Assembly: GCF_009834545.1 (NCBI RefSeq)
Contig: NZ_CP019427.1
Coordinates: 4,284,001-4,348,000, forward strand
Length of the DNA stretch: 64,000 nucleotides
Direction: 5' to 3'
Source of the DNA: Pseudomonas sp. S04
Lineage (GTDB): Bacteria > Pseudomonadota > Gammaproteobacteria > Pseudomonadales > Pseudomonadaceae
In this document: positions 1 through 64,000 of the stretch, piece after piece
Layout of the letters: every line of letters begins with the position of its first letter
Position numbering within the stretch: the stretch's first letter is position 1
Translations under genes and position numbers: made by a program
The notes under the pieces: model-generated
The model's input: only the letters and a program-made list of their open reading frames with translations
Told to the model about the DNA's origin: nothing
The model's database searches: none

Positions 1-17
1 GAAAACAACACAATCCA

Positions 18-102
18 CTGTAGGAGCGAGCCTGCTCGCGATGGTGTATCAGTCGACACCAATGTGGATGACACTCCATCGCGAGCAAGCTCGCTCCTAC
101 AG
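18..102. repeat. REPIN (two inverted REP sequences)
   Basis: Two REP sequences in opposite orientation, at 18-44 and 76-102, share the core GTAGGAGCGAGC..GCTCGCGATGG and enclose a short loop. This is the usual fluorescent-Pseudomonas REPIN arrangement, a non-autonomous element mobilised by RAYT transposases. It lies just downstream of prpC (minus strand) and probably forms a hairpin in the 3' untranslated region. Confidence 0.9.
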
Positions 103-145
103 GGATCTGCGTTGAATTCAGATCCCTGCGTCAAACCCTCACCAT

Positions 146-1273
146 TCAGCGTTGTTCGATTGGCACGAACTTGCGCTGTTCGACGCCGGTGTACTCGGCG
201 CTCGGGCGGATGATGCGGTTGTTGGCGCGCTGTTCGAACACGTGTGCCGCCCAGCCGGTCAGGCGCGAGCAGACGAAGATCGGGGTGAACAGCTTGGTCG
301 GGATGCCCATGAAGTGGTACGCCGAGGCATGGTAGAAGTCGGCGTTGGGGAACAGTTTCTTCTGCTCCCACATGGTCTTGTCGATGGCTTCGGAGACCGG
401 GAACAGCACAGTGTCACCGACTTCGTCGGCGAGTTTTTTCGACCACCCCTTGATCACTTCATTGCGCGGATCGTTGTCTTTATAGATCGCGTGGCCGAAG
501 CCCATGATCTTGTCCTTGCGCTCGAGCATGCCCAGGGTGCCCTTGATCGCCTCTTCAGGCGAGGAGAAGCGCTGGATCATTTCCATCGCCGCCTCGTTGG
601 CGCCACCGTGCAGCGGGCCACGCAGCGAACCGATGGCCGCAGTGATGCAGGAGAACAGGTCCGACAGGGTCGAAGCGCAAACCCGCGCGGTGAAGGTCGA
701 CGCATTGAACTCGTGCTCGGCGTAGAGGATCAGCGACACGTTCATTACCTTGACGTGCAACTCGCTCGGCTTCTCATCGTGCAGCAGGTGCAAGAAGTGA
801 CCACCGATGGACGGCTCGTCGCTGACGCAATTAATGCGCTTGCCGTCGTGGCTGAAGCGATACCAGTAGCACATGATCGCCGGGAAGGCGGCCAGCAGGC
901 GGTCGGTCTTGTCGTGCTGCTCGCTGAAGCTGTGCTCGGCCTCCAGGTTACCGAGGAACGAGCAGCCGGTACGCATCACATCCATCGGATGGGCGTCGGC
1001 CGGAATGCGTTCGAGGACTTCTTTCAAGGCTTGCGGCAGGTCGCGCAGCTTGCTCAGCTTGGCCACATAGGCGTCCAGTTGCGCCTGGCTCGGCAGCTCG
1101 CCGTACAGCAGCAGGTAGGCCACTTCCTCGAACTGCGCATCCGCCGCCAGTTCGCGCACGTCGTAGCCACGGTAAGTCAGGCCTGCACCTTCCTGGCCAA
1201 CGGTGGACAGTGCGGTTTGCCCGGCAACCTGACCACGGAGCCCGGCGCCACTCAATACTTTTGCTTCGGCCAT
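146..1273 (-). CDS. prpC: 2-methylcitrate synthase
   Basis: Condenses propionyl-CoA with oxaloacetate to 2-methylcitrate, the first committed step of the cytosolic methylcitrate cycle. The 375-residue product has citrate synthase family blocks, including the histidine regions EHEFNAST and GPLHGGANE and the acidic segment GFGHAIYKDNDPR. I chose the ATG at 1273 because GGAG lies six bases upstream and it gives the normal family length; a TTG four codons upstream also opens the frame. It follows prpB with a 134-base gap that holds a hairpin repeat, and is probably cotranscribed with prpB and the GntR regulator. Later prp genes would lie to the left, outside the window. Confidence 0.95.
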   Translation of the reverse strand: MAEAKVLSGAGLRGQVAGQTALSTVGQEGAGLTYRGYDVRELAADAQFEEVAYLLLYGELPSQAQLDAYVAKLSKLRDLPQALKEVLERIPADAHPMDVMRTGCSFLGNLEAEHSFSEQHDKTDRLLAAFPAIMCYWYRFSHDGKRINCVSDEPSIGGHFLHLLHDEKPSELHVKVMNVSLILYAEHEFNASTFTARVCASTLSDLFSCITAAIGSLRGPLHGGANEAAMEMIQRFSSPEEAIKGTLGMLERKDKIMGFGHAIYKDNDPRNEVIKGWSKKLADEVGDTVLFPVSEAIDKTMWEQKKLFPNADFYHASAYHFMGIPTKLFTPIFVCSRLTGWAAHVFEQRANNRIIRPSAEYTGVEQRKFVPIEQR

Positions 1274-1337
1274 TGCTGTCTCCAATCTTGAATTTTTTAG
1301 GGAATCGGCAAGTTCTTTCTGATTAACAACGTATATG

Positions 1338-1398
1338 TGTAGCAGCTGGCGAGTCCTTCGGACTCGAACACAGCCTCGCGGGCTCGGCAGCTGCTACA
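1338..1398. repeat. REP-like inverted repeat between prpB and prpC
   Basis: The 11-base ends TGTAGCAGCTG (1338-1348) and CAGCTGCTACA (1388-1398) are exact inverted copies. Between them is a smaller hairpin, CGAGTCC TTC GGACTCG. This is a second hairpin repeat class, distinct in sequence from the GTAGGAGCGAG REPs elsewhere in the window. In the prpB-prpC transcript it could protect the upstream part or lower downstream expression. Confidence 0.75.
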
Positions 1399-1407
1399 GG
1401 GTTTGCC

Positions 1408-2298
1408 TTATTTCTTTGCCGCGAACAGCGCATCGAGCTTCTGCTCGAAGGTGTGGTAGTCGATGCGATCGTAAAGCTCCATGCGCGTCTGCATGGTGTC
1501 GATGACGTTCTGCTGCGTGCCATCGCGACGGATCGCGGTGTAGACGTTCTCGGCGGCCTTGTTCATGGCGCGGAACGCCGACAGCGGGTACAGCACCAGC
1601 GACACGTCGGCCGCCCTCAGTTGCTCGGTGGTGTACAGCGGCGTGGCGCCGAATTCGGTGATGTTGGCCAGGATCGGCGCTTTCACGCGGCTGGCGAACA
1701 ACTTGTACATCTCCAGCTCGGTGATGGCTTCCGGGAACACCATGTCGGCACCGGCTTCGATGCAGGCGGCGGCACGATCCAGGGCCGACTCCAGGCCTTC
1801 GACTGCCAGGGCGTCGGTGCGGGCCATGATCACGAAGCTGTCATCGGTGCGCGCATCCACGGCCGCCTTGATGCGGTCGACCATTTCCTGCTGGGTCACG
1901 ATTTCTTTATTAGGACGGTGGCCGCAACGCTTGGCGCCGACCTGGTCCTCGATGTGGATCGCCGCCGCGCCGAACTTGATCATCGACTTGACGGTGCGGG
2001 CCACGTTGAAGGCCGAGGAACCAAAACCGGTGTCGACGTCCACCAGCAACGGCAGGTCGCAGACGTCGGTGATCCGGCGGACGTCGGTCAACACGTCATC
2101 CAGCCCGGTAATGCCCAGGTCCGGCACGCCGAGGGAGCCGGCAGCCACCCCGCCACCGGACAGATAAATAGCCTTGAAACCGGCGCGCTTGGCCAGCAGC
2201 GCGTGGTTGGCGTTGATCGCGCCGACCACTTGCAACGGCTGCTCGCTGGCAACCGCATCACGGAAACGCTGGCCTGGTGTGCTCTTGTTGGAACTCAT
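1408..2298 (-). CDS. prpB: 2-methylisocitrate lyase
   Basis: Cleaves 2-methylisocitrate to pyruvate and succinate, the last step of the methylcitrate cycle. The 296-residue product belongs to the isocitrate lyase/PEP mutase superfamily. It carries the catalytic cysteine motif as [10 protein letters not shown], the metal-binding stretch [10 protein letters not shown], and the early block [13 protein letters not shown]. The start ATG overlaps the stop codon of the upstream GntR gene by four bases (ATGA), so the two are translationally coupled. Length and motifs are those of the Pseudomonas family. Confidence 0.96.
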
Positions 2299-3017
2299 GA
2301 CTCACCTCGTGGAGTGACTGTCTGGTGGGCGCCGTCCTGATAGTGACGGGCGATGTTGCGTTTTGAAGCGCCGATGTGGCGACGCATCAATAACTCGGCC
2401 AATTCACCGTCACGGTCGGCGATGGCATCGAGAATTCGGTGGTGTTCGGCAAACGCCTGGCGTGGCCGATTGGGAGTGGCGGAAAACTGGATGCGGTACA
2501 TGCGCACCAGTTGATACAACTCGCCGCAAAGCATTTGGGTCAGCGTGCGGTTGCCGCTGCCCTGGATGATCCGGTAGTGGAAGTCGAAGTCACCTTCCTG
2601 CTGGTAGTAGCCCACGCCTGCCTGGAACGCCTCGTCGCGCTCGTGGGTCTCCAGGACCCGGCGCAGCTCGTCGATGTCTTCGCTGCTCATGCGCTCGGCG
2701 GCCAGGCGACAGGCCATGCCTTCCAGCGACTCGCGGATTTCATAGAGTTCAATCAGTTCGGCGTGGCTCAGCGATACCACTCGGGCCCCGACGTGCGGTA
2801 CGCGCACCAGCAGGCGCTGGCCTTCGAGACGGTGGATGGCCTCGCGCAGCGGCCCGCGGCTAATGCCGTAGGTGCGCGCCAGCTCTGGCTCGGAGATTTT
2901 GCTGCCCGGGGCGATGTCACCTTTGACGATGGCCGCCTGGATGCGGCGAAAGACGTTCTCGGAAAGGGTTTCCGAATCGTCCGAGGCCAGCACCGGGGGA
3001 TCGAGTTGATCCAGCAT
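2295..3017 (-). CDS. GntR/FadR-type regulator of the prp operon
   Basis: A 240-residue transcription factor with an N-terminal winged helix (about residues 15-85, including [21 protein letters not shown]) and a C-terminal all-helical FCD ligand domain (about 95-220). It is the first gene of the prp operon and overlaps prpB by four bases. It is the most likely regulator of propionate catabolism, probably sensing 2-methylcitrate; that is an inference from position. The open frame extends to 3158, but the family-like start is the ATG at 3017 (MLDQLDPPV). The 269 bases upstream of it hold the divergent promoter region toward the retropepsin-like gene. Confidence 0.88.
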
Positions 3018-3286
3018 ATTGTCGACACCTTGTGAGTCAATGCGCCATAAACTAGCCAATACCTGCCTTCCAGTCAAAGGAAATAGAGTGATTGTCGACA
3101 ATCGTCTAATAAACCCTTTGGATAAATCGAAATCGAAGGACCACCTCGGCGCTGGCACCAGAAAACCACCGTGCTAGAATGCCGCCCGCATTTGCCTGTC
3201 ATCTTTTTATGGCAGGCACACGAGGCGCTTGTGCAGCAATGCCAGTCACCTTGAACTGAAGAATGGACAGCAACGCGCCAGGATTT

Positions 3287-3823
3287 ATGAGACTCAAGCA
3301 CCTCCCTTTATTGCTCTGCCTGTCCTGCCTGCCGAGCCTTGGCTACGCGGGTGAAAAGACCGTGTACGGCCTCAACGAATACGCCCAGCTGTCAGGCATC
3401 GACCTGGAAGTCGCGGCCAAACTCGACACCGGGGCCAAGACCGCCTCCCTCAGTGCCCGCGATATCAAGCGTTTCAAACGCAACGGCGAGTCCTGGGTGC
3501 GCTTCTACCTGGCTATCGACGCCGCCCACTCGCACCCGATCGAACGCCCGCTGGCCCGGGTCAGCAAGATCAAGCGGCGCGCCGGTGACTACGATCCCGA
3601 AGAGGGCAAGAAGTACACCGCACGTCCGGTAATCGAGCTGGATATCTGCATGGGATCGGCTTTGCGCAGCATAGAAGTGAACTTGACCGACCGAAGTGCA
3701 TTCCAATACCCGCTCTTGATCGGCTCCGAAGCCCTGAAACGCTTTGATGCACTGGTCGACCCTAGCCTTAAATACGCTGCTGGCAAACCCGCCTGCGCCA
3801 CCGACGTTCACACCGCAGAGTAA
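3287..3823 (+). CDS. Retropepsin-like, RimK-associated envelope protein
   Basis: A secreted protein of about 178 residues in the family often annotated as ATP-dependent zinc protease or retropepsin-like aspartic protease. A signal peptide (MRLKHLPLLLCLSCLPSLGYA) is visible. The mature part carries AKLDTGAKTASL, whose DTG triad matches the catalytic motif of retropepsins. An in-frame ATG at 3263 would add eight residues; the ATG at 3287 gives a cleaner signal peptide. It lies six bases before a membrane protein with a transglutaminase-like domain and then an ATP-grasp ligase, a conserved trio. Some databases tie the trio to osmotic-stress tolerance under Rlo names. Its substrate is unknown. 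Confidence 0.75.
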   Translation: MRLKHLPLLLCLSCLPSLGYAGEKTVYGLNEYAQLSGIDLEVAAKLDTGAKTASLSARDIKRFKRNGESWVRFYLAIDAAHSHPIERPLARVSKIKRRAGDYDPEEGKKYTARPVIELDICMGSALRSIEVNLTDRSAFQYPLLIGSEALKRFDALVDPSLKYAAGKPACATDVHTAE

Positions 3824-3828
3824 TACCC

Positions 3829-5361
3829 ATGCGCGCTCTTACCCTTCATCTGAAACTGCTGATCGCCATCCTGGTGGTGCTGGGCATTTCAGTTACGGCC
3901 TATCAGATTTTCGTGCTGGGCATCCCGGTGACCGAAGACGCCACCGACGACCTGTGGAACATCGACGCCAAGGTCGAGTTTGTCGCCAGCGCCAAGGACC
4001 CGGTAAAGATCCAGATGTTCGTGCCGCCCTTGAGCCGCGACTATGTCAGCCTCAATGAAAGCTTCATCTCCAACAACTATGGGGTGGCGGTCAACCGCGT
4101 CGACGGCAACCGCAAGGTCACCTGGTCGGCACGCCGCGCCAAGGGCAACCAGACCCTGTACTACCGCCTGGTGCTGACCAAGCGTTACACCGCCGATAAA
4201 CCAAAGATCAAGGGCCCGACCTTCCGCGACAGCATCGCCATCGAAGGTCCGGAGAAGATCGCCGCCGAAGCCCTGCTCGCGCCGATCCGCCAGCACTCGG
4301 CCGACGTCGAGACCTTCATCAGTGAAGCGATCAAGCGGGTCAACAACAGCAACGACGACAACGCCAAGATGCTCCTGGCGGGCGACCCGGCGCCGGCGCA
4401 CAAGGCCAAGATCGTCGAGCTGCTGCTGTCCATCGCCCACGTGCCGGTGGAAAAGGTCCACACCATTCGCCTGGTGGCCGACCAGCCCCAGACCCCGGAA
4501 CTCTGGCTGCGCAGCTTCAACGGTACCGACTGGCTGTACTTCAACCCCGAGACTGGCGAACAGGGCCTGCCAAGCGACCGCCTGCTGTGGTGGACCGGCG
4601 ATGACAACCTGATCACCGTCGATGGCGGCAAGAAAGCCACCGTGACCTTCAGCCTGAACAACAGCGAAATGAACGCCATTCGCCTGGCCAAGCTGACCGA
4701 CGAGAACACCGACGCCAACTTCCTCGAGTACTCGTTGTACGGCTTGCCCCTGCAAACCCAGCAAACCTTCATGATCATGGTCATGATCCCGATCGGCGTG
4801 CTGGTGATCCTGATCCTGCGCAACCTGATCGGCCTGCAGACCCTGGGCACCTTCACCCCGGTGCTGATCGCCCTGGCCTTTCGCGAGACCCAACTGGGCT
4901 TCGGGATCGTGCTGTTTACCGTGATTACCGCCCTGGGCCTGTCACTACGCTCCTACCTTGAGCACCTGAAGCTGCAGATGCTGCCGCGCCTATCGGTGGT
5001 GCTGACGTTCGTGGTGGTGCTGATTGCCGCCATCAGCCTGTTCAGCCACAAGCTGGGCCTGGAACGCGGCCTGTCGGTGGCGCTGTTCCCGATGGTGATC
5101 CTGACCATGACCATCGAACGCCTGTCGATTACCTGGGAAGAACGTGGCGGTGGCCATGCCATGAAAGTGGCGATCGGCACCCTGTTCGCCGCCTCCCTGG
5201 CGCACCTGATCATGAGCGTGCCTGAGCTGGTGTACTTCGTCTTCACCTTCCCGGCGATCCTGCTGATCCTGGTGGGCTACATGCTGGCCATGGGGCGTTA
5301 TCGCGGCTACCGCCTGACCGAGCTGGTGCGTTTCAAAGCCTTCCTCAAGGCTGACTCGTAA
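3829..5361 (+). CDS. Inactive transglutaminase fused to seven-helix membrane domain
   Basis: A 510-residue inner-membrane protein. One N-terminal transmembrane helix (about residues 5-28) leads into a periplasmic region of about 300 residues that resembles a transglutaminase-like fold. The C-terminal 190 residues contain about six or seven hydrophobic segments, starting near MIMVMIPIGVLVILILRN. I see no clear Cys-His-Asp triad in the periplasmic part, in line with the family label of inactive transglutaminase. The stop codon overlaps the start of the next gene by one base (TAATG), so the two are coupled. Probably forms a unit with the retropepsin-like and ATP-grasp proteins. Confidence 0.8.
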   Translation: MRALTLHLKLLIAILVVLGISVTAYQIFVLGIPVTEDATDDLWNIDAKVEFVASAKDPVKIQMFVPPLSRDYVSLNESFISNNYGVAVNRVDGNRKVTWSARRAKGNQTLYYRLVLTKRYTADKPKIKGPTFRDSIAIEGPEKIAAEALLAPIRQHSADVETFISEAIKRVNNSNDDNAKMLLAGDPAPAHKAKIVELLLSIAHVPVEKVHTIRLVADQPQTPELWLRSFNGTDWLYFNPETGEQGLPSDRLLWWTGDDNLITVDGGKKATVTFSLNNSEMNAIRLAKLTDENTDANFLEYSLYGLPLQTQQTFMIMVMIPIGVLVILILRNLIGLQTLGTFTPVLIALAFRETQLGFGIVLFTVITALGLSLRSYLEHLKLQMLPRLSVVLTFVVVLIAAISLFSHKLGLERGLSVALFPMVILTMTIERLSITWEERGGGHAMKVAIGTLFAASLAHLIMSVPELVYFVFTFPAILLILVGYMLAMGRYRGYRLTELVRFKAFLKADS

Positions 5362-6347
5362 TGTTCGGTTTCTGGAAGACCTGGAAGGCCCTGGAGGCGC
5401 GGGGCATCATGGGCATAAACCGGCGTAACGCCGACTACGTGCTCAAGTACAACAAGCGCAGCCTGTACCCCATCGTCGATGACAAGATCATCACCAAGGA
5501 ACGGGCAATCAAGGCCGGTATCCACGTGCCGCAAATGTACGGGGTGATCTCCACCGAGAAGGAAATCGACAAGCTCGGCGAGATCATCGACGGCCACAGC
5601 GACTTCGTCATCAAGCCGGCACAAGGTGCCGGCGGTGACGGCATCCTGGTGATCGCCGACCGTTTCGAAGGGCGCTATCGGACCGTCTCCGGGAAGATCA
5701 TCAGCCATGAGGAAATCGAGCACCAGATTTCCAGCATCCTCACCGGCCTGTACTCCCTGGGCGGCCACCGCGACCGTGCACTGATCGAGTACCGGGTGAT
5801 ACCCGACCAGATCTTCAAGAGCATCAGCTATGAGGGCGTGCCGGACATCCGCATCATCGTGCTGATGGGCTACCCGGTGATGGCCATGCTGCGCTTGCCG
5901 ACCCGTCAGTCCGGCGGCAAGGCCAACCTGCACCAGGGCGCCATCGGCGTTGGTGTCGACCTGGCTACCGGCCTGACGTTGCGCGGTACCTGGCTGAACA
6001 ACATCATCACCAAACACCCGGACACCACCAACGCGGTGGACGGCGTGCAACTGCCCTACTGGGACGGTTTCATGAAGCTTGCCGCCGGTTGTTATGAACT
6101 GTGCGGCCTGGGCTACATCGGCGTCGACATGGTGCTGGACCAGGAAAAAGGCCCGCTGATCCTCGAACTCAACGCGCGTCCAGGGCTGAACATCCAGATT
6201 GCCAACGACTGCGGGCTGACGTTGCGCACCCACGCGGTGGAAGCGCGCCTGGAAGAGCTCAAGGCCCAGGGCATCAGCGAAACCGTGGAAGAGCGTGTGC
6301 GGTTTGTCCAGGACCGGTTCGGGCATATTCCTGCGGTCGAGGGCTGA
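5361..6347 (+). CDS. Alpha-L-glutamate ligase-like ATP-grasp protein
   Basis: A 328-residue cytoplasmic protein of the ATP-grasp superfamily, related to RimK-type ligases that form amide bonds between carboxylates and amino groups. Visible blocks are the nucleotide-binding segment DFVIKPAQGAGGDGILVI, the acidic triad region LILELNARPGLNIQIAN near residues 265-285, and an internal DLATG segment. It is the third gene of the envelope trio and overlaps the preceding gene by one base. By family it would ligate an amino acid to an unknown acceptor, but neither partner has been shown. A GC-rich hairpin repeat follows at 6373-6419. Confidence 0.8.
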   Translation: MFGFWKTWKALEARGIMGINRRNADYVLKYNKRSLYPIVDDKIITKERAIKAGIHVPQMYGVISTEKEIDKLGEIIDGHSDFVIKPAQGAGGDGILVIADRFEGRYRTVSGKIISHEEIEHQISSILTGLYSLGGHRDRALIEYRVIPDQIFKSISYEGVPDIRIIVLMGYPVMAMLRLPTRQSGGKANLHQGAIGVGVDLATGLTLRGTWLNNIITKHPDTTNAVDGVQLPYWDGFMKLAAGCYELCGLGYIGVDMVLDQEKGPLILELNARPGLNIQIANDCGLTLRTHAVEARLEELKAQGISETVEERVRFVQDRFGHIPAVEG

Positions 6348-6372
6348 TCGCCGAAACCGCTGCACCTGTCGC

Positions 6373-6419
6373 CAGCAGGCTGGCTCCCACACTGGGTCCG
6401 TGGGGGAGCCAGCCTGCTG
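6373..6419. repeat. Inverted repeat after the ATP-grasp gene
   Basis: CAGCAGGCTGGCTCCCAC (6373-6390) pairs with GTGGGGGAGCCAGCCTGCTG (6400-6419) across nine bases, with one bulge. It resembles a known fluorescent-Pseudomonas hairpin repeat class rather than a simple terminator, because no T-run follows. It may still end or stabilise the upstream transcript. Confidence 0.75.
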
Positions 6420-6501
6420 TTGATGGCCAATCCCCTCTAGGAGCATTTCCTACAGAGGACTACAATCGCCACCCCGCCTCAATGGCTGATCTACCCCGCT
6501 C

Positions 6502-7845
6502 ATGTCGACCTGTTCCGTATACCCGCTGCCCTATCACGCCAACCCCGCCGAGTATTTCGCGGCGATCCGTCATGCTCCCGGCAGCGTGCTGCTCGACAGT
6601 GGCCGGCCGACCGCCGAGCGCGGGCGATATGACCTGCTCAGCGCCTGGCCGCTGGCGACGCTGGCGGTCGCGCCGGATGAAAGCGGCGCAGGCTTCCTGC
6701 AACGCTTGCGCAGCACTCTCGGCCAATTGGGCGAAGCGACGATCCCGGCGCCTTTCGAACTGCCATTCGCTGGCGGCCTGATCGGCTACCTCAGCTACGA
6801 TTTCGGCCGGCACCTCGAGGCCCTGCCCCACCAGGCGCAAGACGACCTGCAACTGCCCGATGCGCGCTTCGGCCTGTATGCCTGGGCGCTGATCAGCGAC
6901 CACCTGCTGGGCACCAGCCAACTGGTGTTTCACCCCCACGTCAGCGCGGCCGAGCGCCAGCGCCTGCGCGAGGTGTTCAGCCAGCCATCTGCAGCCAACA
7001 GCGCGACCTTCAGCCTCAAAGGCCCCATGCAACCCGACCTCAGCCCCGAGGACTATCGGCAGGCATTCGAGCGCATCCAGCACTACATCCAGGCCGGTGA
7101 CTGCTATCAGGTCAACTTTGCCCAACGCTTCCGCGCGCAGTGCCAAGGCGACGCCTGGACCGCTTATTGCGCACTGCGGGCAGCGTGCCCGACGCCGTTC
7201 TCGGGTTTCCAGAGCCTGCCCGACGGCGGTGCAGTACTCAGTCTGTCACCCGAGCGTTTCGTCAAAGTCAGCCAGCGCCAGGTGGAGACCCGCCCGATCA
7301 AAGGCACCCGCCCACGCGGACGCGATGCCGCCGAAGACGCGGCCAATGCCGCTGAACTGCTGGCCAGCCCCAAGGATCGCGCGGAAAACCTGATGATCGT
7401 CGACCTGTTGCGCAACGACCTGGGCCGCACCTGCCGCATCGGCTCGGTGCGCGTACCGGAATTGTTCAGCCTGGAAAGCTACCCCAACGTGCACCACCTG
7501 GTGAGCAGCGTCACCGGCGAGCTGGCAGCCGACAAGGACGCCCTGGACCTGATCGCCGGCAGTTTTCCTGGCGGTTCGATCACCGGCGCGCCGAAAATCC
7601 GCGCGATGCAGATCATCGACGAACTGGAACCCACCCGTCGCGGCTTGTACTGCGGCTCGTTGTTGTACCTGGACGTGCGCGGGCAAATGGACAGCTCGAT
7701 CGCCATCCGCAGCCTGCTGGTCAAAGATACCCAAGTCTGCTGCTGGGGCGGCGGCGGAATCGTCGCCGACTCGCAGTGGCAGGCCGAGTATCAGGAGTCG
7801 ATCACCAAGGTGAAGGTGCTGCTCGAAACCCTGCAGAACCTATAA
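6502..7845 (+). CDS. pabB: Aminodeoxychorismate synthase component I
   Basis: Converts chorismate and ammonia to 4-amino-4-deoxychorismate for folate synthesis, together with the PabA glutaminase encoded elsewhere. The 447-residue product has the N-terminal anthranilate synthase I-like domain and the C-terminal chorismate-binding domain, with the signature runs SPERFVKVSQRQVETRPIKG, DLLRNDLGRTC and GGSITGAPKIRAMQIIDELE. The length fits PabB rather than TrpE (about 490 residues). It is flanked by hairpin repeats, so it is probably monocistronic. Confidence 0.92.
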   Translation: MSTCSVYPLPYHANPAEYFAAIRHAPGSVLLDSGRPTAERGRYDLLSAWPLATLAVAPDESGAGFLQRLRSTLGQLGEATIPAPFELPFAGGLIGYLSYDFGRHLEALPHQAQDDLQLPDARFGLYAWALISDHLLGTSQLVFHPHVSAAERQRLREVFSQPSAANSATFSLKGPMQPDLSPEDYRQAFERIQHYIQAGDCYQVNFAQRFRAQCQGDAWTAYCALRAACPTPFSGFQSLPDGGAVLSLSPERFVKVSQRQVETRPIKGTRPRGRDAAEDAANAAELLASPKDRAENLMIVDLLRNDLGRTCRIGSVRVPELFSLESYPNVHHLVSSVTGELAADKDALDLIAGSFPGGSITGAPKIRAMQIIDELEPTRRGLYCGSLLYLDVRGQMDSSIAIRSLLVKDTQVCCWGGGGIVADSQWQAEYQESITKVKVLLETLQNL

Positions 7846-7848
7846 AAA

Positions 7849-7913
7849 CATCGCGAGCAGGCTCGTTCCCACAGGGAGCACATTCCATTGTGGGAGCGAG
7901 CCTGCTCGCGATA
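7849..7913. repeat. REPIN between pabB and thrH
   Basis: Two inverted REP copies lie at 7849-7873 and 7889-7913, with cores ATCGCGAGCAGGCTCG and CGAGCCTGCTCGCGAT, separated by a 15-base loop. It sits between the convergent pabB and thrH genes, where it forms a hairpin in both 3' ends. Confidence 0.88.
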
Positions 7914-7929
7914 GCGTCCTCAAGGACGA

Positions 7930-8547
7930 TTACAGGCTCAACTCCCGGTTCGAAGCCTTGAGAAATTCCTGCTTCAACTCGGCAAACGTGTGCACCGCCG
8001 GAAACTGCGGGAACTCACGGATCACATTGTCCGGTGCATGGAACAGAATCCCGGCATCAGCCTCGCCCAGCATGGTGGTGTCGTTGTACGAATCACCCGC
8101 GGCGATCACCCGGTAGTACAGGCTCTTGAAGGCCAGGACCGACTGGCGCTTGGGGTCTTTCTGGCGCAACTGATAACCGGTGACCCGACCGGTCTCGTCG
8201 GTGACCAGGCGATGGCAGAGCAAGGTCGGGAAGCCCAGTTGACGCATCAGTGGCTGGGAAAATTCGTAGAAAGTGTCGGACAGGATCACCACCTGGAAGC
8301 GCTCACGCAGCCAATTGACGAACTCGATAGCGCCCTCCAGCGGCTTGAGGGTGCCGATCACTTCCTGGATATCGGCCAGCTTCAGGCCGTGCTCGTCGAG
8401 GATGCGCAGGCGCTGCTGCATCAGCACGTCGTAGTCGGGAATATCCCGGGTGGTTGCCCTGAGGGATTCAATCCCGGTTTTTTCGGCAAAGGCGATCCAG
8501 ATTTCCGGGACCAGGACACCTTCCAGGTCGAGACAGGCAATTTCCAC
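7930..8547 (-). CDS. thrH: Phosphoserine phosphatase/homoserine phosphotransferase
   Basis: A bifunctional HAD enzyme: it dephosphorylates phosphoserine and can transfer the phosphate to homoserine, linking serine and threonine synthesis in Pseudomonas. The 205-residue product starts with MEIACLDLEGVLVPEIW, the DxxGV motif of the HAD nucleophile written as DLEGV. It also has LSDTFYEFS (motif II) and AAGDSYNDTTML (motif III/IV). The start is the GTG at 8547: GGGAG lies six bases upstream and the family starts there. The frame extends fourteen codons further without family similarity. Confidence 0.93.
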   Translation of the reverse strand: MEIACLDLEGVLVPEIWIAFAEKTGIESLRATTRDIPDYDVLMQQRLRILDEHGLKLADIQEVIGTLKPLEGAIEFVNWLRERFQVVILSDTFYEFSQPLMRQLGFPTLLCHRLVTDETGRVTGYQLRQKDPKRQSVLAFKSLYYRVIAAGDSYNDTTMLGEADAGILFHAPDNVIREFPQFPAVHTFAELKQEFLKASNRELSL

Positions 8548-8721
8548 AACACACTCCCATTTGTACTGATTATTGAGTTGAGCGAGCAAAAGGACTGCCG
8601 AACTCTAGCGAGTCGCAACTCGCTGCGCAACGCAGACAAGCGCGCCAGCGGGCCTGGGTTTTTGCTAACATCGCCTGCATATAGAGCGCTTAGCGCCACA
8701 GACCTGTAGGAAACCGCCCTG

Positions 8722-9456
8722 ATGAGCCCATCGTTCGACGTCGCTGAACTCGCCGCGACCTATGCCAACAAATCCGCCCAGGACATTCTCAAACTGGCCT
8801 TTGCCGAGTTCGGGGACGACCTGTGGATCTCCTTCAGCGGCGCCGAGGATGTGGTGCTGGTGGACATGGCCTGGAAGCTCAATAAAAACGTCAAGGTCTT
8901 CAGCCTCGACACCGGGCGCCTGCACCCGGAGACCTATCGTTTCATCGATCAGGTGCGCGAGCACTACAACATCCAGATCGAACTGGTGTCGCCGGACCAC
9001 AGCAAGCTGGAACCGTTCGTCAAGGAAAAAGGCTTGTTCAGCTTCTACAAGGACGGTCACGGCGAATGCTGTGGCATCCGCAAGATCGAACCGCTGCGCC
9101 GCAAGCTCTCCAGCGTGCGCGCCTGGGCCACCGGCCAACGCCGCGACCAGAGCCCGGGAACCCGCAGCCAGGTGGCCGTGCTGGAAATCGACAGCGCGTT
9201 CTCCACCGCCGAGCGCCCGCTGTACAAGTTCAACCCGCTGGCGCAAATGAGCAGCGAAGAGATCTGGGGCTACATCCGCATGCTGGAGCTGCCCTACAAC
9301 AGCCTGCACGAGCGCGGCTTCATCAGCATCGGCTGCGAACCCTGCACCCGCCCGGTGCTGCCGAACCAGCACGAGCGCGAAGGTCGCTGGTGGTGGGAAG
9401 AGGCCACCCAGAAAGAATGCGGCCTGCACGCCGGCAACATCATCAAGAAAGCCTGA
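8722..9456 (+). CDS. cysH: Adenylylsulfate reductase (CysH)
   Basis: Reduces activated sulfate to sulfite with thioredoxin in assimilatory sulfate reduction. The 244-residue protein has the PP-loop-like block [14 protein letters not shown] and the nucleotide-binding segment [12 protein letters not shown]. It also has the cysteine pairs CCGIRK and CEPC that ligate a 4Fe-4S cluster. Those cysteines mark the APS-reducing type typical of Pseudomonas rather than the PAPS-reducing enterobacterial type. It is transcribed away from thrH, with 174 bases between the two starts. Confidence 0.94.
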
Positions 9457-9460
9457 TCCT

Positions 9461-9487
9461 GGTGGGAGCACAGCTTGCTCGCGACCA
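9461..9487. repeat. Single degenerate REP sequence
   Basis: GGTGGGAGCACAGCTTGCTCGC directly follows the cysH stop codon. It is one REP half without its inverted partner, between the convergent cysH and LysR genes. It differs from the core by several bases and is probably an old decayed copy. Confidence 0.6.
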
Positions 9488-9501
9488 TCACGCCGCGCGA
9501 T

Positions 9502-10425
9502 TCAGACCGCACTGAATCGCACAGCCCACTGCTGCTGCGCAAACTGCTCGATGATGAAATCGACAAACACCCGGGTCTTGCCCGGTAGCAGTTTGTGCTC
9601 GGCGTAGTAGATGGAAATGTTGCCATCATCGACGTACCAGTCCGGCAACACCCGCTGCAACGTTCCCGCCTGCAGATAAGCCAGCGCAAACGGCATGCTC
9701 ACCAGCGCAATGCCCAGACCCTGGGTCGCCGTGGCACAGGCCGCTTCCGAGTCACTGAGGGTCATCCGCACCTTGAGGTTCAGCGGGCTGTGTTGCTGCT
9801 GGCGACTGGTCAATTGCCAGGAACGTACGCGACCGGTCTGCGGCGAGCGAATCAGGATGCCGTCGTGGTGGCGCAGATCATCCGGTTCGAGCACCGGCGG
9901 TTGGCGTGCCAGGTACTCCGGGGACGCCACCAGCACCCGATGGGCCGGGGTCAGTCGACGGGCGACCACCCCCTGGGGCAGCTCGAAGCCGCCGCCGATC
10001 GCCGCGTCGAAGCCCTGGCCGATCAGGTCGACCTGGCGGTTATCGAAATGCCAATCCGGGTTGATCGCCGGATAGCGCCCCAGGAACTCCCCCAGCAACG
10101 GCACGATGTACAACCGGCCGAACACCGTGCCCATACTGACCTTGAGGGTCCCGGCCGGACGCCCTTCGGCGCTGGCCAGGTTGGCCACCGCATTCTGGAT
10201 CGTATGCAGGCTGGCGCTGACCTCACCGAGAAACAACTGACCGGCCTCGGTCAGCGTCAGGCGCCGGGTACTGCGCTGAAACAGCCGCACACCCAGGCGC
10301 GCCTCCAGCTTGGCGACACTCTTGCCCACCGCCGCCGGGGTCAGGCTCAAGCGTCGTGCAGCCTCGGCAAAGCTGCCGACCTCGGCGCTACGGACGAAGC
10401 ATTCGATACTGCTGAAGGTTTCCAT
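9502..10425 (-). CDS. LysR-family regulator divergent from an SDR
   Basis: A 307-residue LysR-type regulator. The N-terminal helix-turn-helix includes SFAEAARRLSLTPAAVGKSV (about residues 18-37), followed by the substrate-binding effector domain from about residue 90. The start is taken at the ATG at 10425; an upstream GTG would add three residues. It is divergent from the SDR gene at 10551 with 125 bases between, the classical arrangement in which the LysR protein controls the neighbour and itself. The inducer is unknown. Confidence 0.9.
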   Translation of the reverse strand: METFSSIECFVRSAEVGSFAEAARRLSLTPAAVGKSVAKLEARLGVRLFQRSTRRLTLTEAGQLFLGEVSASLHTIQNAVANLASAEGRPAGTLKVSMGTVFGRLYIVPLLGEFLGRYPAINPDWHFDNRQVDLIGQGFDAAIGGGFELPQGVVARRLTPAHRVLVASPEYLARQPPVLEPDDLRHHDGILIRSPQTGRVRSWQLTSRQQQHSPLNLKVRMTLSDSEAACATATQGLGIALVSMPFALAYLQAGTLQRVLPDWYVDDGNISIYYAEHKLLPGKTRVFVDFIIEQFAQQQWAVRFSAV

Positions 10426-10550
10426 GATCGCCACTATAAACTTTTGGTTTACACAGACTATCGCAATCAGGGTCTACTCAGGGGGTAATGGGAAATCAAT
10501 ACTAGGCTCCATCAACCGGGACACTTCGCCTCGGGACTTTGGAGATCGAC

Positions 10551-11297
10551 ATGACCACTCAACCTCTCAGCGGCAAAGTAGCGCTGATCCAGGGCGGCTC
10601 CCGCGGTATCGGCGCGGCCATCGTCCAGCGCCTGGCCGCTGAAGGCGCCGCCGTTGCCTTTACCTACGTCAGCTCCACCGCCAAGGCAAAGGAGCTGCAG
10701 GACAGCATCATTGCCACAGGTGGCAAAGCCCTGGCGATCCAGGCCGACAGCGCCGATGCCGTGGCCATCCGCCAGGCGGTCAATAGCACCGTGCAAACCT
10801 TTGGGCGGCTGGACATCCTGGTCAACAACGCGGGCGTGCTGGCCATCGCTGCGTTGGAAGATTTCAAACTCGAAGACTTCGACCAGACGCTGGCTATCAA
10901 TGTGCGCAGCGTGTTCATCGCCAGCCAGGAAGCCGCACGGCACATGGGCGCCGGCGGTCGCATCATCAACATCGGCAGCACCAACGCCGACCGCATGCCC
11001 TTCGCCGGTGGCGGCCCCTACGCCATGAGCAAGGCCGCACTGGTCGGCCTGACCAAGGGCCTGGCCCGCGACCTGGGTCCACGGGGCATCACCATCAACA
11101 ACGTGCAACCCGGCCCGGTCGACACCGACATGAACCCGGCCCACGGCGAGTTCGCCGAAAGCCTGATCCCGCTGATGGCTGTGGGCCGTTATGGCACCGC
11201 TGACGAAATCGCCAGCTTCGTCGCCTACCTGGCAGGTCCTGAAGCTGGCTATATCACCGGGGCCAGCTTGACCATCGACGGTGGTTTTGGCGCCTGA
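10551..11297 (+). CDS. Short-chain dehydrogenase/reductase
   Basis: A 248-residue NAD(P)-dependent SDR. The N-terminal cofactor motif GGSRGIGAAI, the NNAG motif (LVNNAGVLAI) and the catalytic Ser/YxxxK region (GPYAMSKAAL) are all present, as is the C-terminal GPVDTDMNP segment. It resembles 3-oxoacyl-ACP reductase-like oxidoreductases, but no fatty-acid genes are nearby, so the substrate is unknown. The ATG at 10551 is preceded by GGAG; the TTG at 10539 is less likely. The divergent LysR gene is its likely regulator, and a strong bidirectional terminator follows. Confidence 0.9.
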   Translation: MTTQPLSGKVALIQGGSRGIGAAIVQRLAAEGAAVAFTYVSSTAKAKELQDSIIATGGKALAIQADSADAVAIRQAVNSTVQTFGRLDILVNNAGVLAIAALEDFKLEDFDQTLAINVRSVFIASQEAARHMGAGGRIINIGSTNADRMPFAGGGPYAMSKAALVGLTKGLARDLGPRGITINNVQPGPVDTDMNPAHGEFAESLIPLMAVGRYGTADEIASFVAYLAGPEAGYITGASLTIDGGFGA

Positions 11298-11310
11298 GGC
11301 CTTTACAGGT

Positions 11311-11359
11311 ACAACAAAACGCCGGGTAACCCTGCACAGGTTACTCGGCGTCTTGTTGT
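11311..11359. terminator. Bidirectional terminator between SDR and HAD genes
   Basis: A long stem-loop: ACAACAAAACGCCGGGTAAC from 11311 pairs with GTTACTCGGCGTCTTGTTGT ending at 11359, with few mismatches. It lies between two convergent genes and the arms are A-rich on the left and T-rich on the right, so it can end transcription in both directions. Confidence 0.85.
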
Positions 11360-11373
11360 GCCTGGATCACTGG

Positions 11374-12066
11374 TCAGGCGGTTTCAAGTGCCGGCAAGCC
11401 ATAGGCCTGCAGCGAAAAAGCCTTCAACGAACGCAAGATGCTGTCGGCATGGGCATACTTTTCGTCAGCCATGGCCGCGTCCGGCACCGCTACCGCGGTC
11501 ATCCCCGCCGCTTTCGCCGCAGTGACGCCAAATGGCGAATCCTCGAACACCAGGCAATCCTCAGGCGCTACGCCCAGGCGGCGCGCGGCGGTGAGGAAGA
11601 TATCCGGGGCCGGCTTGGCGGCACCGACTTCAGGGTCGTCGGCGGTGACGATGGTGTCGAACAGCGCGAACCAGTCACGGTGCAAGGTGGTTTTCTGCGC
11701 GAAGGACTGACTCGAAGAACTGGTGCCCACGGCAATCGGAATATTGTTGGCCTGCAAGTGCTCAACCAACTCCCGCGCCCCTGGCATCGCCAGCGCAAGA
11801 GGAAAACGTTCCTGCATCAAGGGTTCGCGAACCCGCAGGAACTCCTCGGCACTGATGGGCAACTCTAGCGCCTGCACCAAATAACGCGCCAGGTCGGCGG
11901 CGCCACGGCCAATGATGTTCTGCTTGATGCTCCAGTCGAACGTACGGCCGTAGCGTTGCGCGATGATCTGCGTGACCTCGGTGTAAATGCCCTCGGTATC
12001 CAGCAACAGACCATCCATATCAAAAATCACGGCCTTGATCGGGCCCAACTCCAGCTGTGCACTCAT
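11374..12066 (-). CDS. HAD-family hydrolase (beta-phosphoglucomutase-like)
   Basis: A 230-residue HAD phosphatase. Motif I is FDMDGLLLDTEG (nucleophile DMDG), motif II is GTSSSS, motif III is the lysine in AAKPAPDIF, and motif IV is FEDSPFGVTAA. The cap domain lies between motifs I and II, as in the GPP/DOG and beta-phosphoglucomutase subfamily, so a small sugar phosphate is the probable substrate. I chose the ATG at 12066; the frame runs 18 codons further without family similarity. Confidence 0.87.
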   Translation of the reverse strand: MSAQLELGPIKAVIFDMDGLLLDTEGIYTEVTQIIAQRYGRTFDWSIKQNIIGRGAADLARYLVQALELPISAEEFLRVREPLMQERFPLALAMPGARELVEHLQANNIPIAVGTSSSSQSFAQKTTLHRDWFALFDTIVTADDPEVGAAKPAPDIFLTAARRLGVAPEDCLVFEDSPFGVTAAKAAGMTAVAVPDAAMADEKYAHADSILRSLKAFSLQAYGLPALETA

Positions 12067-12264
12067 CGCATCTGATCCGTTATCAACACAACATTCCAGG
12101 AACGGCTCAGGTACGGCCATGGCCCTGATCGACCGCGCAACGGTCGAAGAAAGGGTTCAGCAGCATAACGAGCCTGGTTTACATGGGGCAACCATTTGCC
12201 AGTCGCAACATCGACAGCAGGGCCTAGGGTGAATCTCGAGCGCAGGGAAAGCGTGAGACGTTAA

Positions 12265-12280
12265 CTTATTATTTTATAAG
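12265..12280. promoter_or_regulatory. Putative operator of the toxin-antitoxin pair
   Basis: CTTAT-TATTTT-ATAAG is a perfect 5-base dyad within an AT-rich stretch of about 60 bases directly upstream of the toxin gene. TTAACTTAT is also repeated directly at 12261 and 12292. Type II modules are usually autoregulated by the antitoxin at such dyads; binding here is inferred. Confidence 0.45.
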
Positions 12281-12320
12281 ATAACTGTTGATTAACTTAT
12301 GGAAGACTTATTAGACTCTC

Positions 12321-12575
12321 ATGAACGAAATCTACTGGACCCGCAAAGCCGTCAAGCAACTGCTGCGGATACACAGTGACCAGCAACGGAAAATACGCGA
12401 CGCAGTCACGCTGCTCGAACGCATGCCCGATGTGAGCAACGTCAAAGCCCTGGGCCCTCATGCCTATGGCTATCGACTCAGGGTCGGCAACTACCGGGTG
12501 TTATTCGAGTGGGACGGCGCGATCCAGGTGATCAGCATTCAAGAGGTCAAAAAACGCGATGAACGCACCTACTGA
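12321..12575 (+). CDS. RelE/ParE-family toxin
   Basis: An 84-residue basic protein of the RelE/ParE superfamily, which includes mRNA-cleaving and gyrase-inhibiting toxins. The C-terminal block YGYRLRVGNYRVLFEWDG with the following IQVISIQEVKKRDERTY is typical of the RelE fold, including the arginine-rich strand and terminal tyrosine. It overlaps the next gene, an HTH antitoxin, by 17 bases. The toxin-first order is that of higBA-like modules. Which target it attacks cannot be told from sequence alone. Confidence 0.85.
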   Translation: MNEIYWTRKAVKQLLRIHSDQQRKIRDAVTLLERMPDVSNVKALGPHAYGYRLRVGNYRVLFEWDGAIQVISIQEVKKRDERTY

Positions 12576-12882
12576 GATTCAAATCATCAAGGGCCCGGAC
12601 GGCGAGCCGGCCTTTGTGGTCATCCCCTATCAGCAGTACATCAGCCAAACTGGCACTGCCGAGCTGATTCCACACTCGGTGGTCAGCCGCATTGTCGACG
12701 GGGCCACCCCGATCCGCGCGTGGCGCGAGCACCTGAACCTGACCCAGGAAGAGGTGGCCAGGCGCCTGGGCATTTCCCAGCCGGCGTTTGCCCAACAGGA
12801 GGCGGTCAACAAACCACGCCGCGCCACCCGGGAAAAGATCGCCACGGCATTCGGCATCCGCGCCGATCAACTGGAGCTGTGA
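12559..12882 (+). CDS. HTH (XRE) antitoxin
   Basis: A 107-residue partner of the RelE-like toxin. Residues about 55-107 form an XRE-type helix-turn-helix, LNLTQEEVARRLGISQPAFA, that would bind the operator region upstream. The N-terminal 50 residues resemble the short toxin-binding region of such antitoxins. It starts inside the toxin gene, 17 bases before its stop. The DNA-binding domain being C-terminal here suits a combined antitoxin and repressor. Confidence 0.85.
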   Translation: MNAPTEIQIIKGPDGEPAFVVIPYQQYISQTGTAELIPHSVVSRIVDGATPIRAWREHLNLTQEEVARRLGISQPAFAQQEAVNKPRRATREKIATAFGIRADQLEL

Positions 12883-12971
12883 ACCCCGGCTGTGGGAACT
12901 GCCTAGGGCTGCGTTCGTTTGATCTTGGTTTTGTGGCGGCCGTACGCAAAATGTGCGGACAGCCAGATTGA

Positions 12972-13078
12972 CTGTAGGAGCGAGCTTGCTCGCGATGGAC
13001 GTCAACGCTTACCCATGCTGCCTGAATAAACGCGTTGCGTTCAACGCGAGCAAGCCGCAAGCCGGCGCCCGCTCCTAC
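12972..13078. repeat. REPIN with an enlarged second REP
   Basis: The left REP is standard (12972-12998). The right one (13045-13078) contains an extra CCGCAAGCCGGCG-like segment between the two halves of the core, making it about 12 bases longer. The same enlarged form occurs in the left arm of the REPIN at 25150. It fills most of the 216 bases between the antitoxin and the glycine-zipper gene. Confidence 0.8.
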
Positions 13079-13098
13079 CGGTACATCGCAGCGAAGGA

Positions 13099-13464
13099 TC
13101 AGTGACCCTTCTTGCCCATGCTGTTACCCACCGCGCCACCCGCGGCACCGCCCAGGCCGGCGCCGATGGTCGCACCATTCTTGCCGCCCAGCGAACGCCC
13201 GATGACCGAACCACCGGCCGCGCCGACACCACCGCCAATGGCGGCCTTGGTGCGATTACCCTTGTGGGCGCCCGCAGCACCACCGGCAGCGCCGGCTACA
13301 CCCGCGCCAATGGTCGCGCCGGTGCTGCCACCGAGCTTCTGACCCACCACGTTGCCCAACGCGCCACCCAGGCCGCCACCCAACGCCGCGGTGCCATCAC
13401 CGGAAGCCATTGCACCTTGAGCGACCAGAAGCCCCAGAACCAGAGCAGGCAGAGTTAAACGCAT
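13099..13464 (-). CDS. Secreted glycine-zipper protein
   Basis: A 121-residue protein with a signal peptide (MRLTLPALVLGLLVAQGAMA). The rest is glycine- and alanine-rich, with repeated GxxxGxxxG spacing (for example GGGLGGALGNVVGQKLGG) ending in NSMGKKGH. Glycine zippers form tightly packed transmembrane helices; such proteins are found in the envelope of many proteobacteria. The function is not known. The low-complexity composition also produces long open frames on the opposite strand. Confidence 0.8.
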   Translation of the reverse strand: MRLTLPALVLGLLVAQGAMASGDGTAALGGGLGGALGNVVGQKLGGSTGATIGAGVAGAAGGAAGAHKGNRTKAAIGGGVGAAGGSVIGRSLGGKNGATIGAGLGGAAGGAVGNSMGKKGH

Positions 13465-13598
13465 GACATGAACCTCAAACAGAGTATTGAATCGTAGAAA
13501 TGGGCTGCTACTGAAGGGGGGTGTCCAGACGAGGACGCCGCCAACCTTGCTGTGCGCGTGGGTTGGACAGCAATTAGCCGAAGAGTTTTATCGCGGGC

Positions 13599-13625
13599 AA
13601 AAAAAAGCCCGCTGGGGAACGGGCT
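13599..13625 (-). terminator. Rho-independent terminator with no annotated upstream gene
   Basis: On the minus strand AGCCCGTT-CCCC-AGCGGGCT is followed by eight T residues. The stem occupies 13606-13625 and the T-run 13599-13606. It must end a minus-strand transcript starting to its right, where only a 26-codon open frame (13658-13738) is visible before the IS element. Confidence 0.85.
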
Positions 13626-13657
13626 GACAAGACTTGCTTTTAACGGATGAGCTGAGC

Positions 13658-13738
13658 CTACGTTTTGGCTTGTGAAAGAAACGTGAAACACCCCAACCAC
13701 TCCTGGTTACATTGATACAAAATATGACACACCTGCAT
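13658..13738 (-). CDS. Possible 26-residue microprotein
   Basis: A 26-codon frame (MQVCHILYQCNQEWLGCFTF..) starts six bases after a very strong ribosome-binding sequence, GGGAGGAGGGGTGAT. It ends 33 bases before an intrinsic terminator. Three cysteines and aromatic residues make it hydrophobic. I do not recognise the product. The combination of ribosome-binding site, short frame and dedicated terminator suggests a real small gene or leader peptide. The same transcript could instead be a small RNA. The IS4 element lies about 50 bases upstream and may have cut its promoter region. Confidence 0.35.
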   Translation of the reverse strand: MQVCHILYQCNQEWLGCFTFLSQAKT

Positions 13739-13790
13739 ATCACCCCTCCTCCCGCCAAACCGCAGGCACAAAAAACCCCGCACATCGGCG

Positions 13791-15212
13791 TAATGCTGTT
13801 CACTTAAGCATTTGAGCTCACGCCGGGCTTCCTAGAAAATCCGATGCCAGACCTCTGGCATCGGATTTTTTATGTCTGTTCAACAGGACCTGCTCGACCT
13901 CGACGACCTTTTTAACTTCTGCGACCTGAGCACCTTCACCCAAAACATTCCCATCGAGTGGGTAGCGTCTGCGCTCGACCTCTCCAGTCAGGCGACCATT
14001 CGCCGGCGGCGCCTGCCCGCTGATCAAGTGCTGTGGCTAGTGCTTGGCATGGCGTTATTTCGTGACGAGCCGGTTCACGAGGTGGCCAGGCGTTTGAACA
14101 TCTGCGCCCAAGGCCTGGCCTCTGACCATTTGCTGGCGCGCAGTGGTGTAACCGAAGCTCGTAAACGGCTCGGCGCCGATCCTGTTGAGTGGTTGTTCCG
14201 TAAGACCGGCAACCATTGGGGCGCAGAGCGCTATGACGATGATGCCTGGCATAATTTGCAGGTTTTCGCGGTGGACGGTGCGCTTTTTCGCACCCCGGAT
14301 ACGCCCGAGCTTCGAGATCACTTCGGGTCGGGAAACACCCCCAGCGATCGCCAGACACCGTTTCCGATGCTGCGCCTGGTGGCGCTAATGAATGTGCGTT
14401 CGCACGTGATCCTAGATGCACAATTGAGCCCCTACCGACGCAGTGAAATGCGCCTGGCCGACGAGTTTTTGCAGCAGATTCCCGACCACTCGGTGACGCT
14501 GTTCGACAAAGGGTTCTGGGGCGCGGAGCTGCTGTTGAGCCTAAGTAGAACGGGCACCAGCCGTCATTGGTTGATCCCGGCAAAAAAGGGACTGGTCTGC
14601 GAGGAAGTGGCCCGCTACAACCAGCGCGACCGTTTGGTGCGTATGAAAGTCTCGCCACAGGCCAGAAAGCGAAATCCGACTCTTCCCTCGCACTGGGAGG
14701 TACGCGAAGTCAGCTATGAAATTCAAGGCAAAGTGAAAACCGTCATGACGTCCTTGCCGGCCAAGACCTACACCACTAAGGCTGTTGCCAAACTTTATCA
14801 GGAGCGTTGGGAGATCGAGTTGGGTTTCAGGGACATCAAGAGTTCAATGCAACAGAACGCAATGACCTTGCGCAGCAAAAAAATCGAGCTGATCTATCAG
14901 GAAGTGTGGGGGCTGTTGCTGGCTTACAACGTGATTCGCCGGGAAGCGAGCCAAGCGGCGGTGGCGTTTGGTCGAGCGCCTTCGGACATCCGTTTCAAAC
15001 CGGCCTGTCAGTACATCGCCGTGCAATTGATCGTGATGGCAGCAGCCAATCCAGTTTCAGCGACAGGGAGACGCTTGGCGGAACTGAGGGCAGGTATCGG
15101 GGGATTGTTTCTGGATCACCGCCCCAGGCCTTCGAGGCCAAGGACGGTGAAGATTTCAAAGACCCGGTTCCCAGTGGACCGTAAGGCTGCTCCGCTTAAG
15201 TGAACAGCATTA
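13791..15212 (+). mobile_element. Complete IS4-family insertion sequence
   Basis: A 1422-base element with perfect 18-base terminal inverted repeats, TAATGCTGTTCACTTAAG, at 13791-13808 and 15195-15212. It is flanked by an exact 12-base target duplication, CGCACATCGGCG (13779-13790 and 15213-15224). A single intact transposase gene fills it. Perfect ends and duplication indicate recent insertion. Rejoining the flanks restores an intrinsic terminator, ACCCCGC-CGATGT-GCGGGGT plus a T-run on the minus strand, so the element interrupted the terminator of the small gene at 15244-15435. Confidence 0.96.
13872..15203 (+). CDS. IS4-family transposase
   Basis: A 443-residue DDE transposase. The catalytic aspartates lie in FAVDGALFRTP and LFDKGFWGAEL. 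The IS4 signature Y-(2)-R-(3)-E-(6)-K is exact in YQERWEIELGFRDIK. An N-terminal domain of about 100 residues precedes the catalytic core. The frame is intact and its stop codon lies inside the right inverted repeat, so the element should be active. Length and signature match the IS4 subgroup, which makes 10-13 base duplications as seen here. Confidence 0.96.
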   Translation: MSVQQDLLDLDDLFNFCDLSTFTQNIPIEWVASALDLSSQATIRRRRLPADQVLWLVLGMALFRDEPVHEVARRLNICAQGLASDHLLARSGVTEARKRLGADPVEWLFRKTGNHWGAERYDDDAWHNLQVFAVDGALFRTPDTPELRDHFGSGNTPSDRQTPFPMLRLVALMNVRSHVILDAQLSPYRRSEMRLADEFLQQIPDHSVTLFDKGFWGAELLLSLSRTGTSRHWLIPAKKGLVCEEVARYNQRDRLVRMKVSPQARKRNPTLPSHWEVREVSYEIQGKVKTVMTSLPAKTYTTKAVAKLYQERWEIELGFRDIKSSMQQNAMTLRSKKIELIYQEVWGLLLAYNVIRREASQAAVAFGRAPSDIRFKPACQYIAVQLIVMAAANPVSATGRRLAELRAGIGGLFLDHRPRPSRPRTVKISKTRFPVDRKAAPLK

Positions 15213-15243
15213 CGCACATCGGCGGGGTCTGTCGGGTTTTCGA

Positions 15244-15435
15244 TCACTTGCGCAATGGCACGGTGACCCTGGGCATGAACGGTTTACTGGAAGTCCTGCT
15301 CACTGTGGACGCACGGACCTGGCCCGGTTTGCTCGGCGCTTGGCCAAACCCCGAGACGTAATCTGTCTGCCCGCAGTGCACACAGTTGTTGATCGGGTAC
15401 TCAGCGCCATCATCTTCGATGTACGGATTGCTCAT
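15244..15435 (-). CDS. Small protein of unknown function
   Basis: A 63-residue frame beginning MSNPYIEDDGAEYPINNCVH, with one CxxC motif (CVHCGQ). GGGAGG lies ten bases upstream of the ATG at 15435, and a real terminator stood downstream before the IS element inserted there. Both facts support a genuine gene. The frame could extend 19 codons upstream without sign of function. I do not recognise the family; a single CxxC is too little for a zinc ribbon on its own. The C-terminal half is basic and serine-rich. Confidence 0.5.
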   Translation of the reverse strand: MSNPYIEDDGAEYPINNCVHCGQTDYVSGFGQAPSKPGQVRASTVSRTSSKPFMPRVTVPLRK

Positions 15436-15577
15436 CTCTGCGTCCCTCCCTACAGGTCGGTACCGACAAACAAGCGTTTGCCTGAAAAGCACAGACCCTC
15501 AAGAGATTCCAGACTAGCCGGTCATACCCGGACCACCCATTCAAAAAGCCATCCGCCGACGAATGGCCCAAGTCGGG

Positions 15578-15898
15578 TTACTTGAGCTTGACCGCGGTAC
15601 CGGTCACAAAGACCACCAGCATGCTGCCCTTGCCGGAGGGCATGCTGATTTCAAAGTTGACCCCCACCACCGCATCCGCCTGCAGGCTGCGGGCGCGCTC
15701 CTTGAGCTCGTCAGTGGCCTGGGCACGGGCTTCACGCAGGGCTTTCTCGAGGGTCTGGGAACGCCCGCCGAAAAAATCGCGCATGCCGGCAAATATATCC
15801 CGCACCACATTGATGCCCTGCACGGACTCGGCGCTGACGATGTCCAGGTACGCCGCAATCTGCCGACCTTCGATGGAATGGGTAGTGGTGGTGATCAT
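15578..15898 (-). CDS. YbjQ family protein (UPF0145)
   Basis: A 106-residue protein matching the YbjQ/UPF0145 heavy-metal-binding-domain family along its full length: the start MITTTTHSIEGRQI, the block LDIVSAESVQGINVVRDIFA, and the C-terminal ADAVVGVNFEIS. Members form homopentamers and are widespread, but their physiological role is unclear. The helix around residues 50-75 is highly charged. It stands alone, transcribed away from the neighbouring small gene. Confidence 0.88.
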   Translation of the reverse strand: MITTTTHSIEGRQIAAYLDIVSAESVQGINVVRDIFAGMRDFFGGRSQTLEKALREARAQATDELKERARSLQADAVVGVNFEISMPSGKGSMLVVFVTGTAVKLK

Positions 15899-16009
15899 GA
15901 AAACTTCCTTGATGGACTAATGGCGGCCGCGAGGCTGGCCTAAGTCATGGAGACGTACATACTGGGTACTGGCGGCACAGATTCTGCCAGCGAGCGTGCG
16001 GGAGAGTGT

Positions 16010-16204
16010 ATGACGGTCTTTCTACTGCTGTACCTGTGCACCGACGCTTCGCGCAGCGACTGCCAGGTGATTGCCGTTGAACATTGGGTGCAGCCCGATG
16101 CCTATCAACAGTGCGTCGCGGCGGCCAGACAACTGACCAAGGACCTCACCGCGAAAAACCGCCAGAGCAATTATTTCGTCTGTGAAACCCAAGCCAGCCC
16201 ATGA
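16010..16204 (+). CDS. Small hypothetical protein
   Basis: A 64-residue protein beginning MTVFLLLYLCTDASRSDCQV, with four cysteines. GGGAGA lies a few bases before the ATG at 16010; an upstream ATG at 15947 lacks a ribosome-binding site. The N-terminal hydrophobic stretch could be a short signal. The cysteines near the start and in the terminal FVCETQ suggest a small disulfide-bonded periplasmic protein. It ends one base before the convergent lipoprotein gene. I do not recognise the family. Confidence 0.6.
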   Translation: MTVFLLLYLCTDASRSDCQVIAVEHWVQPDAYQQCVAAARQLTKDLTAKNRQSNYFVCETQASP

Positions 16205-16205
16205 G

Positions 16206-16541
16206 CTACAGGCAATCGCGCACCGCCTTGCGCAAGGCCGCCGACTTGGCCCACGGCGGTCCCTGGTACAACGAGACCTTGCTGCCATCCTTGTACTTGA
16301 CGATATCGACGATCTCATCGGCGGTAATGATGCTGGGCGCGTTGATCCGCCAGCCGTTGGAGATCTGGGTCTGGGTAGCCTTGGGCACCTCGCGCTGCCA
16401 GGCTGGCAACACACACGCCGCGTATTCCTTGGGCGGCTTGGCAGTCTCCTTGCTCAGGTTCGGCTCCCCCGGCACCAGCGAGGCCGGTAACGAACACCCC
16501 GCCAATACCACACACCCCAGCGCTGCCATCCATATCCGCAT
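16206..16541 (-). CDS. Small lipoprotein
   Basis: A 111-residue protein with a lipoprotein signal, MRIWMAALGCVVLAGCSLPA; the lipobox is LAGC with the cysteine at residue 16. The mature part contains NGWRINAPSIITADEIVDIV and two further cysteines. I chose the ATG at 16541 because it places the signal directly at the N-terminus; the frame extends five codons upstream. It is probably anchored in the outer membrane. Function unknown, and it does not appear linked to its neighbours. Confidence 0.75.
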   Translation of the reverse strand: MRIWMAALGCVVLAGCSLPASLVPGEPNLSKETAKPPKEYAACVLPAWQREVPKATQTQISNGWRINAPSIITADEIVDIVKYKDGSKVSLYQGPPWAKSAALRKAVRDCL

Positions 16542-16685
16542 GATTGTTCCTTGCACTCAAAGAGGAAAATGTAGCCTCACATTGAGTGCTCAGCCAGCCC
16601 ACCCGGCATCAGGCCAGAACCACCACCCGGGTTGCATGGCCTGGGCCGAATGGATTCACACGCAGCGCCAGGCCAACGCTCCTGC

Positions 16686-17840
16686 TTAGAAAATCCCGCG
16701 ATAGATGGCCGCTACATCCTGCTCCGTCATGTCCCGTGGATTGCTGTCGATCAAGCGGCGAATGCCTACCACCACTTCCGTGGCCATCGACGGGATGGCC
16801 TGTTCGTCGACCTGCAGCTTCGACAAACGCGTCTCCAGGCCGCTGTCGCGCACCAGCGCCTCAATGGCCAGGACAAACGCCTCGGCCGCCGTGGCCTCAT
16901 CGGCAAACAGCTGGTCCGGCAGCAGATAGGCTGCCAGTTCAGCATATTGGCGCTGCGCCTGGGCGAGGTTGAAGCGAATGATCGGTGCCATGACCAGGGC
17001 GTTGGCGTGGCCATGGGGAATATGGAAGCGCGCCCCCAACGGATAGGCCAGGGCATGGATCGCCGCCACCGAAGCATTGACGAATGCCATGCCCGCCATC
17101 AGTGAACCTTGCAGCATCGCCGTGCGTGCCGCGACGTCCCGACCATCGGCCAGCACCTTGGGCAGATTGCGTCCCAGCAAAGCCAAGGCGGCGGTGGCCA
17201 GGCTGTCGGCAATTGGGTTCTTGCGCGTGCGGCTGGTGTAGGCCTCGATGGCATGCACCATGGCATCCAGGCCGGTGGCGGCAGTGACCTTGGGCGGCAG
17301 ACCGAGGGTCAGCTCGGGGTCGAGCACCGCCACGTCGGGCAGCAATTGCGGCGAGTACACCACCTGCTTGCACTGCTGCTCATCAGTGATTACCGAGACC
17401 CAGGTCACCTCCGAACCCGTGCCGGCGGTGGTTGGCATCAACACCAGCGGCACCCGTTGCCCCAGCGCTTTATCGGTGCCGTACATGGCTTCCAGGGACT
17501 GCTCGCTATTGACCAGCAAGGCCACCAGTTTCGCCGCATCCAGGGAACTGCCGCCCCCCAGCCCCAGCACCCCATCGACCTTGAACGCGCGCGCCTGGGC
17601 TGCCGCCTGCTTGACCACACTGGCCGAAGGATCGGGCACCACCTGGTCAAACACCGTCACCTCGCAGCCAGCAGCGTGCAAGGCCTGCTGCGCACTGGCG
17701 GCAAACCCCAGGCTGACAATGCCTGGGTCGCACACCAGCATCACCCGCTGTGCGCCCAATCCGCTGAGCACGTGCCCGACCTGTTGCAGCGCACCGGCTT
17801 CACACAGGATGCGCGGTACGCTTCTGAATTCGTAACTCAT
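16686..17840 (-). CDS. Iron-containing alcohol dehydrogenase 1
   Basis: A 384-residue group III (Fe-type) alcohol dehydrogenase, which interconverts an alcohol and an aldehyde or ketone with NAD(P). The NAD-binding loop GLGGGSSLDAAK (around residue 95) and the metal ligands in GLDAMVHAIEAY and HALAYPLGARFHIPHGHANA are all present. It is the last gene of an operon beginning with two ABC binding proteins at 25025, and follows a second, related dehydrogenase by 16 bases. The family also includes maleylacetate reductase and 1,3-propanediol dehydrogenase, so the substrate is open. Confidence 0.92.
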   Translation of the reverse strand: MSYEFRSVPRILCEAGALQQVGHVLSGLGAQRVMLVCDPGIVSLGFAASAQQALHAAGCEVTVFDQVVPDPSASVVKQAAAQARAFKVDGVLGLGGGSSLDAAKLVALLVNSEQSLEAMYGTDKALGQRVPLVLMPTTAGTGSEVTWVSVITDEQQCKQVVYSPQLLPDVAVLDPELTLGLPPKVTAATGLDAMVHAIEAYTSRTRKNPIADSLATAALALLGRNLPKVLADGRDVAARTAMLQGSLMAGMAFVNASVAAIHALAYPLGARFHIPHGHANALVMAPIIRFNLAQAQRQYAELAAYLLPDQLFADEATAAEAFVLAIEALVRDSGLETRLSKLQVDEQAIPSMATEVVVGIRRLIDSNPRDMTEQDVAAIYRGIF

Positions 17841-17856
17841 GAATCACTCCTTCGCC

Positions 17857-19011
17857 CTACAGCACCGAGGCGTAGATGGCGTGAATATCGTCGCGGTTGA
17901 GCGGACGCGGGTTGTTGATCAGCAAGCGCTCGACTTTCAGCGCGTCCTCGGTCAGCCGGGACAGGTCCTGGGCCGTGACGCCCACCTCATGCAAACGCTG
18001 GGCGAACGGCATGCGCGCCACCAGGCGGGTGATGAAATCGATGAACCCCTCGCACGCCTCGGCCGCATTGGCAAAGCGCTGCTGCGGCAGTACCGCCGAG
18101 GCCAGTTGCGCGTACAGCGGCTCGGCCGCCGAACGGTTGAAATTCAGCACGGGCACCAACACCAGGGCATTGCTCAAGCCATGGGGCACGTGGAATTGCC
18201 CACCCAGTGGATAGGCCAGCGCATGCACCGCCGCCACTGGCGCATTGGCGAACGCCATGCCGGCCAGCATCGAACCCAGGAGCATGTCCGAACGCGCCGC
18301 CAAGTCACCCGGCTCGGCCAGTACCCGATCCAGGTTGCCCGCCAGCAAACGCAGGGCCTGCACCGCCAGGCCATCGGACAACACGTTTTTCTTGTGCACG
18401 CTGGTATAGGCCTCGATCGCGTGCACCATCGCATCGACCCCGGTCATGGCGCTGATCGCCGCCGGCAGGCCGACGGTCAAGCGCGCATCCAGCAAGGCGA
18501 TGTCCGGATACAACAGCGGGCTGACCACGCCCTTCTTTTCATGGCTGGGGGTAGTGACGATTGCCACGGCCGTGACCTCGGACCCGGTGCCCGCGGTGGT
18601 CGGCACCTGGATCAACGGCAAACGTGGCCCCTTGGCCAGGTTGATGCCGTAGATCGACTCCAGCGACTGCTCGTGACCACACAGCAGCGCCACCAGCTTG
18701 GCGGTGTCCAGGGAGCTGCCGCCGCCCAACCCGATGACCGCCTGGGCGCTGCAACCGCGCGCCACTTCCACCGCATCCAGCACCGCGGCCACCGGCGGAT
18801 CCGCCTGCACATCGCTGTACAGCGTGACCTGCACGCCCTGCTCGCGCATCGCCGCCAGCGGTGCATCGAGCAAGCCGGCGCGCAGCAGGCCTGGGTCACT
18901 GACCAGCAGTACCCGCTCGGCTTTGAGCTCGCGACACAACTGGCCCAGGCGCAAGGCGCCGTCAATTTCACAGATCACCCGTGGGGTGGTTTCAAAGTTA
19001 AATGTCGACAT
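17857..19011 (-). CDS. Iron-containing alcohol dehydrogenase 2
   Basis: A 384-residue paralogue of the next gene, with the same length and overall architecture: GLGGGSSLDTAK for NAD binding, then TGVDAMVHAIEAY and HALAYPLGGQFHVPHGLSNA for iron binding. It lies eight bases after the LivF-like gene. Keeping two such enzymes in tandem suggests either oxidation of two stereoisomers or successive substrates, or a heteromeric enzyme. It is probably transcribed from the sigma-54 promoter at 25083-25098 with the transporter. Confidence 0.92.
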   Translation of the reverse strand: MSTFNFETTPRVICEIDGALRLGQLCRELKAERVLLVSDPGLLRAGLLDAPLAAMREQGVQVTLYSDVQADPPVAAVLDAVEVARGCSAQAVIGLGGGSSLDTAKLVALLCGHEQSLESIYGINLAKGPRLPLIQVPTTAGTGSEVTAVAIVTTPSHEKKGVVSPLLYPDIALLDARLTVGLPAAISAMTGVDAMVHAIEAYTSVHKKNVLSDGLAVQALRLLAGNLDRVLAEPGDLAARSDMLLGSMLAGMAFANAPVAAVHALAYPLGGQFHVPHGLSNALVLVPVLNFNRSAAEPLYAQLASAVLPQQRFANAAEACEGFIDFITRLVARMPFAQRLHEVGVTAQDLSRLTEDALKVERLLINNPRPLNRDDIHAIYASVL

Positions 19012-19019
19012 GGTGTTCC

Positions 19020-19667
19020 CTACCCTACTGTCACGCTGCCGCGCTCGATGCGAAACAACGCATCGACCAGGTCAGCAGAATGAGTGTCATCGGACTCGCT
19101 GATCAGCACGCACAAACCTTCCTGCCCGAGCTTGGCGATCACCTCGCTCAAGCGCCTCGACAGCACGGGCGCCACGCCCTCGAAGGGTTCGTCGAGCAAC
19201 AGCAGCTTGTTGCCGGGCATCAGCGCCCGGGCCAGCGCCACCAGTTTTTGCTGGCCGCCCGACAGTTGCATGGCCTTGCGGTCGCGGAACTGGGCGATCT
19301 CCGGGATCAGGCTGTACACCCATTCCAGGCGGCGCTGACTGTCGGCCAAGTGATTGGCCCAGACCGGCAGCAGGATGTTCTCCTCGACCGTCAACGCCGG
19401 GATCAACCGCCGATCCTCCGGCAAATAGCTGATACCCGCCGCTGCCCGCTTGAAGCTGGGCAGGGTGCGCAGGTCCTGCCCGGCAAAGGACATGTCACCC
19501 GCGTCGGCGTCCAGCAACCCCATGATGGCGCGGATCAGCGTGGTCTTGCCGGCACCGTTATGGCCGATCAATCCCACCATCTGCCCGGCGCCCACGGCCA
19601 GCGACACCTGGTGCAGGATCGGTACCCCTTCGATCGATACACTCAGGTTGCGAATTTCAAGACTCAT
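19020..19667 (-). CDS. ABC transporter ATPase, LivF type
   Basis: A 215-residue ATPase of a HAAT-family (branched-chain amino-acid type) ABC importer. It has Walker A GHNGAGKTTL, the signature LSGGQQKLVALARAL and Walker B LLLLDEPFEG. It is shorter than typical LivF (about 235) but complete. Its start overlaps the stop of the LivG-type gene by four bases. It works on the cytoplasmic side with the two permeases upstream. Despite the family name, the context of alcohol dehydrogenases suggests a substrate other than leucine. Confidence 0.92.
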   Translation of the reverse strand: MSLEIRNLSVSIEGVPILHQVSLAVGAGQMVGLIGHNGAGKTTLIRAIMGLLDADAGDMSFAGQDLRTLPSFKRAAAGISYLPEDRRLIPALTVEENILLPVWANHLADSQRRLEWVYSLIPEIAQFRDRKAMQLSGGQQKLVALARALMPGNKLLLLDEPFEGVAPVLSRRLSEVIAKLGQEGLCVLISESDDTHSADLVDALFRIERGSVTVG

Positions 19668-20434
19668 AGCGCGGCCCTCAGGTGAACTTTCTGGCTACCG
19701 GTGACAAATTCCTGCACCCGGGGATTGGCCAGCACCTGTTCCGGCACCCCGTCGGCCAGTACTTCACCGCTGTAGAACGCGAGGATGCGCGAGACGTAAC
19801 GACGCACCACGTCCATGTCGTGCTCGACAAACAACACCGTCACCCGGCGCTCGGCGACCACCCGCATCACCGTGTCCATCAGCGCAGTTTTCTCCTCGGC
19901 GCTGACCCCACTGGTGGGTTCGTCGAGCAGCAGCATCTGTGGCTCGCCAATCAGCGCCATGGCGATATCGATCAGCTTGCGCACACCCTGCGGCACGGCG
20001 GTGACCTGGGTATCGCGCCAGCGGGCGATGTCGAACTGCGCAAGCATCGCGTCGGCCAACGCCACCCGCGCCGCCGTGCGCATCGGCGCCAGCAGCGAGG
20101 GAAACGGGTTCTGCGCCGCCGCCACGGCGATCAGCAGGTTGTCCATTACGCTCAACTGGGGGAACAACTGGGCGACCTGGAACGAGCGGGCCATGCCCAG
20201 GCGGGTAATCGCCCGGGGCGTGCGGCCGATGATCGACTGGCCATTGAACAGGACCTGGCCACTGCTGGGTTTCAGGTAGCCGGTGACCATGTTGATAAAG
20301 GTGGTCTTGCCGGCGCCGTTGGAACCGATGACGCCGACCACTTCGCCCGGCCGAATGCGCACGTTGACGTCCTTGGCCGCGGTGACCGCACCAAATGCCT
20401 TGCACAGTCCTTGAGTTTCGAGAATGCAGCTCAT
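19664..20434 (-). CDS. ABC transporter ATPase, LivG type
   Basis: A 256-residue ATPase paired with the LivF-type subunit. Walker A is GSNGAGKTTF; Walker B is MLLLDEPTSGVS. The signature region is atypical: GVRKLIDIAMALIGEPQ replaces the usual LSGGQQR, a common feature of LivG-like subunits. The C-terminal BCA-type extension is present. The ATG at 20434 overlaps the end of the permease gene by four bases; the frame extends 13 codons upstream within that gene. Confidence 0.92.
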   Translation of the reverse strand: MSCILETQGLCKAFGAVTAAKDVNVRIRPGEVVGVIGSNGAGKTTFINMVTGYLKPSSGQVLFNGQSIIGRTPRAITRLGMARSFQVAQLFPQLSVMDNLLIAVAAAQNPFPSLLAPMRTAARVALADAMLAQFDIARWRDTQVTAVPQGVRKLIDIAMALIGEPQMLLLDEPTSGVSAEEKTALMDTVMRVVAERRVTVLFVEHDMDVVRRYVSRILAFYSGEVLADGVPEQVLANPRVQEFVTGSQKVHLRAAL

Positions 20435-21375
20435 GCCTTGGCCCTCCGCGCTTGTCCGGTAAACAGGCTCCACAACCCCTTGGGCAGGAACACGATGATC
20501 GCCAGCAAGGTGAAGCCCAGAATCATTTGCCAGCTATGGGGCACCAGCTCGATGGCATAGGTGCGCACCACCGCAAACACAATCGCCGCAATGAAGGGCG
20601 CCGCGACGTGGGCGGTACCGCCGAGCAAGGCAATGAACACGAACTCGCCAGAGGTGATCCAGTACGCCATTTCCGGGTCGATGTGCCCGGCCGACAGCGC
20701 CATGAAGCCGCCGCCCAGGGCCGACACCGCAGCCGCCGCCACGTAGTTCATGTACAGCACCCAACGGGGAGATTGGCCGAGGTACTCGACGCGCACTTCG
20801 TTTTCGCGAATCGCTTCGCACATCATCCCGGCACTGCTGCGGCTGTAGCGGTGCAGCAACACCGCCAACACCGCGCAGACGCCGACGATGATGATGAACA
20901 GCGCGAGCGGCGCCTGGCCCTGGGCCGGGCTCCAGCCGAACAGGCTCCAGGCCTTGACGTTGAAGCCGTCGGTGCTGCCCAGGGCCGAGCTCTTGACCAG
21001 CACGCCGTACAGGATCATCGAGAACGCCAACGACAACATGGCGAAAAAGATCTCTCGGTAGCGGGTCATCAACAGGCCCAGCAGCATTGCCAGCAACACG
21101 GCTGCGCCCACCCCGATCACCAGCAGCAAGGCCAGGTCGGAGATCTCCAGGAAGTGCCCGCTCATGCCCACGGCATAACCGCCGACGCAGAAGTACAGGC
21201 CCTGGCCGAAGGTCACCAGGCCCGCGCGCATCTGCATCACCACGCCCTGCACCACCATCGACTTGGCCAGGGCCATCGTCAGCAGGAACACCAGCCATTG
21301 CGGCGCAATCAAGCCGCCGGCGGCCAGCAGCAGCGCGACGCCGAGCAGTATCAGTTCGGTTCTATTGAGGCGCAT
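20431..21375 (-). CDS. ABC transporter permease, LivM type
   Basis: A 314-residue inner-membrane permease with about eight to ten hydrophobic segments and the cytoplasmic coupling loop containing SCEAIRENEVRVEYLGQSP-like sequence (MMCEAIRENEVRVEYLG). It ends with a hydrophobic helix and a basic tail. It starts one base after the LivH-type permease gene ends and overlaps the LivG-type gene. The two permeases together form the translocation pore. Confidence 0.9.
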   Translation of the reverse strand: MRLNRTELILLGVALLLAAGGLIAPQWLVFLLTMALAKSMVVQGVVMQMRAGLVTFGQGLYFCVGGYAVGMSGHFLEISDLALLLVIGVGAAVLLAMLLGLLMTRYREIFFAMLSLAFSMILYGVLVKSSALGSTDGFNVKAWSLFGWSPAQGQAPLALFIIIVGVCAVLAVLLHRYSRSSAGMMCEAIRENEVRVEYLGQSPRWVLYMNYVAAAAVSALGGGFMALSAGHIDPEMAYWITSGEFVFIALLGGTAHVAAPFIAAIVFAVVRTYAIELVPHSWQMILGFTLLAIIVFLPKGLWSLFTGQARRAKA

Positions 21376-21376
21376 A

Positions 21377-22276
21377 TCAGATTTTCCTCGCCAGCACGCG
21401 GCCGAACAGGCCCTGCGGACGCACCGCAAGCACCAGCGCCATCACGCCGTAGATCACAAAGAGTTCGAATTCCGGGGCGTAGTGCACGGCGGCGGCACGG
21501 CTCAGGCCCACCAGCAAGGCACCAACAGCGGCCCCTTCGATGCTGCCCATGCCACCGACCACGACCACGGCAAAGGCCAGCACGATGATTTCCACGCCCA
21601 TGCCCGGCACCACGGAAATCGCCGGCGCCGTCAGGGCACCCGCCAGCGTGCCGAGCATGGTGCCCAGCACGAACACCAGGGTGAACATGCGGCGCACGTT
21701 GACGCCCATGGCCATCGCCACTTCCCGGTCATGGATCACCGCGCGCAGCACCTTGCCCTGGTGGGTGCGCTCCAGCCACAGCCACAGGCACAGGCCCAGC
21801 ACCACCGACACACCGACCAGCATCAGGTCGTAGTTGGACACCTTGAGCCCCGCCAGGGCGCTGCGGCCCATCTCGGCATACGGCTGATAGGCGAAGTAAG
21901 GATTCACCCCCCAGACCATCTTCATGCTGTCTTCGAGGACCAGCAGCAAGGCGTAGGTGATGATCACCATCAGCACTTCGTCGCGGCCGTACATGAAGCG
22001 CAACAACCCGCGCTCGATGATCAGCCCGACGATCAGCCCGGCCACCAGCGCGCAACCGAGCATCAACAGATACCCCGCCCACACCGGCCCGATGCCGTTG
22101 TTGAAATACCAGCCCACCAGCGACGCGGCGGTATAGGCGCCGATGGCGTAGAAGCTGCCATGGGCCATGTTCAGGATGCGCATCACCCCGTAGATCACCG
22201 TAAGCCCGGCGGCTACCAGGAACAGCCACGAGGCATAGATGGTGCCGTCAATCAGCACCGCAAAAAGACTCATCAT
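21377..22276 (-). CDS. ABC transporter permease, LivH type
   Basis: A 299-residue permease beginning MMSLFAVLIDGTIYASWLFL, with about eight transmembrane helices and the family segment RILNMAHGSFYAIGAY near residue 40. The coupling loop is DREVAMAMGVNVRRMFTLVF. Two consecutive ATGs (22276 and 22273) are possible; AGGA is five or eight bases upstream. It is adjacent to the LivM-type gene and 72 bases downstream of the first binding-protein gene. Confidence 0.92.
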   Translation of the reverse strand: MMSLFAVLIDGTIYASWLFLVAAGLTVIYGVMRILNMAHGSFYAIGAYTAASLVGWYFNNGIGPVWAGYLLMLGCALVAGLIVGLIIERGLLRFMYGRDEVLMVIITYALLLVLEDSMKMVWGVNPYFAYQPYAEMGRSALAGLKVSNYDLMLVGVSVVLGLCLWLWLERTHQGKVLRAVIHDREVAMAMGVNVRRMFTLVFVLGTMLGTLAGALTAPAISVVPGMGVEIIVLAFAVVVVGGMGSIEGAAVGALLVGLSRAAAVHYAPEFELFVIYGVMALVLAVRPQGLFGRVLARKI

Positions 22277-22348
22277 AGGGGTCCTACCTTGGCAAAGAGG
22301 TGGCGGCGCCCGCAGGCCCGCCACAGTGGATCAATCACGCGGCGCGGC

Positions 22349-23671
22349 TCAGTTGCACTGGGCACCCGGGAAGCCGGCCTTGATCCATTCCAGCGCGGTG
22401 GTACCGTCCGGCGGGGTCACGCACTCACCGTTGAAGGCGATGACGTTCTGCACGCCGCCCTTCTTGTTCGCCGCGTCGTACTGGTACTCGCCGTAGGCAA
22501 TGCCTTGCATCGCCTGGTGACCACCGGCCCGGGCCATTTGCACCTGGCCCGAGACCGACTCGAAGGTCGCGCCCTTGAAGGCCTTGGCGATCTCCAGCGG
22601 TGCCGGGACCTTGCCCGACTCGACCTTGGCGTTCTCCGCCGCGTGCTTGAGGCCGAGAATCGCCTGGGCCATCTTGCTCGCCGGGTACGTCGGGTCGGTC
22701 TTGTAGGCCGCCTGGTAGCTGCCCTTGAACCAGCGGTTGAGCTCGTTATCCGGGGCAAACGCACCGAATGGCCCACGGCCGCCGATGATCATGCCGTTGG
22801 GTGCCTGGTCCTTGTAGCGGTCGATCGCCGACTCGCCGCACGTCAGCACGGCGGTTGCATCCTCCAGCAGGCCACGGGCGTTGGCCTGCAGTACCAGGGC
22901 CTCCATGTCGCCACCCCAGAAGCTGGAGTGGATGATGTCCGGGCGCTTGACCGACAAGGCGGAAATCTCGGCGCCATACTGGCCCTGGAACACCTTGGGC
23001 ATTTGCGACTCGACCACCTTGGCCTTGGGCATCAACTGCTCCATGGAGTGGGTGAAGTCGTTCCAGCTGTCCTGGCCCCAGGCGTAGTTCTGCTGGATCC
23101 CGGCGACCTTCTGCGCGTCCGGGCGGACCTTGGCCAGGTAACGCGCCGCGCCGATGTTGTCCACGGCCGCATCGAGGCTGGTGCGGAACACGAACTGCGG
23201 GGTCTTGTCTTCATTGAACAACTGCGAAGTGCCGCAATCGTAGAACACCGTCATCGCGCCCAGCTCTTCGGCCACCGGGGCAATGGCCAGGCAGTCGCCG
23301 GACGAGATGTAGCCCACCACTGCATCGACCTTCTGGCGCTGCACCAGGTTACGGAACTCTTCCACCTGCTTGGCCGCACCACCGGCCTCATCGATGATCA
23401 CCACTTCGATCTCGGCACCGTTGATGCCAATGGTGTTATAGGGCGCGGGCAGCTTGCCCTGGTTCAGCCCTTCCACCAGCACCTTGGCGGCATTCGCCGA
23501 GGGTTCGCCGAACGGGCCGGCCGCAGGGCCCGAGAGGAAGGTCACGATACCGATGCGGAACTTGCCGTTCTCGGCTGCCTGGACGCTGGTGGTCAAGGAC
23601 AGGGCCAGGCCCGTGGCAGCGATGGCCAGGGCCAGGGGATGTTTGATCATGGTTTTTTTATAGTTGTACAT
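22349..23671 (-). CDS. ABC periplasmic binding protein (LivK-like) 1
   Basis: A 440-residue periplasmic solute-binding protein of the Peripla_BP_6 family. The signal peptide is MIKHPLALAIAATGLALSLT with cleavage after VQA. The mature region begins GKFRIGIVTFLSGPAAGPFG, the standard first strand and ligand loop. Two starts are possible, ATG at 23671 or 23650, neither with a good ribosome-binding site; the second gives a tidier signal peptide. It is followed by the permeases and preceded by a second, different binding protein. Confidence 0.88.
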   Translation of the reverse strand: MYNYKKTMIKHPLALAIAATGLALSLTTSVQAAENGKFRIGIVTFLSGPAAGPFGEPSANAAKVLVEGLNQGKLPAPYNTIGINGAEIEVVIIDEAGGAAKQVEEFRNLVQRQKVDAVVGYISSGDCLAIAPVAEELGAMTVFYDCGTSQLFNEDKTPQFVFRTSLDAAVDNIGAARYLAKVRPDAQKVAGIQQNYAWGQDSWNDFTHSMEQLMPKAKVVESQMPKVFQGQYGAEISALSVKRPDIIHSSFWGGDMEALVLQANARGLLEDATAVLTCGESAIDRYKDQAPNGMIIGGRGPFGAFAPDNELNRWFKGSYQAAYKTDPTYPASKMAQAILGLKHAAENAKVESGKVPAPLEIAKAFKGATFESVSGQVQMARAGGHQAMQGIAYGEYQYDAANKKGGVQNVIAFNGECVTPPDGTTALEWIKAGFPGAQCN

Positions 23672-23702
23672 GGGCTGATGTCTCGGTGGATGAATGAACG
23701 GC

Positions 23703-25025
23703 CTAAGGTGCCTGGCCCTCGGTACTGCGTTTACGTGCGGCCAGTCGCCGCGCCAGCGTGGCGTCATCGAGCTGCAGCTCCTGCGCCGAATACACCGACC
23801 AGTCCCCCAGCATCAGTTGCGCCGGAGGAAAATCGGCATTGGCCACAGGAGTGCCAACCGCCTGGGTTTGCTGGATCTGGTGGGTGATCGGGTCAATCCG
23901 TGAAGCGAAACCGTCCGGGTCTTCCGGCAGGGCGATCTCCAGCCCCTCCAACGCCTTGATCAACGCCTGGCTGTCGGTGGCCCCGGCGGCTTTCTCATAG
24001 GCCTTGGCCAGCACCATCACGCCGGTGTAAGCGCCCTGGGCGGCGTAGGTCGGGTATCGCCCGCTCAGGGCACGAAAGCGCTCGACAAAGGAGTGGTTGC
24101 GCTCGGTGGCCGGCCAGTTGTTGTGGTGACGGGCCGAGAGAATCAACCCCGGCGGCGCCTTGGCTCCCAGTGACACCAGGAAGTCGTAGTTGCCACCCGT
24201 GTCGAAGTTGGCCAGGCGCGAGGTTTCGAACAACCGGGTACCGGCTGCCTGCTTGATGAAGGCGTGCAGGTCGCCGCCCCACAGGGCCGAGACAATGATG
24301 TCGGGCTTGGCCTGCTCGAGGGCGGCGATGTACGCCGAATAGTCCGGCTCGTACAGCCGTGGCCACAGCTCGGTGACATCTTCGAATTGCACGCCCAACT
24401 GGCTGAAGGCTTCATGCAGGTCATCACGGGAGACGTGGCCGTACTCGTAGTCCGGACCGATGAACGCCAGGCGCTTCCACCCCGTGGTTTTCTGCAGCGC
24501 TTGCAGATAACGGGCACCGGCCGCCATCGAGGTCCAGGTGTCGTTGGTCACGCGAAAATAATACGGATGGCCGTTTTCCAGGGTCATGCGCGAGGACGCA
24601 TGGTCGGTGCCGATCATCAGCACCCGCTCCTGGTAGGCCAGCTCGCTGACCGCCAGCGCCACCCCCGAAGACACCATGCCGCACAACACCTGCACGCCGT
24701 CCTTGTGGATAAAACTCTTGGCCAGGCTGACGCCATAGGACGCCTTCGACTGGTCGTCATCGACGATCACCCGCAGGCGCGGCAGCAACTCGCCCGCCTC
24801 ACGCCGGGCATGCAGTTCGTCCAGCGCCACCTGGATGCCGACGATGCTGTCCTGGCCGTAGATCGCGGCGCGCTCGGTCATCGGGTACAGGCAGCCCATG
24901 GTCAGGTCGGCCTGACCGGCGGCCACACCCAACTCCAGCCGGCCAACCTGGGCACAGGCGGCAACGCTCACGAGCACACTGCTGAAGGCCAGGGCAACCT
25001 GAAACCAATGACGGGGCAGGGACAT
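23703..25025 (-). CDS. ABC periplasmic binding protein (LivK-like) 2
   Basis: A 440-residue Peripla_BP_6 solute-binding protein, first gene of the operon. The signal peptide is MSLPRHWFQVALAFSSVLVS ending near ACAQ, and the mature start is LTMGCLYPMTERAAIYGQDS. It is only distantly similar to binding protein 1, so the importer may accept two different ligands through one pore. The ATG at 25025 has AGGA nine bases upstream; the frame extends 35 codons further. A sigma-54 promoter lies 58 bases upstream. Confidence 0.9.
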   Translation of the reverse strand: MSLPRHWFQVALAFSSVLVSVAACAQVGRLELGVAAGQADLTMGCLYPMTERAAIYGQDSIVGIQVALDELHARREAGELLPRLRVIVDDDQSKASYGVSLAKSFIHKDGVQVLCGMVSSGVALAVSELAYQERVLMIGTDHASSRMTLENGHPYYFRVTNDTWTSMAAGARYLQALQKTTGWKRLAFIGPDYEYGHVSRDDLHEAFSQLGVQFEDVTELWPRLYEPDYSAYIAALEQAKPDIIVSALWGGDLHAFIKQAAGTRLFETSRLANFDTGGNYDFLVSLGAKAPPGLILSARHHNNWPATERNHSFVERFRALSGRYPTYAAQGAYTGVMVLAKAYEKAAGATDSQALIKALEGLEIALPEDPDGFASRIDPITHQIQQTQAVGTPVANADFPPAQLMLGDWSVYSAQELQLDDATLARRLAARKRSTEGQAP

Positions 25026-25082
25026 ACAATGAATTCCTGTTGGGCGTTGACAACGCCTCTTGTTGGACAGCCGGGTTGCTAG

Positions 25083-25098
25083 AGCAAGGGCTGTGCCA
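25083..25098 (-). promoter_or_regulatory. Sigma-54 promoter of the ABC transporter/ADH operon
   Basis: The minus strand reads TGGCAC-AGCCC-TTGCT, a perfect -24/-12 element with the GG and GC dinucleotides correctly spaced. Transcription would start near 25071, about 45 bases before the first binding-protein gene. Only a single GTGTC word (25193) lies upstream, within a REPIN loop. Confidence 0.85.
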
Positions 25099-25149
25099 GA
25101 GGTGTTGGGGAAGGTCTCAAGGATGGGCAAAGCGAACCAGCCAAACCCT

Positions 25150-25252
25150 TGTAGGAGCGAGCGCCCGCTTGCGGCTTGCTCGCGATGGCGGTGTGTCAGG
25201 CACCGTTGATGTTGGCTGTGCCTGCCCCATCGCGAGCAAGCTCGCTCCTACA
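25150..25252. repeat. REPIN with enlarged left REP, upstream of the sigma-54 promoter
   Basis: The left REP (25150-25188) holds an extra GCCCGCTTGCGG-like segment; the right one (25227-25252) is standard. It occupies about 50-155 bases upstream of the -24 element, exactly where an enhancer-binding protein would normally act, so it may alter DNA looping. Most of the 299-base gap between the operon and the response regulator is this element. Confidence 0.82.
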
Positions 25253-25283
25253 AGGGTTTGGCGGGTGTGGTGGTGGCGGGGAT

Positions 25284-25333
25284 GTTGAGCGGTTAGCGCT
25301 CATCCCCCGCGCAAGGTTGAGCGGTTAGCGCTC
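25284..25333. repeat. Direct repeat covering the response-regulator stop codon
   Basis: GTTGAGCGGTTAGCGCTC occurs at 25284-25301 and again at 25316-25333, with 14 bases between. The right copy contains the last codons and stop of the response-regulator gene. This looks like a small local duplication of the gene end. Confidence 0.8.
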
Positions 25334-26662
25334 GATGCCCAGGCGTTGCAAGCGACGCTTGAGCGCATGCCGGGAGATCCCCAACAGGTGCGCGGCCAGG
25401 CCCTTGTGCCCGGCGGTCCGGCTGAGGGCATCGGTCACCAGCTCGCGCTCGGCGCGCTCAAGTTGATCGCCCAGCGCCGGGGCCTCGCTCGCCAGTTCGG
25501 GGCCGTGCATCGGTGCCGGCAACAACGCCGCGCTGATCGCCCGGCCCGGGGACAGGATGGTCAGGCGCTCGATGAGGTTCTTCAGCTCGCGAACATTGCC
25601 CGGCCAGCGATGGGCACGCAGCGCCGCCAGACAATCTGCCTCGAACCGGATCGCCTCGACGCCCTCCTCCAGGGCCTGGCGCCGGGCAAAATACTCGGCC
25701 AGCAACACCACATCATCGCCGCGCTCGCGCAGGGCCGGGATGTCCACGGTGATCACGTTCAGCCGATAAAACAGGTCCTCGCGAAACCGCCCCAGGCGCA
25801 CATCTTCCGCCAGGTCGCGATTGGTCGCCGCCACCACCCGTACGTCGGCGTTGCTGGCGCGATTGGCCCCCACCGCACGGTAACTGCCGTTCTCCAGGAA
25901 GTGCAGGAGCTTGGCTTGCAACGCCAGGGGCAACTCGCCGATTTCATCGAGAAACAGCGTCCCGCCATCGGCCTGGCTGACCAGCCCCACACGCTTTTGA
26001 TGGGCACCGGTGTAGGCGCCCTTCTCCGAGCCAAACAGCTCGGCCTCGATCAACTGCTCCGGCAAGGCGGCGCAGTTGACCTCGATAAAGGCGTGGGCCA
26101 CCCGCGAGCTATGGGCATGCAGCGCCTGCGCCACCAATGTCTTGCCAGTACCGGACTCGCCCAACAGCAGGATGCGCGTCGCCGAACTGCGCGCGATGCG
26201 CTGCACCGCCGCACTCAGGGTGCACATCGCCGGGCTCTGGCCGTGCAGGCCGGCGTCCATCTGCTTGCCATCCGACTCGGCCACGGGCCCGGGTGTGGCC
26301 AGGGTGCTGGCGATGGTCGCCAACAGGTCATCCAGTTCGAAGGGTTTGGTCAGGTAGTCGGTCGCCCCGCCTTTCACCGCCTGCACCGCCGCACGCGTAT
26401 CGCCGTGCGCAGAGATCATGATCACCGGTAACCCGGGCTGCAGCGCGCGCAGGCCGTCGAGCGTGGCCAGGCCATCGATGCCCGGCAGGCCGAGGTCGAG
26501 CAGGACCATATCGATGTCGGCGGGCCCGCCCTTGACCCGCTCCAGCGCCGCCTCGCCACTGCCGGCCGTGCTGATGCGCATGCCCTCCGCACGCAAGGCA
26601 TAGCTCAGAGAGCGCACCAGCGCCTCTTCGTCATCAACGATCAAAACGTGAATTTCAGACAT
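25325..26662 (-). CDS. NtrC-family sigma-54 response regulator
   Basis: A 445-residue activator of sigma-54 RNA polymerase. Domains: receiver (1-120, phosphoacceptor Asp56 in LLDLGLPG), AAA+ ATPase (about 145-375; Walker A GESGTGKT, sigma-54 contact loop GAYTGA, Walker B GGTLFLDEIGE) and Fis-type DNA-binding helix-turn-helix (LAAHLLGISRHALKRRLQRL). The ATG at 26662 is seven bases after the partner kinase gene ends. It lies between two operons that begin with sigma-54 promoters and is the leading candidate to control them. Confidence 0.94.
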   Translation of the reverse strand: MSEIHVLIVDDEEALVRSLSYALRAEGMRISTAGSGEAALERVKGGPADIDMVLLDLGLPGIDGLATLDGLRALQPGLPVIMISAHGDTRAAVQAVKGGATDYLTKPFELDDLLATIASTLATPGPVAESDGKQMDAGLHGQSPAMCTLSAAVQRIARSSATRILLLGESGTGKTLVAQALHAHSSRVAHAFIEVNCAALPEQLIEAELFGSEKGAYTGAHQKRVGLVSQADGGTLFLDEIGELPLALQAKLLHFLENGSYRAVGANRASNADVRVVAATNRDLAEDVRLGRFREDLFYRLNVITVDIPALRERGDDVVLLAEYFARRQALEEGVEAIRFEADCLAALRAHRWPGNVRELKNLIERLTILSPGRAISAALLPAPMHGPELASEAPALGDQLERAERELVTDALSRTAGHKGLAAHLLGISRHALKRRLQRLGIER

Positions 26663-26669
26663 CAACGAC

Positions 26670-28394
26670 TCACTTAGCGCGTGCACTGAGGCCAGGGAAA
26701 TCAAGCGTGACCTGCGTGCCCTCCCCCAGCGTACTGACGATTTCCATGCGGGCGGCGTTGGCCTCCAGCAGTTGTTGGCAAATGCTCAAGCCCAGCCCGG
26801 TGCCCCGGGCTTTGGAGGTGAAAAAGGGTTGGCGAATCTGTTGCAGGTCGGCCTCGGATATCCCGCAACCACGGTCCAGCACGCTGATGCAAACGCGCTC
26901 GCCTGAGGCTTCGCCGCGCAGGTGCACCACCTGGTCATCGGGACTGGCCTGTACCGCGTTCAGGCACAGATTGAGCAGCACTTGCTGGGCTTGCTCCGGG
27001 TCGACGTACAGCTGCAACCCGGGTTCGGTCCAACAGCGCAGCTCGATATTGTGCGCCTGGCTATCCGCCGCCACCTGCCGTGCGATGCGCTCGAACAACT
27101 GCGCCACGTCCACTGCCTGGGGCTGGGCCGGGTGTGGCCGGCCGTACTCCAGGAGATCGCTGGTGACATGGGACAGTCGATCGATTTCCTGACCGAGATC
27201 GCTCAACAGCATCCGCCGCTCCGGCTCCTGTTCACGCCGCAGCAGCGCTTGCACGGTGGTCTTCATGGTTGCCAGGGGGTTACGCACCTCATGGGCAACC
27301 CCGGTGGCGAACGTACCCAACACCGCCAGGTTTTCACTGCGCACGGTGTTTTCCATCACAGCCGCCAAACGCTCGGCCATCACATTGAAGGCCCTGGCGA
27401 CATGCCCGATTTCGTCGTTGTGCGGCTGCTCCGCCAGGCGATAACCGAGGTCGCCCATCGACAGTTGGTGAGCCCCTTGCAACAGGGTACTGACCCGTGC
27501 GCGCAGTTGCCGCGACAGGGTGAAAAACACGATGAGGATAAACCCGATGAAGCTCGCGGCCACCCAGTACAACCACTGGCGAGCATCGTTCAAGGGTTCG
27601 AGGATCGCCCCCGGCTGGACGCTGAATACCAGTTGCCAACCCGGCAGGATCTGCGGCCCCTCGCGCCACTGCGTGGGGGCCGGAACCACGCGCCCGGTGG
27701 GATCGATGAACACCCCGCCCGGCACCCGCAACAACGGTGCGACCACTCCACTCATACCGGCGCTGACCAGCAGTTCGGTCAACGACGCCAGGCGCAGGTG
27801 CAAGGCGATACTCGCCCCATGATCGGTGCGTCCGCTGCGAATCAGCTTGCGAATCAAAAATCCACCGGAACGCCCGGCCTTGGGCAGCAACGGCCCGATC
27901 ACCTCGACATCACCGACGCGGGTGCTCGGCAAGCCGGCGACCGACCACTGCGAATTGGTCCAGTAGGGTTCACCCGAGGCCGCTTGGCCGGGCAGCACAT
28001 TGAGCAACTGCTCGTGCTCATCGAAGAACAGCACGCCGTACAGGAACGGCAGGTCGCCCTCAAGCTTGAGCAGTGAATCCACATCGCTGCTGGGACGCGA
28101 CTGGTCGGTGATGAAGTCCGGCATGTTCGGGTGGTTGGACAACGCCGACAGCTGGTAGAAGCGGTCATCGAGAAACGATGACAGACGGTTGGCCGTGGAC
28201 AGCGCCTGGGCATCGAGCCGCTCACCGGTCAAGCGGTTGAGCAAATCCTTGGCCAGTTGCTCGTAGAAAATCGCCAGGGCAATCAGGGCGATGCTCATGA
28301 CCACCACGGAAAGCAGGGTGTAGCGCGCCACCAGACTGCGCCGCGGACGCGCGAGCCAGTGCCACAGCACAGAGGTTGGAGCGTTGGGGTTCAT
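26670..28394 (-). CDS. Sensor histidine kinase of the NtrC-type pair
   Basis: A 574-residue membrane kinase. Transmembrane helix 1 (about 24-44) and helix 2 (LYWVAASFIGFILIVFFTLS, around 285) enclose a periplasmic sensor region of about 240 residues. A HAMP linker, a HisKA domain with the H-box VAHEVRNPLATMKTT and a HATPase domain with GTGLGLSICQQLLE follow. It is the same layout as DctB-like kinases that sense external carboxylates; the ligand here is unknown. The start ATG at 28394 follows an A-rich leader. It is 71 bases downstream of the SDR gene and may share the TRAP operon transcript. Confidence 0.92.
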   Translation of the reverse strand: MNPNAPTSVLWHWLARPRRSLVARYTLLSVVVMSIALIALAIFYEQLAKDLLNRLTGERLDAQALSTANRLSSFLDDRFYQLSALSNHPNMPDFITDQSRPSSDVDSLLKLEGDLPFLYGVLFFDEHEQLLNVLPGQAASGEPYWTNSQWSVAGLPSTRVGDVEVIGPLLPKAGRSGGFLIRKLIRSGRTDHGASIALHLRLASLTELLVSAGMSGVVAPLLRVPGGVFIDPTGRVVPAPTQWREGPQILPGWQLVFSVQPGAILEPLNDARQWLYWVAASFIGFILIVFFTLSRQLRARVSTLLQGAHQLSMGDLGYRLAEQPHNDEIGHVARAFNVMAERLAAVMENTVRSENLAVLGTFATGVAHEVRNPLATMKTTVQALLRREQEPERRMLLSDLGQEIDRLSHVTSDLLEYGRPHPAQPQAVDVAQLFERIARQVAADSQAHNIELRCWTEPGLQLYVDPEQAQQVLLNLCLNAVQASPDDQVVHLRGEASGERVCISVLDRGCGISEADLQQIRQPFFTSKARGTGLGLSICQQLLEANAARMEIVSTLGEGTQVTLDFPGLSARAK

Positions 28395-28465
28395 AATTTT
28401 TTGTTTGTTTTTGTATGAACCCGGCAGCATAAGGACCCAGGCGCGCTCCTGTCCACCGCGCCCCT

Positions 28466-29260
28466 TCAGATCTCCAGAATGCCCGATGCCATGAAACCGC
28501 CGTCCACCGGAATCACATGGCCGCTGATGTACGACGAATCATCGGATGCCAGGAAGGCCACCGCCCCAGCCATTTCCGCCGGAGTGCCATAGCGGCGCAT
28601 CGGTACGGCGCGGGCATAGGAATCGCGCGTCGCGGCCGAGTGCAGCCTTTGCGTCAACGGGGTATCCACCGGGCCTGGGGCAATGCCGTTGACGGTAATC
28701 CCGTACTCGGCAAGCTCGACTGCCATCTGCCGGGTCAGCCCGATGAGCGCGGCCTTGGACGTGCCGTAGGCCGTGCGACCCAAGCTGGCGCGCAGACCGC
28801 TGATCGAGGCGACGTTGATGATCCGCCCCCAGCCATTGGCCTGCATCAGCCGTGCCGCGTGTTGGCCGCAGAGCAGCGAACCGGTCAGGTTAATGTTCAG
28901 TACCCGTTGCCAGTCGCTGAGGTCGCACTCCAGGAACGCCTGAGTCTTGGCCACCCCGGCATTGTTGACCAGCACATCACAGCGCCCGAAGCGCGCTTGC
29001 AGCAAGGCAAACGCCGCGGCTATGGACTGCGCGTCACCGACGTCGATGACCAAGGCCATCGCCGTTATGCCTTGGGCATCCAGCCCGGCGACCATTTCTT
29101 GTGCCGCCGCCAGGTTGATGTCGGCCACCACCACGGTATGCCCGTCGTGCCCCAGGCGTTCGGCGATGGCGGCACCGATCCCCATGGCGGCCCCCGTCAC
29201 CAGGGCCACGCGCCCAAGCTCCGCGGCGCCTGGCAGTTGTTGTTTGGCTGATTGGCTCAT
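28466..29260 (-). CDS. SDR-family oxidoreductase of the TRAP operon
   Basis: A 264-residue NAD(P)-dependent dehydrogenase. Cofactor motif TGAAMGIGAAIAERL, NNAG motif VNNAGVAKTQA, catalytic Ser and YxxxK in ISGLRASLGRTAYGTSKAAL, and the C-terminal GPVDTPLTQ block are present. It lies 13 bases after the TRAP permease gene, so it probably acts on the imported compound or its first product. The final GGFMASGILEI is a typical SDR C-terminus. Confidence 0.9.
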   Translation of the reverse strand: MSQSAKQQLPGAAELGRVALVTGAAMGIGAAIAERLGHDGHTVVVADINLAAAQEMVAGLDAQGITAMALVIDVGDAQSIAAAFALLQARFGRCDVLVNNAGVAKTQAFLECDLSDWQRVLNINLTGSLLCGQHAARLMQANGWGRIINVASISGLRASLGRTAYGTSKAALIGLTRQMAVELAEYGITVNGIAPGPVDTPLTQRLHSAATRDSYARAVPMRRYGTPAEMAGAVAFLASDDSSYISGHVIPVDGGFMASGILEI

Positions 29261-29273
29261 GACAAGTGCTCTC

Positions 29274-31157
29274 TTAAAGGAAACCGATGGAAATCCATGG
29301 GAAACAGGCGACGATAATCAACGCCAGGATCAATGCCGCGAGGTAGCCCCAGACACGCCGGATGACCAGGTCGGAGGAAACCTTGCTGATCGCGCAGGCG
29401 GCGTAGAAACCAACCCCCAGGGGTGGTGCGAACAGACCGATGCCCATGGCCAGGATCACCACCATGGCGTAATGCACCGGGTGAATCGAAAGCATCTCGG
29501 CCAGCGGGAACATCAGTGGCCCGAACAGCACGATCGCCGGGATGCCTTCGAGCACGCTGCCCAGGATCACGAAAGTGACGATGGTGACGATCATGAAGCC
29601 GATGGCTCCGCCCGGGATTTCACTGATCAGGTCCACCAGCGATGCCGAGAAGCCCGACTGGGTCAGTGCCCAGGCCATGGCCGATGCCATGCCGATGATC
29701 AGCAGGATGGCGCCGGAGAGTGCCGCCGCTTCGAGCATCATCGGGTAGACCTTCTTGAACTCGATGTGGCGCATGAACAGGTGCATCACCAGCCCGACCA
29801 TCACCACATACGCCACACCGATCGTGGAGACCTCGGTCGCGGTGGCCGCACCTTCCAGCACTGCCACTCGGATCAGCACCGGCAGGGCCAGCGCCGGCAC
29901 GGCGATCATGAACGTGCGCGCGACCACCGACAGCGGCGCACGCTGAACATTGGGCATTGCTTCCTTGCGTGAGCGCCACCAGCACACCAGCGCGATCACC
30001 ACGGTGGCCACCACCGCCGGCATCAGCCCACCGATGAACAGCGCGGTAATCGAGACGCTGCACACCGCGCCGATGGTGATCAACACCAGGCTTGGCGGAA
30101 TGGTCTCGGTCATCGCCCCGGTCGCCGCCAGCAGCGCGGCCAATTCTTCGGGCTCGGAACCGCGTTTTTTCATTTCAGGAAACAGGGCCGGTGCTACGGC
30201 CGCCATGTCGGCGACCTTGGAACCGGAAATCCCCGAGACCAGGAACATCGCCCCCAGCAAGACATACTGCAGGCCGCCGCGCACATGACCGAGCAACGAG
30301 GCCATGAAGTCGATCAGCGTGCGCGCCATGCCGGACAGTTGCAGCACCACGCCCAGCATCACGAACAGTGGCACCGCCAGCAGCACCATGTGCGACATGC
30401 CTTCGTCCATGCGACTGACCACAATCGACAACGGGGCATGGGTGGCCAGCGCCAGGTAGGCCATGGTCGCGGTGCCGAAGGCGAACGCGATGGGAATCCC
30501 GCCGAAGACACAGGCCCCCAGCAGCACCAGGAAAAAGATAATCAGGTTGTAGTTGCCCAGGTCCACCAGCAACGGCTGGCTGATCCACAACACCGAGGCC
30601 ACGAGCGCCACCACGGCAATCCCGGCCATGAACTGGCGCACCGTGGAAAACCGCGCCATGCGCGACACGGCGGCCAGCAGCATCAACACCGCACCGACCG
30701 GCAAGGCCGCTGCGCGCAGGCCATCGGGAATGCCCAGCGCCGGGGTGGTGATCGACATCTGCTCATGGGAGTGCTGCATGGCCGGGGCGATGATCATCAC
30801 CACGAACAGGCACACCACCAGCGCCGACAGCGTCTCGCAGAAGCCGCGCCAGGCTTGCGGCAGCTTGTTCACCAGCGCCGACATGCGCATGTGTTCGCCG
30901 CGGTCCAGCGCCAGCACCGCACCAAACATGGCCATCCAGATAAACAGCGAAGACGCCAGCTCATCGGACCAGATCAGCGGACTGTGGAGCAGGTAGCGGT
31001 AAATCACTCCCGCCAGCAGCACGCAGGTTTCAATCACCATCAACGCGACGGTGATCAACCCGACTGCCCGCATGGTCCATGTGTTCAGACAGACAAGCGC
31101 CCGGGCCGGCAGGCGCATGGTAGACGTGGGGGCCACTGCCGCTGGCGCGACCATCAT
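29274..31157 (-). CDS. Fused TRAP transporter membrane subunits (DctQM)
   Basis: A 627-residue inner-membrane protein joining the small (DctQ, about residues 20-190) and large (DctM, about 200-627) TRAP subunits in one chain. DctQ parts include IWMAMFGAVLALDRGEHMRM; DctM parts include the repeated SGSKVADMAAVAPALFPEM segment. About 16 transmembrane segments are expected. TRAP systems use a sodium gradient for uptake of organic acids. Two ATGs (31157, 31154) are possible. It overlaps the binding-protein gene by four bases. Confidence 0.94.
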   Translation of the reverse strand: MMVAPAAVAPTSTMRLPARALVCLNTWTMRAVGLITVALMVIETCVLLAGVIYRYLLHSPLIWSDELASSLFIWMAMFGAVLALDRGEHMRMSALVNKLPQAWRGFCETLSALVVCLFVVMIIAPAMQHSHEQMSITTPALGIPDGLRAAALPVGAVLMLLAAVSRMARFSTVRQFMAGIAVVALVASVLWISQPLLVDLGNYNLIIFFLVLLGACVFGGIPIAFAFGTATMAYLALATHAPLSIVVSRMDEGMSHMVLLAVPLFVMLGVVLQLSGMARTLIDFMASLLGHVRGGLQYVLLGAMFLVSGISGSKVADMAAVAPALFPEMKKRGSEPEELAALLAATGAMTETIPPSLVLITIGAVCSVSITALFIGGLMPAVVATVVIALVCWWRSRKEAMPNVQRAPLSVVARTFMIAVPALALPVLIRVAVLEGAATATEVSTIGVAYVVMVGLVMHLFMRHIEFKKVYPMMLEAAALSGAILLIIGMASAMAWALTQSGFSASLVDLISEIPGGAIGFMIVTIVTFVILGSVLEGIPAIVLFGPLMFPLAEMLSIHPVHYAMVVILAMGIGLFAPPLGVGFYAACAISKVSSDLVIRRVWGYLAALILALIIVACFPWISIGFL

Positions 31158-32185
31158 GCCAGTTTCCCGGCATATTTCTCGAGGATGGACCAGGCGGCGT
31201 CGCCGAACTTGTCGTGCCAGTCGCCATAATAATTGGCGCTTTGCAGGCGCTCGCGGAACGGTTCCGGTGGCGCCGCCACCAGCTCCAGGCCTTGCTGCTT
31301 GAGCGTATCGCGGATGGTGCCCTGCAGCTTGGCCAGGTCATCGCGCTGCGCGAGCACGGCGGTATTGATGTGTTTGCTGACCACGGCCTGCACGTCCGCG
31401 GGCAAGCGCTTGAAGGAGGCGCTGTTACCCAGCATCCAGAAGCCATCCCAGACATGGTTGGTCAGGGAGCAGTACTTCTGCACTTCGTAGAGTTTCGCCG
31501 AGGCCACCAGGGTCAGCGGGTTTTCCTGGCCCTCGACGATGCGGGTCTGCAGTGCCGAGTACACTTCGGAAAAGTTGATGCTGGTCGGCGCCGCTTCAAA
31601 GGCGCGGAAGATCGACATGATGATGGGGCTCGGCGGCACGCGCAGCTTCATGCCCTTGAGGTCGTCGGGGGTGGCAATCGGGCGGGTACTGGTGGTGGTC
31701 ACCCGAAAACCGTTGTCCCAGATTTTGTCGAACGCAAACAGGGTCTCGGTCTTGGCGATCTCGGCCCGCACATGCGCGCCGAGCTCACCGTCCATCGCAC
31801 TCCATACTTGCTCGTAATCCTTGAAGGCGAACCCGACGGCGCTGATCTGCACTGAAGGCACCATCGTGCCCAGGATCACCGGCGACAGGGCAAACATGTC
31901 GACGGCACCCGAGCGCACTTGGGCCAGGGTATCGGTGTCGCTGCCCAGCTGGCTGCTGGGGAAGATCTGGATCTGCACCGCGCCGTTGGTTTCTTCACGA
32001 ATCGCCTTGGCCATTTCCCGCGCCCGCACATTCATGGAGTGGCTGATGGGCATGTTGTTGGCAAACTTCAGCTTGAACTCGGCAGCCTGGCTCTTGCCGC
32101 TGTACAGACCGAGCCCGGCGGCGGCAACGGCGGCAGAAGCAAGGGTGGCCGTTTTGAGAAAGTTGCGGCGCGAAAAGTCGCTCAT
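31154..32185 (-). CDS. TRAP periplasmic binding protein (DctP), Tat-exported
   Basis: A 343-residue DctP-family binding protein. The N-terminus SRRNFLKTATLASAAVAAAG is a twin-arginine signal (S-R-R-x-F-L-K), unusual for this family, where Sec signals dominate; this implies folding before export. The family segment LRVPPSPIIMSIFRAFEAAP carries the conserved region near the ligand-carboxylate arginine. The ATG at 32185 has AGGAGA five bases upstream. It is the first gene of the operon, with a sigma-54 promoter 70 bases upstream. Confidence 0.93.
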   Translation of the reverse strand: MSDFSRRNFLKTATLASAAVAAAGLGLYSGKSQAAEFKLKFANNMPISHSMNVRAREMAKAIREETNGAVQIQIFPSSQLGSDTDTLAQVRSGAVDMFALSPVILGTMVPSVQISAVGFAFKDYEQVWSAMDGELGAHVRAEIAKTETLFAFDKIWDNGFRVTTTSTRPIATPDDLKGMKLRVPPSPIIMSIFRAFEAAPTSINFSEVYSALQTRIVEGQENPLTLVASAKLYEVQKYCSLTNHVWDGFWMLGNSASFKRLPADVQAVVSKHINTAVLAQRDDLAKLQGTIRDTLKQQGLELVAAPPEPFRERLQSANYYGDWHDKFGDAAWSILEKYAGKLA

Positions 32186-32200
32186 TTGGTTCTCCTGACT

Positions 32201-32208
32201 TTATTGTT
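32201..32208 (-). promoter_or_regulatory. Crc/Hfq catabolite-repression motif in the dctP leader
   Basis: The minus-strand leader has AACAATAA, an exact AAYAAYAA motif, just upstream of the ribosome-binding site. In Pseudomonas, Hfq and Crc bind such motifs near start codons to repress translation while preferred carbon sources last. Confidence 0.6.
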
Positions 32209-32255
32209 TTTATGGATCAATGGCCGTTATGCCGGCGACTGGCTAAGCAAGCTAT

Positions 32256-32271
32256 AGCAATTGGGGTGCCA
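32256..32271 (-). promoter_or_regulatory. Sigma-54 promoter of the TRAP operon
   Basis: The minus strand reads TGGCAC-CCCAA-TTGCT, a perfect -24/-12 promoter. Transcription would start near 32244, giving a 58-base leader before dctP. Confidence 0.88.
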
Positions 32272-32396
32272 CGAATGGCGCAGTCCTCCTGGCGGCAACC
32301 CAGGCTGCTACTCAACCAGCTGTTTTCACAAGGAAAAACAGCGCCTAAAAGGATGTATCTATTTCTTGCAGGGCAATTGCGGCGACGGCGGATGTA

Positions 32397-32474
32397 ACAG
32401 GTGTCTCCTGCAAGTGTCGCTACACCTGGCATGGCAAGCGACACCTGTCCTGTACATCTGCAGCATAGGTGTCT
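32397..32474. promoter_or_regulatory. Candidate enhancer (UAS) with four GTGTC/GACAC words
   Basis: GTGTC occurs at 32401, 32414 and 32469, and GACAC at 32440. ACAGGTGTC (32397-32405) and GACACCTGT (32440-32448) are exact inverted copies. The block lies about 155-230 bases upstream of the predicted start, the normal position for an NtrC-type activator. The same word cluster recurs upstream of the thiolase operon. Confidence 0.55.
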
Positions 32475-33235
32475 ACACAACTGTGGTGCGACGTTGCACC
32501 AGGGTGTTGGATTAGACCGAGTACATATCCATTTTTGCGGTAACGGCCTCCTATGGTTCCGCCTGACGGCGGCTCACTTTTGAACAGCGCAAAAGTAAGC
32601 AAAACGCTCTTACCCCACCACTCGGTGCCTCGCTTAGGCTCGGCATGCCCGTACTCCGACATTGATTTGGGGGGCCGCCGCAATGGGCCCTCCCTGGCCC
32701 AGTGCGGCTAAACCGGCGTCCTGCCGGTTTACCCCCCAAATCAATATCGGATTCCGGCCAGCGTGGTTAACGGGGCGCCCAGGATCAAAAACAAAGCGAG
32801 GCGGCCTAAAAGCCGACCTGATCGCTAGGGCATGCGCGGTGTCGCTTCTACTTCCTAAGACGCTGACGAAGTCAGCCATCTTTTGATCTGGCTCTGGCTC
32901 TGGCTCTTGATCCTGGGCGCCCCGTTAACCACGCTGGCCGAACGCAGGCTTGAAGCCGTGGGTAACCCGGCAGGACGCCGGGTTAGCCGCCCCGCGCCAG
33001 GGATGGCGCGTGGCGGCGGCCCACGGATTCAAGCCGGAGTGAGGGAACACCGAGCCTAAGCGAGGTGCCGAGTGGTGGGGTAAGAGCGTTTTGCTTACTT
33101 TTGCGCTGTTCAAAAGTGAGCCGCCGTCAGGCGGAACCATAGGAGGCCGTTACCGAAGAAATGGATATGTACTCCGCCTAATCCAACACCCCACAGGCCG
33201 CTACAGTTGTGTAGATACCTATGCATCTGCAGGGC
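32457..33235. repeat. Nested inverted-repeat element (about 0.78 kb)
   Basis: Imperfect outer arms of roughly 180 bases (about 32457-32645 and 33050-33235) are inverted copies of each other. A second, perfect 34-base inverted pair lies inside at 32755-32788 and 32907-32940. Between these, each side carries a three-way junction-like fold: outer stems at 32661-32674/32732-32745 and 32949-32962/33020-33033, each enclosing two smaller hairpins. Short frames inside are not genes. Such blocks are common, undescribed repeats in fluorescent Pseudomonas genomes. Together with the enhancer, promoter and leader motifs it fills the 1.1 kb gap between dctP and oprD. Confidence 0.9.
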
Positions 33236-33289
33236 CGCCAACCCTGCCGCCAACGGACAAGGGGCCCTGTTCAAGCGACCCCCACGGGA

Positions 33290-34618
33290 TCAGAACAACG
33301 CCAGGGTGTAGTTGACCGACACGCGGTTCTGGTCCTGGGAATACTCGCTGGGTACGCCGCTGCGCATCGTGCCGTTACGCCAGCTGAACCCGACGCCCTT
33401 GAAGGTGCCGCTCTGCACCACGTAATCCAGCGCCAGGTCACGCTCCCACTCTTTCTCGTCGGACCCGCTCGCCATGCGGATATGGGTGCCCTTGAGGTAG
33501 GTGACCGACGCCACCAGCCCTGGCACACCCAAGGAGGCGAAGTTGTAGCCGTATTGGCCGAAAGCCGTGCGCTCGCCGGCCCGGGTGAAGCTGGTGATCA
33601 AGCGGTCGGTGAACAGGTAGATGCTGCTGCCGGCCGCACCTTCGTTGGTATTGCCCTGGTTGGCCTGGACAAAATTGCCGCTGTCGGAGACGTTCTGGTA
33701 ACCGAGCAGGAAGGAGTTGCCACCCAGGGCGTAGGTGAACATCGCGCTCCAGGTGTCGTTGTCGATTTTGCCGGGGGTGTCCCCCAGGCCACTGACCCGG
33801 TACCCGGCAGCCCGACCCGAGGCAGTGTCGTTGCGGCCATCGGCGTCGGTCTTGAAGTAACGCAGGTCGGTGGTCAGCGACTGGCCTTCGCCCAAAGGCA
33901 GCACATGCACCAGGCCGCCGAAATGCTGCACGTAGTAGTCTTCCAACTGGGCTGCGTAGTATTGCAGGGTCAGTTGTTTGCTCAGCTTGTAGTCGGCGCC
34001 GGCAAACAGGAACTCATTGCTTTGCTGGGTGCCACCAGCAACCGCGAGCCCCGAACTGTTGGTCGAACCACGGCCAGTCGCGTGTTCCAGGCGACCACCG
34101 AGCAGGGTCAGGTTGTCCACTTCCTTGGAGGTGATCATGCCGCCCTCGAAGGTTTGCGGCAGCACGCGACCATCGTTGGCCACCAGGATCGGCAACTTCG
34201 GCTGCAGGGTCCCGTAGCGGGCCTCGGTCTGGGAAAAACGCACCTTGCCGGTCAGGCCCAGTCGGCTCCAATCGTCCACGGCGCTGCCATCGCTCTCATC
34301 CGGAATCATCGAGCTGCCACGGTGATTGCCTTTGCCGCCATCCAGGCGCACCCCCTGCAAACCGAGCGCGTCGACACCAAAGCCGACGGTGCCGTCGGTG
34401 AAGCCTGACTTGTAATCGAGAAAGAAGCCCTGCGCCCATTCGGCGGTCTTGCTTTGCCCGGCGGGACCGGCGCGATCGCGGTAGTCGTTGTTGAAGTAGT
34501 AGTTGCGAAACCCCAGGGTGGCCTTGCCGTCCTTGATGAAGTCAGCGTGGGCCAGGGGTGACAGGAGCACCCCGCTGGTGGCGAGTAAAGACAGGCGAAC
34601 GAAAGGATTTATTGTCAT
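33290..34618 (-). CDS. OprD-family outer-membrane porin
   Basis: A 442-residue porin with signal peptide MTINPFVRLSLLATSGVLLS ending at AHA. The mature start DFIKDGKATLGFRNYYFNND is the OprD-family signature, and the C-terminus is an aromatic-ended strand (VSVNYTLALF). OprD-family members are substrate-specific channels for carboxylates, aromatic acids or basic amino acids. The ATG at 34618 has AGGAGA eight bases upstream. It is probably the last gene of the thiolase operon, 107 bases after the DUF296 gene, and supplies outer-membrane entry for the substrate. Confidence 0.93.
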   Translation of the reverse strand: MTINPFVRLSLLATSGVLLSPLAHADFIKDGKATLGFRNYYFNNDYRDRAGPAGQSKTAEWAQGFFLDYKSGFTDGTVGFGVDALGLQGVRLDGGKGNHRGSSMIPDESDGSAVDDWSRLGLTGKVRFSQTEARYGTLQPKLPILVANDGRVLPQTFEGGMITSKEVDNLTLLGGRLEHATGRGSTNSSGLAVAGGTQQSNEFLFAGADYKLSKQLTLQYYAAQLEDYYVQHFGGLVHVLPLGEGQSLTTDLRYFKTDADGRNDTASGRAAGYRVSGLGDTPGKIDNDTWSAMFTYALGGNSFLLGYQNVSDSGNFVQANQGNTNEGAAGSSIYLFTDRLITSFTRAGERTAFGQYGYNFASLGVPGLVASVTYLKGTHIRMASGSDEKEWERDLALDYVVQSGTFKGVGFSWRNGTMRSGVPSEYSQDQNRVSVNYTLALF

Positions 34619-34725
34619 TTTTGTTTCTCCTAATGGGTGCGGTCGACAATCCGGGGCGCGGGGCATGAAAGAGCCCGCGGCACCTGGCTTCGACTTTCTT
34701 GTTATGGCTATGGCGGGTGAAAGCG

Positions 34726-35121
34726 TCAGTCGGGCAGCCACTCTTGCAGCGTCAGCTCGACCGTGATGAAGGTGAGGTTTTTGCCGCGTTCCAGGCGGCC
34801 GGCGTACAGCTTGCCATCGGCATCGGCAACCACCGCCTGCAGGCGACTTGCACCGCTGAGGATTTCGCCGCTGACGCTAAGGATTTCCACCCCAGGTCCC
34901 GGGACGTGGATCTGGATCATGCCCTCGCGACCCAGGTAGCTGAGTTGCCCGTCAATCAGGCTGCCCAAGCCACCGCGAACCACCGCCAAATCAATGCCGT
35001 GCTCTTTGCACAGGGCCTCGGCGCTGTCGATAAGGTCTTCGTTGGGCTTGAGGCGGGCGATCACCAGACGGCCCAGGCGGCCGTCCTGGACCAGCGATTC
35101 TTCGGTTACGGCAACGCTCAT
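34726..35121 (-). CDS. PPC-domain (DUF296) protein 1
   Basis: A 131-residue protein that is almost entirely one PPC/DUF296 domain, known from plant AT-hook proteins and bacterial trimers. The blocks VIARLKPNEDLIDSAEALCK and VRGGLGSLIDGQLSY match the family. No AT-hook is present. Bacterial members have no proven role. It overlaps the second DUF296 gene by four bases, and the pair sits between an acyl-CoA ligase and a porin, which points to a metabolic rather than DNA-binding function. Confidence 0.82.
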   Translation of the reverse strand: MSVAVTEESLVQDGRLGRLVIARLKPNEDLIDSAEALCKEHGIDLAVVRGGLGSLIDGQLSYLGREGMIQIHVPGPGVEILSVSGEILSGASRLQAVVADADGKLYAGRLERGKNLTFITVELTLQEWLPD

Positions 35122-35669
35122 GACAGCTCCTTGCGGACAGGATGCAGCAGGTTGAAATGGGTTTCTGCGTCAGGCTGTACCTGGTAGGCAACCTGGTCGA
35201 ACAGGCACAGGCGAATCGTCAGTGGCTCGCTGCCGACAATCAGTTTGTCCAGCACCAGATGCCCGCCGTGCTGCTCGCCATCGCGGTCCAGAAAACCGGC
35301 ATGGCAATGCAACAACGGCGCGCCCCGGGCGTCGCGCCCCACGGTGATGGCGCCGCTGATAAAGGTGATGTAGCCGTCCAGGACCACCGGCTGGCCGTAG
35401 TCATACGGACGCTCGGGCTGGTCGGTGACGATCATCCGGTGATAGCTCAGGTGTGCGGCACCGCCACACAGGATGCGCCCCACGGCGCTGCCGTAACGTC
35501 GACCTTCAAGCGCCTTGAGCACGCCTGCCGCGACGTTGCTCGCCAGGGGCAGGACGATGCGCAGCTCTTCGCAGCACGGTACTTCCAGGTCCAGCAGTCG
35601 CGGTGCCAGGGACGGCCCCTCGTGAATAAACGTGCGTACTCCGGCACGCTCAGCGAAATGCGGCGTCAT
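35118..35669 (-). CDS. PPC-domain (DUF296) protein 2
   Basis: A 183-residue protein related to the neighbouring DUF296 gene but longer at both ends. It contains LRIVLPLASNVAAGVLKALE, the histidine-rich GGAAHLSYHRMIV and HCHAGFLDRDGEQHGGHLVL; the latter resembles the conserved histidine cluster of this fold and could bind metal. The ATG at 35669 overlaps the ligase stop by one base (TGATG). Upstream reading in this frame runs through the ligase gene and is not coding. A heteromer with DUF296 protein 1 is plausible. Confidence 0.78.
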   Translation of the reverse strand: MTPHFAERAGVRTFIHEGPSLAPRLLDLEVPCCEELRIVLPLASNVAAGVLKALEGRRYGSAVGRILCGGAAHLSYHRMIVTDQPERPYDYGQPVVLDGYITFISGAITVGRDARGAPLLHCHAGFLDRDGEQHGGHLVLDKLIVGSEPLTIRLCLFDQVAYQVQPDAETHFNLLHPVRKELS

Positions 35670-37246
35670 CAGGCCACCTCCTGGCGTTCTTCGAGCAACG
35701 CGCGGATCTGCTTCTTGACGATCTTGCCGTAGCCCGACTTGGGCATTTCCTCCCAGCGGACAAAACGCTTGGGCCATTTGTAGCGGGCGATTCGCGGCTC
35801 CAGATGGGCCAGCAGTTGTTCGTCGCTGACCTCGCCGGTGGTGACGATCACGGCGTAGCCGGACTCGCCCCACTTCACGTCGGGCATGCCCAGTACGGCG
35901 GCTTCGGTCACCGCCGGATGGCTGAGCAGGGCCTCTTCGATCTCCCGCGGGTACACGTTGGAACCACCGGAAATGTACATATCCGAAGCCCGCCCGGTGA
36001 TGAACAGATAGCCGTGTTCATCCACATGACCAAGGTCGCCGGTGTGGAACCAGCCGAACTTGAAACAGCTCTCGTTGGCCTGGGGGTTGTTGTAGTAGCC
36101 GCTGAACACCGCCGGTCCACGTACGCAGATTTCACCGTCGACTCCCGTGTCCAGTTCGTTGCCGGCCTCATCGAGAATCGCCACCTGCATGCCGGTGCGC
36201 GGGTAACCGCAGCTACCGACCTTGGCATTCGGCGAGTCCTCGTTGTCGTGGCAATCGGCAGGCAGCACGGTGATGTTGCCCGTCACTTCACCCAGGCCGT
36301 AGTACTGCACCAGGACCTTGCCCAACTTGTCCAGGGCATGGCGCTGGTCGGCGCGATACATCGGCGCGCCCGCGTAGATCAGGTGGCGCAGGCTGCTGTG
36401 GTCGTAGCGGTCGACGGCCTCGCTTTCGGTGAGCATCTTGACGATGGTCGGCACGGTGAACAGGTTGTCCACGCGGTATTCCTGCACCAGGCGCCAGGCT
36501 TCGTCACAGTCCAGCTTGTCGCTGGCCGGCAGGATGCAGGCAGCGCCCCGGGCGACGTTGACCAACGCATGGATGCCCGCACCGTGGGACAGCGGGGCCA
36601 GGACCAGCGAACGCGAATGCTGATTCAGGCCCGGCATCAGGTCGGCGATATGGTTGGTGATGACAAACGCCATCTGGCCGTGGGTCAGCACCCCGGCCTT
36701 GGGATGGCCAGTGGTGCCCGAGGTGTAGAAGAACCACAGCGGGTCGTGGTACTTCACTTCGGCCGCACGGAAGCTGGCCTGCAGCGCGCTGCCCTCCTCC
36801 AGCAATTGCTCGTAGCCCAGTTCGCCGGCACGCGGCTGACCGATGGCGATCACCTGTTGCAGGCTCGGCGATACCGCACGCACGGCGTCGACATAATGCT
36901 CCAGGCCTTCGTCATACAGCATCGCTACCGCGCCGCTGGAGCTGCCCAGGTAGGCCGCTTCCGCCGGGGTGATCCGCACGTTGGTCGGCACCCACACGGC
37001 GCCAAGGCGGAACGCGACCCAGGCACTTTCGAACAGCGGCAGGTTGTTGCGCGAATGCACCAGCAGCTTGTCGCCTTTACCCAGGCCGCGCGCGCGCAAG
37101 GCCGCAGCAACACTGTCGACCCGCCTGGAAATTTCTTGCCAGGAATGCTCACGACCGTCACGAATGAAACCCGGTGCATCCGGATAGCGACGCGCGACCT
37201 GGTTGAGCATTTCCCCCAGATTCATCACGTTGTCGATGCCCATCAT
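35669..37246 (-). CDS. Acyl-CoA ligase (AMP-forming)
   Basis: A 525-residue member of the ANL adenylating superfamily that activates a carboxylic acid to its CoA thioester through an acyl-AMP. The P-loop WFFYTSGTTGHPKAG (about residue 170), the YYGLGEVTGNI block, the WFHTGDLGHVDEHGYLFITG hinge and the C-terminal lysine in PKSGYGKIVKKQ are all present. It resembles medium- or long-chain acyl-CoA ligases. It overlaps the thiolase gene by four bases. The product would feed the thiolase. Confidence 0.92.
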   Translation of the reverse strand: MMGIDNVMNLGEMLNQVARRYPDAPGFIRDGREHSWQEISRRVDSVAAALRARGLGKGDKLLVHSRNNLPLFESAWVAFRLGAVWVPTNVRITPAEAAYLGSSSGAVAMLYDEGLEHYVDAVRAVSPSLQQVIAIGQPRAGELGYEQLLEEGSALQASFRAAEVKYHDPLWFFYTSGTTGHPKAGVLTHGQMAFVITNHIADLMPGLNQHSRSLVLAPLSHGAGIHALVNVARGAACILPASDKLDCDEAWRLVQEYRVDNLFTVPTIVKMLTESEAVDRYDHSSLRHLIYAGAPMYRADQRHALDKLGKVLVQYYGLGEVTGNITVLPADCHDNEDSPNAKVGSCGYPRTGMQVAILDEAGNELDTGVDGEICVRGPAVFSGYYNNPQANESCFKFGWFHTGDLGHVDEHGYLFITGRASDMYISGGSNVYPREIEEALLSHPAVTEAAVLGMPDVKWGESGYAVIVTTGEVSDEQLLAHLEPRIARYKWPKRFVRWEEMPKSGYGKIVKKQIRALLEERQEVA

Positions 37247-38412
37247 TGCGCGCGCTCCAGGATGCTCACGTAGTTGGTCACTGCCGCACCGCCCATGTTG
37301 AAGACCCCGGCGCGATCGGCCTTGGGCAACTGCATGTCGCCGGCCTGGCCGCAGAGCTGCATGGCCGCCATCACGTGCATCGACACGCCGGTGGCACCGA
37401 TGGGATGGCCCTTGGACTTGAGGCCGCCCGAGGGGTTGATCGGCAGGCGCCCGTCCTTGCGGCTGATGCCCTCGGCGATGACGCGCGCACCTTGACCCCG
37501 CTCGGCCAGGCCCATGGCTTCGTACTCCAGCAACTCGGCGATGGTGAAGCAGTCGTGGGTCTCGACCAGCGACAGGTCGGCCAGGCTCAACTCGGCCCGC
37601 TGCAGGGCCTGTTGCCAGGCGCGGGCGGCGCCTTCGAAGTAGGTGGGGTCGCGCTTGGACAGCGGCATGTAGTCGTTGACTTGCACCGCGGCACGGAAAC
37701 GCACGGCATGGCGGCGCTCACCTATCAGGTCCTCGCGGCTGATCACCAGGGCGGCCGCGCCATCGGTGATCAACGAGCAGTCGGTGCGTTTCAGTGGCCC
37801 GGCCACGAACGGGTTTTTTTCCGATGGCTGACGGCAGAACTCATAACCGAAATCTCGTCGCATGTGGGCGTACGGGTTGAGCACACCGTTGGCGTGGTTC
37901 TTGGCCGCGATCATTGCCAGCGCATCGGACTGGTCGCCGTAACGCTCGAAGTAGCTTTGTGCGATGTTGCCGAACACCCCGGCAAAGCCGCCCTCGATGT
38001 CGGCTTCTTCCTTGGCGTAGCAGCACTTGAGCAGGATCTTGCCCACCTCGGCGGTGGGCAGGGTATTCATCTTCTCGAAGCCCACTACCAGTGCGTGTTG
38101 GCTTTGGCCACTGAGGACGGCTTGCAGCGCCGAGTGGATCGCAGCGGAGCCGGTGGCACAGGCATTCTCCAGCCGAACCGAGGGCGTGAAGCGCAGCGCC
38201 TCAATGTGGTTGGCCAACAGGGACGAGGGAAAGTCCTGATACACAAAGCCGGCATTGAAGTGGCCAATGTGGATGGAGTCGATCTGCTGCGGCGCGATGT
38301 CGGCATGCGCCAATGCGCCAACGGCGGCCTCGGCCATCATCATCTCGGGATCGAGTTGGTCGAACTTACCGAATGGGGAGTGATACCAGCCTGTGATAAC
38401 GGGCGATCGCAT
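37243..38412 (-). CDS. Thiolase (SCP-x type)
   Basis: A 389-residue thiolase, first gene of its operon. The acyl-binding cysteine is in ENACATGSAAIHSAL and the histidine in SKGHPIGATG. The C-terminal motif is NMGGAAVTN rather than the CxGGG of FadA-type enzymes, which marks the SCP-x/SCP-2-like subfamily that cleaves branched or aromatic 3-ketoacyl-CoAs. Together with the ligase this suggests shortening of a side chain by CoA-dependent cleavage. The sigma-54 promoter at 38451-38466 lies just upstream, giving a leader of about 27 bases. Confidence 0.92.
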   Translation of the reverse strand: MRSPVITGWYHSPFGKFDQLDPEMMMAEAAVGALAHADIAPQQIDSIHIGHFNAGFVYQDFPSSLLANHIEALRFTPSVRLENACATGSAAIHSALQAVLSGQSQHALVVGFEKMNTLPTAEVGKILLKCCYAKEEADIEGGFAGVFGNIAQSYFERYGDQSDALAMIAAKNHANGVLNPYAHMRRDFGYEFCRQPSEKNPFVAGPLKRTDCSLITDGAAALVISREDLIGERRHAVRFRAAVQVNDYMPLSKRDPTYFEGAARAWQQALQRAELSLADLSLVETHDCFTIAELLEYEAMGLAERGQGARVIAEGISRKDGRLPINPSGGLKSKGHPIGATGVSMHVMAAMQLCGQAGDMQLPKADRAGVFNMGGAAVTNYVSILERAQ

Positions 38413-38450
38413 AAGGGGTTCCTTGCATGAATGGTGTTTGCAAGGGCGAT

Positions 38451-38466
38451 AGCAAGAGCGGTGCCA
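38451..38466 (-). promoter_or_regulatory. Sigma-54 promoter of the thiolase operon
   Basis: The minus strand reads TGGCAC-CGCTC-TTGCT, identical outside the spacer to the other two promoters of this region. Transcription would start near 38439. Confidence 0.88.
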
Positions 38467-38557
38467 AGGCTTGGCAAGGCCAGCACAGGCCTTATGGGAC
38501 GGGGTTTTGCGCGATAGAGGTCAGGTCCAGGCAGCTGTCGCCTGGACAGGGGTGGGA

Positions 38558-38579
38558 GACACTTGGGGAGACACGTGTC
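38558..38579. promoter_or_regulatory. Candidate enhancer upstream of the thiolase operon
   Basis: GACACTTGGGGAGACACGTG with a following TC holds GACAC (38558), GACAC (38570) and GTGTC (38575); the last two form the perfect palindrome GACACGTGTC. It lies about 120-140 bases upstream of the predicted start and shares GTGTCTCC..CAAGTGTC with the enhancer of the TRAP operon. Confidence 0.55.
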
Positions 38580-38620
38580 GCTTCAGTTGTATCGTCTGGG
38601 CCAGCCGATTTTTCCGCAGC

Positions 38621-39529
38621 TCACCCCGCTTGCGCCTCGCGAGTCACTTGCAGGCAAGCGTGCTCTGCGCTGTCGATGAAGGTGGCGATGCAGGGGTTGT
38701 GATTGTCGGCCTTCCACACCGCGACCACCTCGATGACCGGGGCATCGCGCAACGGTTTGAAGGTGGTGGTGGCCAGGCGCATGTTGCACATCGAGCGCGG
38801 CACGATCGCGATTCCCAAGCCTTCGCCCACCAGGTTGACGATGGTTTGCTGCATGTTGATTTCCAGCCCGATGTTCGGGGTGACACCGTGCTGCAGGCAG
38901 TAGTTGAAGATCATGTCGTGCAAGGCGGGAGCGATCCGTCGCGGCACGATGATGAAGGTTTCTCCCGCCAGCTCCCGAGGGTCGATCAGCGCCTGCTCGA
39001 GGAGCCGATGGCCCGGCGGCAGGACCACGGTCATTTCTTCGCGAAACAGGGTCACGGTTTCCAGCCCGGAGCAGTCCTGCGGGCGGTACATGATCGCCAC
39101 GTCCTTGTTTCCGCTGCTGATGTCCTGGGCCAGGTCCAGGGGCAAGGTCTCGGTCAGCTTCAGGCTGACCTGGGGAAACTGCGCAGCGTAGCGCCGGGTA
39201 ATCGCCGGCGTAACGCTGTAGGCCGTCGACATCATGAACCCCACCGACAACTCGCCCGCCGCCCCCCGCGCTGCGGCCAAGGCATTGCGCTTGGCCTGCT
39301 CGAACGCGGCAAACACCGTGCCGGTGTCCAGGTAAAAACGCTGGCCGGCTTCGGTGAGCTCCACCCGTCGCCGGGAACGATCAAACAGCCTGACCCCCAG
39401 TTCGTCTTCCAGCAAGGCGATCTGCCGTGACAGCGGCGGCTGCGAGATATGCAGGCGTTCGGCGGCACGACCGAAGTGCAGGGTTTCTGCCAGGGTGCGG
39501 AAATATTGCAGATGGCGGAGCTCAATCAT
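38621..39529 (-). CDS. LysR-family regulator
   Basis: A 302-residue LysR-type regulator. The helix-turn-helix lies in LHFGRAAERLHISQPPLSRQ (about residues 16-35), and the effector domain starts near residue 90 (GELSVGFMMSTAYSV), as in the CatR/BenM branch. The ATG at 39529 gives the standard MIELRHLQYF start; the frame extends 41 codons further without similarity. It is divergent from an orphan sigma-54 activator with 152 bases between, so it may control that gene or the catabolic operons. Confidence 0.9.
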   Translation of the reverse strand: MIELRHLQYFRTLAETLHFGRAAERLHISQPPLSRQIALLEDELGVRLFDRSRRRVELTEAGQRFYLDTGTVFAAFEQAKRNALAAARGAAGELSVGFMMSTAYSVTPAITRRYAAQFPQVSLKLTETLPLDLAQDISSGNKDVAIMYRPQDCSGLETVTLFREEMTVVLPPGHRLLEQALIDPRELAGETFIIVPRRIAPALHDMIFNYCLQHGVTPNIGLEINMQQTIVNLVGEGLGIAIVPRSMCNMRLATTTFKPLRDAPVIEVVAVWKADNHNPCIATFIDSAEHACLQVTREAQAG

Positions 39530-39661
39530 GATGCTCTCAAAGGTATCAATAGATGATTTATTATGGATTGGAAAATATAAGTGTGCCTCGTTATTGTCAT
39601 TCAACGCCATATCGACGGCTGCATCACAAGTGCGGTGAGTCGACATAGTCACGAGCTATAC

Positions 39662-39669
39662 AATAATAA
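39662..39669 (+). promoter_or_regulatory. Crc/Hfq motif upstream of the sigma-54 activator
   Basis: AATAATAA is an exact AAYAAYAA motif, immediately before the ribosome-binding sequence AAGGTG of the activator gene. It would place the activator itself under catabolite repression. Confidence 0.5.
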
Positions 39670-39681
39670 AAGGTGACGCTG

Positions 39682-40752
39682 ATGCCTTCTGTACACGAAA
39701 ACCCTTCGTTTACCCGAGCCCACACAACCTCCGCCTACCCTGAATGCGATATTGCCCACGACTCCGACCCCTACGTGCGCCAGGCCTTTCGCCGTGCACT
39801 GCGGCTCATGGAGCGCGGCATCGCGGTGCTGATCCAGGGCGAGACCGGGACTGGCAAAGAGGTCCTCGCCCGTGCACTGCACGAGCACAGTCAGCGCCAC
39901 GCCGCGCAACTGGTCGCCCTCAACTGCGCCTCAATCCCCGAAACCCTGATCGAAAGCGAACTGTTCGGCTATGCCCGCGGTGCTTTCTCCGGTGCCCTGC
40001 CCGGCGGCAAGAAAGGCAAAGTGGCCCAGGCCGACGGCGGCACCTTGTTTCTTGATGAAATCGGCGACATGCCCTTCGAACAGCAGACCCGCCTACTGCG
40101 GGTCATCGCCGAACGCGAGATCACCCCGCTGGGTGCCGAACGCAGCGTGCCAGTGAACTTCGCCTTGATCTGCGCGACCCACCAATCACTGTCCGACCTG
40201 GTGGAAAACGGCCGCTTTCGCGAAGACTTGTTCTATCGCATTGCTACCGGCGTGGTGCAATTGCCGCCCCTGCGTGAGCGCACTGATCGGGCCGAACTGG
40301 TGTGCAGCATGGTCGCCAACGAATTGCCCGGTTGCGACCCACGCCAGGTGATCAGTGCCGATGTCTGGCCCCTGCTGCTCGGCCATGCGTGGCCCGGCAA
40401 CCTGCGGCAGATGCGCGCGGTTATCCGCTACGCCTGCGCGGTCAAGGAAGGCGCGCGCATCCAGCGCTGTGACCTGCCCGCTGACTTCCTCGCCCAAGCC
40501 GGTGGTCAGCCTGGGCTGCCGGTCCGCGCCCAGGTGCAGAACGTCACGCCGATTCGCCCGAGCAGGCCCACCGCCGCGCCCATGGGTGAGCGCGAGGACG
40601 TCCTCGGCGTACTCATCGACTGCCGCTGGAACATGACTGCGGCGGCCCGCGCGCTGGGCATCTGCCGACCCTCGCTGTATCGCGTCCTGCGGCGGCTGGA
40701 CATCGCGCCGCTGAAGAACCAGTTGGCGCTGGGCAGCTTCGCCCCTTCCTGA
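39682..40752 (+). CDS. Orphan sigma-54 activator without sensor domain
   Basis: A 356-residue AAA+ activator with only about 35 residues before the ATPase. Walker A is GETGTGKE and Walker B is GGTLFLDEIGD. The sigma-54 contact loop reads GAFSGA in place of GAFTGA and is followed by an unusual LPGGKKGK insertion. A Fis-type helix-turn-helix (MTAAARALGICRPSLYRVLR) ends the protein. Such sensor-less activators (like PspF or HrpR/HrpS) are controlled by partner proteins or by transcription. The ATG at 39682 fits the ribosome-binding site; a GTG three codons upstream is possible. Confidence 0.9.
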   Translation: MPSVHENPSFTRAHTTSAYPECDIAHDSDPYVRQAFRRALRLMERGIAVLIQGETGTGKEVLARALHEHSQRHAAQLVALNCASIPETLIESELFGYARGAFSGALPGGKKGKVAQADGGTLFLDEIGDMPFEQQTRLLRVIAEREITPLGAERSVPVNFALICATHQSLSDLVENGRFREDLFYRIATGVVQLPPLRERTDRAELVCSMVANELPGCDPRQVISADVWPLLLGHAWPGNLRQMRAVIRYACAVKEGARIQRCDLPADFLAQAGGQPGLPVRAQVQNVTPIRPSRPTAAPMGEREDVLGVLIDCRWNMTAAARALGICRPSLYRVLRRLDIAPLKNQLALGSFAPS

Positions 40753-40783
40753 CGGTTTACCCCCTGCTGTCCATCGAAAAGCC

Positions 40784-40810
40784 GGCCACTTCCCGTGTAT
40801 CGGGAAGGCC
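40784..40810. other. Hairpin between activator and SDR genes
   Basis: GGCC-A-CTTCCCG-TGTAT-CGGGAAG-GCC forms a strong stem of about ten base pairs, with no T-run after it. It could be a weak attenuator or processing site in the 88 bases between the two genes. Confidence 0.55.
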
Positions 40811-40833
40811 GACCTGCGTCCAGATCAAGGAAT

Positions 40834-40841
40834 AACAATAA
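40834..40841 (+). promoter_or_regulatory. Crc/Hfq motif at the SDR start codon
   Basis: AACAATAA is an exact AAYAAYAA motif that touches the ATG of the SDR gene, where Hfq/Crc binding would block ribosome access. Confidence 0.55.
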
Positions 40842-41623
40842 TGAATGCCTCAGCCAATTTTGCGCCGATCAGTTTTTCTCTCAAGGGCCGTAACGCACTG
40901 GTGACCGGCGCCGCACGCGGCATCGGCTATGCCATCGCCGTGGCCCTGGGCCAATGCGGCGCGCGGGTCGCCATCTGCGACCTCGACCACGACGCCGCAG
41001 AACGGGCAGCCGCCCAGCTGGGTGAGTTGGGCATCGATGCCATCGGCCTGGGCGTCGACGTTGCCGATGAGCAACAGGTGCAGGCAATGGTCAGCCAGGT
41101 GGGCCTGGCGTTGGGCAGCATCGACATCCTGGTCAACAATGCCGGCATCGTCTCGACCTTGCCCCTGCTAGAAGTCAGCGCGGCAGAATGGAAGCGCGTC
41201 ATGGCAATCGACCTCAACAGCGTTTTCTACTGCGCCAAAGCCGTACTCCCCGGCATGATGGCCCGCCGCTGCGGACGCATCATCAACATCGCCTCCGTCG
41301 CCGGCAAACGCGGCGGCGGCCTGCTGGGCAACAGTTGTTATGCCGCCGCCAAAGGCGGCGTAATCGCCCTGACCAAGGGCCTGGCCCGCGAGGCCGGCCC
41401 CTTCAACATCACCGCCAACGCCGTCTCCCCCGCCCTGACTGAAACCGACATGACCAGCACCCTGAGCAGCGAAGCACGGGCCAAAGTACTGGCAGACATG
41501 CCACTGGGACGCGCCGGAACCCCCCGCGACATCGCCGCCGCCGTGTGCTTCCTGGCATCGGATGCGGCGAGTTTTGTGACTGGGGAAATTATGGATGTGG
41601 ATGGGGGGTATATGCGGGATTAG
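40841..41623 (+). CDS. SDR-family oxidoreductase
   Basis: A 260-residue NAD(P)-dependent dehydrogenase of the FabG-like group. Cofactor motif TGAARGIGYAIAVAL, acidic residue in ICDLDHDAAE (Asp after the second strand, favouring NAD), NNAG motif LVNNAGIVSTL, catalytic Tyr-Lys in CYAAAKGGVIALTKGL, and C-terminal SFVTGEIMDVDGGYMRD are visible. It follows the orphan sigma-54 activator by 88 bases. It could oxidise a 3-hydroxyacyl-CoA or an alcohol in the catabolic pathway of the region. A catabolite-repression motif touches its start. Confidence 0.9.
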   Translation: MNASANFAPISFSLKGRNALVTGAARGIGYAIAVALGQCGARVAICDLDHDAAERAAAQLGELGIDAIGLGVDVADEQQVQAMVSQVGLALGSIDILVNNAGIVSTLPLLEVSAAEWKRVMAIDLNSVFYCAKAVLPGMMARRCGRIINIASVAGKRGGGLLGNSCYAAAKGGVIALTKGLAREAGPFNITANAVSPALTETDMTSTLSSEARAKVLADMPLGRAGTPRDIAAAVCFLASDAASFVTGEIMDVDGGYMRD

Positions 41624-41685
41624 GAGAAGGCCTGCTCGCACGGCCATTGGTGCTGCGCGATCGCCTTTTTCCAGACGCCAAAAAC

Positions 41686-41726
41686 CACAAACCCCCGACT
41701 TTCTCTAGGAAAATCGGGGGTTTGTG
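41686..41726. terminator. Terminator downstream of tRNA-Ser
   Basis: A 13-base perfect stem, CACAAACCCCCGA (41686-41698) with TCGGGGGTTTGTG (41714-41726), and a 15-base loop. It lies between the convergent SDR gene and tRNA gene and can serve both. Confidence 0.85.
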
Positions 41727-41740
41727 TTTGTAGAATGTGG

Positions 41741-41827
41741 CGGTGAAGGAGAGATTCGAACTCTCGATACAGTTTCCTGTATACACACTTTCCAGGCGTG
41801 CTCCTTAAGCCACTCGGACACTTCACC
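41741..41827 (-). tRNA. tRNA-Ser (anticodon GGA)
   Basis: An 87-base serine tRNA. On the minus strand the acceptor arms are GGTGAAG and CTTCACC with discriminator G. The anticodon loop CTGGAAA gives anticodon GGA (codons UCC, UCU). A long class II variable arm (TATACAGGAAACTGTAT) and the T arm GAGAG-TTCGAAT-CTCTC follow. CCA is not encoded. A terminator stem follows at 41686-41726. Confidence 0.97.
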
Positions 41828-42135
41828 GTATCTCTTCAAACAAGTTCTGTCTGTCGAGGCGCGCTAATGTAGTCGAAAGCTTTTCTGATGGCAAACATTT
41901 TTTTCAGAATTTTCATGCGCTTAAGAGATTTGTTCGGGTATGCGGTTTTGTGGGCAGGGCAAACCGGCCATTCTCCGGCCCGGGCCGCGCTTCTATATAG
42001 AGGGGAATGCCGGGCGGCCGTGGCCGGCCATGCCTGGCGGAGCCGGTTTGGCTGACTGGCCGGTCAGTCATGGCGCTTTACCTGGCCGACGGCCATGGGT
42101 AACGTCTGCTGCACTTCAATACAAGGAATAGCGTC
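41828..42135. other. Intergenic region between tRNA-Ser and crotonase
   Basis: About 300 bases without a convincing gene. The first 110 bases are AT-richer than the neighbours and should contain the tRNA promoter on the minus strand. The rest holds GC-rich short inverted repeats (CCGGCC-type) ahead of the crotonase gene. I see no phage integrase or duplicated tRNA end that would indicate an attachment site. Confidence 0.5.
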
Positions 42136-42825
42136 ATGAGTGAGTTGATTTCCTACCACCTCGAAGACGGTATCGCGACCCTGACCTTGAGCAATGGCAA
42201 GGTCAATGCCATCTCCCCGGACGTGATCGCCGCGTTTAATGCTGCGCTGGACCAGGCCGTGACGGATCGGGCGGTGGTGATCATCACTGGCCAGCCGGGC
42301 ATTCTCTCCGGCGGTTATGACCTGAAGGTGATGACGGCGGGTCCCAAGGAAGCCGTGAGCCTGGTGACTGCCGGTTCTACCCTCGCCCGCCGCCTGCTGG
42401 CCCACCCGTTCCCGGTGATCGTTGCGTGCCCTGGGCATGCGGTGGCCAAGGGCGCGTTCATTCTGTTGTCGGCTGACTACCGGATCGGGGTCGAGGGGCC
42501 GTTCAGCATTGGCCTGAATGAAGTGCAGATCGGCATGACCATGCACCACGCCGGTATCGAACTGGCCCGTGATCGCCTGCGCAAGTCGGCGTTCCACCGT
42601 TCGGTGATCAATGGCGAGATGTTCGACCCGCAAGGCGCGGTGGATGCCGGCTTCCTCGACAAGGTGGTAGCGGCCGAGGAGCTGCAAAGTGCTGCACTGG
42701 CGGCGGCCCGCCAGTTGAAGAAGATCAACATGACTGCCCACAAGAACACCAAACTCAAGGTTCGCAAGGGCTTGCTGGATGCGCTGGACAGCGCAATCGT
42801 CCAGGACCAGGCTCACCTGGTTTAA
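42136..42825 (+). CDS. Crotonase/enoyl-CoA hydratase family protein
   Basis: A 229-residue crotonase-fold protein, shorter than the usual 255-260. It has the early block ATLTLSNGKVNAISPDVIAA, the oxyanion-hole segment GILSGGYDLKVM, and the second oxyanion segment CPGHAVAKGAFILLSADYRI. The typical catalytic glutamates are not obvious at the second segment, so hydratase, isomerase or hydrolase activity cannot be told apart. AAGGAA precedes the ATG. It stands alone between the tRNA and a REP sequence. Confidence 0.88.
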   Translation: MSELISYHLEDGIATLTLSNGKVNAISPDVIAAFNAALDQAVTDRAVVIITGQPGILSGGYDLKVMTAGPKEAVSLVTAGSTLARRLLAHPFPVIVACPGHAVAKGAFILLSADYRIGVEGPFSIGLNEVQIGMTMHHAGIELARDRLRKSAFHRSVINGEMFDPQGAVDAGFLDKVVAAEELQSAALAAARQLKKINMTAHKNTKLKVRKGLLDALDSAIVQDQAHLV

Positions 42826-42840
42826 CGTCAGGCCCTGCAC

Positions 42841-42926
42841 TTGCTCGCGATGGACTAAAAAACAACGCGTTTTCCAGGTTTCACGCGTCATCGTTTACGT
42901 CCATCGCGAGCGCGCTCGCTCCTACA
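42841..42926. repeat. REPIN, partly decayed
   Basis: A complete REP at 42901-42926 (CCATCGCGAGCGCGCTCGCT..) faces a truncated one at 42841-42853 (TTGCTCGCGATGG). The following 200 bases before the acyltransferase gene show only GCGCTTAAAC twice (about 42976 and 43030) and no clear feature. Confidence 0.7.
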
Positions 42927-43126
42927 ATGTTCGGCGTTGTCGCCAAGCATTGGGGTTTTTCCTACATCGGCAACCGAAAAGCGCTTAAACGCTCTAGCCC
43001 GCATCCATCAGCAGATGTTGGAAACATGCGCTTAAACATCGGCCATCTCCTACCTATATAGCGGCAATTGCCGAAAACAGTGCACATCCGTACACTGCGC
43101 CACCTTTTGCTCCGGTGGGCCTGTAG

Positions 43127-43849
43127 ATGCTGTATCTGTTTCGTATGTTGTTGATGGGCCTGCATTTTGTTTTGGCGGGTGTGCTGGGTGTGTTGCTTGG
43201 GCTGTGCCGGCCGTTCAATCCGGATAACAGCCGATTGTGCGCCCGCCTCTATGCCTGGCCGGCGATGTGCATCCTGCGCCTGCGGGTCAAGACCGACGTC
43301 GACTCGCTGACCCACAAAAAGCAAAGCTGCGTGGTGATTGCCAACCACCAGTCCAACTACGACTTGTTTGTGCTCGGCAACGTGGTGCCCCACCGCACCG
43401 TGTGCATCGGCAAGAAGAGCCTGAAATGGGTGCCGCTGTTCGGGCAACTGTTCTGGCTGGCCGGCAATGTGCTGATCGACCGCGGCAATGCTCACAAGGC
43501 CCGCCAGTCGATGCTCACCACCACCCACACCTTGCAGCACAAGGACACCTCGATCTGGGTGTTCCCCGAGGGCACGCGTAACCTGGGCAAGGAGTTGCTG
43601 CCGTTCAAGAAGGGCGCGTTCCAGATGGCGATTGCCGCCGGCGTGCCGATCGTGCAGGTGTGCGTCAGCAACTACATCAACCACATGCGCCTCAATCGCT
43701 GGAACAGCGGCCAGATCCTGATCCGCTCGCTGCCGCCGATCCCTACCGCTGGCCTGACCCTGGATGACATGCCGCAACTGATCGCGCAGTGCCGCGAGCA
43801 GATGCGTGAATGCATCGAGGCCATGGACCACCAACTGCAAGCCGCCTGA
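43127..43849 (+). CDS. 1-acyl-sn-glycerol-3-phosphate acyltransferase
   Basis: A 240-residue PlsC-family acyltransferase that adds an acyl chain to lysophosphatidic acid at the inner membrane. An N-terminal hydrophobic segment (residues 2-25) is followed by the catalytic H(X4)D motif NHQSNYD near residue 75. The later blocks are VLIDRGNAHKARQS, FPEGTRNLGKELLPFKKGAF and VPIVQVCVSNY. It is one of several PlsC paralogues usual in Pseudomonas and is not in an operon. The ribosome-binding site is weak. Confidence 0.9.
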   Translation: MLYLFRMLLMGLHFVLAGVLGVLLGLCRPFNPDNSRLCARLYAWPAMCILRLRVKTDVDSLTHKKQSCVVIANHQSNYDLFVLGNVVPHRTVCIGKKSLKWVPLFGQLFWLAGNVLIDRGNAHKARQSMLTTTHTLQHKDTSIWVFPEGTRNLGKELLPFKKGAFQMAIAAGVPIVQVCVSNYINHMRLNRWNSGQILIRSLPPIPTAGLTLDDMPQLIAQCREQMRECIEAMDHQLQAA

Positions 43850-43954
43850 TCGCCGAGCCCGCGCTCCGGTTTACCCTCGCCCCGACCTCCACAAGCAGGC
43901 TAAGCTGCACCCTGCTTGTCACTGCCATCGGCGAAGAAGAAGTGAATCGGAATT

Positions 43955-44926
43955 ATGGGTAGAGTCGTTGCGGCCGCGGTCTACAGCGCCGGCAAGAAAG
44001 TCACCAATATCACCCTGGATGAAGGCGCGGCCTGGGCGGCAAAACCCGGCCACTTCGTCTGGATCGGCCTCGAAGAGCCGAGTGCGCTGGAGCTGGCCAA
44101 CCTGCAACGCCAGTTCAACCTGCACGAACTGGCCATCGAAGACGCCCTGGAAAAACATAGCCGGCCCAAGCTCGAGACCTTCGGTGACGCGCTGTTCATC
44201 GTGACCTACTCACCGGTGCGCGAGAACGGCGTGCTGGAGTTCATCGAGACTCACATCTTTGCCGGCACGGGCTACATCATCACCTGCCGTAACGGCCACT
44301 CGGCCTCCTATGCTCATGTACGCCAGCGCTGCGAGGCGCGCCCGCTGCTGCTGGAGCATGGCGAAGACTTCGTGCTGTATGCCCTGCTCGACTTCGTGAT
44401 TGAAAACTACCAGCCGGTGGGCGAAGCGATTCACGGCGAAATCGACGCGCTGGAACACAACGTGCTGAACAGCGCCCTGAACGAGCGCGATATCCAGAAC
44501 CTGCATGGCCTGCGTCGCGACGTGTTGCGCCTGCGTCGCTACGCCGCGCCCATGGTGGAGATCAGCGAAGAGCTGCAGAAGCTCAAGTTCCCGTTTATCG
44601 ACAAGAACATGCGCCCCTACTTTCGGGACGTGCAGATTCATGTCACGCGACAAATGGAAGACCTCACCACCCTGCGCGACATTGCCAGCCAGACCATCGA
44701 GATCGGGGTGCTGCTGGAGGCGTCACGGCAAAGCGTGGTGCAACGCAAGTTCGCTGCCTGGGCGGCGATCCTGGCGTTTCCGACAGCGGTGGCGGGGATC
44801 TACGGGATGAACTTCCAGAACATGCCGGAGCTGACCTGGCACTACGGCTATTTCGCGGTGCTGGGGTTTATCAGCGTGGGTTGCGTCGCGCTGTGGGGCA
44901 GCTTTAAACGCTCGGGGTGGTTGTAG
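43955..44926 (+). CDS. corA: CorA-family magnesium/cobalt transporter
   Basis: A 323-residue CorA-type divalent-cation channel. A large cytoplasmic N-terminal domain of about 250 residues ends in two transmembrane helices. The signature GMN is present in GIYGMNFQNMPELTWHYGY, the loop between them. The final helix ends in the basic tail GSFKRSGWL. It forms a pentamer in the inner membrane and imports magnesium. It is preceded by the acyltransferase gene with 105 bases between and is probably independent. Confidence 0.92.
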   Translation: MGRVVAAAVYSAGKKVTNITLDEGAAWAAKPGHFVWIGLEEPSALELANLQRQFNLHELAIEDALEKHSRPKLETFGDALFIVTYSPVRENGVLEFIETHIFAGTGYIITCRNGHSASYAHVRQRCEARPLLLEHGEDFVLYALLDFVIENYQPVGEAIHGEIDALEHNVLNSALNERDIQNLHGLRRDVLRLRRYAAPMVEISEELQKLKFPFIDKNMRPYFRDVQIHVTRQMEDLTTLRDIASQTIEIGVLLEASRQSVVQRKFAAWAAILAFPTAVAGIYGMNFQNMPELTWHYGYFAVLGFISVGCVALWGSFKRSGWL

Positions 44927-44947
44927 CCTGCAGCGAGCGACAACCGC

Positions 44948-45427
44948 TCAAACCGCATCCCATTGGCGCATGCGCAAGCGGCAATGTTTCATGGCATTGA
45001 CGATGTGCTTCTCCACCAGGCTGCGGGAAATGCCCAGGTGCTCGGCAATCTCGGGGTGGGACATGCCTTCGAGCTTGCGCAACAGGAAACTCTCGCGGCA
45101 CAGCGGCGGCAGTTCAGCCAGGGCGCGCTGCAACAGCTCCATGCGCTGCGCTTGCGCGAGACTGTTCTGCGGGGACGGGCTATGGAAGCGTTCTTCGCTG
45201 TCGAGCACTTCCAGCGGTTCGGCCGCGCGCGCAACATTGCGCCGATGACCATCGATCACCAGGTTCAGGGCAGTGCGATAGAGGAAGGCGCGCGGCTGTT
45301 CGATCGGCGTGTCGCTGGCGCGTTCCAGCACCCTCACGTAGGCGTCATGCACCGCATCTTCGGCCACCTGGCGGTTGCCCAGCTTGGCGTTGAGGAAACG
45401 CACCAGCTCGCGATAGTAGTTTTCCAA
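44948..45427 (-). CDS. FecI/FpvI-family ECF sigma factor
   Basis: A sigma-70 family ECF factor. Region 2 (ENYYRELVRFLNAKLG to RAFLYRTALNLVIDGHR) and region 4 (LPPLCRESFLLRKLEG, then HLGISRSLVEKHIVNAMKHC) are clear. The best start is a TTG at 45427 preceded by GGGAG, giving 159 residues; an upstream ATG at 45514 adds 29 unrelated residues. It adjoins pvdR-pvdT-ompQ and a siderophore receptor with a signalling domain, like fpvI in P. aeruginosa, but no FecR-type anti-sigma gene lies beside it. A Fur-box-like sequence is upstream. Confidence 0.85.
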   Translation of the reverse strand: MENYYRELVRFLNAKLGNRQVAEDAVHDAYVRVLERASDTPIEQPRAFLYRTALNLVIDGHRRNVARAAEPLEVLDSEERFHSPSPQNSLAQAQRMELLQRALAELPPLCRESFLLRKLEGMSHPEIAEHLGISRSLVEKHIVNAMKHCRLRMRQWDAV

Positions 45428-45530
45428 CGTGACTCCCGACCGCTTTGATGAACGGTACCTGTCCTTGAACCTGGCCAACGCCTGAGGAAAACGATGGCGG
45501 CACGATGATGGCAAATCTGCGGCGTGTAAT

Positions 45531-45549
45531 TTATAGTAATTCTCATATA
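45531..45549 (-). promoter_or_regulatory. Fur-box-like sequence upstream of the ECF sigma gene
   Basis: TTATAGTAATTCTCATATA (plus strand) contains TAATTCTCA, a common Fur-box half in Pseudomonas, with a weaker second half. The same TAATTCTCA occurs upstream of the TonB receptor gene. Iron repression of the sigma factor is expected but not proven. Confidence 0.45.
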
Positions 45550-45620
45550 GATTTAAAGCACTGCGTCGATTGCGCGGTAAATAATCCCGACGGGCAGCTG
45601 TAACCCTTTGTGTCAGCGCC

Positions 45621-45644
45621 TAAATTTGCCCGTCAATTCATCGT
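45621..45644 (+). promoter_or_regulatory. PvdS-type iron-starvation box of pvdR
   Basis: CCTAAAT is followed after 16 bases by CGT (TAAAT at 45621-45625, CGT at 45642-45644), the defined pattern of promoters used by the pyoverdine sigma factor PvdS. It lies about 110 bases upstream of the pvdR start codon and supports linking this efflux operon to pyoverdine. Confidence 0.65.
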
Positions 45645-45751
45645 ATTAAGGACAGTTCCCCGTAACTGCCGGGATTTCTGGCAGGGCCTGGCTGTGGTCG
45701 CGCTGTTTGCGCCAACCGGCAGGGGACGATTTCCATTGATCGGAACCCTGC

Positions 45752-46930
45752 ATGAAACACCCGCGAAAGACCCGCCGTGCCTTGCTTGCAGGCCTTTGCC
45801 TGATCCCGGTTATTGCCCTGGCTGCCTGGCAGCTCAACGCCCCCGGCCGGGATCAGTTCGCCACGGTGCAGGTCAGCCGCGGCGACATCGAGAGTAGCGT
45901 CACCGCCCTTGGCACCTTGCAGCCACGGCGCTATGTCGACGTCGGCGCCCAGGCCTCGGGACAGATCAAGAACATCCACGTCGAAGTCGGGGATGTGGTC
46001 AAGGAAGGTCAACTGCTGGTGGAAATCGACCCCGCGACCCAGAACGCCAAGCTCGATGCCGGGCGTTTCTCCATCGACAACCTCAAGGCCCAACTGCAAG
46101 AACAACGCGCCCAGCACGACCTGGCCCGGCAGAAATACCAGCGCCAGCAGAACCTCGCCGCCGGCGGCGCCACCCGTGAAGAGGATGTGCAGACCGCCCA
46201 CGCCGAACTGCGCGCCACCGAGGCTCGCATCCAGATGTTCCAGGCCCAGATCCGCCAGGCCGAAGCCAGCCTGCGCAGCGATCAGGCCGAGTTGGGCTAC
46301 ACACGGATTTACGCACCGATGGCCGGTACGGTAGTGGCGCTGGATGCCCGAACCGGCCAGACCCTCAACGCGCAGCAGCAGACGCCGTTGATCCTGCGTA
46401 TCGCCAAACTGTCGCCGATGACCGTCTGGGCCGAGGTCTCGGAGGCTGATATCGGCCACGTCAAACCTGGCATGCAGGCTTACTTCACGACCCTCGCAGG
46501 CGGTGCGCGACGCTGGCAAAGCACGGTGCGGCAGATTCTCCCGGTGCCGCCCAAGCCCTTGGACCAGAGTGGCCAGGGCAGCGGTGGTGGCAGCCCGTCC
46601 AGCAGCGGTAAAAGCGGCAGCGCGCGGGTGGTGCTGTACACCGTATTGCTCGACGTCGACAACGCCGACAACGCGCTGATGGCGGAGATGACCACCCAGG
46701 TGTTTTTTGTCGCCGGTGCGGCGAAAGACGTGCTCACAGCTCCGGTTTCGGCCCTGCAGAACGGCGCCAGGGCCGGCAGCCAGAGTGTGCGGGTGGTTGC
46801 CAAGAACGGCAGCATTGAAGCTCGGGAAGTCAGCACCGGCCTCAGCGACCGCTTGCAGGTGCAGATCCTCGATGGCGTGAATGAGGGCGATCACCTGCTG
46901 ATCGGTCCGGTCGACGGCAACGAGGGTTGA
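45752..46930 (+). CDS. pvdR: Efflux periplasmic adaptor (PvdR/MacA type)
   Basis: A 392-residue membrane-fusion protein of a tripartite efflux pump. An N-terminal membrane anchor (residues 9-29) is followed by the lipoyl-type half RYVDVGAQASGQIKNIHVEV, a long coiled-coil hairpin (about 85-165, rich in Q, A, E and R), the second lipoyl half YTRIYAPMAGTVVALDARTG, and a beta-barrel domain with a Gly/Ser-rich insert near 275. It is followed directly by the ATPase-permease. PvdRT-OmpQ exports and recycles pyoverdine. MacAB-type lipopeptide or macrolide pumps are similar, but the upstream PvdS-type box favours pvdR. Confidence 0.78.
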   Translation: MKHPRKTRRALLAGLCLIPVIALAAWQLNAPGRDQFATVQVSRGDIESSVTALGTLQPRRYVDVGAQASGQIKNIHVEVGDVVKEGQLLVEIDPATQNAKLDAGRFSIDNLKAQLQEQRAQHDLARQKYQRQQNLAAGGATREEDVQTAHAELRATEARIQMFQAQIRQAEASLRSDQAELGYTRIYAPMAGTVVALDARTGQTLNAQQQTPLILRIAKLSPMTVWAEVSEADIGHVKPGMQAYFTTLAGGARRWQSTVRQILPVPPKPLDQSGQGSGGGSPSSSGKSGSARVVLYTVLLDVDNADNALMAEMTTQVFFVAGAAKDVLTAPVSALQNGARAGSQSVRVVAKNGSIEAREVSTGLSDRLQVQILDGVNEGDHLLIGPVDGNEG

Positions 46931-48904
46931 ATGCAAACGCCGCTGATCGACCTCAAACACATCCGCAAATCCTACGGCGGCGGTGACGCCCCCGAAGTCC
47001 ACGTGCTGCGCGGCATCGACCTGTCGATCCATGCCGGCGAGTTCGTGGCGATTGTCGGCGCCTCCGGTTCCGGCAAGTCGACGTTGATGAACATCCTCGG
47101 ATGCCTCGATCGCCCGAGCGCCGGAGAGTACCGGTTTGCCGGGGAAAACGTCGCGCAACTGGACAGCGACGAACTGGCCTGGCTGCGCCGTGAAGCCTTC
47201 GGTTTTGTGTTCCAGGGCTACCACCTGATCCCCTCGGGCTCGGCCCAGGAAAACGTCGAGATGCCGGCGATCTACGCCGGCACCCCGGCCGCCGAACGGC
47301 ATGCCCGCGCGGCCGCCCTGCTCGCCCGGCTGGGGCTGGCGGAGCGCACCGGCAACCGTCCCCACCAGCTCTCCGGCGGCCAGCAACAGCGGGTGTCGAT
47401 TGCCCGCGCGTTGATGAACGGCGGCCATATCATCCTCGCCGATGAACCCACCGGCGCCCTCGACAGCCAGAGTGGCGCCGAGGTCATGACCCTGCTCGAT
47501 GAACTGGCGAGCCAGGGTCACGTGGTGATCCTGATTACCCACGACCGCCAAGTCGCGGCCCGGGCCAAGCGCGTTATCGAAATCCGCGACGGGCTGATCA
47601 TCAGCGACAGTGCCGCCGACAACCCGCAGGTCCAGCATTCGGCCAACCCCGGTGCCCTGCAGGCCGTCGACCTGCGCCAACGCCTGAGCCAGGGCAGCGC
47701 AGCCAGCGGCGCCTGGAAAGGCGAACTGCTGGATGCGGTGCACGCGGCCTGGCGCGTGATGTGGATCAACCGCTTTCGCACCGCCCTGACCCTGCTCGGG
47801 ATCATCATCGGCGTGGCTTCGGTGGTGGTGATGCTGGCGGTGGGCGAAGGCAGCAAGCGCCAGGTGATGGCGCAGATGGGTGCCTTTGGCTCGAACATCA
47901 TTTACCTCAGCGGCTCGTCGCCAAACCCGCGCACGCCCCCAGGGGTAGTTACTCTCAGCGACGTCGCGGCCCTGGCCCGCCTGCCGCAAGTCAAGCGCAT
48001 CATGCCGGTCAATGGCGCCGAAGCCGGGGTGCGCTTTGGCAATGCCGACCACCTGAGCTACGTCGGCGGCAACGACACCAACTTCCCGGCGATCTTCAAC
48101 TGGCCGGTGGTCGAGGGCAGCTACTTCACCGAGGCCGACGAGCGCAATGCCGCGGCGGTGGCGGTGATCGGCAAGAAGGTCCGCGACAAACTGCTCAAGG
48201 ACGTCGCCGACCCGATCGGCCAGTACATCCTGATCGAGAACGTGCCGTTCCAGGTGGTCGGTGTGCTGGCGGAAAAAGGCGCCAGCTCCGGTGATCAGGA
48301 CAGCGACGACCGCATCGCCATCCCCTACTCCGCCGCCAGCGTGCGCCTGTTCGGCACGTACGAGCCGGAGTACATCGCCATTGCCGCCGCCGATGCGCGC
48401 AAGGTCAAGGAAGCCGAACAGGCTATCGACCAGTTGATGCGCAAGCTGCACAACGGCAAGAAGGACTACGAGCTGACCAACAACGCCGCGATGATCCAGG
48501 CCGAGGCGCGCACGCAGAATACCCTGTCGCTGATGCTCGGCTCGATTGCCGCGATTTCCCTGCTGGTGGGCGGTATCGGAGTGATGAACATCATGCTCAT
48601 GACCGTGCGCGAACGCACCCGCGAGATCGGCATCCGCATGGCCACCGGCGCCCGGCAACGGGACATCCTGCGCCAGTTCCTGACAGAAGCGGTGATGCTC
48701 TCGGTGGTCGGCGGCATTGCCGGGATCGCCCTGGCCCTGCTGGTGGGCGGCGTGCTGATCCTCAGTGAAGTGGCCGTGGCGTTCTCCCTGTTCGCGGTCC
48801 TCGGCGCCTTCGGCTGCGCCCTGGTCACCGGCGTTATCTTCGGCTTCATGCCGGCCCGTAAAGCTGCCCGGCTCGACCCGGTCACGGCCCTAACCAGTGA
48901 ATGA
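46931..48904 (+). CDS. pvdT: Efflux ATPase-permease (PvdT/MacB type)
   Basis: A 657-residue fusion of an ABC ATPase (1-235; Walker [11 protein letters not shown], signature [15 protein letters not shown], Walker [12 protein letters not shown]) with a MacB-type membrane domain. The latter has one helix near residue 280, a periplasmic domain of about 230 residues, and three C-terminal helices including [20 protein letters not shown]. Its ATG follows the pvdR stop without a gap. It pairs with PvdR and the outer-membrane channel; it moves substrates from the periplasm rather than across the inner membrane. Confidence 0.82.
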
Positions 48905-48911
48905 TCGACCT

Positions 48912-50297
48912 ATGAAGCCGCCTTTGAGTCTGCTCTGCGCCTGCCTGCTGCTCAGTGCCTGCGGGACCCCCGCCGAGCGCCCGGACAGCGGCATCAGCCC
49001 ACCGCCTGCCTGGCAATCGCCCGTCAGCGCCAAGCCCGAGAAAAACCGCCAGCAATGGTGGGCCACGTTCGGCAGCCCGGAGCTCGAGAGCCTGATCGCC
49101 GAAGCGCAGCTCGGCAGCCATGACCTGGCAGCCGCCGTGGCACGGGTGCGTCAGGCCCAGGCGACGGCGGTGATCGCCGGTGGCCCGTTGCTGCCGGAGG
49201 TCAAGGCCGGATTGAATGCCAACCGCCAGAAGCTGCTGCGCGGCAATGGCTACAGCCAGCTGGACGCCGACAGCAGTAACCAGGCGGTGGACTACTTTGA
49301 CGCCAGCCTCAGCGCCAGCTACGAGATCGACTTCTGGGGTGCCCGGCACGCCGCCCGTGACAGCGCGCTGCAAGGGGTGCGCGCCAGCGAGTTCGATCAG
49401 GCAACCGTCGAGCTGACTCTGCTCAGCAGCGTGGCCAACAGTTACAGCCAAAGCCTGTCGCTGGCCGAGCAAAGCCGCATCGCCGAGTTGAACCTGGGCA
49501 ACGCGCAAAGCGTGTTGAAACTGGTGCAGACCCGCTACGATTCGGGGTCGGCCACAGCCCTGGAGCTGGCCCAGCAAAAGAGCCTGGTCGCGGCCCAACA
49601 GCGGCAATTACCGCTGATGCAACAGCAGGCCGCAGAAGCCCGGATCACCCTCGCGGCCCTGCTCGGTCGCCCGGTGCAAGCGCTGCCGCGCAGCCACCTG
49701 AACTTCGCCCAAATGAGCTGGCCGAGTATCGCCAGCGGGGTACCCAGCGACCTACTCAGCCGCCGCCCCGACATCGCCCGCGCCGAAGCGCAACTGGCCG
49801 CCGCCCAGGCCGACGTCACCGTGGCCCGTGCGGCGCTGCTGCCCAGCGTCACCCTGAGCGCCAATATCGGCTCGGGTGCCGACACCTTCGGCGACCTGCT
49901 GCGCAGTCCGTTCTACAACCTCACGGCCGGGCTGGTGGCGCCGATCTTCAACAATGGCCGCCTGAGCGCCGAACGCGACCGCGCCACCGCGCGCCAGCAA
50001 GAGCTGCTGGAAAGTTATCGCGGGGCGATCATCAATGGCTTTGCCGACGTCGAAAAAGCCCTCACCAGCATCCGCGGCCTCGATGAGCAACGCCAATGGC
50101 AAGGCGAGGAACTGGCCCAGGCCCAGACCGCCTTCGACATCGCCCAGAGCCGCTACCAGGCCGGTGCCGAGGATTTGCTCAGCGTGCTGGAAACCCAACG
50201 CACCCTGTTCGCCGCCCAGGACTTGAACGTGCAACTGCGCCTGGCGCGGTTGCAGGCCAGCATTGGCTTGTACAAGGCGCTGGGGGGCAATTGGTGA
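48912..50297 (+). CDS. ompQ: Outer-membrane efflux lipoprotein (OmpQ type)
   Basis: A 461-residue TolC-like outer-membrane factor of the NodT family. The lipoprotein signal is MKPPLSLLCACLLLSACGTP with the lipobox LSAC. The two repeats of helical hairpins include SRRPDIARAEAQLAAAQADV (second repeat) and ETQRTLFAAQDLNVQLRLA. It lies seven bases after pvdT; a GTG at 48897 would overlap that gene. As the third component it forms the trans-envelope exit of the PvdRT pump. Confidence 0.82.
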   Translation: MKPPLSLLCACLLLSACGTPAERPDSGISPPPAWQSPVSAKPEKNRQQWWATFGSPELESLIAEAQLGSHDLAAAVARVRQAQATAVIAGGPLLPEVKAGLNANRQKLLRGNGYSQLDADSSNQAVDYFDASLSASYEIDFWGARHAARDSALQGVRASEFDQATVELTLLSSVANSYSQSLSLAEQSRIAELNLGNAQSVLKLVQTRYDSGSATALELAQQKSLVAAQQRQLPLMQQQAAEARITLAALLGRPVQALPRSHLNFAQMSWPSIASGVPSDLLSRRPDIARAEAQLAAAQADVTVARAALLPSVTLSANIGSGADTFGDLLRSPFYNLTAGLVAPIFNNGRLSAERDRATARQQELLESYRGAIINGFADVEKALTSIRGLDEQRQWQGEELAQAQTAFDIAQSRYQAGAEDLLSVLETQRTLFAAQDLNVQLRLARLQASIGLYKALGGNW

Positions 50298-50412
50298 TGA
50301 CACGGCAGGGCTGCGCGTCTGCATCACCGACCTGATTGTGAAAATTTCGTAAAAAACCTCATCAAGCCTTTCCGGTTTTTCCAAGGGCTCGCGTCTTACT
50401 AACAGAAGGTAC

Positions 50413-50431
50413 AAATAATTCTCAGTCAACG
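50413..50431 (+). promoter_or_regulatory. Fur-box-like sequence upstream of the TonB receptor
   Basis: AAATAATTCTCAGTCAA-type sequence shares TAATTCTCA with the site upstream of the ECF sigma gene. It is just upstream of the receptor start, as expected for an iron-repressed gene. Confidence 0.4.
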
Positions 50432-50451
50432 CATTGAAGAGTAAAAGAATA

Positions 50452-52911
50452 ATGCCCGCACCACACGGACTCCACCCACTGGCCAAGGCCCTGCTGATCC
50501 GCCATTCCTTTCGTCCACGGCTGCCGACCCTGTGCGCCCTGGCACTGACCGCGCCGCTGATCGGCCAGGCCCAGGCGCAAGTGGTCGAGGTCAACATCCA
50601 GGCCCAGCCACTGGGTAGCGCGCTGCAGGAGTTCGGTCGCCAGACCAACCTGCAAGTGCTGTACAGCCCGGACGATGTCGCCGGCCTGCGCAGCACCGCG
50701 ATCAAGGGCAGCCTGGATTCCAACGCGGCAATCGCCCAGTTGCTGCAAGGCACCGGCATCAACTACAGCGTCCAGGGCAATACCTTGACCCTGCGCACCC
50801 GCAGCAGCGCGAACTCCGTGGACCTGGACCCGACCAACATTTCTGCGACCCAGGAATCGGCATGGGGCCCGGTTGCCGGGATTGTGGCCAAGCGCAGCGG
50901 CACCGGGACCAAAACCGATACACCGCTGAATGAAATCCCGCAGACCGTCAACGTGGTCACCGCCGACGAAGTCAAATCCCGTGGCGCGCAGACCGTCACC
51001 GAAGCGCTGCGCTATACCGCGGGCGTGACCGGCGGCGGTTTCTCCGACCGCGTGGGGATTTTCGACGAGCCGACCTCCCGCGGTTTCACCCCGACCCCGG
51101 TGTACCTCGACGGCCTGCACCTGCCCTACGGCGGCGGCAGCACCGGCGGCTCGCTGCAGATCGACCCCTACACCCTGGAGCGCATCGAAGTTCTCAAGGG
51201 GCCGGCCTCGGTGCTCTACGGACAAAACCAGCCAGGCGGGATCGTCAACCTGGTGGGCAAGCGCCCGACCGCCACGCCGCTGCATGAAGTGGTCCTGGGC
51301 ACCGGCAGTTACGACCGCAAGTACGGCGCCTTCGACTTCGCCGGCCCGATCGACGACCAGGGCGAGTTGCTCTATCGCCTGACCGGCCTGGCCAGTGACG
51401 CTAACTCGAACATCGACTACGCCGACACCAACCGCATGCTGCTGGCGCCGAGCCTGACCTGGCTGCCGAACGAGCGCACCAGCGTGACGCTGTTCGCCCA
51501 GTACCAGAAAGACCGCGACACCCCGGAAGCCCAGGGCCTGCCGGCAGAAGGCACGGTGTTCAAGAGCCCCAATGGCAAGATCAGCCGCGACCTGTTCCTC
51601 GGTGAGCCAGGCCTGAACAAATACGACCGCGAGCAATTTGTGGTCGGCTATGACGCGGCCTACGAACTCAACGACATCTGGACCCTCAAGCAACGCACCA
51701 GCTACGCCTACGTGGATGACCAGTACGTCGCGCCGCTGCACGGCTACTCCTACATTCCCAACCCGGCCACCGGCGTTGACGACAACCGCTACCAGAAACG
51801 CTTCGGCGTGGACTGGTCGCAGACCAACAAGGTCTACGGCATCGATAGCACCGCCCAGGCCAAGTTCAAGACCAGTGAGCTCGACCACACCGTACTGCTG
51901 GGCGTGGACTACTACCACTTCAACACCAAGTTCCTCGGCCTGTACGACCGCAACGGCCCGGCCATCGACCTGTTCAACCCGGTCTATGGCAGCGAGTTCA
52001 CCTTCAGCCAACCGTACCGCTGGGACAACACCGTCAAGCAGACCGGCCTGTACGTGCAGGACCAGATGCGGTGGGACAAGTGGTTCCTGACCCTCGGTGG
52101 GCGTTATGACTACGCCACCACCGAAAACACCCAGCCAGGCAGCACCATGGCTGACACCAAGTCCACGGATGAGAAGTTCACCGGCCGGGCCGGCTTTGGC
52201 TACCTGTTCGAGAACGGCCTGACGCCCTACGTCAGCTACGCCGAATCGTTCCTGCCGCAAACCGGCGTGGACATGAATGAAAAAGCCTTCAAGCCAACCG
52301 AAGGCAAGCAGTATGAAGTGGGCGTCAAGTACGAGCCCACTGCGATCGATGGCTTCATCCAGTTGTCGGTGTACCAGATCGACCAGGAGAATATGCTGAC
52401 CAACGACCTCGACAACCCGGGCTTCAGTATCCAGAGCGGCGCGGTGCGCTCGCGCGGCGTGGAGCTGGAAGGCAAGGTCAACGTCACCCAGAACCTGCGC
52501 GTGTTGGGTTCGGTGTCGCGCAACCAGATCAAGTGGCAGAGCACCAACGATGGTCGCGAGGGTCGTACCCTGGCCATGAGCCCACCGCTGAACGCCTCGG
52601 CATGGGTTGACTACAGCTTCGACCACAGCGCCCTCGCCGGTCTCGGCGCTGGCCTGGGCGTGCGTTACGTGCGCAGCAGCTACGGATCGGACTACGAGGA
52701 AGATTCGTTCCAGATTCCGTCCTACACCGTGTACGACGGCATGCTCTCCTACGACCTGGAAAAATCGCCCCTGCGGGTCAATGGCGTGAAGGTCAAACTG
52801 AACCTGGAAAACATCGAAGACAAGAAATACGTCGCCGCCTGCAACAGCACCCTGGACTGTTACTACGGCGAAGGTCGCACCGTCACGGCGGACATGACCT
52901 ACAACTTTTAA
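50452..52911 (+). CDS. TonB-dependent siderophore receptor with signalling domain
   Basis: An 819-residue outer-membrane receptor. After the signal peptide (ending AQAQ) there is an STN signalling domain (about 48-100; VNIQAQPLGSALQEFGRQTN). Then come the plug (TPLNEIPQTVNVVTADEVKS, IEVLKGPASVLYGQNQPGG) and a 22-strand barrel ending in VTADMTYNF. The C-terminal CNSTLDCYYGEGR loop is typical of FhuA/FoxA/FiuA hydroxamate receptors, so ferrichrome- or ferrioxamine-like xenosiderophores are more likely than pyoverdine. The ATG at 50452 is favoured over the upstream TTG at 50434. The STN domain implies control by an ECF sigma factor. Confidence 0.9.
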   Translation: MPAPHGLHPLAKALLIRHSFRPRLPTLCALALTAPLIGQAQAQVVEVNIQAQPLGSALQEFGRQTNLQVLYSPDDVAGLRSTAIKGSLDSNAAIAQLLQGTGINYSVQGNTLTLRTRSSANSVDLDPTNISATQESAWGPVAGIVAKRSGTGTKTDTPLNEIPQTVNVVTADEVKSRGAQTVTEALRYTAGVTGGGFSDRVGIFDEPTSRGFTPTPVYLDGLHLPYGGGSTGGSLQIDPYTLERIEVLKGPASVLYGQNQPGGIVNLVGKRPTATPLHEVVLGTGSYDRKYGAFDFAGPIDDQGELLYRLTGLASDANSNIDYADTNRMLLAPSLTWLPNERTSVTLFAQYQKDRDTPEAQGLPAEGTVFKSPNGKISRDLFLGEPGLNKYDREQFVVGYDAAYELNDIWTLKQRTSYAYVDDQYVAPLHGYSYIPNPATGVDDNRYQKRFGVDWSQTNKVYGIDSTAQAKFKTSELDHTVLLGVDYYHFNTKFLGLYDRNGPAIDLFNPVYGSEFTFSQPYRWDNTVKQTGLYVQDQMRWDKWFLTLGGRYDYATTENTQPGSTMADTKSTDEKFTGRAGFGYLFENGLTPYVSYAESFLPQTGVDMNEKAFKPTEGKQYEVGVKYEPTAIDGFIQLSVYQIDQENMLTNDLDNPGFSIQSGAVRSRGVELEGKVNVTQNLRVLGSVSRNQIKWQSTNDGREGRTLAMSPPLNASAWVDYSFDHSALAGLGAGLGVRYVRSSYGSDYEEDSFQIPSYTVYDGMLSYDLEKSPLRVNGVKVKLNLENIEDKKYVAACNSTLDCYYGEGRTVTADMTYNF

Positions 52912-52923
52912 ACCGGCAACCGC

Positions 52924-52962
52924 AAACGCCGCTGCCCCAGGAATGGGCCAGCGGCGTTTTTG
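52924..52962 (+). terminator. Rho-independent terminator of the TonB receptor gene
   Basis: AAACGCCGCTG (52924-52934) pairs with CAGCGGCGTTT (52949-52959) and is followed by a T-run. It follows the receptor stop by about a dozen bases. Confidence 0.9.
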
Positions 52963-52994
52963 TTATGGGAGCCATGCAGGCCAAGCAGTCCTGA

Positions 52995-54170
52995 TCACGC
53001 AGGCAAGCGACGATAGCTCTGGACTGCCGCCCCCAGCACCACCGCCCCCGCGACAATCGCCAGCCAGAATCCACTGCGCGCGCCAAAGGCGTCCACCAGC
53101 CAGCCGGAACCGGCGGCGCCGATGGCCACGCCGATGCTCAGGCCGGTCACCAGCCAGGTCAGGCCCTCGGTGAGCTTGGCCGGCGGCACGATGCGTTCGA
53201 CCAGGGCCATGGCGACAATCAGGGTCGGGGCAAAAAACAGCCCGGCGATGAATACCGTCAGTGCCAGCCCGACAATGTTGCTCGCCAGCAGCAACGGCAG
53301 CGTGGTCAGCGCCGTCGCCACCCCGCCATAGAGGAACAGGCGCGGCAGCGGCACCTCGGTTTTCAGCGCACCAAATGCCAGGCCCGCCAGGCAAGAGCCG
53401 ATGGCATACACCGAGAGCACGATGCTCGCCGCCGCCGGCTGCCCTTGCTGTTGGGCGAAGGCCACGCTGACCACGTCGACCACGCCGACGATGGTGCCCA
53501 GGGCGACCATCAGCAGGATCAACCAGCGCACGTGCACCGAGGCGATGGCCGAGCCGGGTTGCGCCTGGTCATGGGGATGCACGCCAGGCTCGGTGCTGCG
53601 CTGCAGGACAAACGCACTGACCCCGATGGCCAACGCCAGCAGTGCCGCCAGCGGCCCGGCCTCGGGAAAGGCCACCACGCACAGCCCCACCGAGAGCGGC
53701 GGGCCGACGATAAAACAGACCTCGTCCAGCACCGACTCCAGGGCGTAGGCGGTCTGCAATTGAGGCTGGCCGCGGTAGATCTCGGTCCAGCGCGCCCGCA
53801 CCATCGCCGACATGCTCGGCATGCAACCGGCCAACGCGGCGAATACAAACAATGTCCAGTGCGGCGCCTGCAAGCGGGTACAAAGCAACAGCAGCAACAG
53901 CGCACCACCGCCAAGCAACGCGGCGATGGGCAACACCCGGCCCTGACCGTAACGGTCGACCAGGCGCGACACCTGGGGAGCACACACCGCCGTGGCCAAG
54001 GCGAAGGTCGCGGCCACGGCACCGGCCAATGCATAACCGCCGTGCAGCTGCGACAACATGGTGATCAGGCCGATGCCGGTCATGGAAATCGGCATGCGCG
54101 CAATCATCCCGGCCAGCACAAAGGCCCGGCTGCCGGGTGCCTTGAACAAGGCCGAATAGGGGTTTGCCAT
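52995..54170 (-). CDS. MFS transporter
   Basis: A 391-residue major facilitator with 12 predicted transmembrane segments. The family loop between helices 2 and 3 appears as SRLVDRYGQGRVLPIAALLG. It begins MANPYSALFKAPGSRAFVLA at the ATG at 54170; upstream reading of 50 codons crosses the operator region. It is divergent from a TetR-family gene with two strong operators between, the usual arrangement for a drug or metabolite exporter. The substrate is unknown. Confidence 0.9.
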   Translation of the reverse strand: MANPYSALFKAPGSRAFVLAGMIARMPISMTGIGLITMLSQLHGGYALAGAVAATFALATAVCAPQVSRLVDRYGQGRVLPIAALLGGGALLLLLLCTRLQAPHWTLFVFAALAGCMPSMSAMVRARWTEIYRGQPQLQTAYALESVLDEVCFIVGPPLSVGLCVVAFPEAGPLAALLALAIGVSAFVLQRSTEPGVHPHDQAQPGSAIASVHVRWLILLMVALGTIVGVVDVVSVAFAQQQGQPAAASIVLSVYAIGSCLAGLAFGALKTEVPLPRLFLYGGVATALTTLPLLLASNIVGLALTVFIAGLFFAPTLIVAMALVERIVPPAKLTEGLTWLVTGLSIGVAIGAAGSGWLVDAFGARSGFWLAIVAGAVVLGAAVQSYRRLPA

Positions 54171-54229
54171 CGGGTTCCATCCTCTTTTGGGGCATGCAAC
54201 TTGCCATAAAGCGTCGACGTGGTAAAAAT

Positions 54230-54246
54230 ACATACGCCGCGTATGT
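54230..54246. promoter_or_regulatory. Operator 1 of the MFS/TetR pair
   Basis: ACATACG-CCG-CGTATGT is a 17-base palindrome with 7-base arms. Its centre lies 31 bases (three helical turns) from the second copy at 54261-54277, so both sites face the same side of the DNA. Confidence 0.8.
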
Positions 54247-54260
54247 ACAAAAGCATGCAA

Positions 54261-54277
54261 ACATACGCACCGTATGT
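54261..54277. promoter_or_regulatory. Operator 2 of the MFS/TetR pair
   Basis: ACATACG-CAC-CGTATGT has arms identical to operator 1. It is 27 bases before the TetR start codon, suited to autorepression, while operator 1 would cover the transporter promoter. Confidence 0.8.
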
Positions 54278-54304
54278 CAAACCGAAAAAACCGTGAGGGA
54301 CACC

Positions 54305-54901
54305 ATGGGCCAGCGACCACGCGCCGAAATGATCGAGCAGACCCGCGCCAAATTGATCAGCAGCGCCCGCCACGCCTTCGCCACCCAGGGCTATGGCGCC
54401 ACCTCAATGGACGACTTGACCGCCGACGTTGGCTTGACGCGTGGCGCGTTGTATCACCATTTTGGCGACAAGAAAGGCTTGCTGGCGGCGGTGGTCGCGC
54501 AGATCGACGGCGAAATGGACGCCCGGCTCGACGCCATCTCAGCCGTTGCCAGCGACCCCTGGAGCGGCTTCTGCCAGCGCTGCACCGCGTACCTGCAGAT
54601 GGCCCAGGAAACCGAGATCCAGCGCATCATGCTGCTCGATGCCCCGGCCGTGCTGGGCGACCTGACACTGTCGCTGCAAATGGACTGCATCGCCACCCTC
54701 ACCCGCCTGCTCGAACAGTTGATGGACCGGCAGACCATCGCTGCCGCCCCACCCCAGGCCCTGGCACGCCTGATCAACGGCAGCCTGGTCCACGCCGCCC
54801 TGTGGATCGCCCGCGATCAAGCTCCCGCCGAACGCCTGGACGAAGCGTTGGCAGCTCTGGAGCTGATGTTGCGCGGCTTGCTGTTAGCACCGCGGACCTG
54901 A
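54305..54901 (+). CDS. TetR-family repressor
   Basis: A 198-residue TetR-type regulator. The helix-turn-helix is in TSMDDLTADVGLTRGALYHHFGDKKG (about residues 34-60; core VGLTRGALYHHFGD). The ligand domain follows, with the segment LLDAPAVLGDL typical of TetR/AcrR members. GAGGG lies six bases before the ATG at 54305; the open frame upstream is not coding. It almost certainly binds the two 17-base palindromes upstream and represses the divergent MFS gene. Confidence 0.92.
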   Translation: MGQRPRAEMIEQTRAKLISSARHAFATQGYGATSMDDLTADVGLTRGALYHHFGDKKGLLAAVVAQIDGEMDARLDAISAVASDPWSGFCQRCTAYLQMAQETEIQRIMLLDAPAVLGDLTLSLQMDCIATLTRLLEQLMDRQTIAAAPPQALARLINGSLVHAALWIARDQAPAERLDEALAALELMLRGLLLAPRT

Positions 54902-54973
54902 CAGTTCTGACAGTAGGCAGGATCGAAACTTTGCGCCACAGTACGAGCGAAACCGGTCACGTGGAGCCAGGCA

Positions 54974-55519
54974 ATGGAAGAGTCGCTGATTCTGGTTGAT
55001 CTGCAAGACCGCGAGATCGGCTCGGCAGGCAAACTCTACGCCCACCAGCAAGGCCTGCTGCACCGGGCCTTCTCGGTGTTCATTTTCGATAGCAACGGCC
55101 GCCTGCTGTTGCAGCAACGAGCCTTGGGCAAGTACCACTCCCAGGGGCTGTGGACCAATACCTGCTGCGGACACCCGCGGCCCGGGGAGCGTACACGTGC
55201 GGCGGCCAGGCGCCGGCTGCACGAGGAAATGGGCCTGCGCTGCCGGCTCACGCCGGTCACCACCCTGCTCTACCACGAGCCGGTGTCAAATCAGCTGATC
55301 GAACACGAGTACGACCATGTATTCGCCGGTATCAGCCGCTGCGCGCCCCTTGCCAACCCCGAGGAAGCCCACGCCTGGCGCTGGCAGAAACTCGCCGACC
55401 TGGATCGCCTCATCGCAGCCAGCCCAGAAATGTTCAGCGTCTGGTTCGTGCGGATCTTTCAGCAGGTTGGCCCCGGCGGATTGCGACGCTGGAAGGAACT
55501 CGCCCAGCGCCAGTGCTGA
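54974..55519 (+). CDS. idi: Isopentenyl-diphosphate isomerase, type I
   Basis: Interconverts isopentenyl and dimethylallyl diphosphate with a metal-assisted Cys/Glu mechanism. The 181-residue protein is a Nudix-fold enzyme with the catalytic cysteine in NTCCGHPRPGE and the glutamate region in LIEHEYDHVF. GGAG lies seven bases before the ATG. Pseudomonas uses the MEP pathway and does not need Idi, so its presence 38 bases before a terpene synthase suggests it tunes prenyl-diphosphate supply for that enzyme. Likely one operon. Confidence 0.95.
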   Translation: MEESLILVDLQDREIGSAGKLYAHQQGLLHRAFSVFIFDSNGRLLLQQRALGKYHSQGLWTNTCCGHPRPGERTRAAARRRLHEEMGLRCRLTPVTTLLYHEPVSNQLIEHEYDHVFAGISRCAPLANPEEAHAWRWQKLADLDRLIAASPEMFSVWFVRIFQQVGPGGLRRWKELAQRQC

Positions 55520-55557
55520 GCAGTGAACAGCGAAAGCTGCCGGTGAGGTAGAACGCC

Positions 55558-56538
55558 ATGAGCCATTCCCTTGATCTTCCCTGGGTGATACCGCCCCTGC
55601 ACTGCCCCGAACCGGTACGGATAAACGAGCCGCTCGGGCAGCAGGTCGACACATTGCTGATCCCCTGGGTCGAGCAAGTCGGCATTTTCGCCGGGCAGAT
55701 GCCGAAATTGCGTGGCGCGCAGTTCGGTCGCTTCGCCATGCTGTGCCATCCGGACACCGACGCACCCGAGCGCCTCTTGCTTTCAGCGCAGTGCATCGCC
55801 GCGCTGTTCGCGGTGGATGACTATTACTGCGATGACGAGCAGTGTGGATCGGTGCCGGAGTTGGTGGGCGCACGCCTGTCCCTGGCATTGGCTGCCCTGG
55901 AGCCTGCGCACCTGAGCTATGAGTTTGCGCCCGATCTGCACCAGGCCCTGAATGCCGACCCCGTGCTCAAGGGGTTACGTGCCTACATGGCGCATGTAGC
56001 GGGGTTCGCCACGCCGGCGCAAGTGGCGAGGGTCCGACACGAGATCATCGCCATGTTCGTGACCATGGGGGCGGAAGCCTCCTGGCGCATGACCAAACAA
56101 CCACCCCGAGTCTGGGAGTACTTGGCCCACCGCCAGGTCAACAGCTTCCTGCCGTGCATGTCGTTGATCGACATCATCGGCGGTTACGAGCTGCCGGCCA
56201 GTGTGTACTCGGCGCCCTTGGTGCGCCGGGTCACCACGCTCGCGGCCAGTGCCACCATCCTGGCCAACGACCTCTATTCCGCCCACAAGGAAAGCCTCAC
56301 CGAGCAGGAGGACTTCAACCTGCCGCGGCTGTTGGCCGCCCAGCAGCACTGCTCGCTAGCCGACGCCATGGGCCTGGCGGCGAAGATCCATGACGACGTC
56401 GTGTATGCCTACGAGGCGGCCGAACAGCGGGTGTTGCCAGGGGCCAGTTGGGAACTCGAGCGATTTCTCGGCGGGGTCAAAGCCTGGGTCGCCGGCAGTC
56501 GCGAGTGGCACCAACGCAGCGGACGCTATCAGGGATGA
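55558..56538 (+). CDS. Class I terpene synthase
   Basis: A 326-residue terpene cyclase. The aspartate-rich motif is DDYYCDDE (Asp87-Asp88), the NSE triad is NDLYSAHKE (Asn237, Ser241, Glu245), a pyrophosphate-sensing arginine is near Arg192, and the C-terminal RY pair is at 323-324. All metal and diphosphate contacts are therefore present. It resembles the bacterial 2-methylisoborneol/2-methylenebornane synthase group, for which a P. fluorescens Pf0-1 member is known to act on 2-methyl-GPP. No methyltransferase is adjacent here. It is probably cotranscribed with idi. The product is unknown. Confidence 0.9.
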   Translation: MSHSLDLPWVIPPLHCPEPVRINEPLGQQVDTLLIPWVEQVGIFAGQMPKLRGAQFGRFAMLCHPDTDAPERLLLSAQCIAALFAVDDYYCDDEQCGSVPELVGARLSLALAALEPAHLSYEFAPDLHQALNADPVLKGLRAYMAHVAGFATPAQVARVRHEIIAMFVTMGAEASWRMTKQPPRVWEYLAHRQVNSFLPCMSLIDIIGGYELPASVYSAPLVRRVTTLAASATILANDLYSAHKESLTEQEDFNLPRLLAAQQHCSLADAMGLAAKIHDDVVYAYEAAEQRVLPGASWELERFLGGVKAWVAGSREWHQRSGRYQG

Positions 56539-56646
56539 ACGACGAGCGCAGCGGCGACCCCAACGCAAATAAACCGACCTGAACCTGAACTCCCCCGCCT
56601 TTGCGTCAGTCTGCTGAATACGCTCTTTGTGCGAGGCTGACTGGAC

Positions 56647-58473
56647 ATGGCTGATCATCGTGACGAACGCCAAAGCGCGATCGACGCCCACGGCATCATT
56701 GGCGACCTGCGCAGTGCCGCGCTGGTCAACGACAAGGGCAGCGTGGATTTCTTCTGCTGGCCGGAGTTCGACAGCCCGTCGATCTTCTGTTCGTTGCTGG
56801 ACACCCCCAAGGCGGGGATTTTTCAGCTGGCCCCCGACCTGCCGGACGCGCGCCGCGAACAGATCTACCTGCCTGACACCAACGTGCTGCAAACCCGCTG
56901 GCTGAGCGCCCGGGCGGTGGTGGAAATCACCGACCTGCTGGTCATCGGCGACAGTGAAGATGACCTGCCGTTGCTGATTCGCCGGGTGCGCATGGTCAGC
57001 GGCAGCGCCACCTTCGACCTGCATTGCGCGGTGCGCCACGACTACGCGCGCGCCGCCACCACGGCACGGGAGGACGGGCCGGACATCTGCTTCGAAGCCC
57101 CGCAACAGCCAAGTCTGCGCCTGCGCGCCAGCCAGCCCCTGCAGCTAGTAGACAACGCCGCCAGCGCCCGCTTCGAGTTGCAGCAGGAGCAGAGCGCCGA
57201 GTTCGTCCTCGGCGCCCTCGACGACCCGCGCTGGCAGGCCGACAACACTGACCTGTGCCTGCAGCGGACCGTAAAGTTCTGGCGCGACTGGATCGGCAAA
57301 TCCACCTACCGCGGACGCTGGCGGGAGATGGTCAACCGCTCGGCGCTGGCATTGAAGTTACTGACCTCACGCAAGCACGGCGCAATCCTCGCCGCCGCCA
57401 CCTTCGGCCTGCCGGAGACCCCGGGCGGCATCCGCAACTGGGACTACCGCTACACCTGGATCCGCGACGCCTCGTTCACCGTCTACGCCTTCATGCGCCT
57501 GGGTTTTGTCGAGGAAGCCAACGCCTACATGCGTTGGTTGCGCGGGCGGGTCAGTGACTGTCAGGGCCAGCCGACCCGGCTGAATATTCTGTATGGCATC
57601 GATGGTCGCCAGGAACTCCCGGAGAGCGAACTCAGCCACCTGAGCGGCCACGGCAACGCGCGGCCGGTGCGCATCGGCAACCAGGCCTACGATCAGGTGC
57701 AACTGGATATCTTCGGCGAACTGATGGACGCGGTGTACCTGGTCAACAAGTACGGCGAGGCGATCTCCCATGAGGGCTGGAAACACACGGTGGAAGTGGT
57801 CGATCAGGTGTGCGACACCTGGCAGAGCGAGGATGTCGGCATCTGGGAAATGCGCGGCGAGCAGCACCACTTCCTGCATTCGCGACTGATGTGCTGGGTC
57901 GCACTGGACCGGGCAATCCGCCTGGCCTCGAAACGCTCGCTGCCGGCGCCGTTTGCCCGCTGGGACCAGACCCGCCAGGCAATCTACGCCGACATCTGGG
58001 ACAACTTCTGGAACGCCGAGCGCGGGCACTTCGTGCAGCACCTCGGCGGCACGGCCCTGGATGGCTCGATGCTGTTGATGCCGCTGGTGCGTTTTGTCAG
58101 CGCCAAGGACCCGCGCTGGCTGTCGACCCTGCAAGCGATCCAGAAATCCCTGGTGCGCGACGGCATGGTCTATCGCTACCACAACGACGACAGCCAGATC
58201 GACGGCCTCAGCGGCACCGAAGGCGCGTTTGCCGCGTGCTCGTTCTGGTACGTCGAATGCCTGGCCCGTGCCGGCCAGTTGGACAAGGCCCACCTGGAGT
58301 TCGAACAACTGCTGCGCTACGCCACCCCCCTGGGGCTATACGCCGAAGAGTTCGACAGCCACGCCCGCCACCTGGGTAATACCCCACAGGCCCTGACCCA
58401 CCTGGCGCTGATCAGCGCGGCGTGTTTTCTTGACCGCAAATTGAGTGGGGATGACGGGTACTGGCAGCCGTGA
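56647..58473 (+). CDS. Glycoside hydrolase family 15 protein
   Basis: A 608-residue cytoplasmic GH15 protein (glucoamylase/trehalase-like). The N-terminal beta-domain (1-210; GDLRSAALVNDKGSVDFFCW) precedes an alpha/alpha barrel. The substrate-site block is GGIRNWDYRYTWIRDASFTV, and the general acid and base glutamates are expected in EDVGIWEMRGEQHHFLHSR and in the segment GTEGAFAACSFWYVECL. Bacterial GH15 members of this length hydrolyse trehalose or short alpha-glucans. It follows the terpene synthase by 108 bases and appears unrelated to it. No secretion signal. Confidence 0.9.
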   Translation: MADHRDERQSAIDAHGIIGDLRSAALVNDKGSVDFFCWPEFDSPSIFCSLLDTPKAGIFQLAPDLPDARREQIYLPDTNVLQTRWLSARAVVEITDLLVIGDSEDDLPLLIRRVRMVSGSATFDLHCAVRHDYARAATTAREDGPDICFEAPQQPSLRLRASQPLQLVDNAASARFELQQEQSAEFVLGALDDPRWQADNTDLCLQRTVKFWRDWIGKSTYRGRWREMVNRSALALKLLTSRKHGAILAAATFGLPETPGGIRNWDYRYTWIRDASFTVYAFMRLGFVEEANAYMRWLRGRVSDCQGQPTRLNILYGIDGRQELPESELSHLSGHGNARPVRIGNQAYDQVQLDIFGELMDAVYLVNKYGEAISHEGWKHTVEVVDQVCDTWQSEDVGIWEMRGEQHHFLHSRLMCWVALDRAIRLASKRSLPAPFARWDQTRQAIYADIWDNFWNAERGHFVQHLGGTALDGSMLLMPLVRFVSAKDPRWLSTLQAIQKSLVRDGMVYRYHNDDSQIDGLSGTEGAFAACSFWYVECLARAGQLDKAHLEFEQLLRYATPLGLYAEEFDSHARHLGNTPQALTHLALISAACFLDRKLSGDDGYWQP

Positions 58474-58497
58474 GGGTTTAGGGCGCGCACCCCAAGA

Positions 58498-59472
58498 TCA
58501 AAACACCCGCGAAAACCGCTCCCGATACACCTGCGGCACAACCCCCATGACCCGCAGAAAACCACGCCGCAACGTCTCCTCACTGCCAAACCCACACTGC
58601 ACCGCGATGCGTTTGATCGGCAGCGCAGAATCACTCAACAGCCGGCGCGCAGTTTCCACCCGGATCCTCTCAATGGCACGTGCTGGGGTCTGCCCAGTGT
58701 CGGCGCGGTAGTGGCGGATAAAGCTACGTTCACTCATGCCCGCTTGCAGCGCCAGTGCCGGGATGCCGAGGTCGAGGCTGAGGTTGTCGGCGATCCAGGC
58801 GTGCAGGTCGTCGAAGCGATTGCCCTGCTGTTGCAGGTCCAGGGTCACGCTGAACTGTGCCTGGCCCCCTGGGCGCTTGAGGAACACCACCAGTTGCCGG
58901 GCGACTTCCAGGGCCATCGCGCGCCCCAGGTCGGCCTCCACCAGCGCCAATGACAGATCGATACCGGCTGTCACCCCGGCCGAGGTCCAGACCGGGCCAT
59001 CGTTGATGAAGATTGGGTCGGGCTCAACCTGCAGGCGCGGGTGTTGCCGGGCCAGTTGCTCGCAACGGGTCCAGTGGGTCGCCACTCGCCGCCCATCGAG
59101 CCAGCCGCTGGCCGCCAGCAGAAAAGCCCCGGTGCAGACCGAAGCCACCCGCCGCGAAACCCTCGCCTGCTGGCGCACCCACTCCACCAGCGCGAGGTCC
59201 TGGGCCGCCGCATACACCCCCCAGCCACCGGCGATGATCAGGGTGTCGGAGGCTGTATCCGGCAAGGGTTCGGCGAGCAAGGCCAGACCGGCCGAAGACA
59301 GCACCGCCCCGCCACCCGGGCTGATCACCTGGGGCGCATAGGGCGTCGGCATCCCGCGCTGGGCCGCAACATCATTGGCCGAGGCAAAGACCTGCAGCGG
59401 CCCGGTGACGTCCAGCAGTTGCACCTTGGCGAAGGCCAGCACATGAATGGGTTTCGGTGGAGTGGTGAACAT
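58498..59472 (-). CDS. GlxA-type AraC-family regulator
   Basis: A 324-residue regulator with an N-terminal DJ-1/PfpI-like domain (about 1-180; including SVCTGAFLLAASGWLDGRRV) and a C-terminal AraC helix-turn-helix (about 215-310; IPALALQAGMSERSFIRHYR and the second HTH ending RGFLRVMGVVPQVYRERF). The DJ-1 domain keeps the cysteine in SVCTGAF but probably acts as a sensor. The ATG at 59472 is the likely start. It is divergent from the isonitrile hydratase gene, itself a DJ-1 protein, and is the likely regulator of it. Confidence 0.9.
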   Translation of the reverse strand: MFTTPPKPIHVLAFAKVQLLDVTGPLQVFASANDVAAQRGMPTPYAPQVISPGGGAVLSSAGLALLAEPLPDTASDTLIIAGGWGVYAAAQDLALVEWVRQQARVSRRVASVCTGAFLLAASGWLDGRRVATHWTRCEQLARQHPRLQVEPDPIFINDGPVWTSAGVTAGIDLSLALVEADLGRAMALEVARQLVVFLKRPGGQAQFSVTLDLQQQGNRFDDLHAWIADNLSLDLGIPALALQAGMSERSFIRHYRADTGQTPARAIERIRVETARRLLSDSALPIKRIAVQCGFGSEETLRRGFLRVMGVVPQVYRERFSRVF

Positions 59473-59578
59473 TGGCGTAATTCGAGGGCTGATTGGCGTG
59501 TACGCCAAAGACTAGAAGCCTAGAGTCAAGTCGTCCACCCCTGCCGGGGACGAATTTACCAACCCAGGAGAGAGCGCC

Positions 59579-60262
59579 ATGCCGTTGCAGATCGGTTTTC
59601 TGTTGTTCCCCCAAGTGCAGCAACTGGACCTGACCGGGCCCTACGATGTGCTGGCGTCGCTGCCGGACGTGCAGGTGCACCTGATCTGGAAAGACCTCGC
59701 GCCGGTGACGGCCAGCACCGGCCTGGTGCTGCAGCCGACCTGCCGTTTCGCCGACTGCCCGGACCTGGATGTGTTGTGCATCCCTGGTGGCAGCGGTGTC
59801 GGGCCGTTGATGGAAGATGCGCAGACGCTGGCGTTCATCCAGGCCCAGGCGACCAAGGTGCGCTACCTGACCTCAGTGTGCACCGGTGCCCTGGTGCTGG
59901 GTGCCGCCGGCCTGCTCAAGGGCAAACGTGCGACTACCCACTGGGCCTATCACTCGTTGCTTGGCCTGCAGGGGGCGATTGCGGTGCAGGAGCGGGTGGT
60001 GCGCGACGGAAACCTGTTGACCGGTGGCGGGATCACCGCCGGGATCGACTTTGCCCTGACCCTGGCGGCTGAATTGTATGGCGATGACGTCGCGCAACTG
60101 GTGCAGTTGCAGCTCGAGTACGCACCCGCCCCGCCCTTTGCCTCGGGCGAACCGCAGACCGCACCCGAGGCCGTACTGCAGCGGGCCAGGCAACTGGCCG
60201 CCGACTCGCTCGCCCAGCGCACGCTGATCACCCAGCGGGCGGCAGCCAGATTGAGCGAGTGA
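59579..60262 (+). CDS. inhA: Isonitrile hydratase (DJ-1/PfpI family)
   Basis: Hydrates isonitriles to N-substituted formamides. The 227-residue protein matches Pseudomonas putida InhA in length and layout, with the catalytic residues Asp17 (QQLDLTG), Cys101 and Thr102 (TSVCTGALVLG) in place. The DJ-1 elbow LCIPGGSGVG and the block ATTHWAYHSLL are present. It is divergent from a GlxA-type regulator with 106 bases between. Isonitrile-producing competitors or plant compounds are possible substrates in the soil. Confidence 0.92.
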   Translation: MPLQIGFLLFPQVQQLDLTGPYDVLASLPDVQVHLIWKDLAPVTASTGLVLQPTCRFADCPDLDVLCIPGGSGVGPLMEDAQTLAFIQAQATKVRYLTSVCTGALVLGAAGLLKGKRATTHWAYHSLLGLQGAIAVQERVVRDGNLLTGGGITAGIDFALTLAAELYGDDVAQLVQLQLEYAPAPPFASGEPQTAPEAVLQRARQLAADSLAQRTLITQRAAARLSE

Positions 60263-60291
60263 AGGGTGGACCGGCACTTTATCGCACCCAT

Positions 60292-60400
60292 AAAAAAACC
60301 CGCCGAAGCGGGTTTCAAGACCATGACGACATCCTGTCGCTGCGTTCCTTGCATATGGCCGATCATCCATGACCCTGAGTACATCCTGTGCTCAGTTGAT
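60292..60400 (-). ncRNA. RsmX-like regulatory small RNA
   Basis: On the minus strand, about 109 bases contain four GGA motifs in or beside small hairpins: CTGAGCACA-GGA-TGTACTCAG, GTCA-TGGA-TGAT, TGC-AAGGAAC-GCA, and CGACA-GGA-TGTCG. An intrinsic terminator with a TTCG tetraloop (AAACCCGC-TTCG-GCGGGTTT, then T7) ends it at 60292. A -10-like TAATCT (60407-60412) puts the start near 60400. This is the structure of RsmX/Y/Z RNAs, which titrate RsmA/RsmE under Gac control. A GacA-type half-site lies upstream. Confidence 0.75.
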
Positions 60401-60456
60401 GGGTGAAGATTACGCTTCGGATCCAATGCGTAATAGACGACATAGCCAGTAACACG

Positions 60457-60474
60457 TGTAAGACATTCGCCATA
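60457..60474 (-). promoter_or_regulatory. Partial GacA upstream activating sequence
   Basis: TGTAAG at 60457-60462 (CTTACA on the transcribed strand) is an exact half of the GacA site TGTAAG-N6-CTTACA. The other half is poorly conserved. It centres about 65 bases upstream of the predicted sRNA start, where GacA acts on rsm promoters. Confidence 0.4.
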
Positions 60475-60484
60475 AGAACGAAGG

Positions 60485-61303
60485 TCAACCACCCTCGGGT
60501 TGTCCAACTTCCAAGGCCAACAATGCGAGATCTGCCACCTGCAGTTGCTTGTCGGCCGCGAGCACGTCGTGATCTTCCAGGAACCAGGCGGCGGACAGGC
60601 CGGCAAACGCCAGGACCCACTGCAGTAACCGCCGCCGTTCCAGCCCTGCCTGCGCCGCGACCAACGCCACTTGCCGGGTAAAACGTAGCGGGTCGGTGGC
60701 GCTCGGCAGGTCCGGGTTGCAGATCAGGTTGGCGTAGTCGTAGGTGCGCTCGCCGGTCACCCGCTTCGGGTCTATCGCCAGCCAGCCCCGCGGGCCGAAA
60801 TCGAGGATGTTGCTGTGGTGCACATCGCCGTGCAGCACGACGACTTCCTGGGGCGTGGCCAGCAGGTACTCTGCGCAGGCCAGGCACTGGCGCAACCGCC
60901 CGCCATGGCGGCGCGCCGCCGGGGCCAAGGAGCGAAACCATTGCCGCATGTCGACCAATGGCGGCAGCGGTGCCGAACGGGGTGCATGCAGGCGCGCCAC
61001 GGCGTCACAAATGATCCGGCTGGCCTGGTCGTCCGCCCCGTGCATAGCCATGTGCAGCAGCGAACGCCGGCCTTCGGCCCGCTCCAGCAATAGCGCCGCC
61101 CCGTCATGGGCGTAGACCCGGGCAGCACCCTCTCCCGCCCACCAGGTCATCAACAGGTTGCCGAACTTTTCTTCTTCATCGAGGGCGATTTTCAACATCG
61201 CCGGCGTCCCCTGGTAACGCACCGGGAGCAGGCGGCTGCCCAGGGTGATGATGGGCTCCCCTGCGGGGAGCAACTGCCATTGGCTTAGGTAGGGTTCAAA
61301 CAT
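60485..61303 (-). CDS. APH(6)-like aminoglycoside/hydroxyurea kinase
   Basis: A 272-residue phosphotransferase of the APH(6) and hydroxyurea kinase family. The catalytic HGDxHxxN motif is LHGDVHHSNIL and the metal-binding DPK lies in LAIDPKRVTGERTYDYANLI. The N-terminal part, GSRLLPVRYQGTPAMLKIAL, holds the ATP-binding lysine. It is chromosomal with normal codon use and no mobile element nearby, so it is probably an intrinsic gene rather than an acquired resistance cassette. Its natural substrate is uncertain. The sRNA lies downstream of it on the same strand with its own promoter. Confidence 0.85.
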   Translation of the reverse strand: MFEPYLSQWQLLPAGEPIITLGSRLLPVRYQGTPAMLKIALDEEEKFGNLLMTWWAGEGAARVYAHDGAALLLERAEGRRSLLHMAMHGADDQASRIICDAVARLHAPRSAPLPPLVDMRQWFRSLAPAARRHGGRLRQCLACAEYLLATPQEVVVLHGDVHHSNILDFGPRGWLAIDPKRVTGERTYDYANLICNPDLPSATDPLRFTRQVALVAAQAGLERRRLLQWVLAFAGLSAAWFLEDHDVLAADKQLQVADLALLALEVGQPEGG

Positions 61304-61331
61304 GCGGGGTAATTCAAGGCTCAGCGGGGGT

Positions 61332-61790
61332 TCAAGGGGTGGCGAGGTAGGTCTCGATATTGTTCATTTGCTCGTCCCAGCCGCGACTGTTCATGCGAAA
61401 GGCCTTGAGACGACGCTCTGCCGGGATCTTATCAAACCCCGACTCGACCACGTGCAACAAGGTGCCAGCGTCCATGTCCTCGAGTTCGAACTGCACCAGG
61501 GTCGTCGGCTCGCCAGAATAGTCGGTGCCTGGGTCCACGGCATAGGGGTGCCAGCGGAAAGCGAACACCCGCTCCGGCTCGACCCGCATGACTTCGACAT
61601 CCCACACCATGTGCTCATAGCCTGGGTAGGTAATCTGCCCCTGGGTCCGCGCGCCTGCGACGAAACGCTTGCCCTCCAGGGCCACGCCAAACCACTGGCC
61701 AAAGGCTTCGGCATTGGCAATCACGCGCCAGACGGTCGAGCGCGGGGCCTTGAGCAGGATCTTTCTTTCGATGCGATCTGATGTGTGCAT
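61332..61790 (-). CDS. SRPBCC (AHSA1-like) protein
   Basis: A 152-residue START-like protein beginning MHTSDRIERKILLKAPRSTV. The family blocks VWRVIANAEAFGQWFGVALE and the C-terminal helix RLKAFRMNSRGWDEQMNNIE are clear. Such proteins form a hydrophobic pocket and often act as ligand-binding or stress proteins. AGGAGG lies four bases before the ATG at 61790, a very strong ribosome-binding site. It is 28 bases upstream of the APH(6)-like gene on the same strand, so the two may be cotranscribed. Confidence 0.9.
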   Translation of the reverse strand: MHTSDRIERKILLKAPRSTVWRVIANAEAFGQWFGVALEGKRFVAGARTQGQITYPGYEHMVWDVEVMRVEPERVFAFRWHPYAVDPGTDYSGEPTTLVQFELEDMDAGTLLHVVESGFDKIPAERRLKAFRMNSRGWDEQMNNIETYLATP

Positions 61791-61963
61791 TGAGCACCTC
61801 CTGTGATGAACACTAGGCGCGGACGACCGAACGAGCAATCTTGCCGTTGCATTCAACAGATCCGACTCGCAGTAACGTCCATCGTTCCGAGCCCCGACAG
61901 GCCCCGGCCAACAGTGGTAACGTCAGCTTTCTACCGCTCGTCAGTCCCGTAAAGGAATACCCC

Positions 61964-62380
61964 ATGCCCACACTCCACGGCAGTTGCCTGTGCCAGGCCA
62001 TCGCCTATGCAGTCGACAGCCTCGACATGCCGATCAGCCATTGTCATTGCCATACCTGCCGCAAGGCCCATGCGGCGCCATTCGCCTCGACTGCGGGGGT
62101 CATGCGTGAGCATTTTCGCTGGACCCGGGGCCTTGAGCTGCTGTCCTGCTTCGAGTCCTCGCCCGGCAAGCTGCGGCATTTCTGCTCGCGCTGCGGCAGT
62201 CACCTGATGGCCGAGCGCCCGGCCCAGCCCCATGTGATCGTGCGGGTCGCGACCCTTGATGAAGACCCGGGCCAGAAACCCCAGGCCCATATCTGGACTT
62301 CCCACGATGTGCCGTGGCTGGCCCATCAAGGCGTGGTCGAATGCGCACAATGGCAGGCACCGGCGGACACCGGGCGCTGA
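61964..62380 (+). CDS. GFA-family (Mss4-like) zinc protein
   Basis: A 138-residue protein with the GFA/CENP-V fold, named for glutathione-dependent formaldehyde-activating enzyme. Zinc-binding cysteines are GSCLCQAIAY, CHCHTCRKAHAAPF and FCSRCGSHL. Most bacterial members have no demonstrated activity. The ATG at 61964 follows AAAGGAA. It is divergent from the SRPBCC gene and 55 bases before the LprI-like gene. Confidence 0.9.
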   Translation: MPTLHGSCLCQAIAYAVDSLDMPISHCHCHTCRKAHAAPFASTAGVMREHFRWTRGLELLSCFESSPGKLRHFCSRCGSHLMAERPAQPHVIVRVATLDEDPGQKPQAHIWTSHDVPWLAHQGVVECAQWQAPADTGR

Positions 62381-62435
62381 AGATTTGGCCTCTGATCTAC
62401 ACTCACCCAACTTTTCAGCGCCAGCGAGTTTTCCC

Positions 62436-62834
62436 ATGCGTACCGTTTTACTTCTAAGCCTCCTGCCGCTATTGGCTGCCACTGGCGTGCAGGCCGATGA
62501 CTGCGCCAACGCCAGCAACCAGAGCACGCTGAATGAGTGCGCGGCCAGGCAATACAAACAGGCCGACGCCCGGCTCAACACGCTGTACCAACAGATCAAT
62601 GGCCATCTGAAGGACAACCCGCAAGGCAAAAAAAACCTGCTGATGGCGCAACGCGCGTGGTTGGCGTTCCGTGATGCCGAGTGCACCTTTGCTGCGTCCG
62701 GGGTCGAGGGCGGTAGCATTTACCCGCTGATCCACAACCAATGCCTGGCGGACCTGACGCAAAAACGCGCCGAGACACTCAAGGGCTACCTCGACTGCCA
62801 GGAAGGCGACCTCAGTTGCCCGGTGCGTTCCTGA
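62436..62834 (+). CDS. LprI-family (DUF1311) secreted protein
   Basis: A 132-residue periplasmic protein: signal peptide MRTVLLLSLLPLLAATGVQA, then DUF1311 with the cysteines of DDCANASNQSTLNECAARQY and AWLAFRDAECTFAA. Mycobacterial LprI of this family inhibits lysozyme; Pseudomonas members are not characterised. Four to six cysteines should form disulfides in the periplasm. The ATG at 62436 is chosen for the signal peptide; the upstream frame runs through the GFA gene. Confidence 0.88.
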   Translation: MRTVLLLSLLPLLAATGVQADDCANASNQSTLNECAARQYKQADARLNTLYQQINGHLKDNPQGKKNLLMAQRAWLAFRDAECTFAASGVEGGSIYPLIHNQCLADLTQKRAETLKGYLDCQEGDLSCPVRS

Positions 62835-62856
62835 CCGCTGGATGGGCCCAGGCCAC

Positions 62857-62901
62857 CAGTGGCCCTTTAAAAACCGCCTGCCGGGGTTTAAAGGGCCACT
62901 G
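62857..62901. terminator. Long intergenic hairpin between convergent genes
   Basis: CAGTGGCCCTTTAAA (62857-62871) and TTTAAAGGGCCACTG (62887-62901) are perfect 15-base inverted copies with a 15-base loop. There is no T-run on either side, but the position between convergent genes suggests a bidirectional termination or stabilising hairpin. Confidence 0.65.
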
Positions 62902-62929
62902 ATGTTTCACGTCAAGAGCATGAGCCCGT

Positions 62930-64000
62930 CTACCGGGTAAAGACCTGCGCCGTGGTGATCGCCATGTCGCCGCCCGGCAGCTTGATGTTGCCGATCTGCT
63001 GCATGGTCTCCGGGTCGAAGATCGCCACGTCGTTGAAGGTCCCGGCCAGGTAGATCTTGCTGCCAGCCTTGTTGAAGGAAATGCAGTAGTAGGAGTGGTC
63101 CAGGGTCGCCGCCTGAATCAGCTTCTTCTGCTTGATGTCGTACTTGGCCAGGCGATTGAGCACGCCGAACATCAGGTTGGGGTCCTTGGGCGAGCGCATG
63201 CCACTGAAGTAGATTTCGGTCAGCGGGCCGAAGTCGGTGGTCTCGGTCTTGCCGGTCTTCAGGTCGACGCTGAACAGGCCGTAGAGGTACTCGGCGGTGG
63301 CCGGGTCCTGTTTCTTGTCCTTGAATTTCGCTGCGGTGTAGAGCAGCGAGAAGTCATGGCGATAGGTCTGCTGGTTCCACACGTAGAGCACGTCCGGCGC
63401 GCTGTAGTTGGGGCGTTTCCAGTGTCGGCTGGGGATCAGCACGTCGAACTTGCCGGTCTGCACATTGACCTTGTAGACATCCGCACCGGCCACATACAGG
63501 GTGCCGTCGTCGCCACTCTGCATGATGGTCAGCTGGCGAGGCGCCGGGAAACTGCGCACCGGCTTGGCGCTGGCACCGGCGTCGGTGGCGTAGACATCCA
63601 GGCGGGGCGCCTGCACTTCGTAGCGGTCGTTGAGCATCCGCGTCGGGTTGGCGATGGTGTAGAGCTCCTTGCCGTCGTGGCTGACGGTAAAGGCAAACAT
63701 CGAGCGGGCCTTCTCCCCCGGTTGCTGGGTGATGCTGGCGTGGAATACCTGCTTGCAGCTGTCCAGCTCGATGCCATAGACATCCGCATAGTGGTTGTTG
63801 AGCACGTAGGCGGTCTTGCGATCCGGCGACAGCTGGATGGTCCCCGGTCCAAAGGCATCGGGCAGCTTGCAGGACTTGTACAGGGTGTCGGTCTGCAGGT
63901 CGATGACGTGCAGGTTGTTGGGGTAATTGGTGGTCACCATGTATTCGTGACCGGCGTTGAGCGCCAGGTTTTCATCGGCCAGAACACTGAGCGAAAAACT
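62930..64000 (-). CDS. peaD: Quinohemoprotein amine dehydrogenase beta subunit (N-terminus off window)
   Basis: The 3' part (356 residues) of the beta subunit of quinohemoprotein amine dehydrogenase, a periplasmic enzyme that oxidises primary amines. It is a seven-bladed propeller with repeated strands such as NNLHVIDLQTDTLYKSCKLP and TVSHDGKELYTIANPTRM, and ends VAIFDPETMQQIGNIKLPGG. The frame stays open to base 64000 (SFSLSVLADENLALNAGHEY), so the start lies beyond the window. The beta gene is normally the last of the alpha-, maturase-, gamma- and beta-gene operon, consistent with the rest lying to the right. Confidence 0.9.
   Translation of the reverse strand, partial: SFSLSVLADENLALNAGHEYMVTTNYPNNLHVIDLQTDTLYKSCKLPDAFGPGTIQLSPDRKTAYVLNNHYADVYGIELDSCKQVFHASITQQPGEKARSMFAFTVSHDGKELYTIANPTRMLNDRYEVQAPRLDVYATDAGASAKPVRSFPAPRQLTIMQSGDDGTLYVAGADVYKVNVQTGKFDVLIPSRHWKRPNYSAPDVLYVWNQQTYRHDFSLLYTAAKFKDKKQDPATAEYLYGLFSVDLKTGKTETTDFGPLTEIYFSGMRSPKDPNLMFGVLNRLAKYDIKQKKLIQAATLDHSYYCISFNKAGSKIYLAGTFNDVAIFDPETMQQIGNIKLPGGDMAITTAQVFTR

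Follow-up and report, generated by a model that had tools for sequence, protein, structure and literature searches.

The window analysed here, a 64,000-nucleotide stretch of DNA from Pseudomonas sp. S04, very probably carries two independent sigma-54 catabolic modules side by side, each with its own activator and enhancer code; we put the probability of this reading at about 85%. Module A (16686-28397) comprises a histidine kinase-response regulator pair, two periplasmic binding proteins, a urea-type ABC transporter, and two Fe-type alcohol dehydrogenases. Module B (28466-41623) comprises a TRAP-SDR set, a thiolase-CoA ligase-PCC2-PCC1-OprD set, a LysR-type regulator, a sensor-less sigma-54 activator, and a further SDR. 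Sequence analysis shows that the modules are inherited separately, that they have two enhancer codes, that promoters and activator co-occur, and that the divergent LysR gene is conserved. Which protein acts on which DNA site, the regulatory cascade, the chemistry, and the substrate are inferences.

The three -24/-12 promoters claimed in the initial annotation are real and conserved in relatives. A pattern search of the window recovered exact TGGCAC-N5-TTGCT on the minus strand before sbp1 of module A (25083-25098), the TRAP operon (32256-32271), and the thiolase operon (38451-38466). TGGCAC-N5-TTGCW occurs three times in the window versus a shuffle mean of 0.16 (three or more in 0/100 shuffles); with up to two mismatches allowed, the window count is chance-like (31 versus 26.1 expected). 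The 6,098,669-base genome contains 11 exact TGGCAC-N5-TTGCT sites and two matches to the reversed control pattern. Any three of the 11 fell inside 13.4 kb in 0.23% of simulations in which the sites were placed evenly at random. In relatives, TGGCAY-N5-TTGC keeps its position 5' of the gene, as expected of sigma-54 promoters. The view that three sigma-54 operons lie near activators was borne out. The gene calls also agreed with the annotation: two Fe-type alcohol dehydrogenases, a LivFGMH-type ABC transporter with two periplasmic binding proteins, an NtrC-type response regulator with its histidine kinase, SDR, fused DctQM, DctP, OprD, PCC (DUF296), CoA ligase, and thiolase, as well as the sensor-less sigma-54 activator and the SDR in its block.

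The TRAP operon of module B encodes, on the minus strand, the solute-binding protein DctP (31154-32185; closest solved relative, 4OAN), a fused DctQM permease (29274-31157), and SDR 1 (28466-29260). The thiolase operon, also on the minus strand, encodes an SCP2-type thiolase (37243-38412; NCBIfam PRK07516, 652.5 bits, cut-off 412), an acyl-CoA ligase (35669-37246; equivalog PRK07470, 839.8 bits, cut-off 774), PCC2, a PCC-fold protein with an invariant HCH...GGH motif (35118-35669), PCC1, a PCC-domain (DUF296) partner without the HCH...GGH histidines (34726-35121), and an OprD-family porin (33290-34621). The activator gene (39682-40752) and SDR 2 downstream of it (40841-41623) are on the plus strand, and the LysR gene (38621-39529, minus strand) is divergent from the activator. 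The second PCC-fold gene (about 35118-35669) and this divergent LysR gene were missing from the initial annotation.

Copies of the palindrome GCGACA-N2-TGTCGC (UAS_B) lie 5' of dctP at 32394-32407 and 32438-32451 (three and two mismatches to GCGACACCTGTCGC, respectively) and 5' of the thiolase promoter at 38568-38581 (two mismatches). UAS_B is degenerate in Pseudomonas, the window included. Within 450 nt of the thiolase gene or dctP, UAS_B was found in 30/32 activator-positive and 2/65 activator-negative loci; the first count includes one P. kielensis stretch twice (L020 = L131), and the element was first noticed by eye in the very upstream regions later counted. With the duplicate removed, the -24/-12 promoters track the activator in the same way (29/31 versus 2/65 loci), the loci being related and the counts thus not independent events. 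The cut-off for activator-positive was 48% identity. The two negative loci with promoters, L024 and L034, come from records that end near the module. In L146, which was scored negative (thiolase 57%, activator match 39%), the opposite strand carries a -24/-12-like site. The activator-positive loci span Pseudomonas, Herbaspirillum, Pandoraea, and Paraburkholderia. Five of them (L026, L138, L140, L141, and L142) have a strict promoter only at dctP. Two Paraburkholderia loci with the activator, L032 and L039, have neither -24/-12 nor UAS_B at dctP or the thiolase gene, and carry UAS_B and a one-mismatch -24/-12 site upstream of pcc2. In 13 activator-positive Burkholderiales genomes, GCGACACCTGTCGC has 18 exact matches, every one of them inside the module; one of the 13 genomes has none. 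Across the whole window, UAS_B with up to three mismatches was not enriched (21 versus 14.8 expected; 7/100 shuffles had as many), and genome-wide palindrome counts in Pseudomonas were about as low as those of reversed controls. The palindrome signal is one of position, not of number. Since the TRAP and thiolase operons share an enhancer and an activator and are near each other in 31/31 activator-positive loci (L131 excluded), they belong together, and this part of the proposed common regulon stood.

The thiolase has CATG at 85, HDCF at 286, and GHPIGATG at 335, which we take to provide the catalytic Cys, the HDCF Cys, and the GHP His, and SCP2-thiolases are among its closest structures. PCC2 has no Pfam or NCBIfam match at E 0.001; fold comparison assigns it to the PCC fold. 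Its H122, H124, and H138 are invariant in 32 aligned sequences and form a putative metal site; apart from the window, 49 loci were found to contain pcc2. Acetolactate decarboxylase was considered as an identity for PCC2 and rejected on the lack of a family match at that threshold and on a fold match weaker than that to PCC proteins. The absence of other folds in the structure comparisons was not counted as evidence. In a literature search at the level of titles and abstract openings, with few subscription journals covered, none of the papers listed linked DUF296 with acetolactate decarboxylase.

Module B appears to encode a previously undescribed route for using a small hydroxy or keto acid. 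None of the papers listed in the same search was on this gene set, and the passages searched in an RB-TnSeq study of dicarboxylates (PMC12543098) yielded nothing on it. The TRAP transporter would import a short hydroxy or keto acid, oxidation of its 3-hydroxyl by an SDR would give a 3-ketone, the thioester would be made by the CoA ligase, and the SCP2-type thiolase would cleave off acetyl-CoA. One further step may be carried out by the PCC1/PCC2 pair, of which PCC2 has the putative metal site. The two-module explanation has a more specific form that names the substrate: an acid resembling acetolactate (2-hydroxy-2-methyl-3-oxobutanoate or the corresponding 3-hydroxy compound) would undergo CoA ligation and thiolysis to acetyl-CoA and lactoyl-CoA, followed by release of lactate and its oxidation by D-lactate dehydrogenase. 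Such a substrate is hinted at by the relatives of DctP and PCC2 and by a D-lactate dehydrogenase linked to the set, and we regard this version tentatively, as a possibility that has the odds against it.

The module B activator has the composition of a bacterial enhancer-binding protein, with a sigma-54 AAA+ domain, a GAF-x-GA loop, and a Fis-type HTH. The protein has 356 aa; its AAA+ core starts at residue 32 of a 359-residue frame, and a Pfam scan found no domain before this core. The loop reads GAFSGA in the window activator and in 28/28 orthologues. It does so in 118 of the best 120 activator homologues, and each of the 118 has it among its first 149 residues. In the lysR/activator intergenic region (39530-39681), no good sigma-54 site was found; GGTAT and ATTGGA elements there are common to relatives, as judged by eye. 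A candidate for a T-N11-A box, the full palindrome ATACC-N5-GGTAT, is present in 12/29 lysR/activator loci, all 12 among the 14 Burkholderiales loci. It is present in 0/15 Pseudomonas-family loci, where the GGTAT half and the ATTGGA element are common (by eye). AlsR was the best NCBIfam model for the LysR protein, far under its cut-off, and was not used. In six activator-less loci (L043, L050, L051, L052, L059, and L067), catabolic-set genes lie beside a distant LysR gene (32-37%), and these loci are without UAS_B and without a strict -24/-12 site.

Because the promoters track the activator, and because lysR and the activator gene are divergent in 29/29 loci (likewise in L132 and L133, outside those 29), a cascade from the LysR protein through the sensor-less activator to the sigma-54 promoters is likely in module B, as far as sequence comparison goes. 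The LysR-type protein would sense an inducer and control the divergent activator gene. The activator would bind the GCGACA-N2-TGTCGC enhancers and fire two sigma-54 promoters, one for TRAP uptake and the SDR and one for the thiolase-CoA ligase-PCC2-PCC1-porin genes. An unlinked partner might instead control the activator post-translationally, as PspA does PspF, with the adjacent LysR protein regulating something else. Activators without a regulatory domain are indeed controlled in trans, PspF by PspA and HrpRS by HrpV, according to the available text of PMC7057263; however, the invariably divergent lysR, the shared intergenic elements, and the LysR genes beside the catabolic set in the six activator-less loci make this unlikely for module B.

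Taken with the LysR-to-activator cascade, the substrate proposal leads to a joint reading that we regard as rather doubtful. Module B would degrade acetolactate-type alpha-hydroxy-beta-oxo acids by a CoA-dependent route not described before, and a PCC1/PCC2 heteromer would serve in it as a metal enzyme of the fold common to PCC proteins and acetolactate decarboxylases. In Pseudomonas and Burkholderiales, this pathway would have gained the dedicated head-to-head LysR gene and sensor-less sigma-54 activator, which together would act as a switch with two steps.

Module A lies entirely on the minus strand. Downstream of its promoter are sbp1 (23703-25025; Peripla_BP_6), a second periplasmic binding protein gene, sbp2 (22349-23671), livH, livM, livG, and livF for the ABC permeases and ATPases (19020-22276), and the Fe-type alcohol dehydrogenase genes adh2 (17857-19011) and adh1 (16686-17840). 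The response regulator gene (25325-26665) adjoins sbp1 and the sensor kinase gene (26670-28397) is present in 8/8 relatives. The pair is of NtrC type, with a receiver-sigma-54 AAA+-Fis HTH regulator adjoining a HAMP-HisKA-HATPase kinase. In 8/8 relatives, the aligned sbp1 start is preceded at a distance of 66-70 nt by TGGCAC-N5-TTGC[T/G]. Two TGAGCG-N5-CGCTCA palindromes (UAS_A), one exact and one with a single mismatch, lie 32 bp apart at 25286-25334. The genome has a single location with the exact palindrome (for the reversed control, 2 + 2 counted by strand); at least one UAS_A lies 5' of sbp1 in 9/9 module A loci, and the 32-bp pair in 8/9. With up to two mismatches, UAS_A was not enriched in the whole window (5 versus 5.9 expected). 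The best NCBIfam models of the permeases were urea UrtB/UrtC, under cut-off, and ErcA, the best model for the Fe-type alcohol dehydrogenases, was far under cut-off and unused. Among the models listed, no equivalog was above cut-off for the dehydrogenases, binding proteins, or permeases, and none of the best 25 reached it for the regulator and kinase. The names of the closest solved binding-protein structures were uninformative on the substrate. The kinase-regulator pair is predicted to act through the UAS_A copies and to drive one sigma-54 operon for uptake of a small solute by the two binding proteins and the urea-type ABC transporter and for its oxidation by the two dehydrogenases.

The enhancers and genome distribution separate the modules. 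UAS_A (up to one mismatch, 500 nt) was found 5' of sbp1 in 9/9 module A loci and at 0/62 module B promoters; UAS_B (up to two mismatches) was found 5' of sbp1 in 0/9. Only two of 16 thiolase-bearing genomes have sbp1, the window's own and G516, and the same two of nine sbp1-bearing genomes have a thiolase of at least 92% identity; G135 has only a 49% paralogue. In G516 each module has a contig of its own and is well inside it, with roughly 68 kb and 30 kb, respectively, to the closer contig end. The closest relative found, G440 (98% thiolase identity), keeps the TRAP and thiolase operons and lacks module A. The initial annotation had put all three operons into a candidate single regulon or pathway served by two transport systems. 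Its ABC/Fe-type alcohol dehydrogenase operon falls outside, because it has a different enhancer, its own two-component pair, and separate inheritance, and is absent from G440. In the co-occurrence check proposed in the initial annotation, the ABC operon versus the rest was close to chance, with both modules in 2/348 genus genomes and unlinked in the second case; TRAP versus thiolase was not chance-like. One regulon for one substrate, with three operons answering the same signal, would fit the three identical cores in 13.4 kb and the 2/348 count (0.30 expected, P 0.03, own genome included), but the different enhancers, the 1/347 (P 0.22) that remains without the own genome, with the modules there on separate contigs, and the relative with B and not A make it very improbable, and it was rejected.

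A perfect and a one-mismatch UAS_B and TGGCATGGCGGTTGCT also lie elsewhere in the genome, before a PQQ dehydrogenase and aldehyde dehydrogenase locus (C1:3730628-3734316, L159) with PQQ, cytochrome c, and Aldedh domains in Pfam. The -24/-12 site is kept in 8/8 close PQQ dehydrogenase orthologues (84-89% identity). Of the four orthologues from genomes lacking the module B thiolase, all have UAS_B-like sites (up to two mismatches); of the four from genomes that have it, none does. UAS_B conservation at this gene does not follow the module B activator, so that a similar code may be read by another activator; the locus is unsupported as a target of the module B activator.

Neighbouring operons with the same -24/-12 core do not have to belong to a single regulon; here, enhancers and genome distribution split them. 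Module B offers a compact setting in which to test whether a LysR protein feeds a sensor-less sigma-54 activator, and the activator's exact enhancer was found nowhere outside the module in the 12 (of 13) Burkholderiales genomes with such a site. The PCC (DUF296) pair is now placed in a conserved catabolic context, and the PCC reaction could therefore be found. If the joint acetolactate reading were true, the DUF296/PCC family would gain a catabolic reaction.

Among known systems, the deoxyribonate cluster of Klebsiella michiganensis uses a CoA synthetase, a beta-hydroxyacyl-CoA dehydrogenase, and a thiolase for a hydroxy acid, and its route was proposed to release acetyl-CoA and a hydroxyacyl-CoA (PMC6365646, available text). 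The logic is similar, but the gene set differs, and module B was not assigned to this pathway: as far as that text goes, a CoA-transferase, glycerate kinase, lactonase, and MFS carriers belong to the deoxyribonate cluster only, and TRAP, the PCC pair, OprD, and sigma-54 control to module B. Unlike the PCC/PPC (DUF296) proteins AF0104 (2H6L) and PH0802 (2DT4), two dissimilar PCC proteins are encoded together here, one with HCH...GGH and one without it.

PspF and HrpR/HrpS consist of an AAA+ core and a DNA-binding domain without an N-terminal sensor, as the module B activator does, and are under PspA or HrpV control (PMC7057263, available text). The module B orthologues covered here differ in having GAFSGA, not GAFTGA. 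Module A resembles NtrC-type two-component systems in its receiver-AAA+-Fis regulator, adjacent kinase, and paired enhancers, here spaced 32 bp; its target operon, in contrast, was not a recognised one. Some homologues of the module B activator bear the source names regulator of acetoin/glycerol metabolism or acetoin catabolism regulatory protein. AcoR is defined by its N-terminal sensor domain. Unlike AcoR-type activators, the module B protein showed nothing before the AAA+ core in the Pfam scan, and an AcoR assignment was rejected. In Pseudomonas, SfnR is a sigma-54 activator lacking a sensor, and the LysR-type protein CysB, a global regulator, sets its supply in a sulfur-starvation system. 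None of the papers listed in our literature search, within the scope given above, was on SfnR. In module B, likewise, a LysR-type protein would set the supply of a sensor-less activator. Unlike CysB, the LysR protein of module B appears dedicated, its gene lying head to head with that of the activator and beside a carbon-type catabolic set.

The three sigma-54 promoter cores (-24/-12; TGGCAC-N5-TTGCT) described in the initial annotation were confirmed at 25083-25098, 32256-32271, and 38451-38466, as three exact matches in the window versus 0.16 expected (W at the last base). Genome-wide, 11 exact cores were found, including these three; the reversed control gave 2. With two mismatches allowed, the signal in the window was gone (31 versus 26.1 expected). 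The annotated gene content was borne out by Pfam and NCBIfam. The proposed single pathway for the three operons was rejected, as they fall into two modules with distinct enhancers and little co-occurrence: module A (16686-28397; HK-RR, sbp1, sbp2, livHMGF, adh1, and adh2) and module B (28466-41623; catabolic genes, LysR, and a sensor-less sigma-54 activator).

The best 80 loci from a thiolase query were combined with 14 more whose thiolase shares 83-98% identity with that of the window and which come from its genus or family; L131 duplicates L020. The more distant G351 (61% thiolase identity) and G033 (57%) were retained as activator-negative. Twenty-one window genes were mapped onto these loci, in stretches of up to 10 kb to each side. 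The conserved module B unit comprised SDR1, DctQM, DctP, PCC1, PCC2, CoA ligase, thiolase, LysR, and the activator, often with OprD and SDR2; the stretches held no HK or Fe-ADH match and no ABC or SBP match above 37% identity. The sbp1 query yielded eight relatives, six in the window's genus and two elsewhere in the family. HK, RR, sbp1, sbp2, livHMGF, and adh1 were kept together, with a -24/-12 core before sbp1, in 8/8 relatives, and adh2 was kept in 7/8. Across 348 genus genomes, sbp1 (E up to 1e-100) occurred in 7 and the thiolase (E up to 1e-130) in 15, of which 14, the window's own included, were at 83% identity or more. Both occurred in 2 genomes versus 0.30 expected (P 0.03 when the window's own genome is counted, 0.22 when it is left out). 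By direct check, 2/16 thiolase genomes carried sbp1 and 2/9 sbp1 genomes carried the thiolase at ≥92%. The G516 assembly (170 contigs, 5% contamination) has the two genes on separate contigs, one at 68.6 kb of 290 kb and the other at 286.5 kb of 318 kb.

The putative module A enhancer, UAS_A (TGAGCG-N5-CGCTCA), is exact at one genome position, 25286, and recurs with one mismatch at 25318. Since its reversed control was no rarer in the genome, the evidence for UAS_A is its position. All 9 sbp1 loci have UAS_A (up to 1 mismatch) in the 500 nt 5' of the gene, as a pair spaced 32 bp in eight and as a single copy in L130; none was found at 62 module B promoters. Gene and site anatomy suggests that a kinase would act through an NtrC-type regulator and paired enhancers on a single sigma-54 operon, whose products would serve uptake and the oxidation of an alcohol. 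Between enhancers and promoter (25136-25266) are two nested inverted repeats with arms of 27 nt and 15 nt, which we take to resemble Pseudomonas REP elements. An IS4-family transposase gene (13872-15203, plus strand; Nterm_IS4 and DDE_Tnp_1) lies ~1.5 kb left of the module; a script search (16 nt, up to 2 mismatches) found no terminal inverted repeats for it.

The putative module B enhancer, UAS_B (GCGACA-N2-TGTCGC, up to 2 mismatches), was found no more than 450 nt from thio or dctP in 30/32 activator-positive versus 2/65 activator-negative loci, and its density there relative to the rest of the stretch was 30x versus 1.5x. The two activator-negative exceptions, L024 and L034, are stretches ending near the module, and the activator could lie beyond; in the two activator-positive ones, L032 and L039, UAS_B precedes pcc2. 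The strict -24/-12 core likewise tracked the activator (29/31 versus 2/65 loci). In 16 Burkholderiales genomes, 13 with the activator, the exact 14-mer occurred 21 times: 18 in activator-positive genomes, every one within the module, and 3 in activator-negative genomes, none in module stretches. G543 is activator-positive and has no exact copy. In Pseudomonas, the copies match the consensus less closely, and an exact palindrome has no diagnostic value: among 14 other module B genomes compared, only G520 has one within the module, G398 has two outside it, and four genomes without the activator module also carry exact copies. Elsewhere in the window's own genome (C1:3730628-3734316; L159:6628-10316), PQQ dehydrogenase and aldehyde dehydrogenase genes lie behind a -24/-12 core and two UAS_B-like palindromes. 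The core is kept in 8/8 close orthologues and the palindrome in 4/8, not tracking the module B activator; there is probably another activator that recognises a similar code.

The module B activator is a 356-aa protein with AAA+ and HTH domains and no sensor (Pfam). GAFSGA is present in it, in 28/28 orthologues, and in 118 of the best 120 of 7,993 homologues (216-412 aa), the remaining 2 having no such loop. Its gene is divergent from the LysR gene in 29/29 loci. No good sigma-54 site was found in the intergenic region, which contains ATACC-N5-GGTAT in 12/29 loci; in the rest, visual inspection showed GGTAT and ATTGGA elements. In six loci (L051, L052, and L059 of Variovorax; L043, L050, and L067), the catabolic set, partial or whole, lies beside a distant LysR, with no activator, strict -24/-12 core, or UAS_B. 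Judged from sequence, LysR would control the sensor-less activator, which would in turn drive the sigma-54 operons, and the activator was probably added to a LysR-linked pathway that already existed.

Module B might degrade an acetolactate-like acid, the released lactate being oxidised by a linked D-lactate dehydrogenase; this is rather unlikely, its odds being slightly lowered because 90/96 loci have no linked dehydrogenase. An extended plus-strand run in Paraburkholderia dilworthii (L042:2828-16374) consists of GntR, PhyH, SDR, dctP, dctQM, thiolase, CoA ligase, a hexapeptide-repeat protein, D-lactate dehydrogenase, pcc2, and pcc1, with no activator or strict sigma-54 sites. In two Rhodospirillales records, pcc1 is followed by a gene for the acrylyl-CoA reductase AcuI, which reaches or exceeds its NCBIfam cut-off (L096:18630-19628 and L099:13746-14732), and the acyl product may differ in that lineage. 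Outside the window, its own genome encodes another member of the module B thiolase's family, with 50% identity, at C1:2904820-2905953.

A literature search found no description of the module B catabolic set. Module B combines an unusual regulatory pair with this set, and modules A and B are adjacent systems, each of a known kind.
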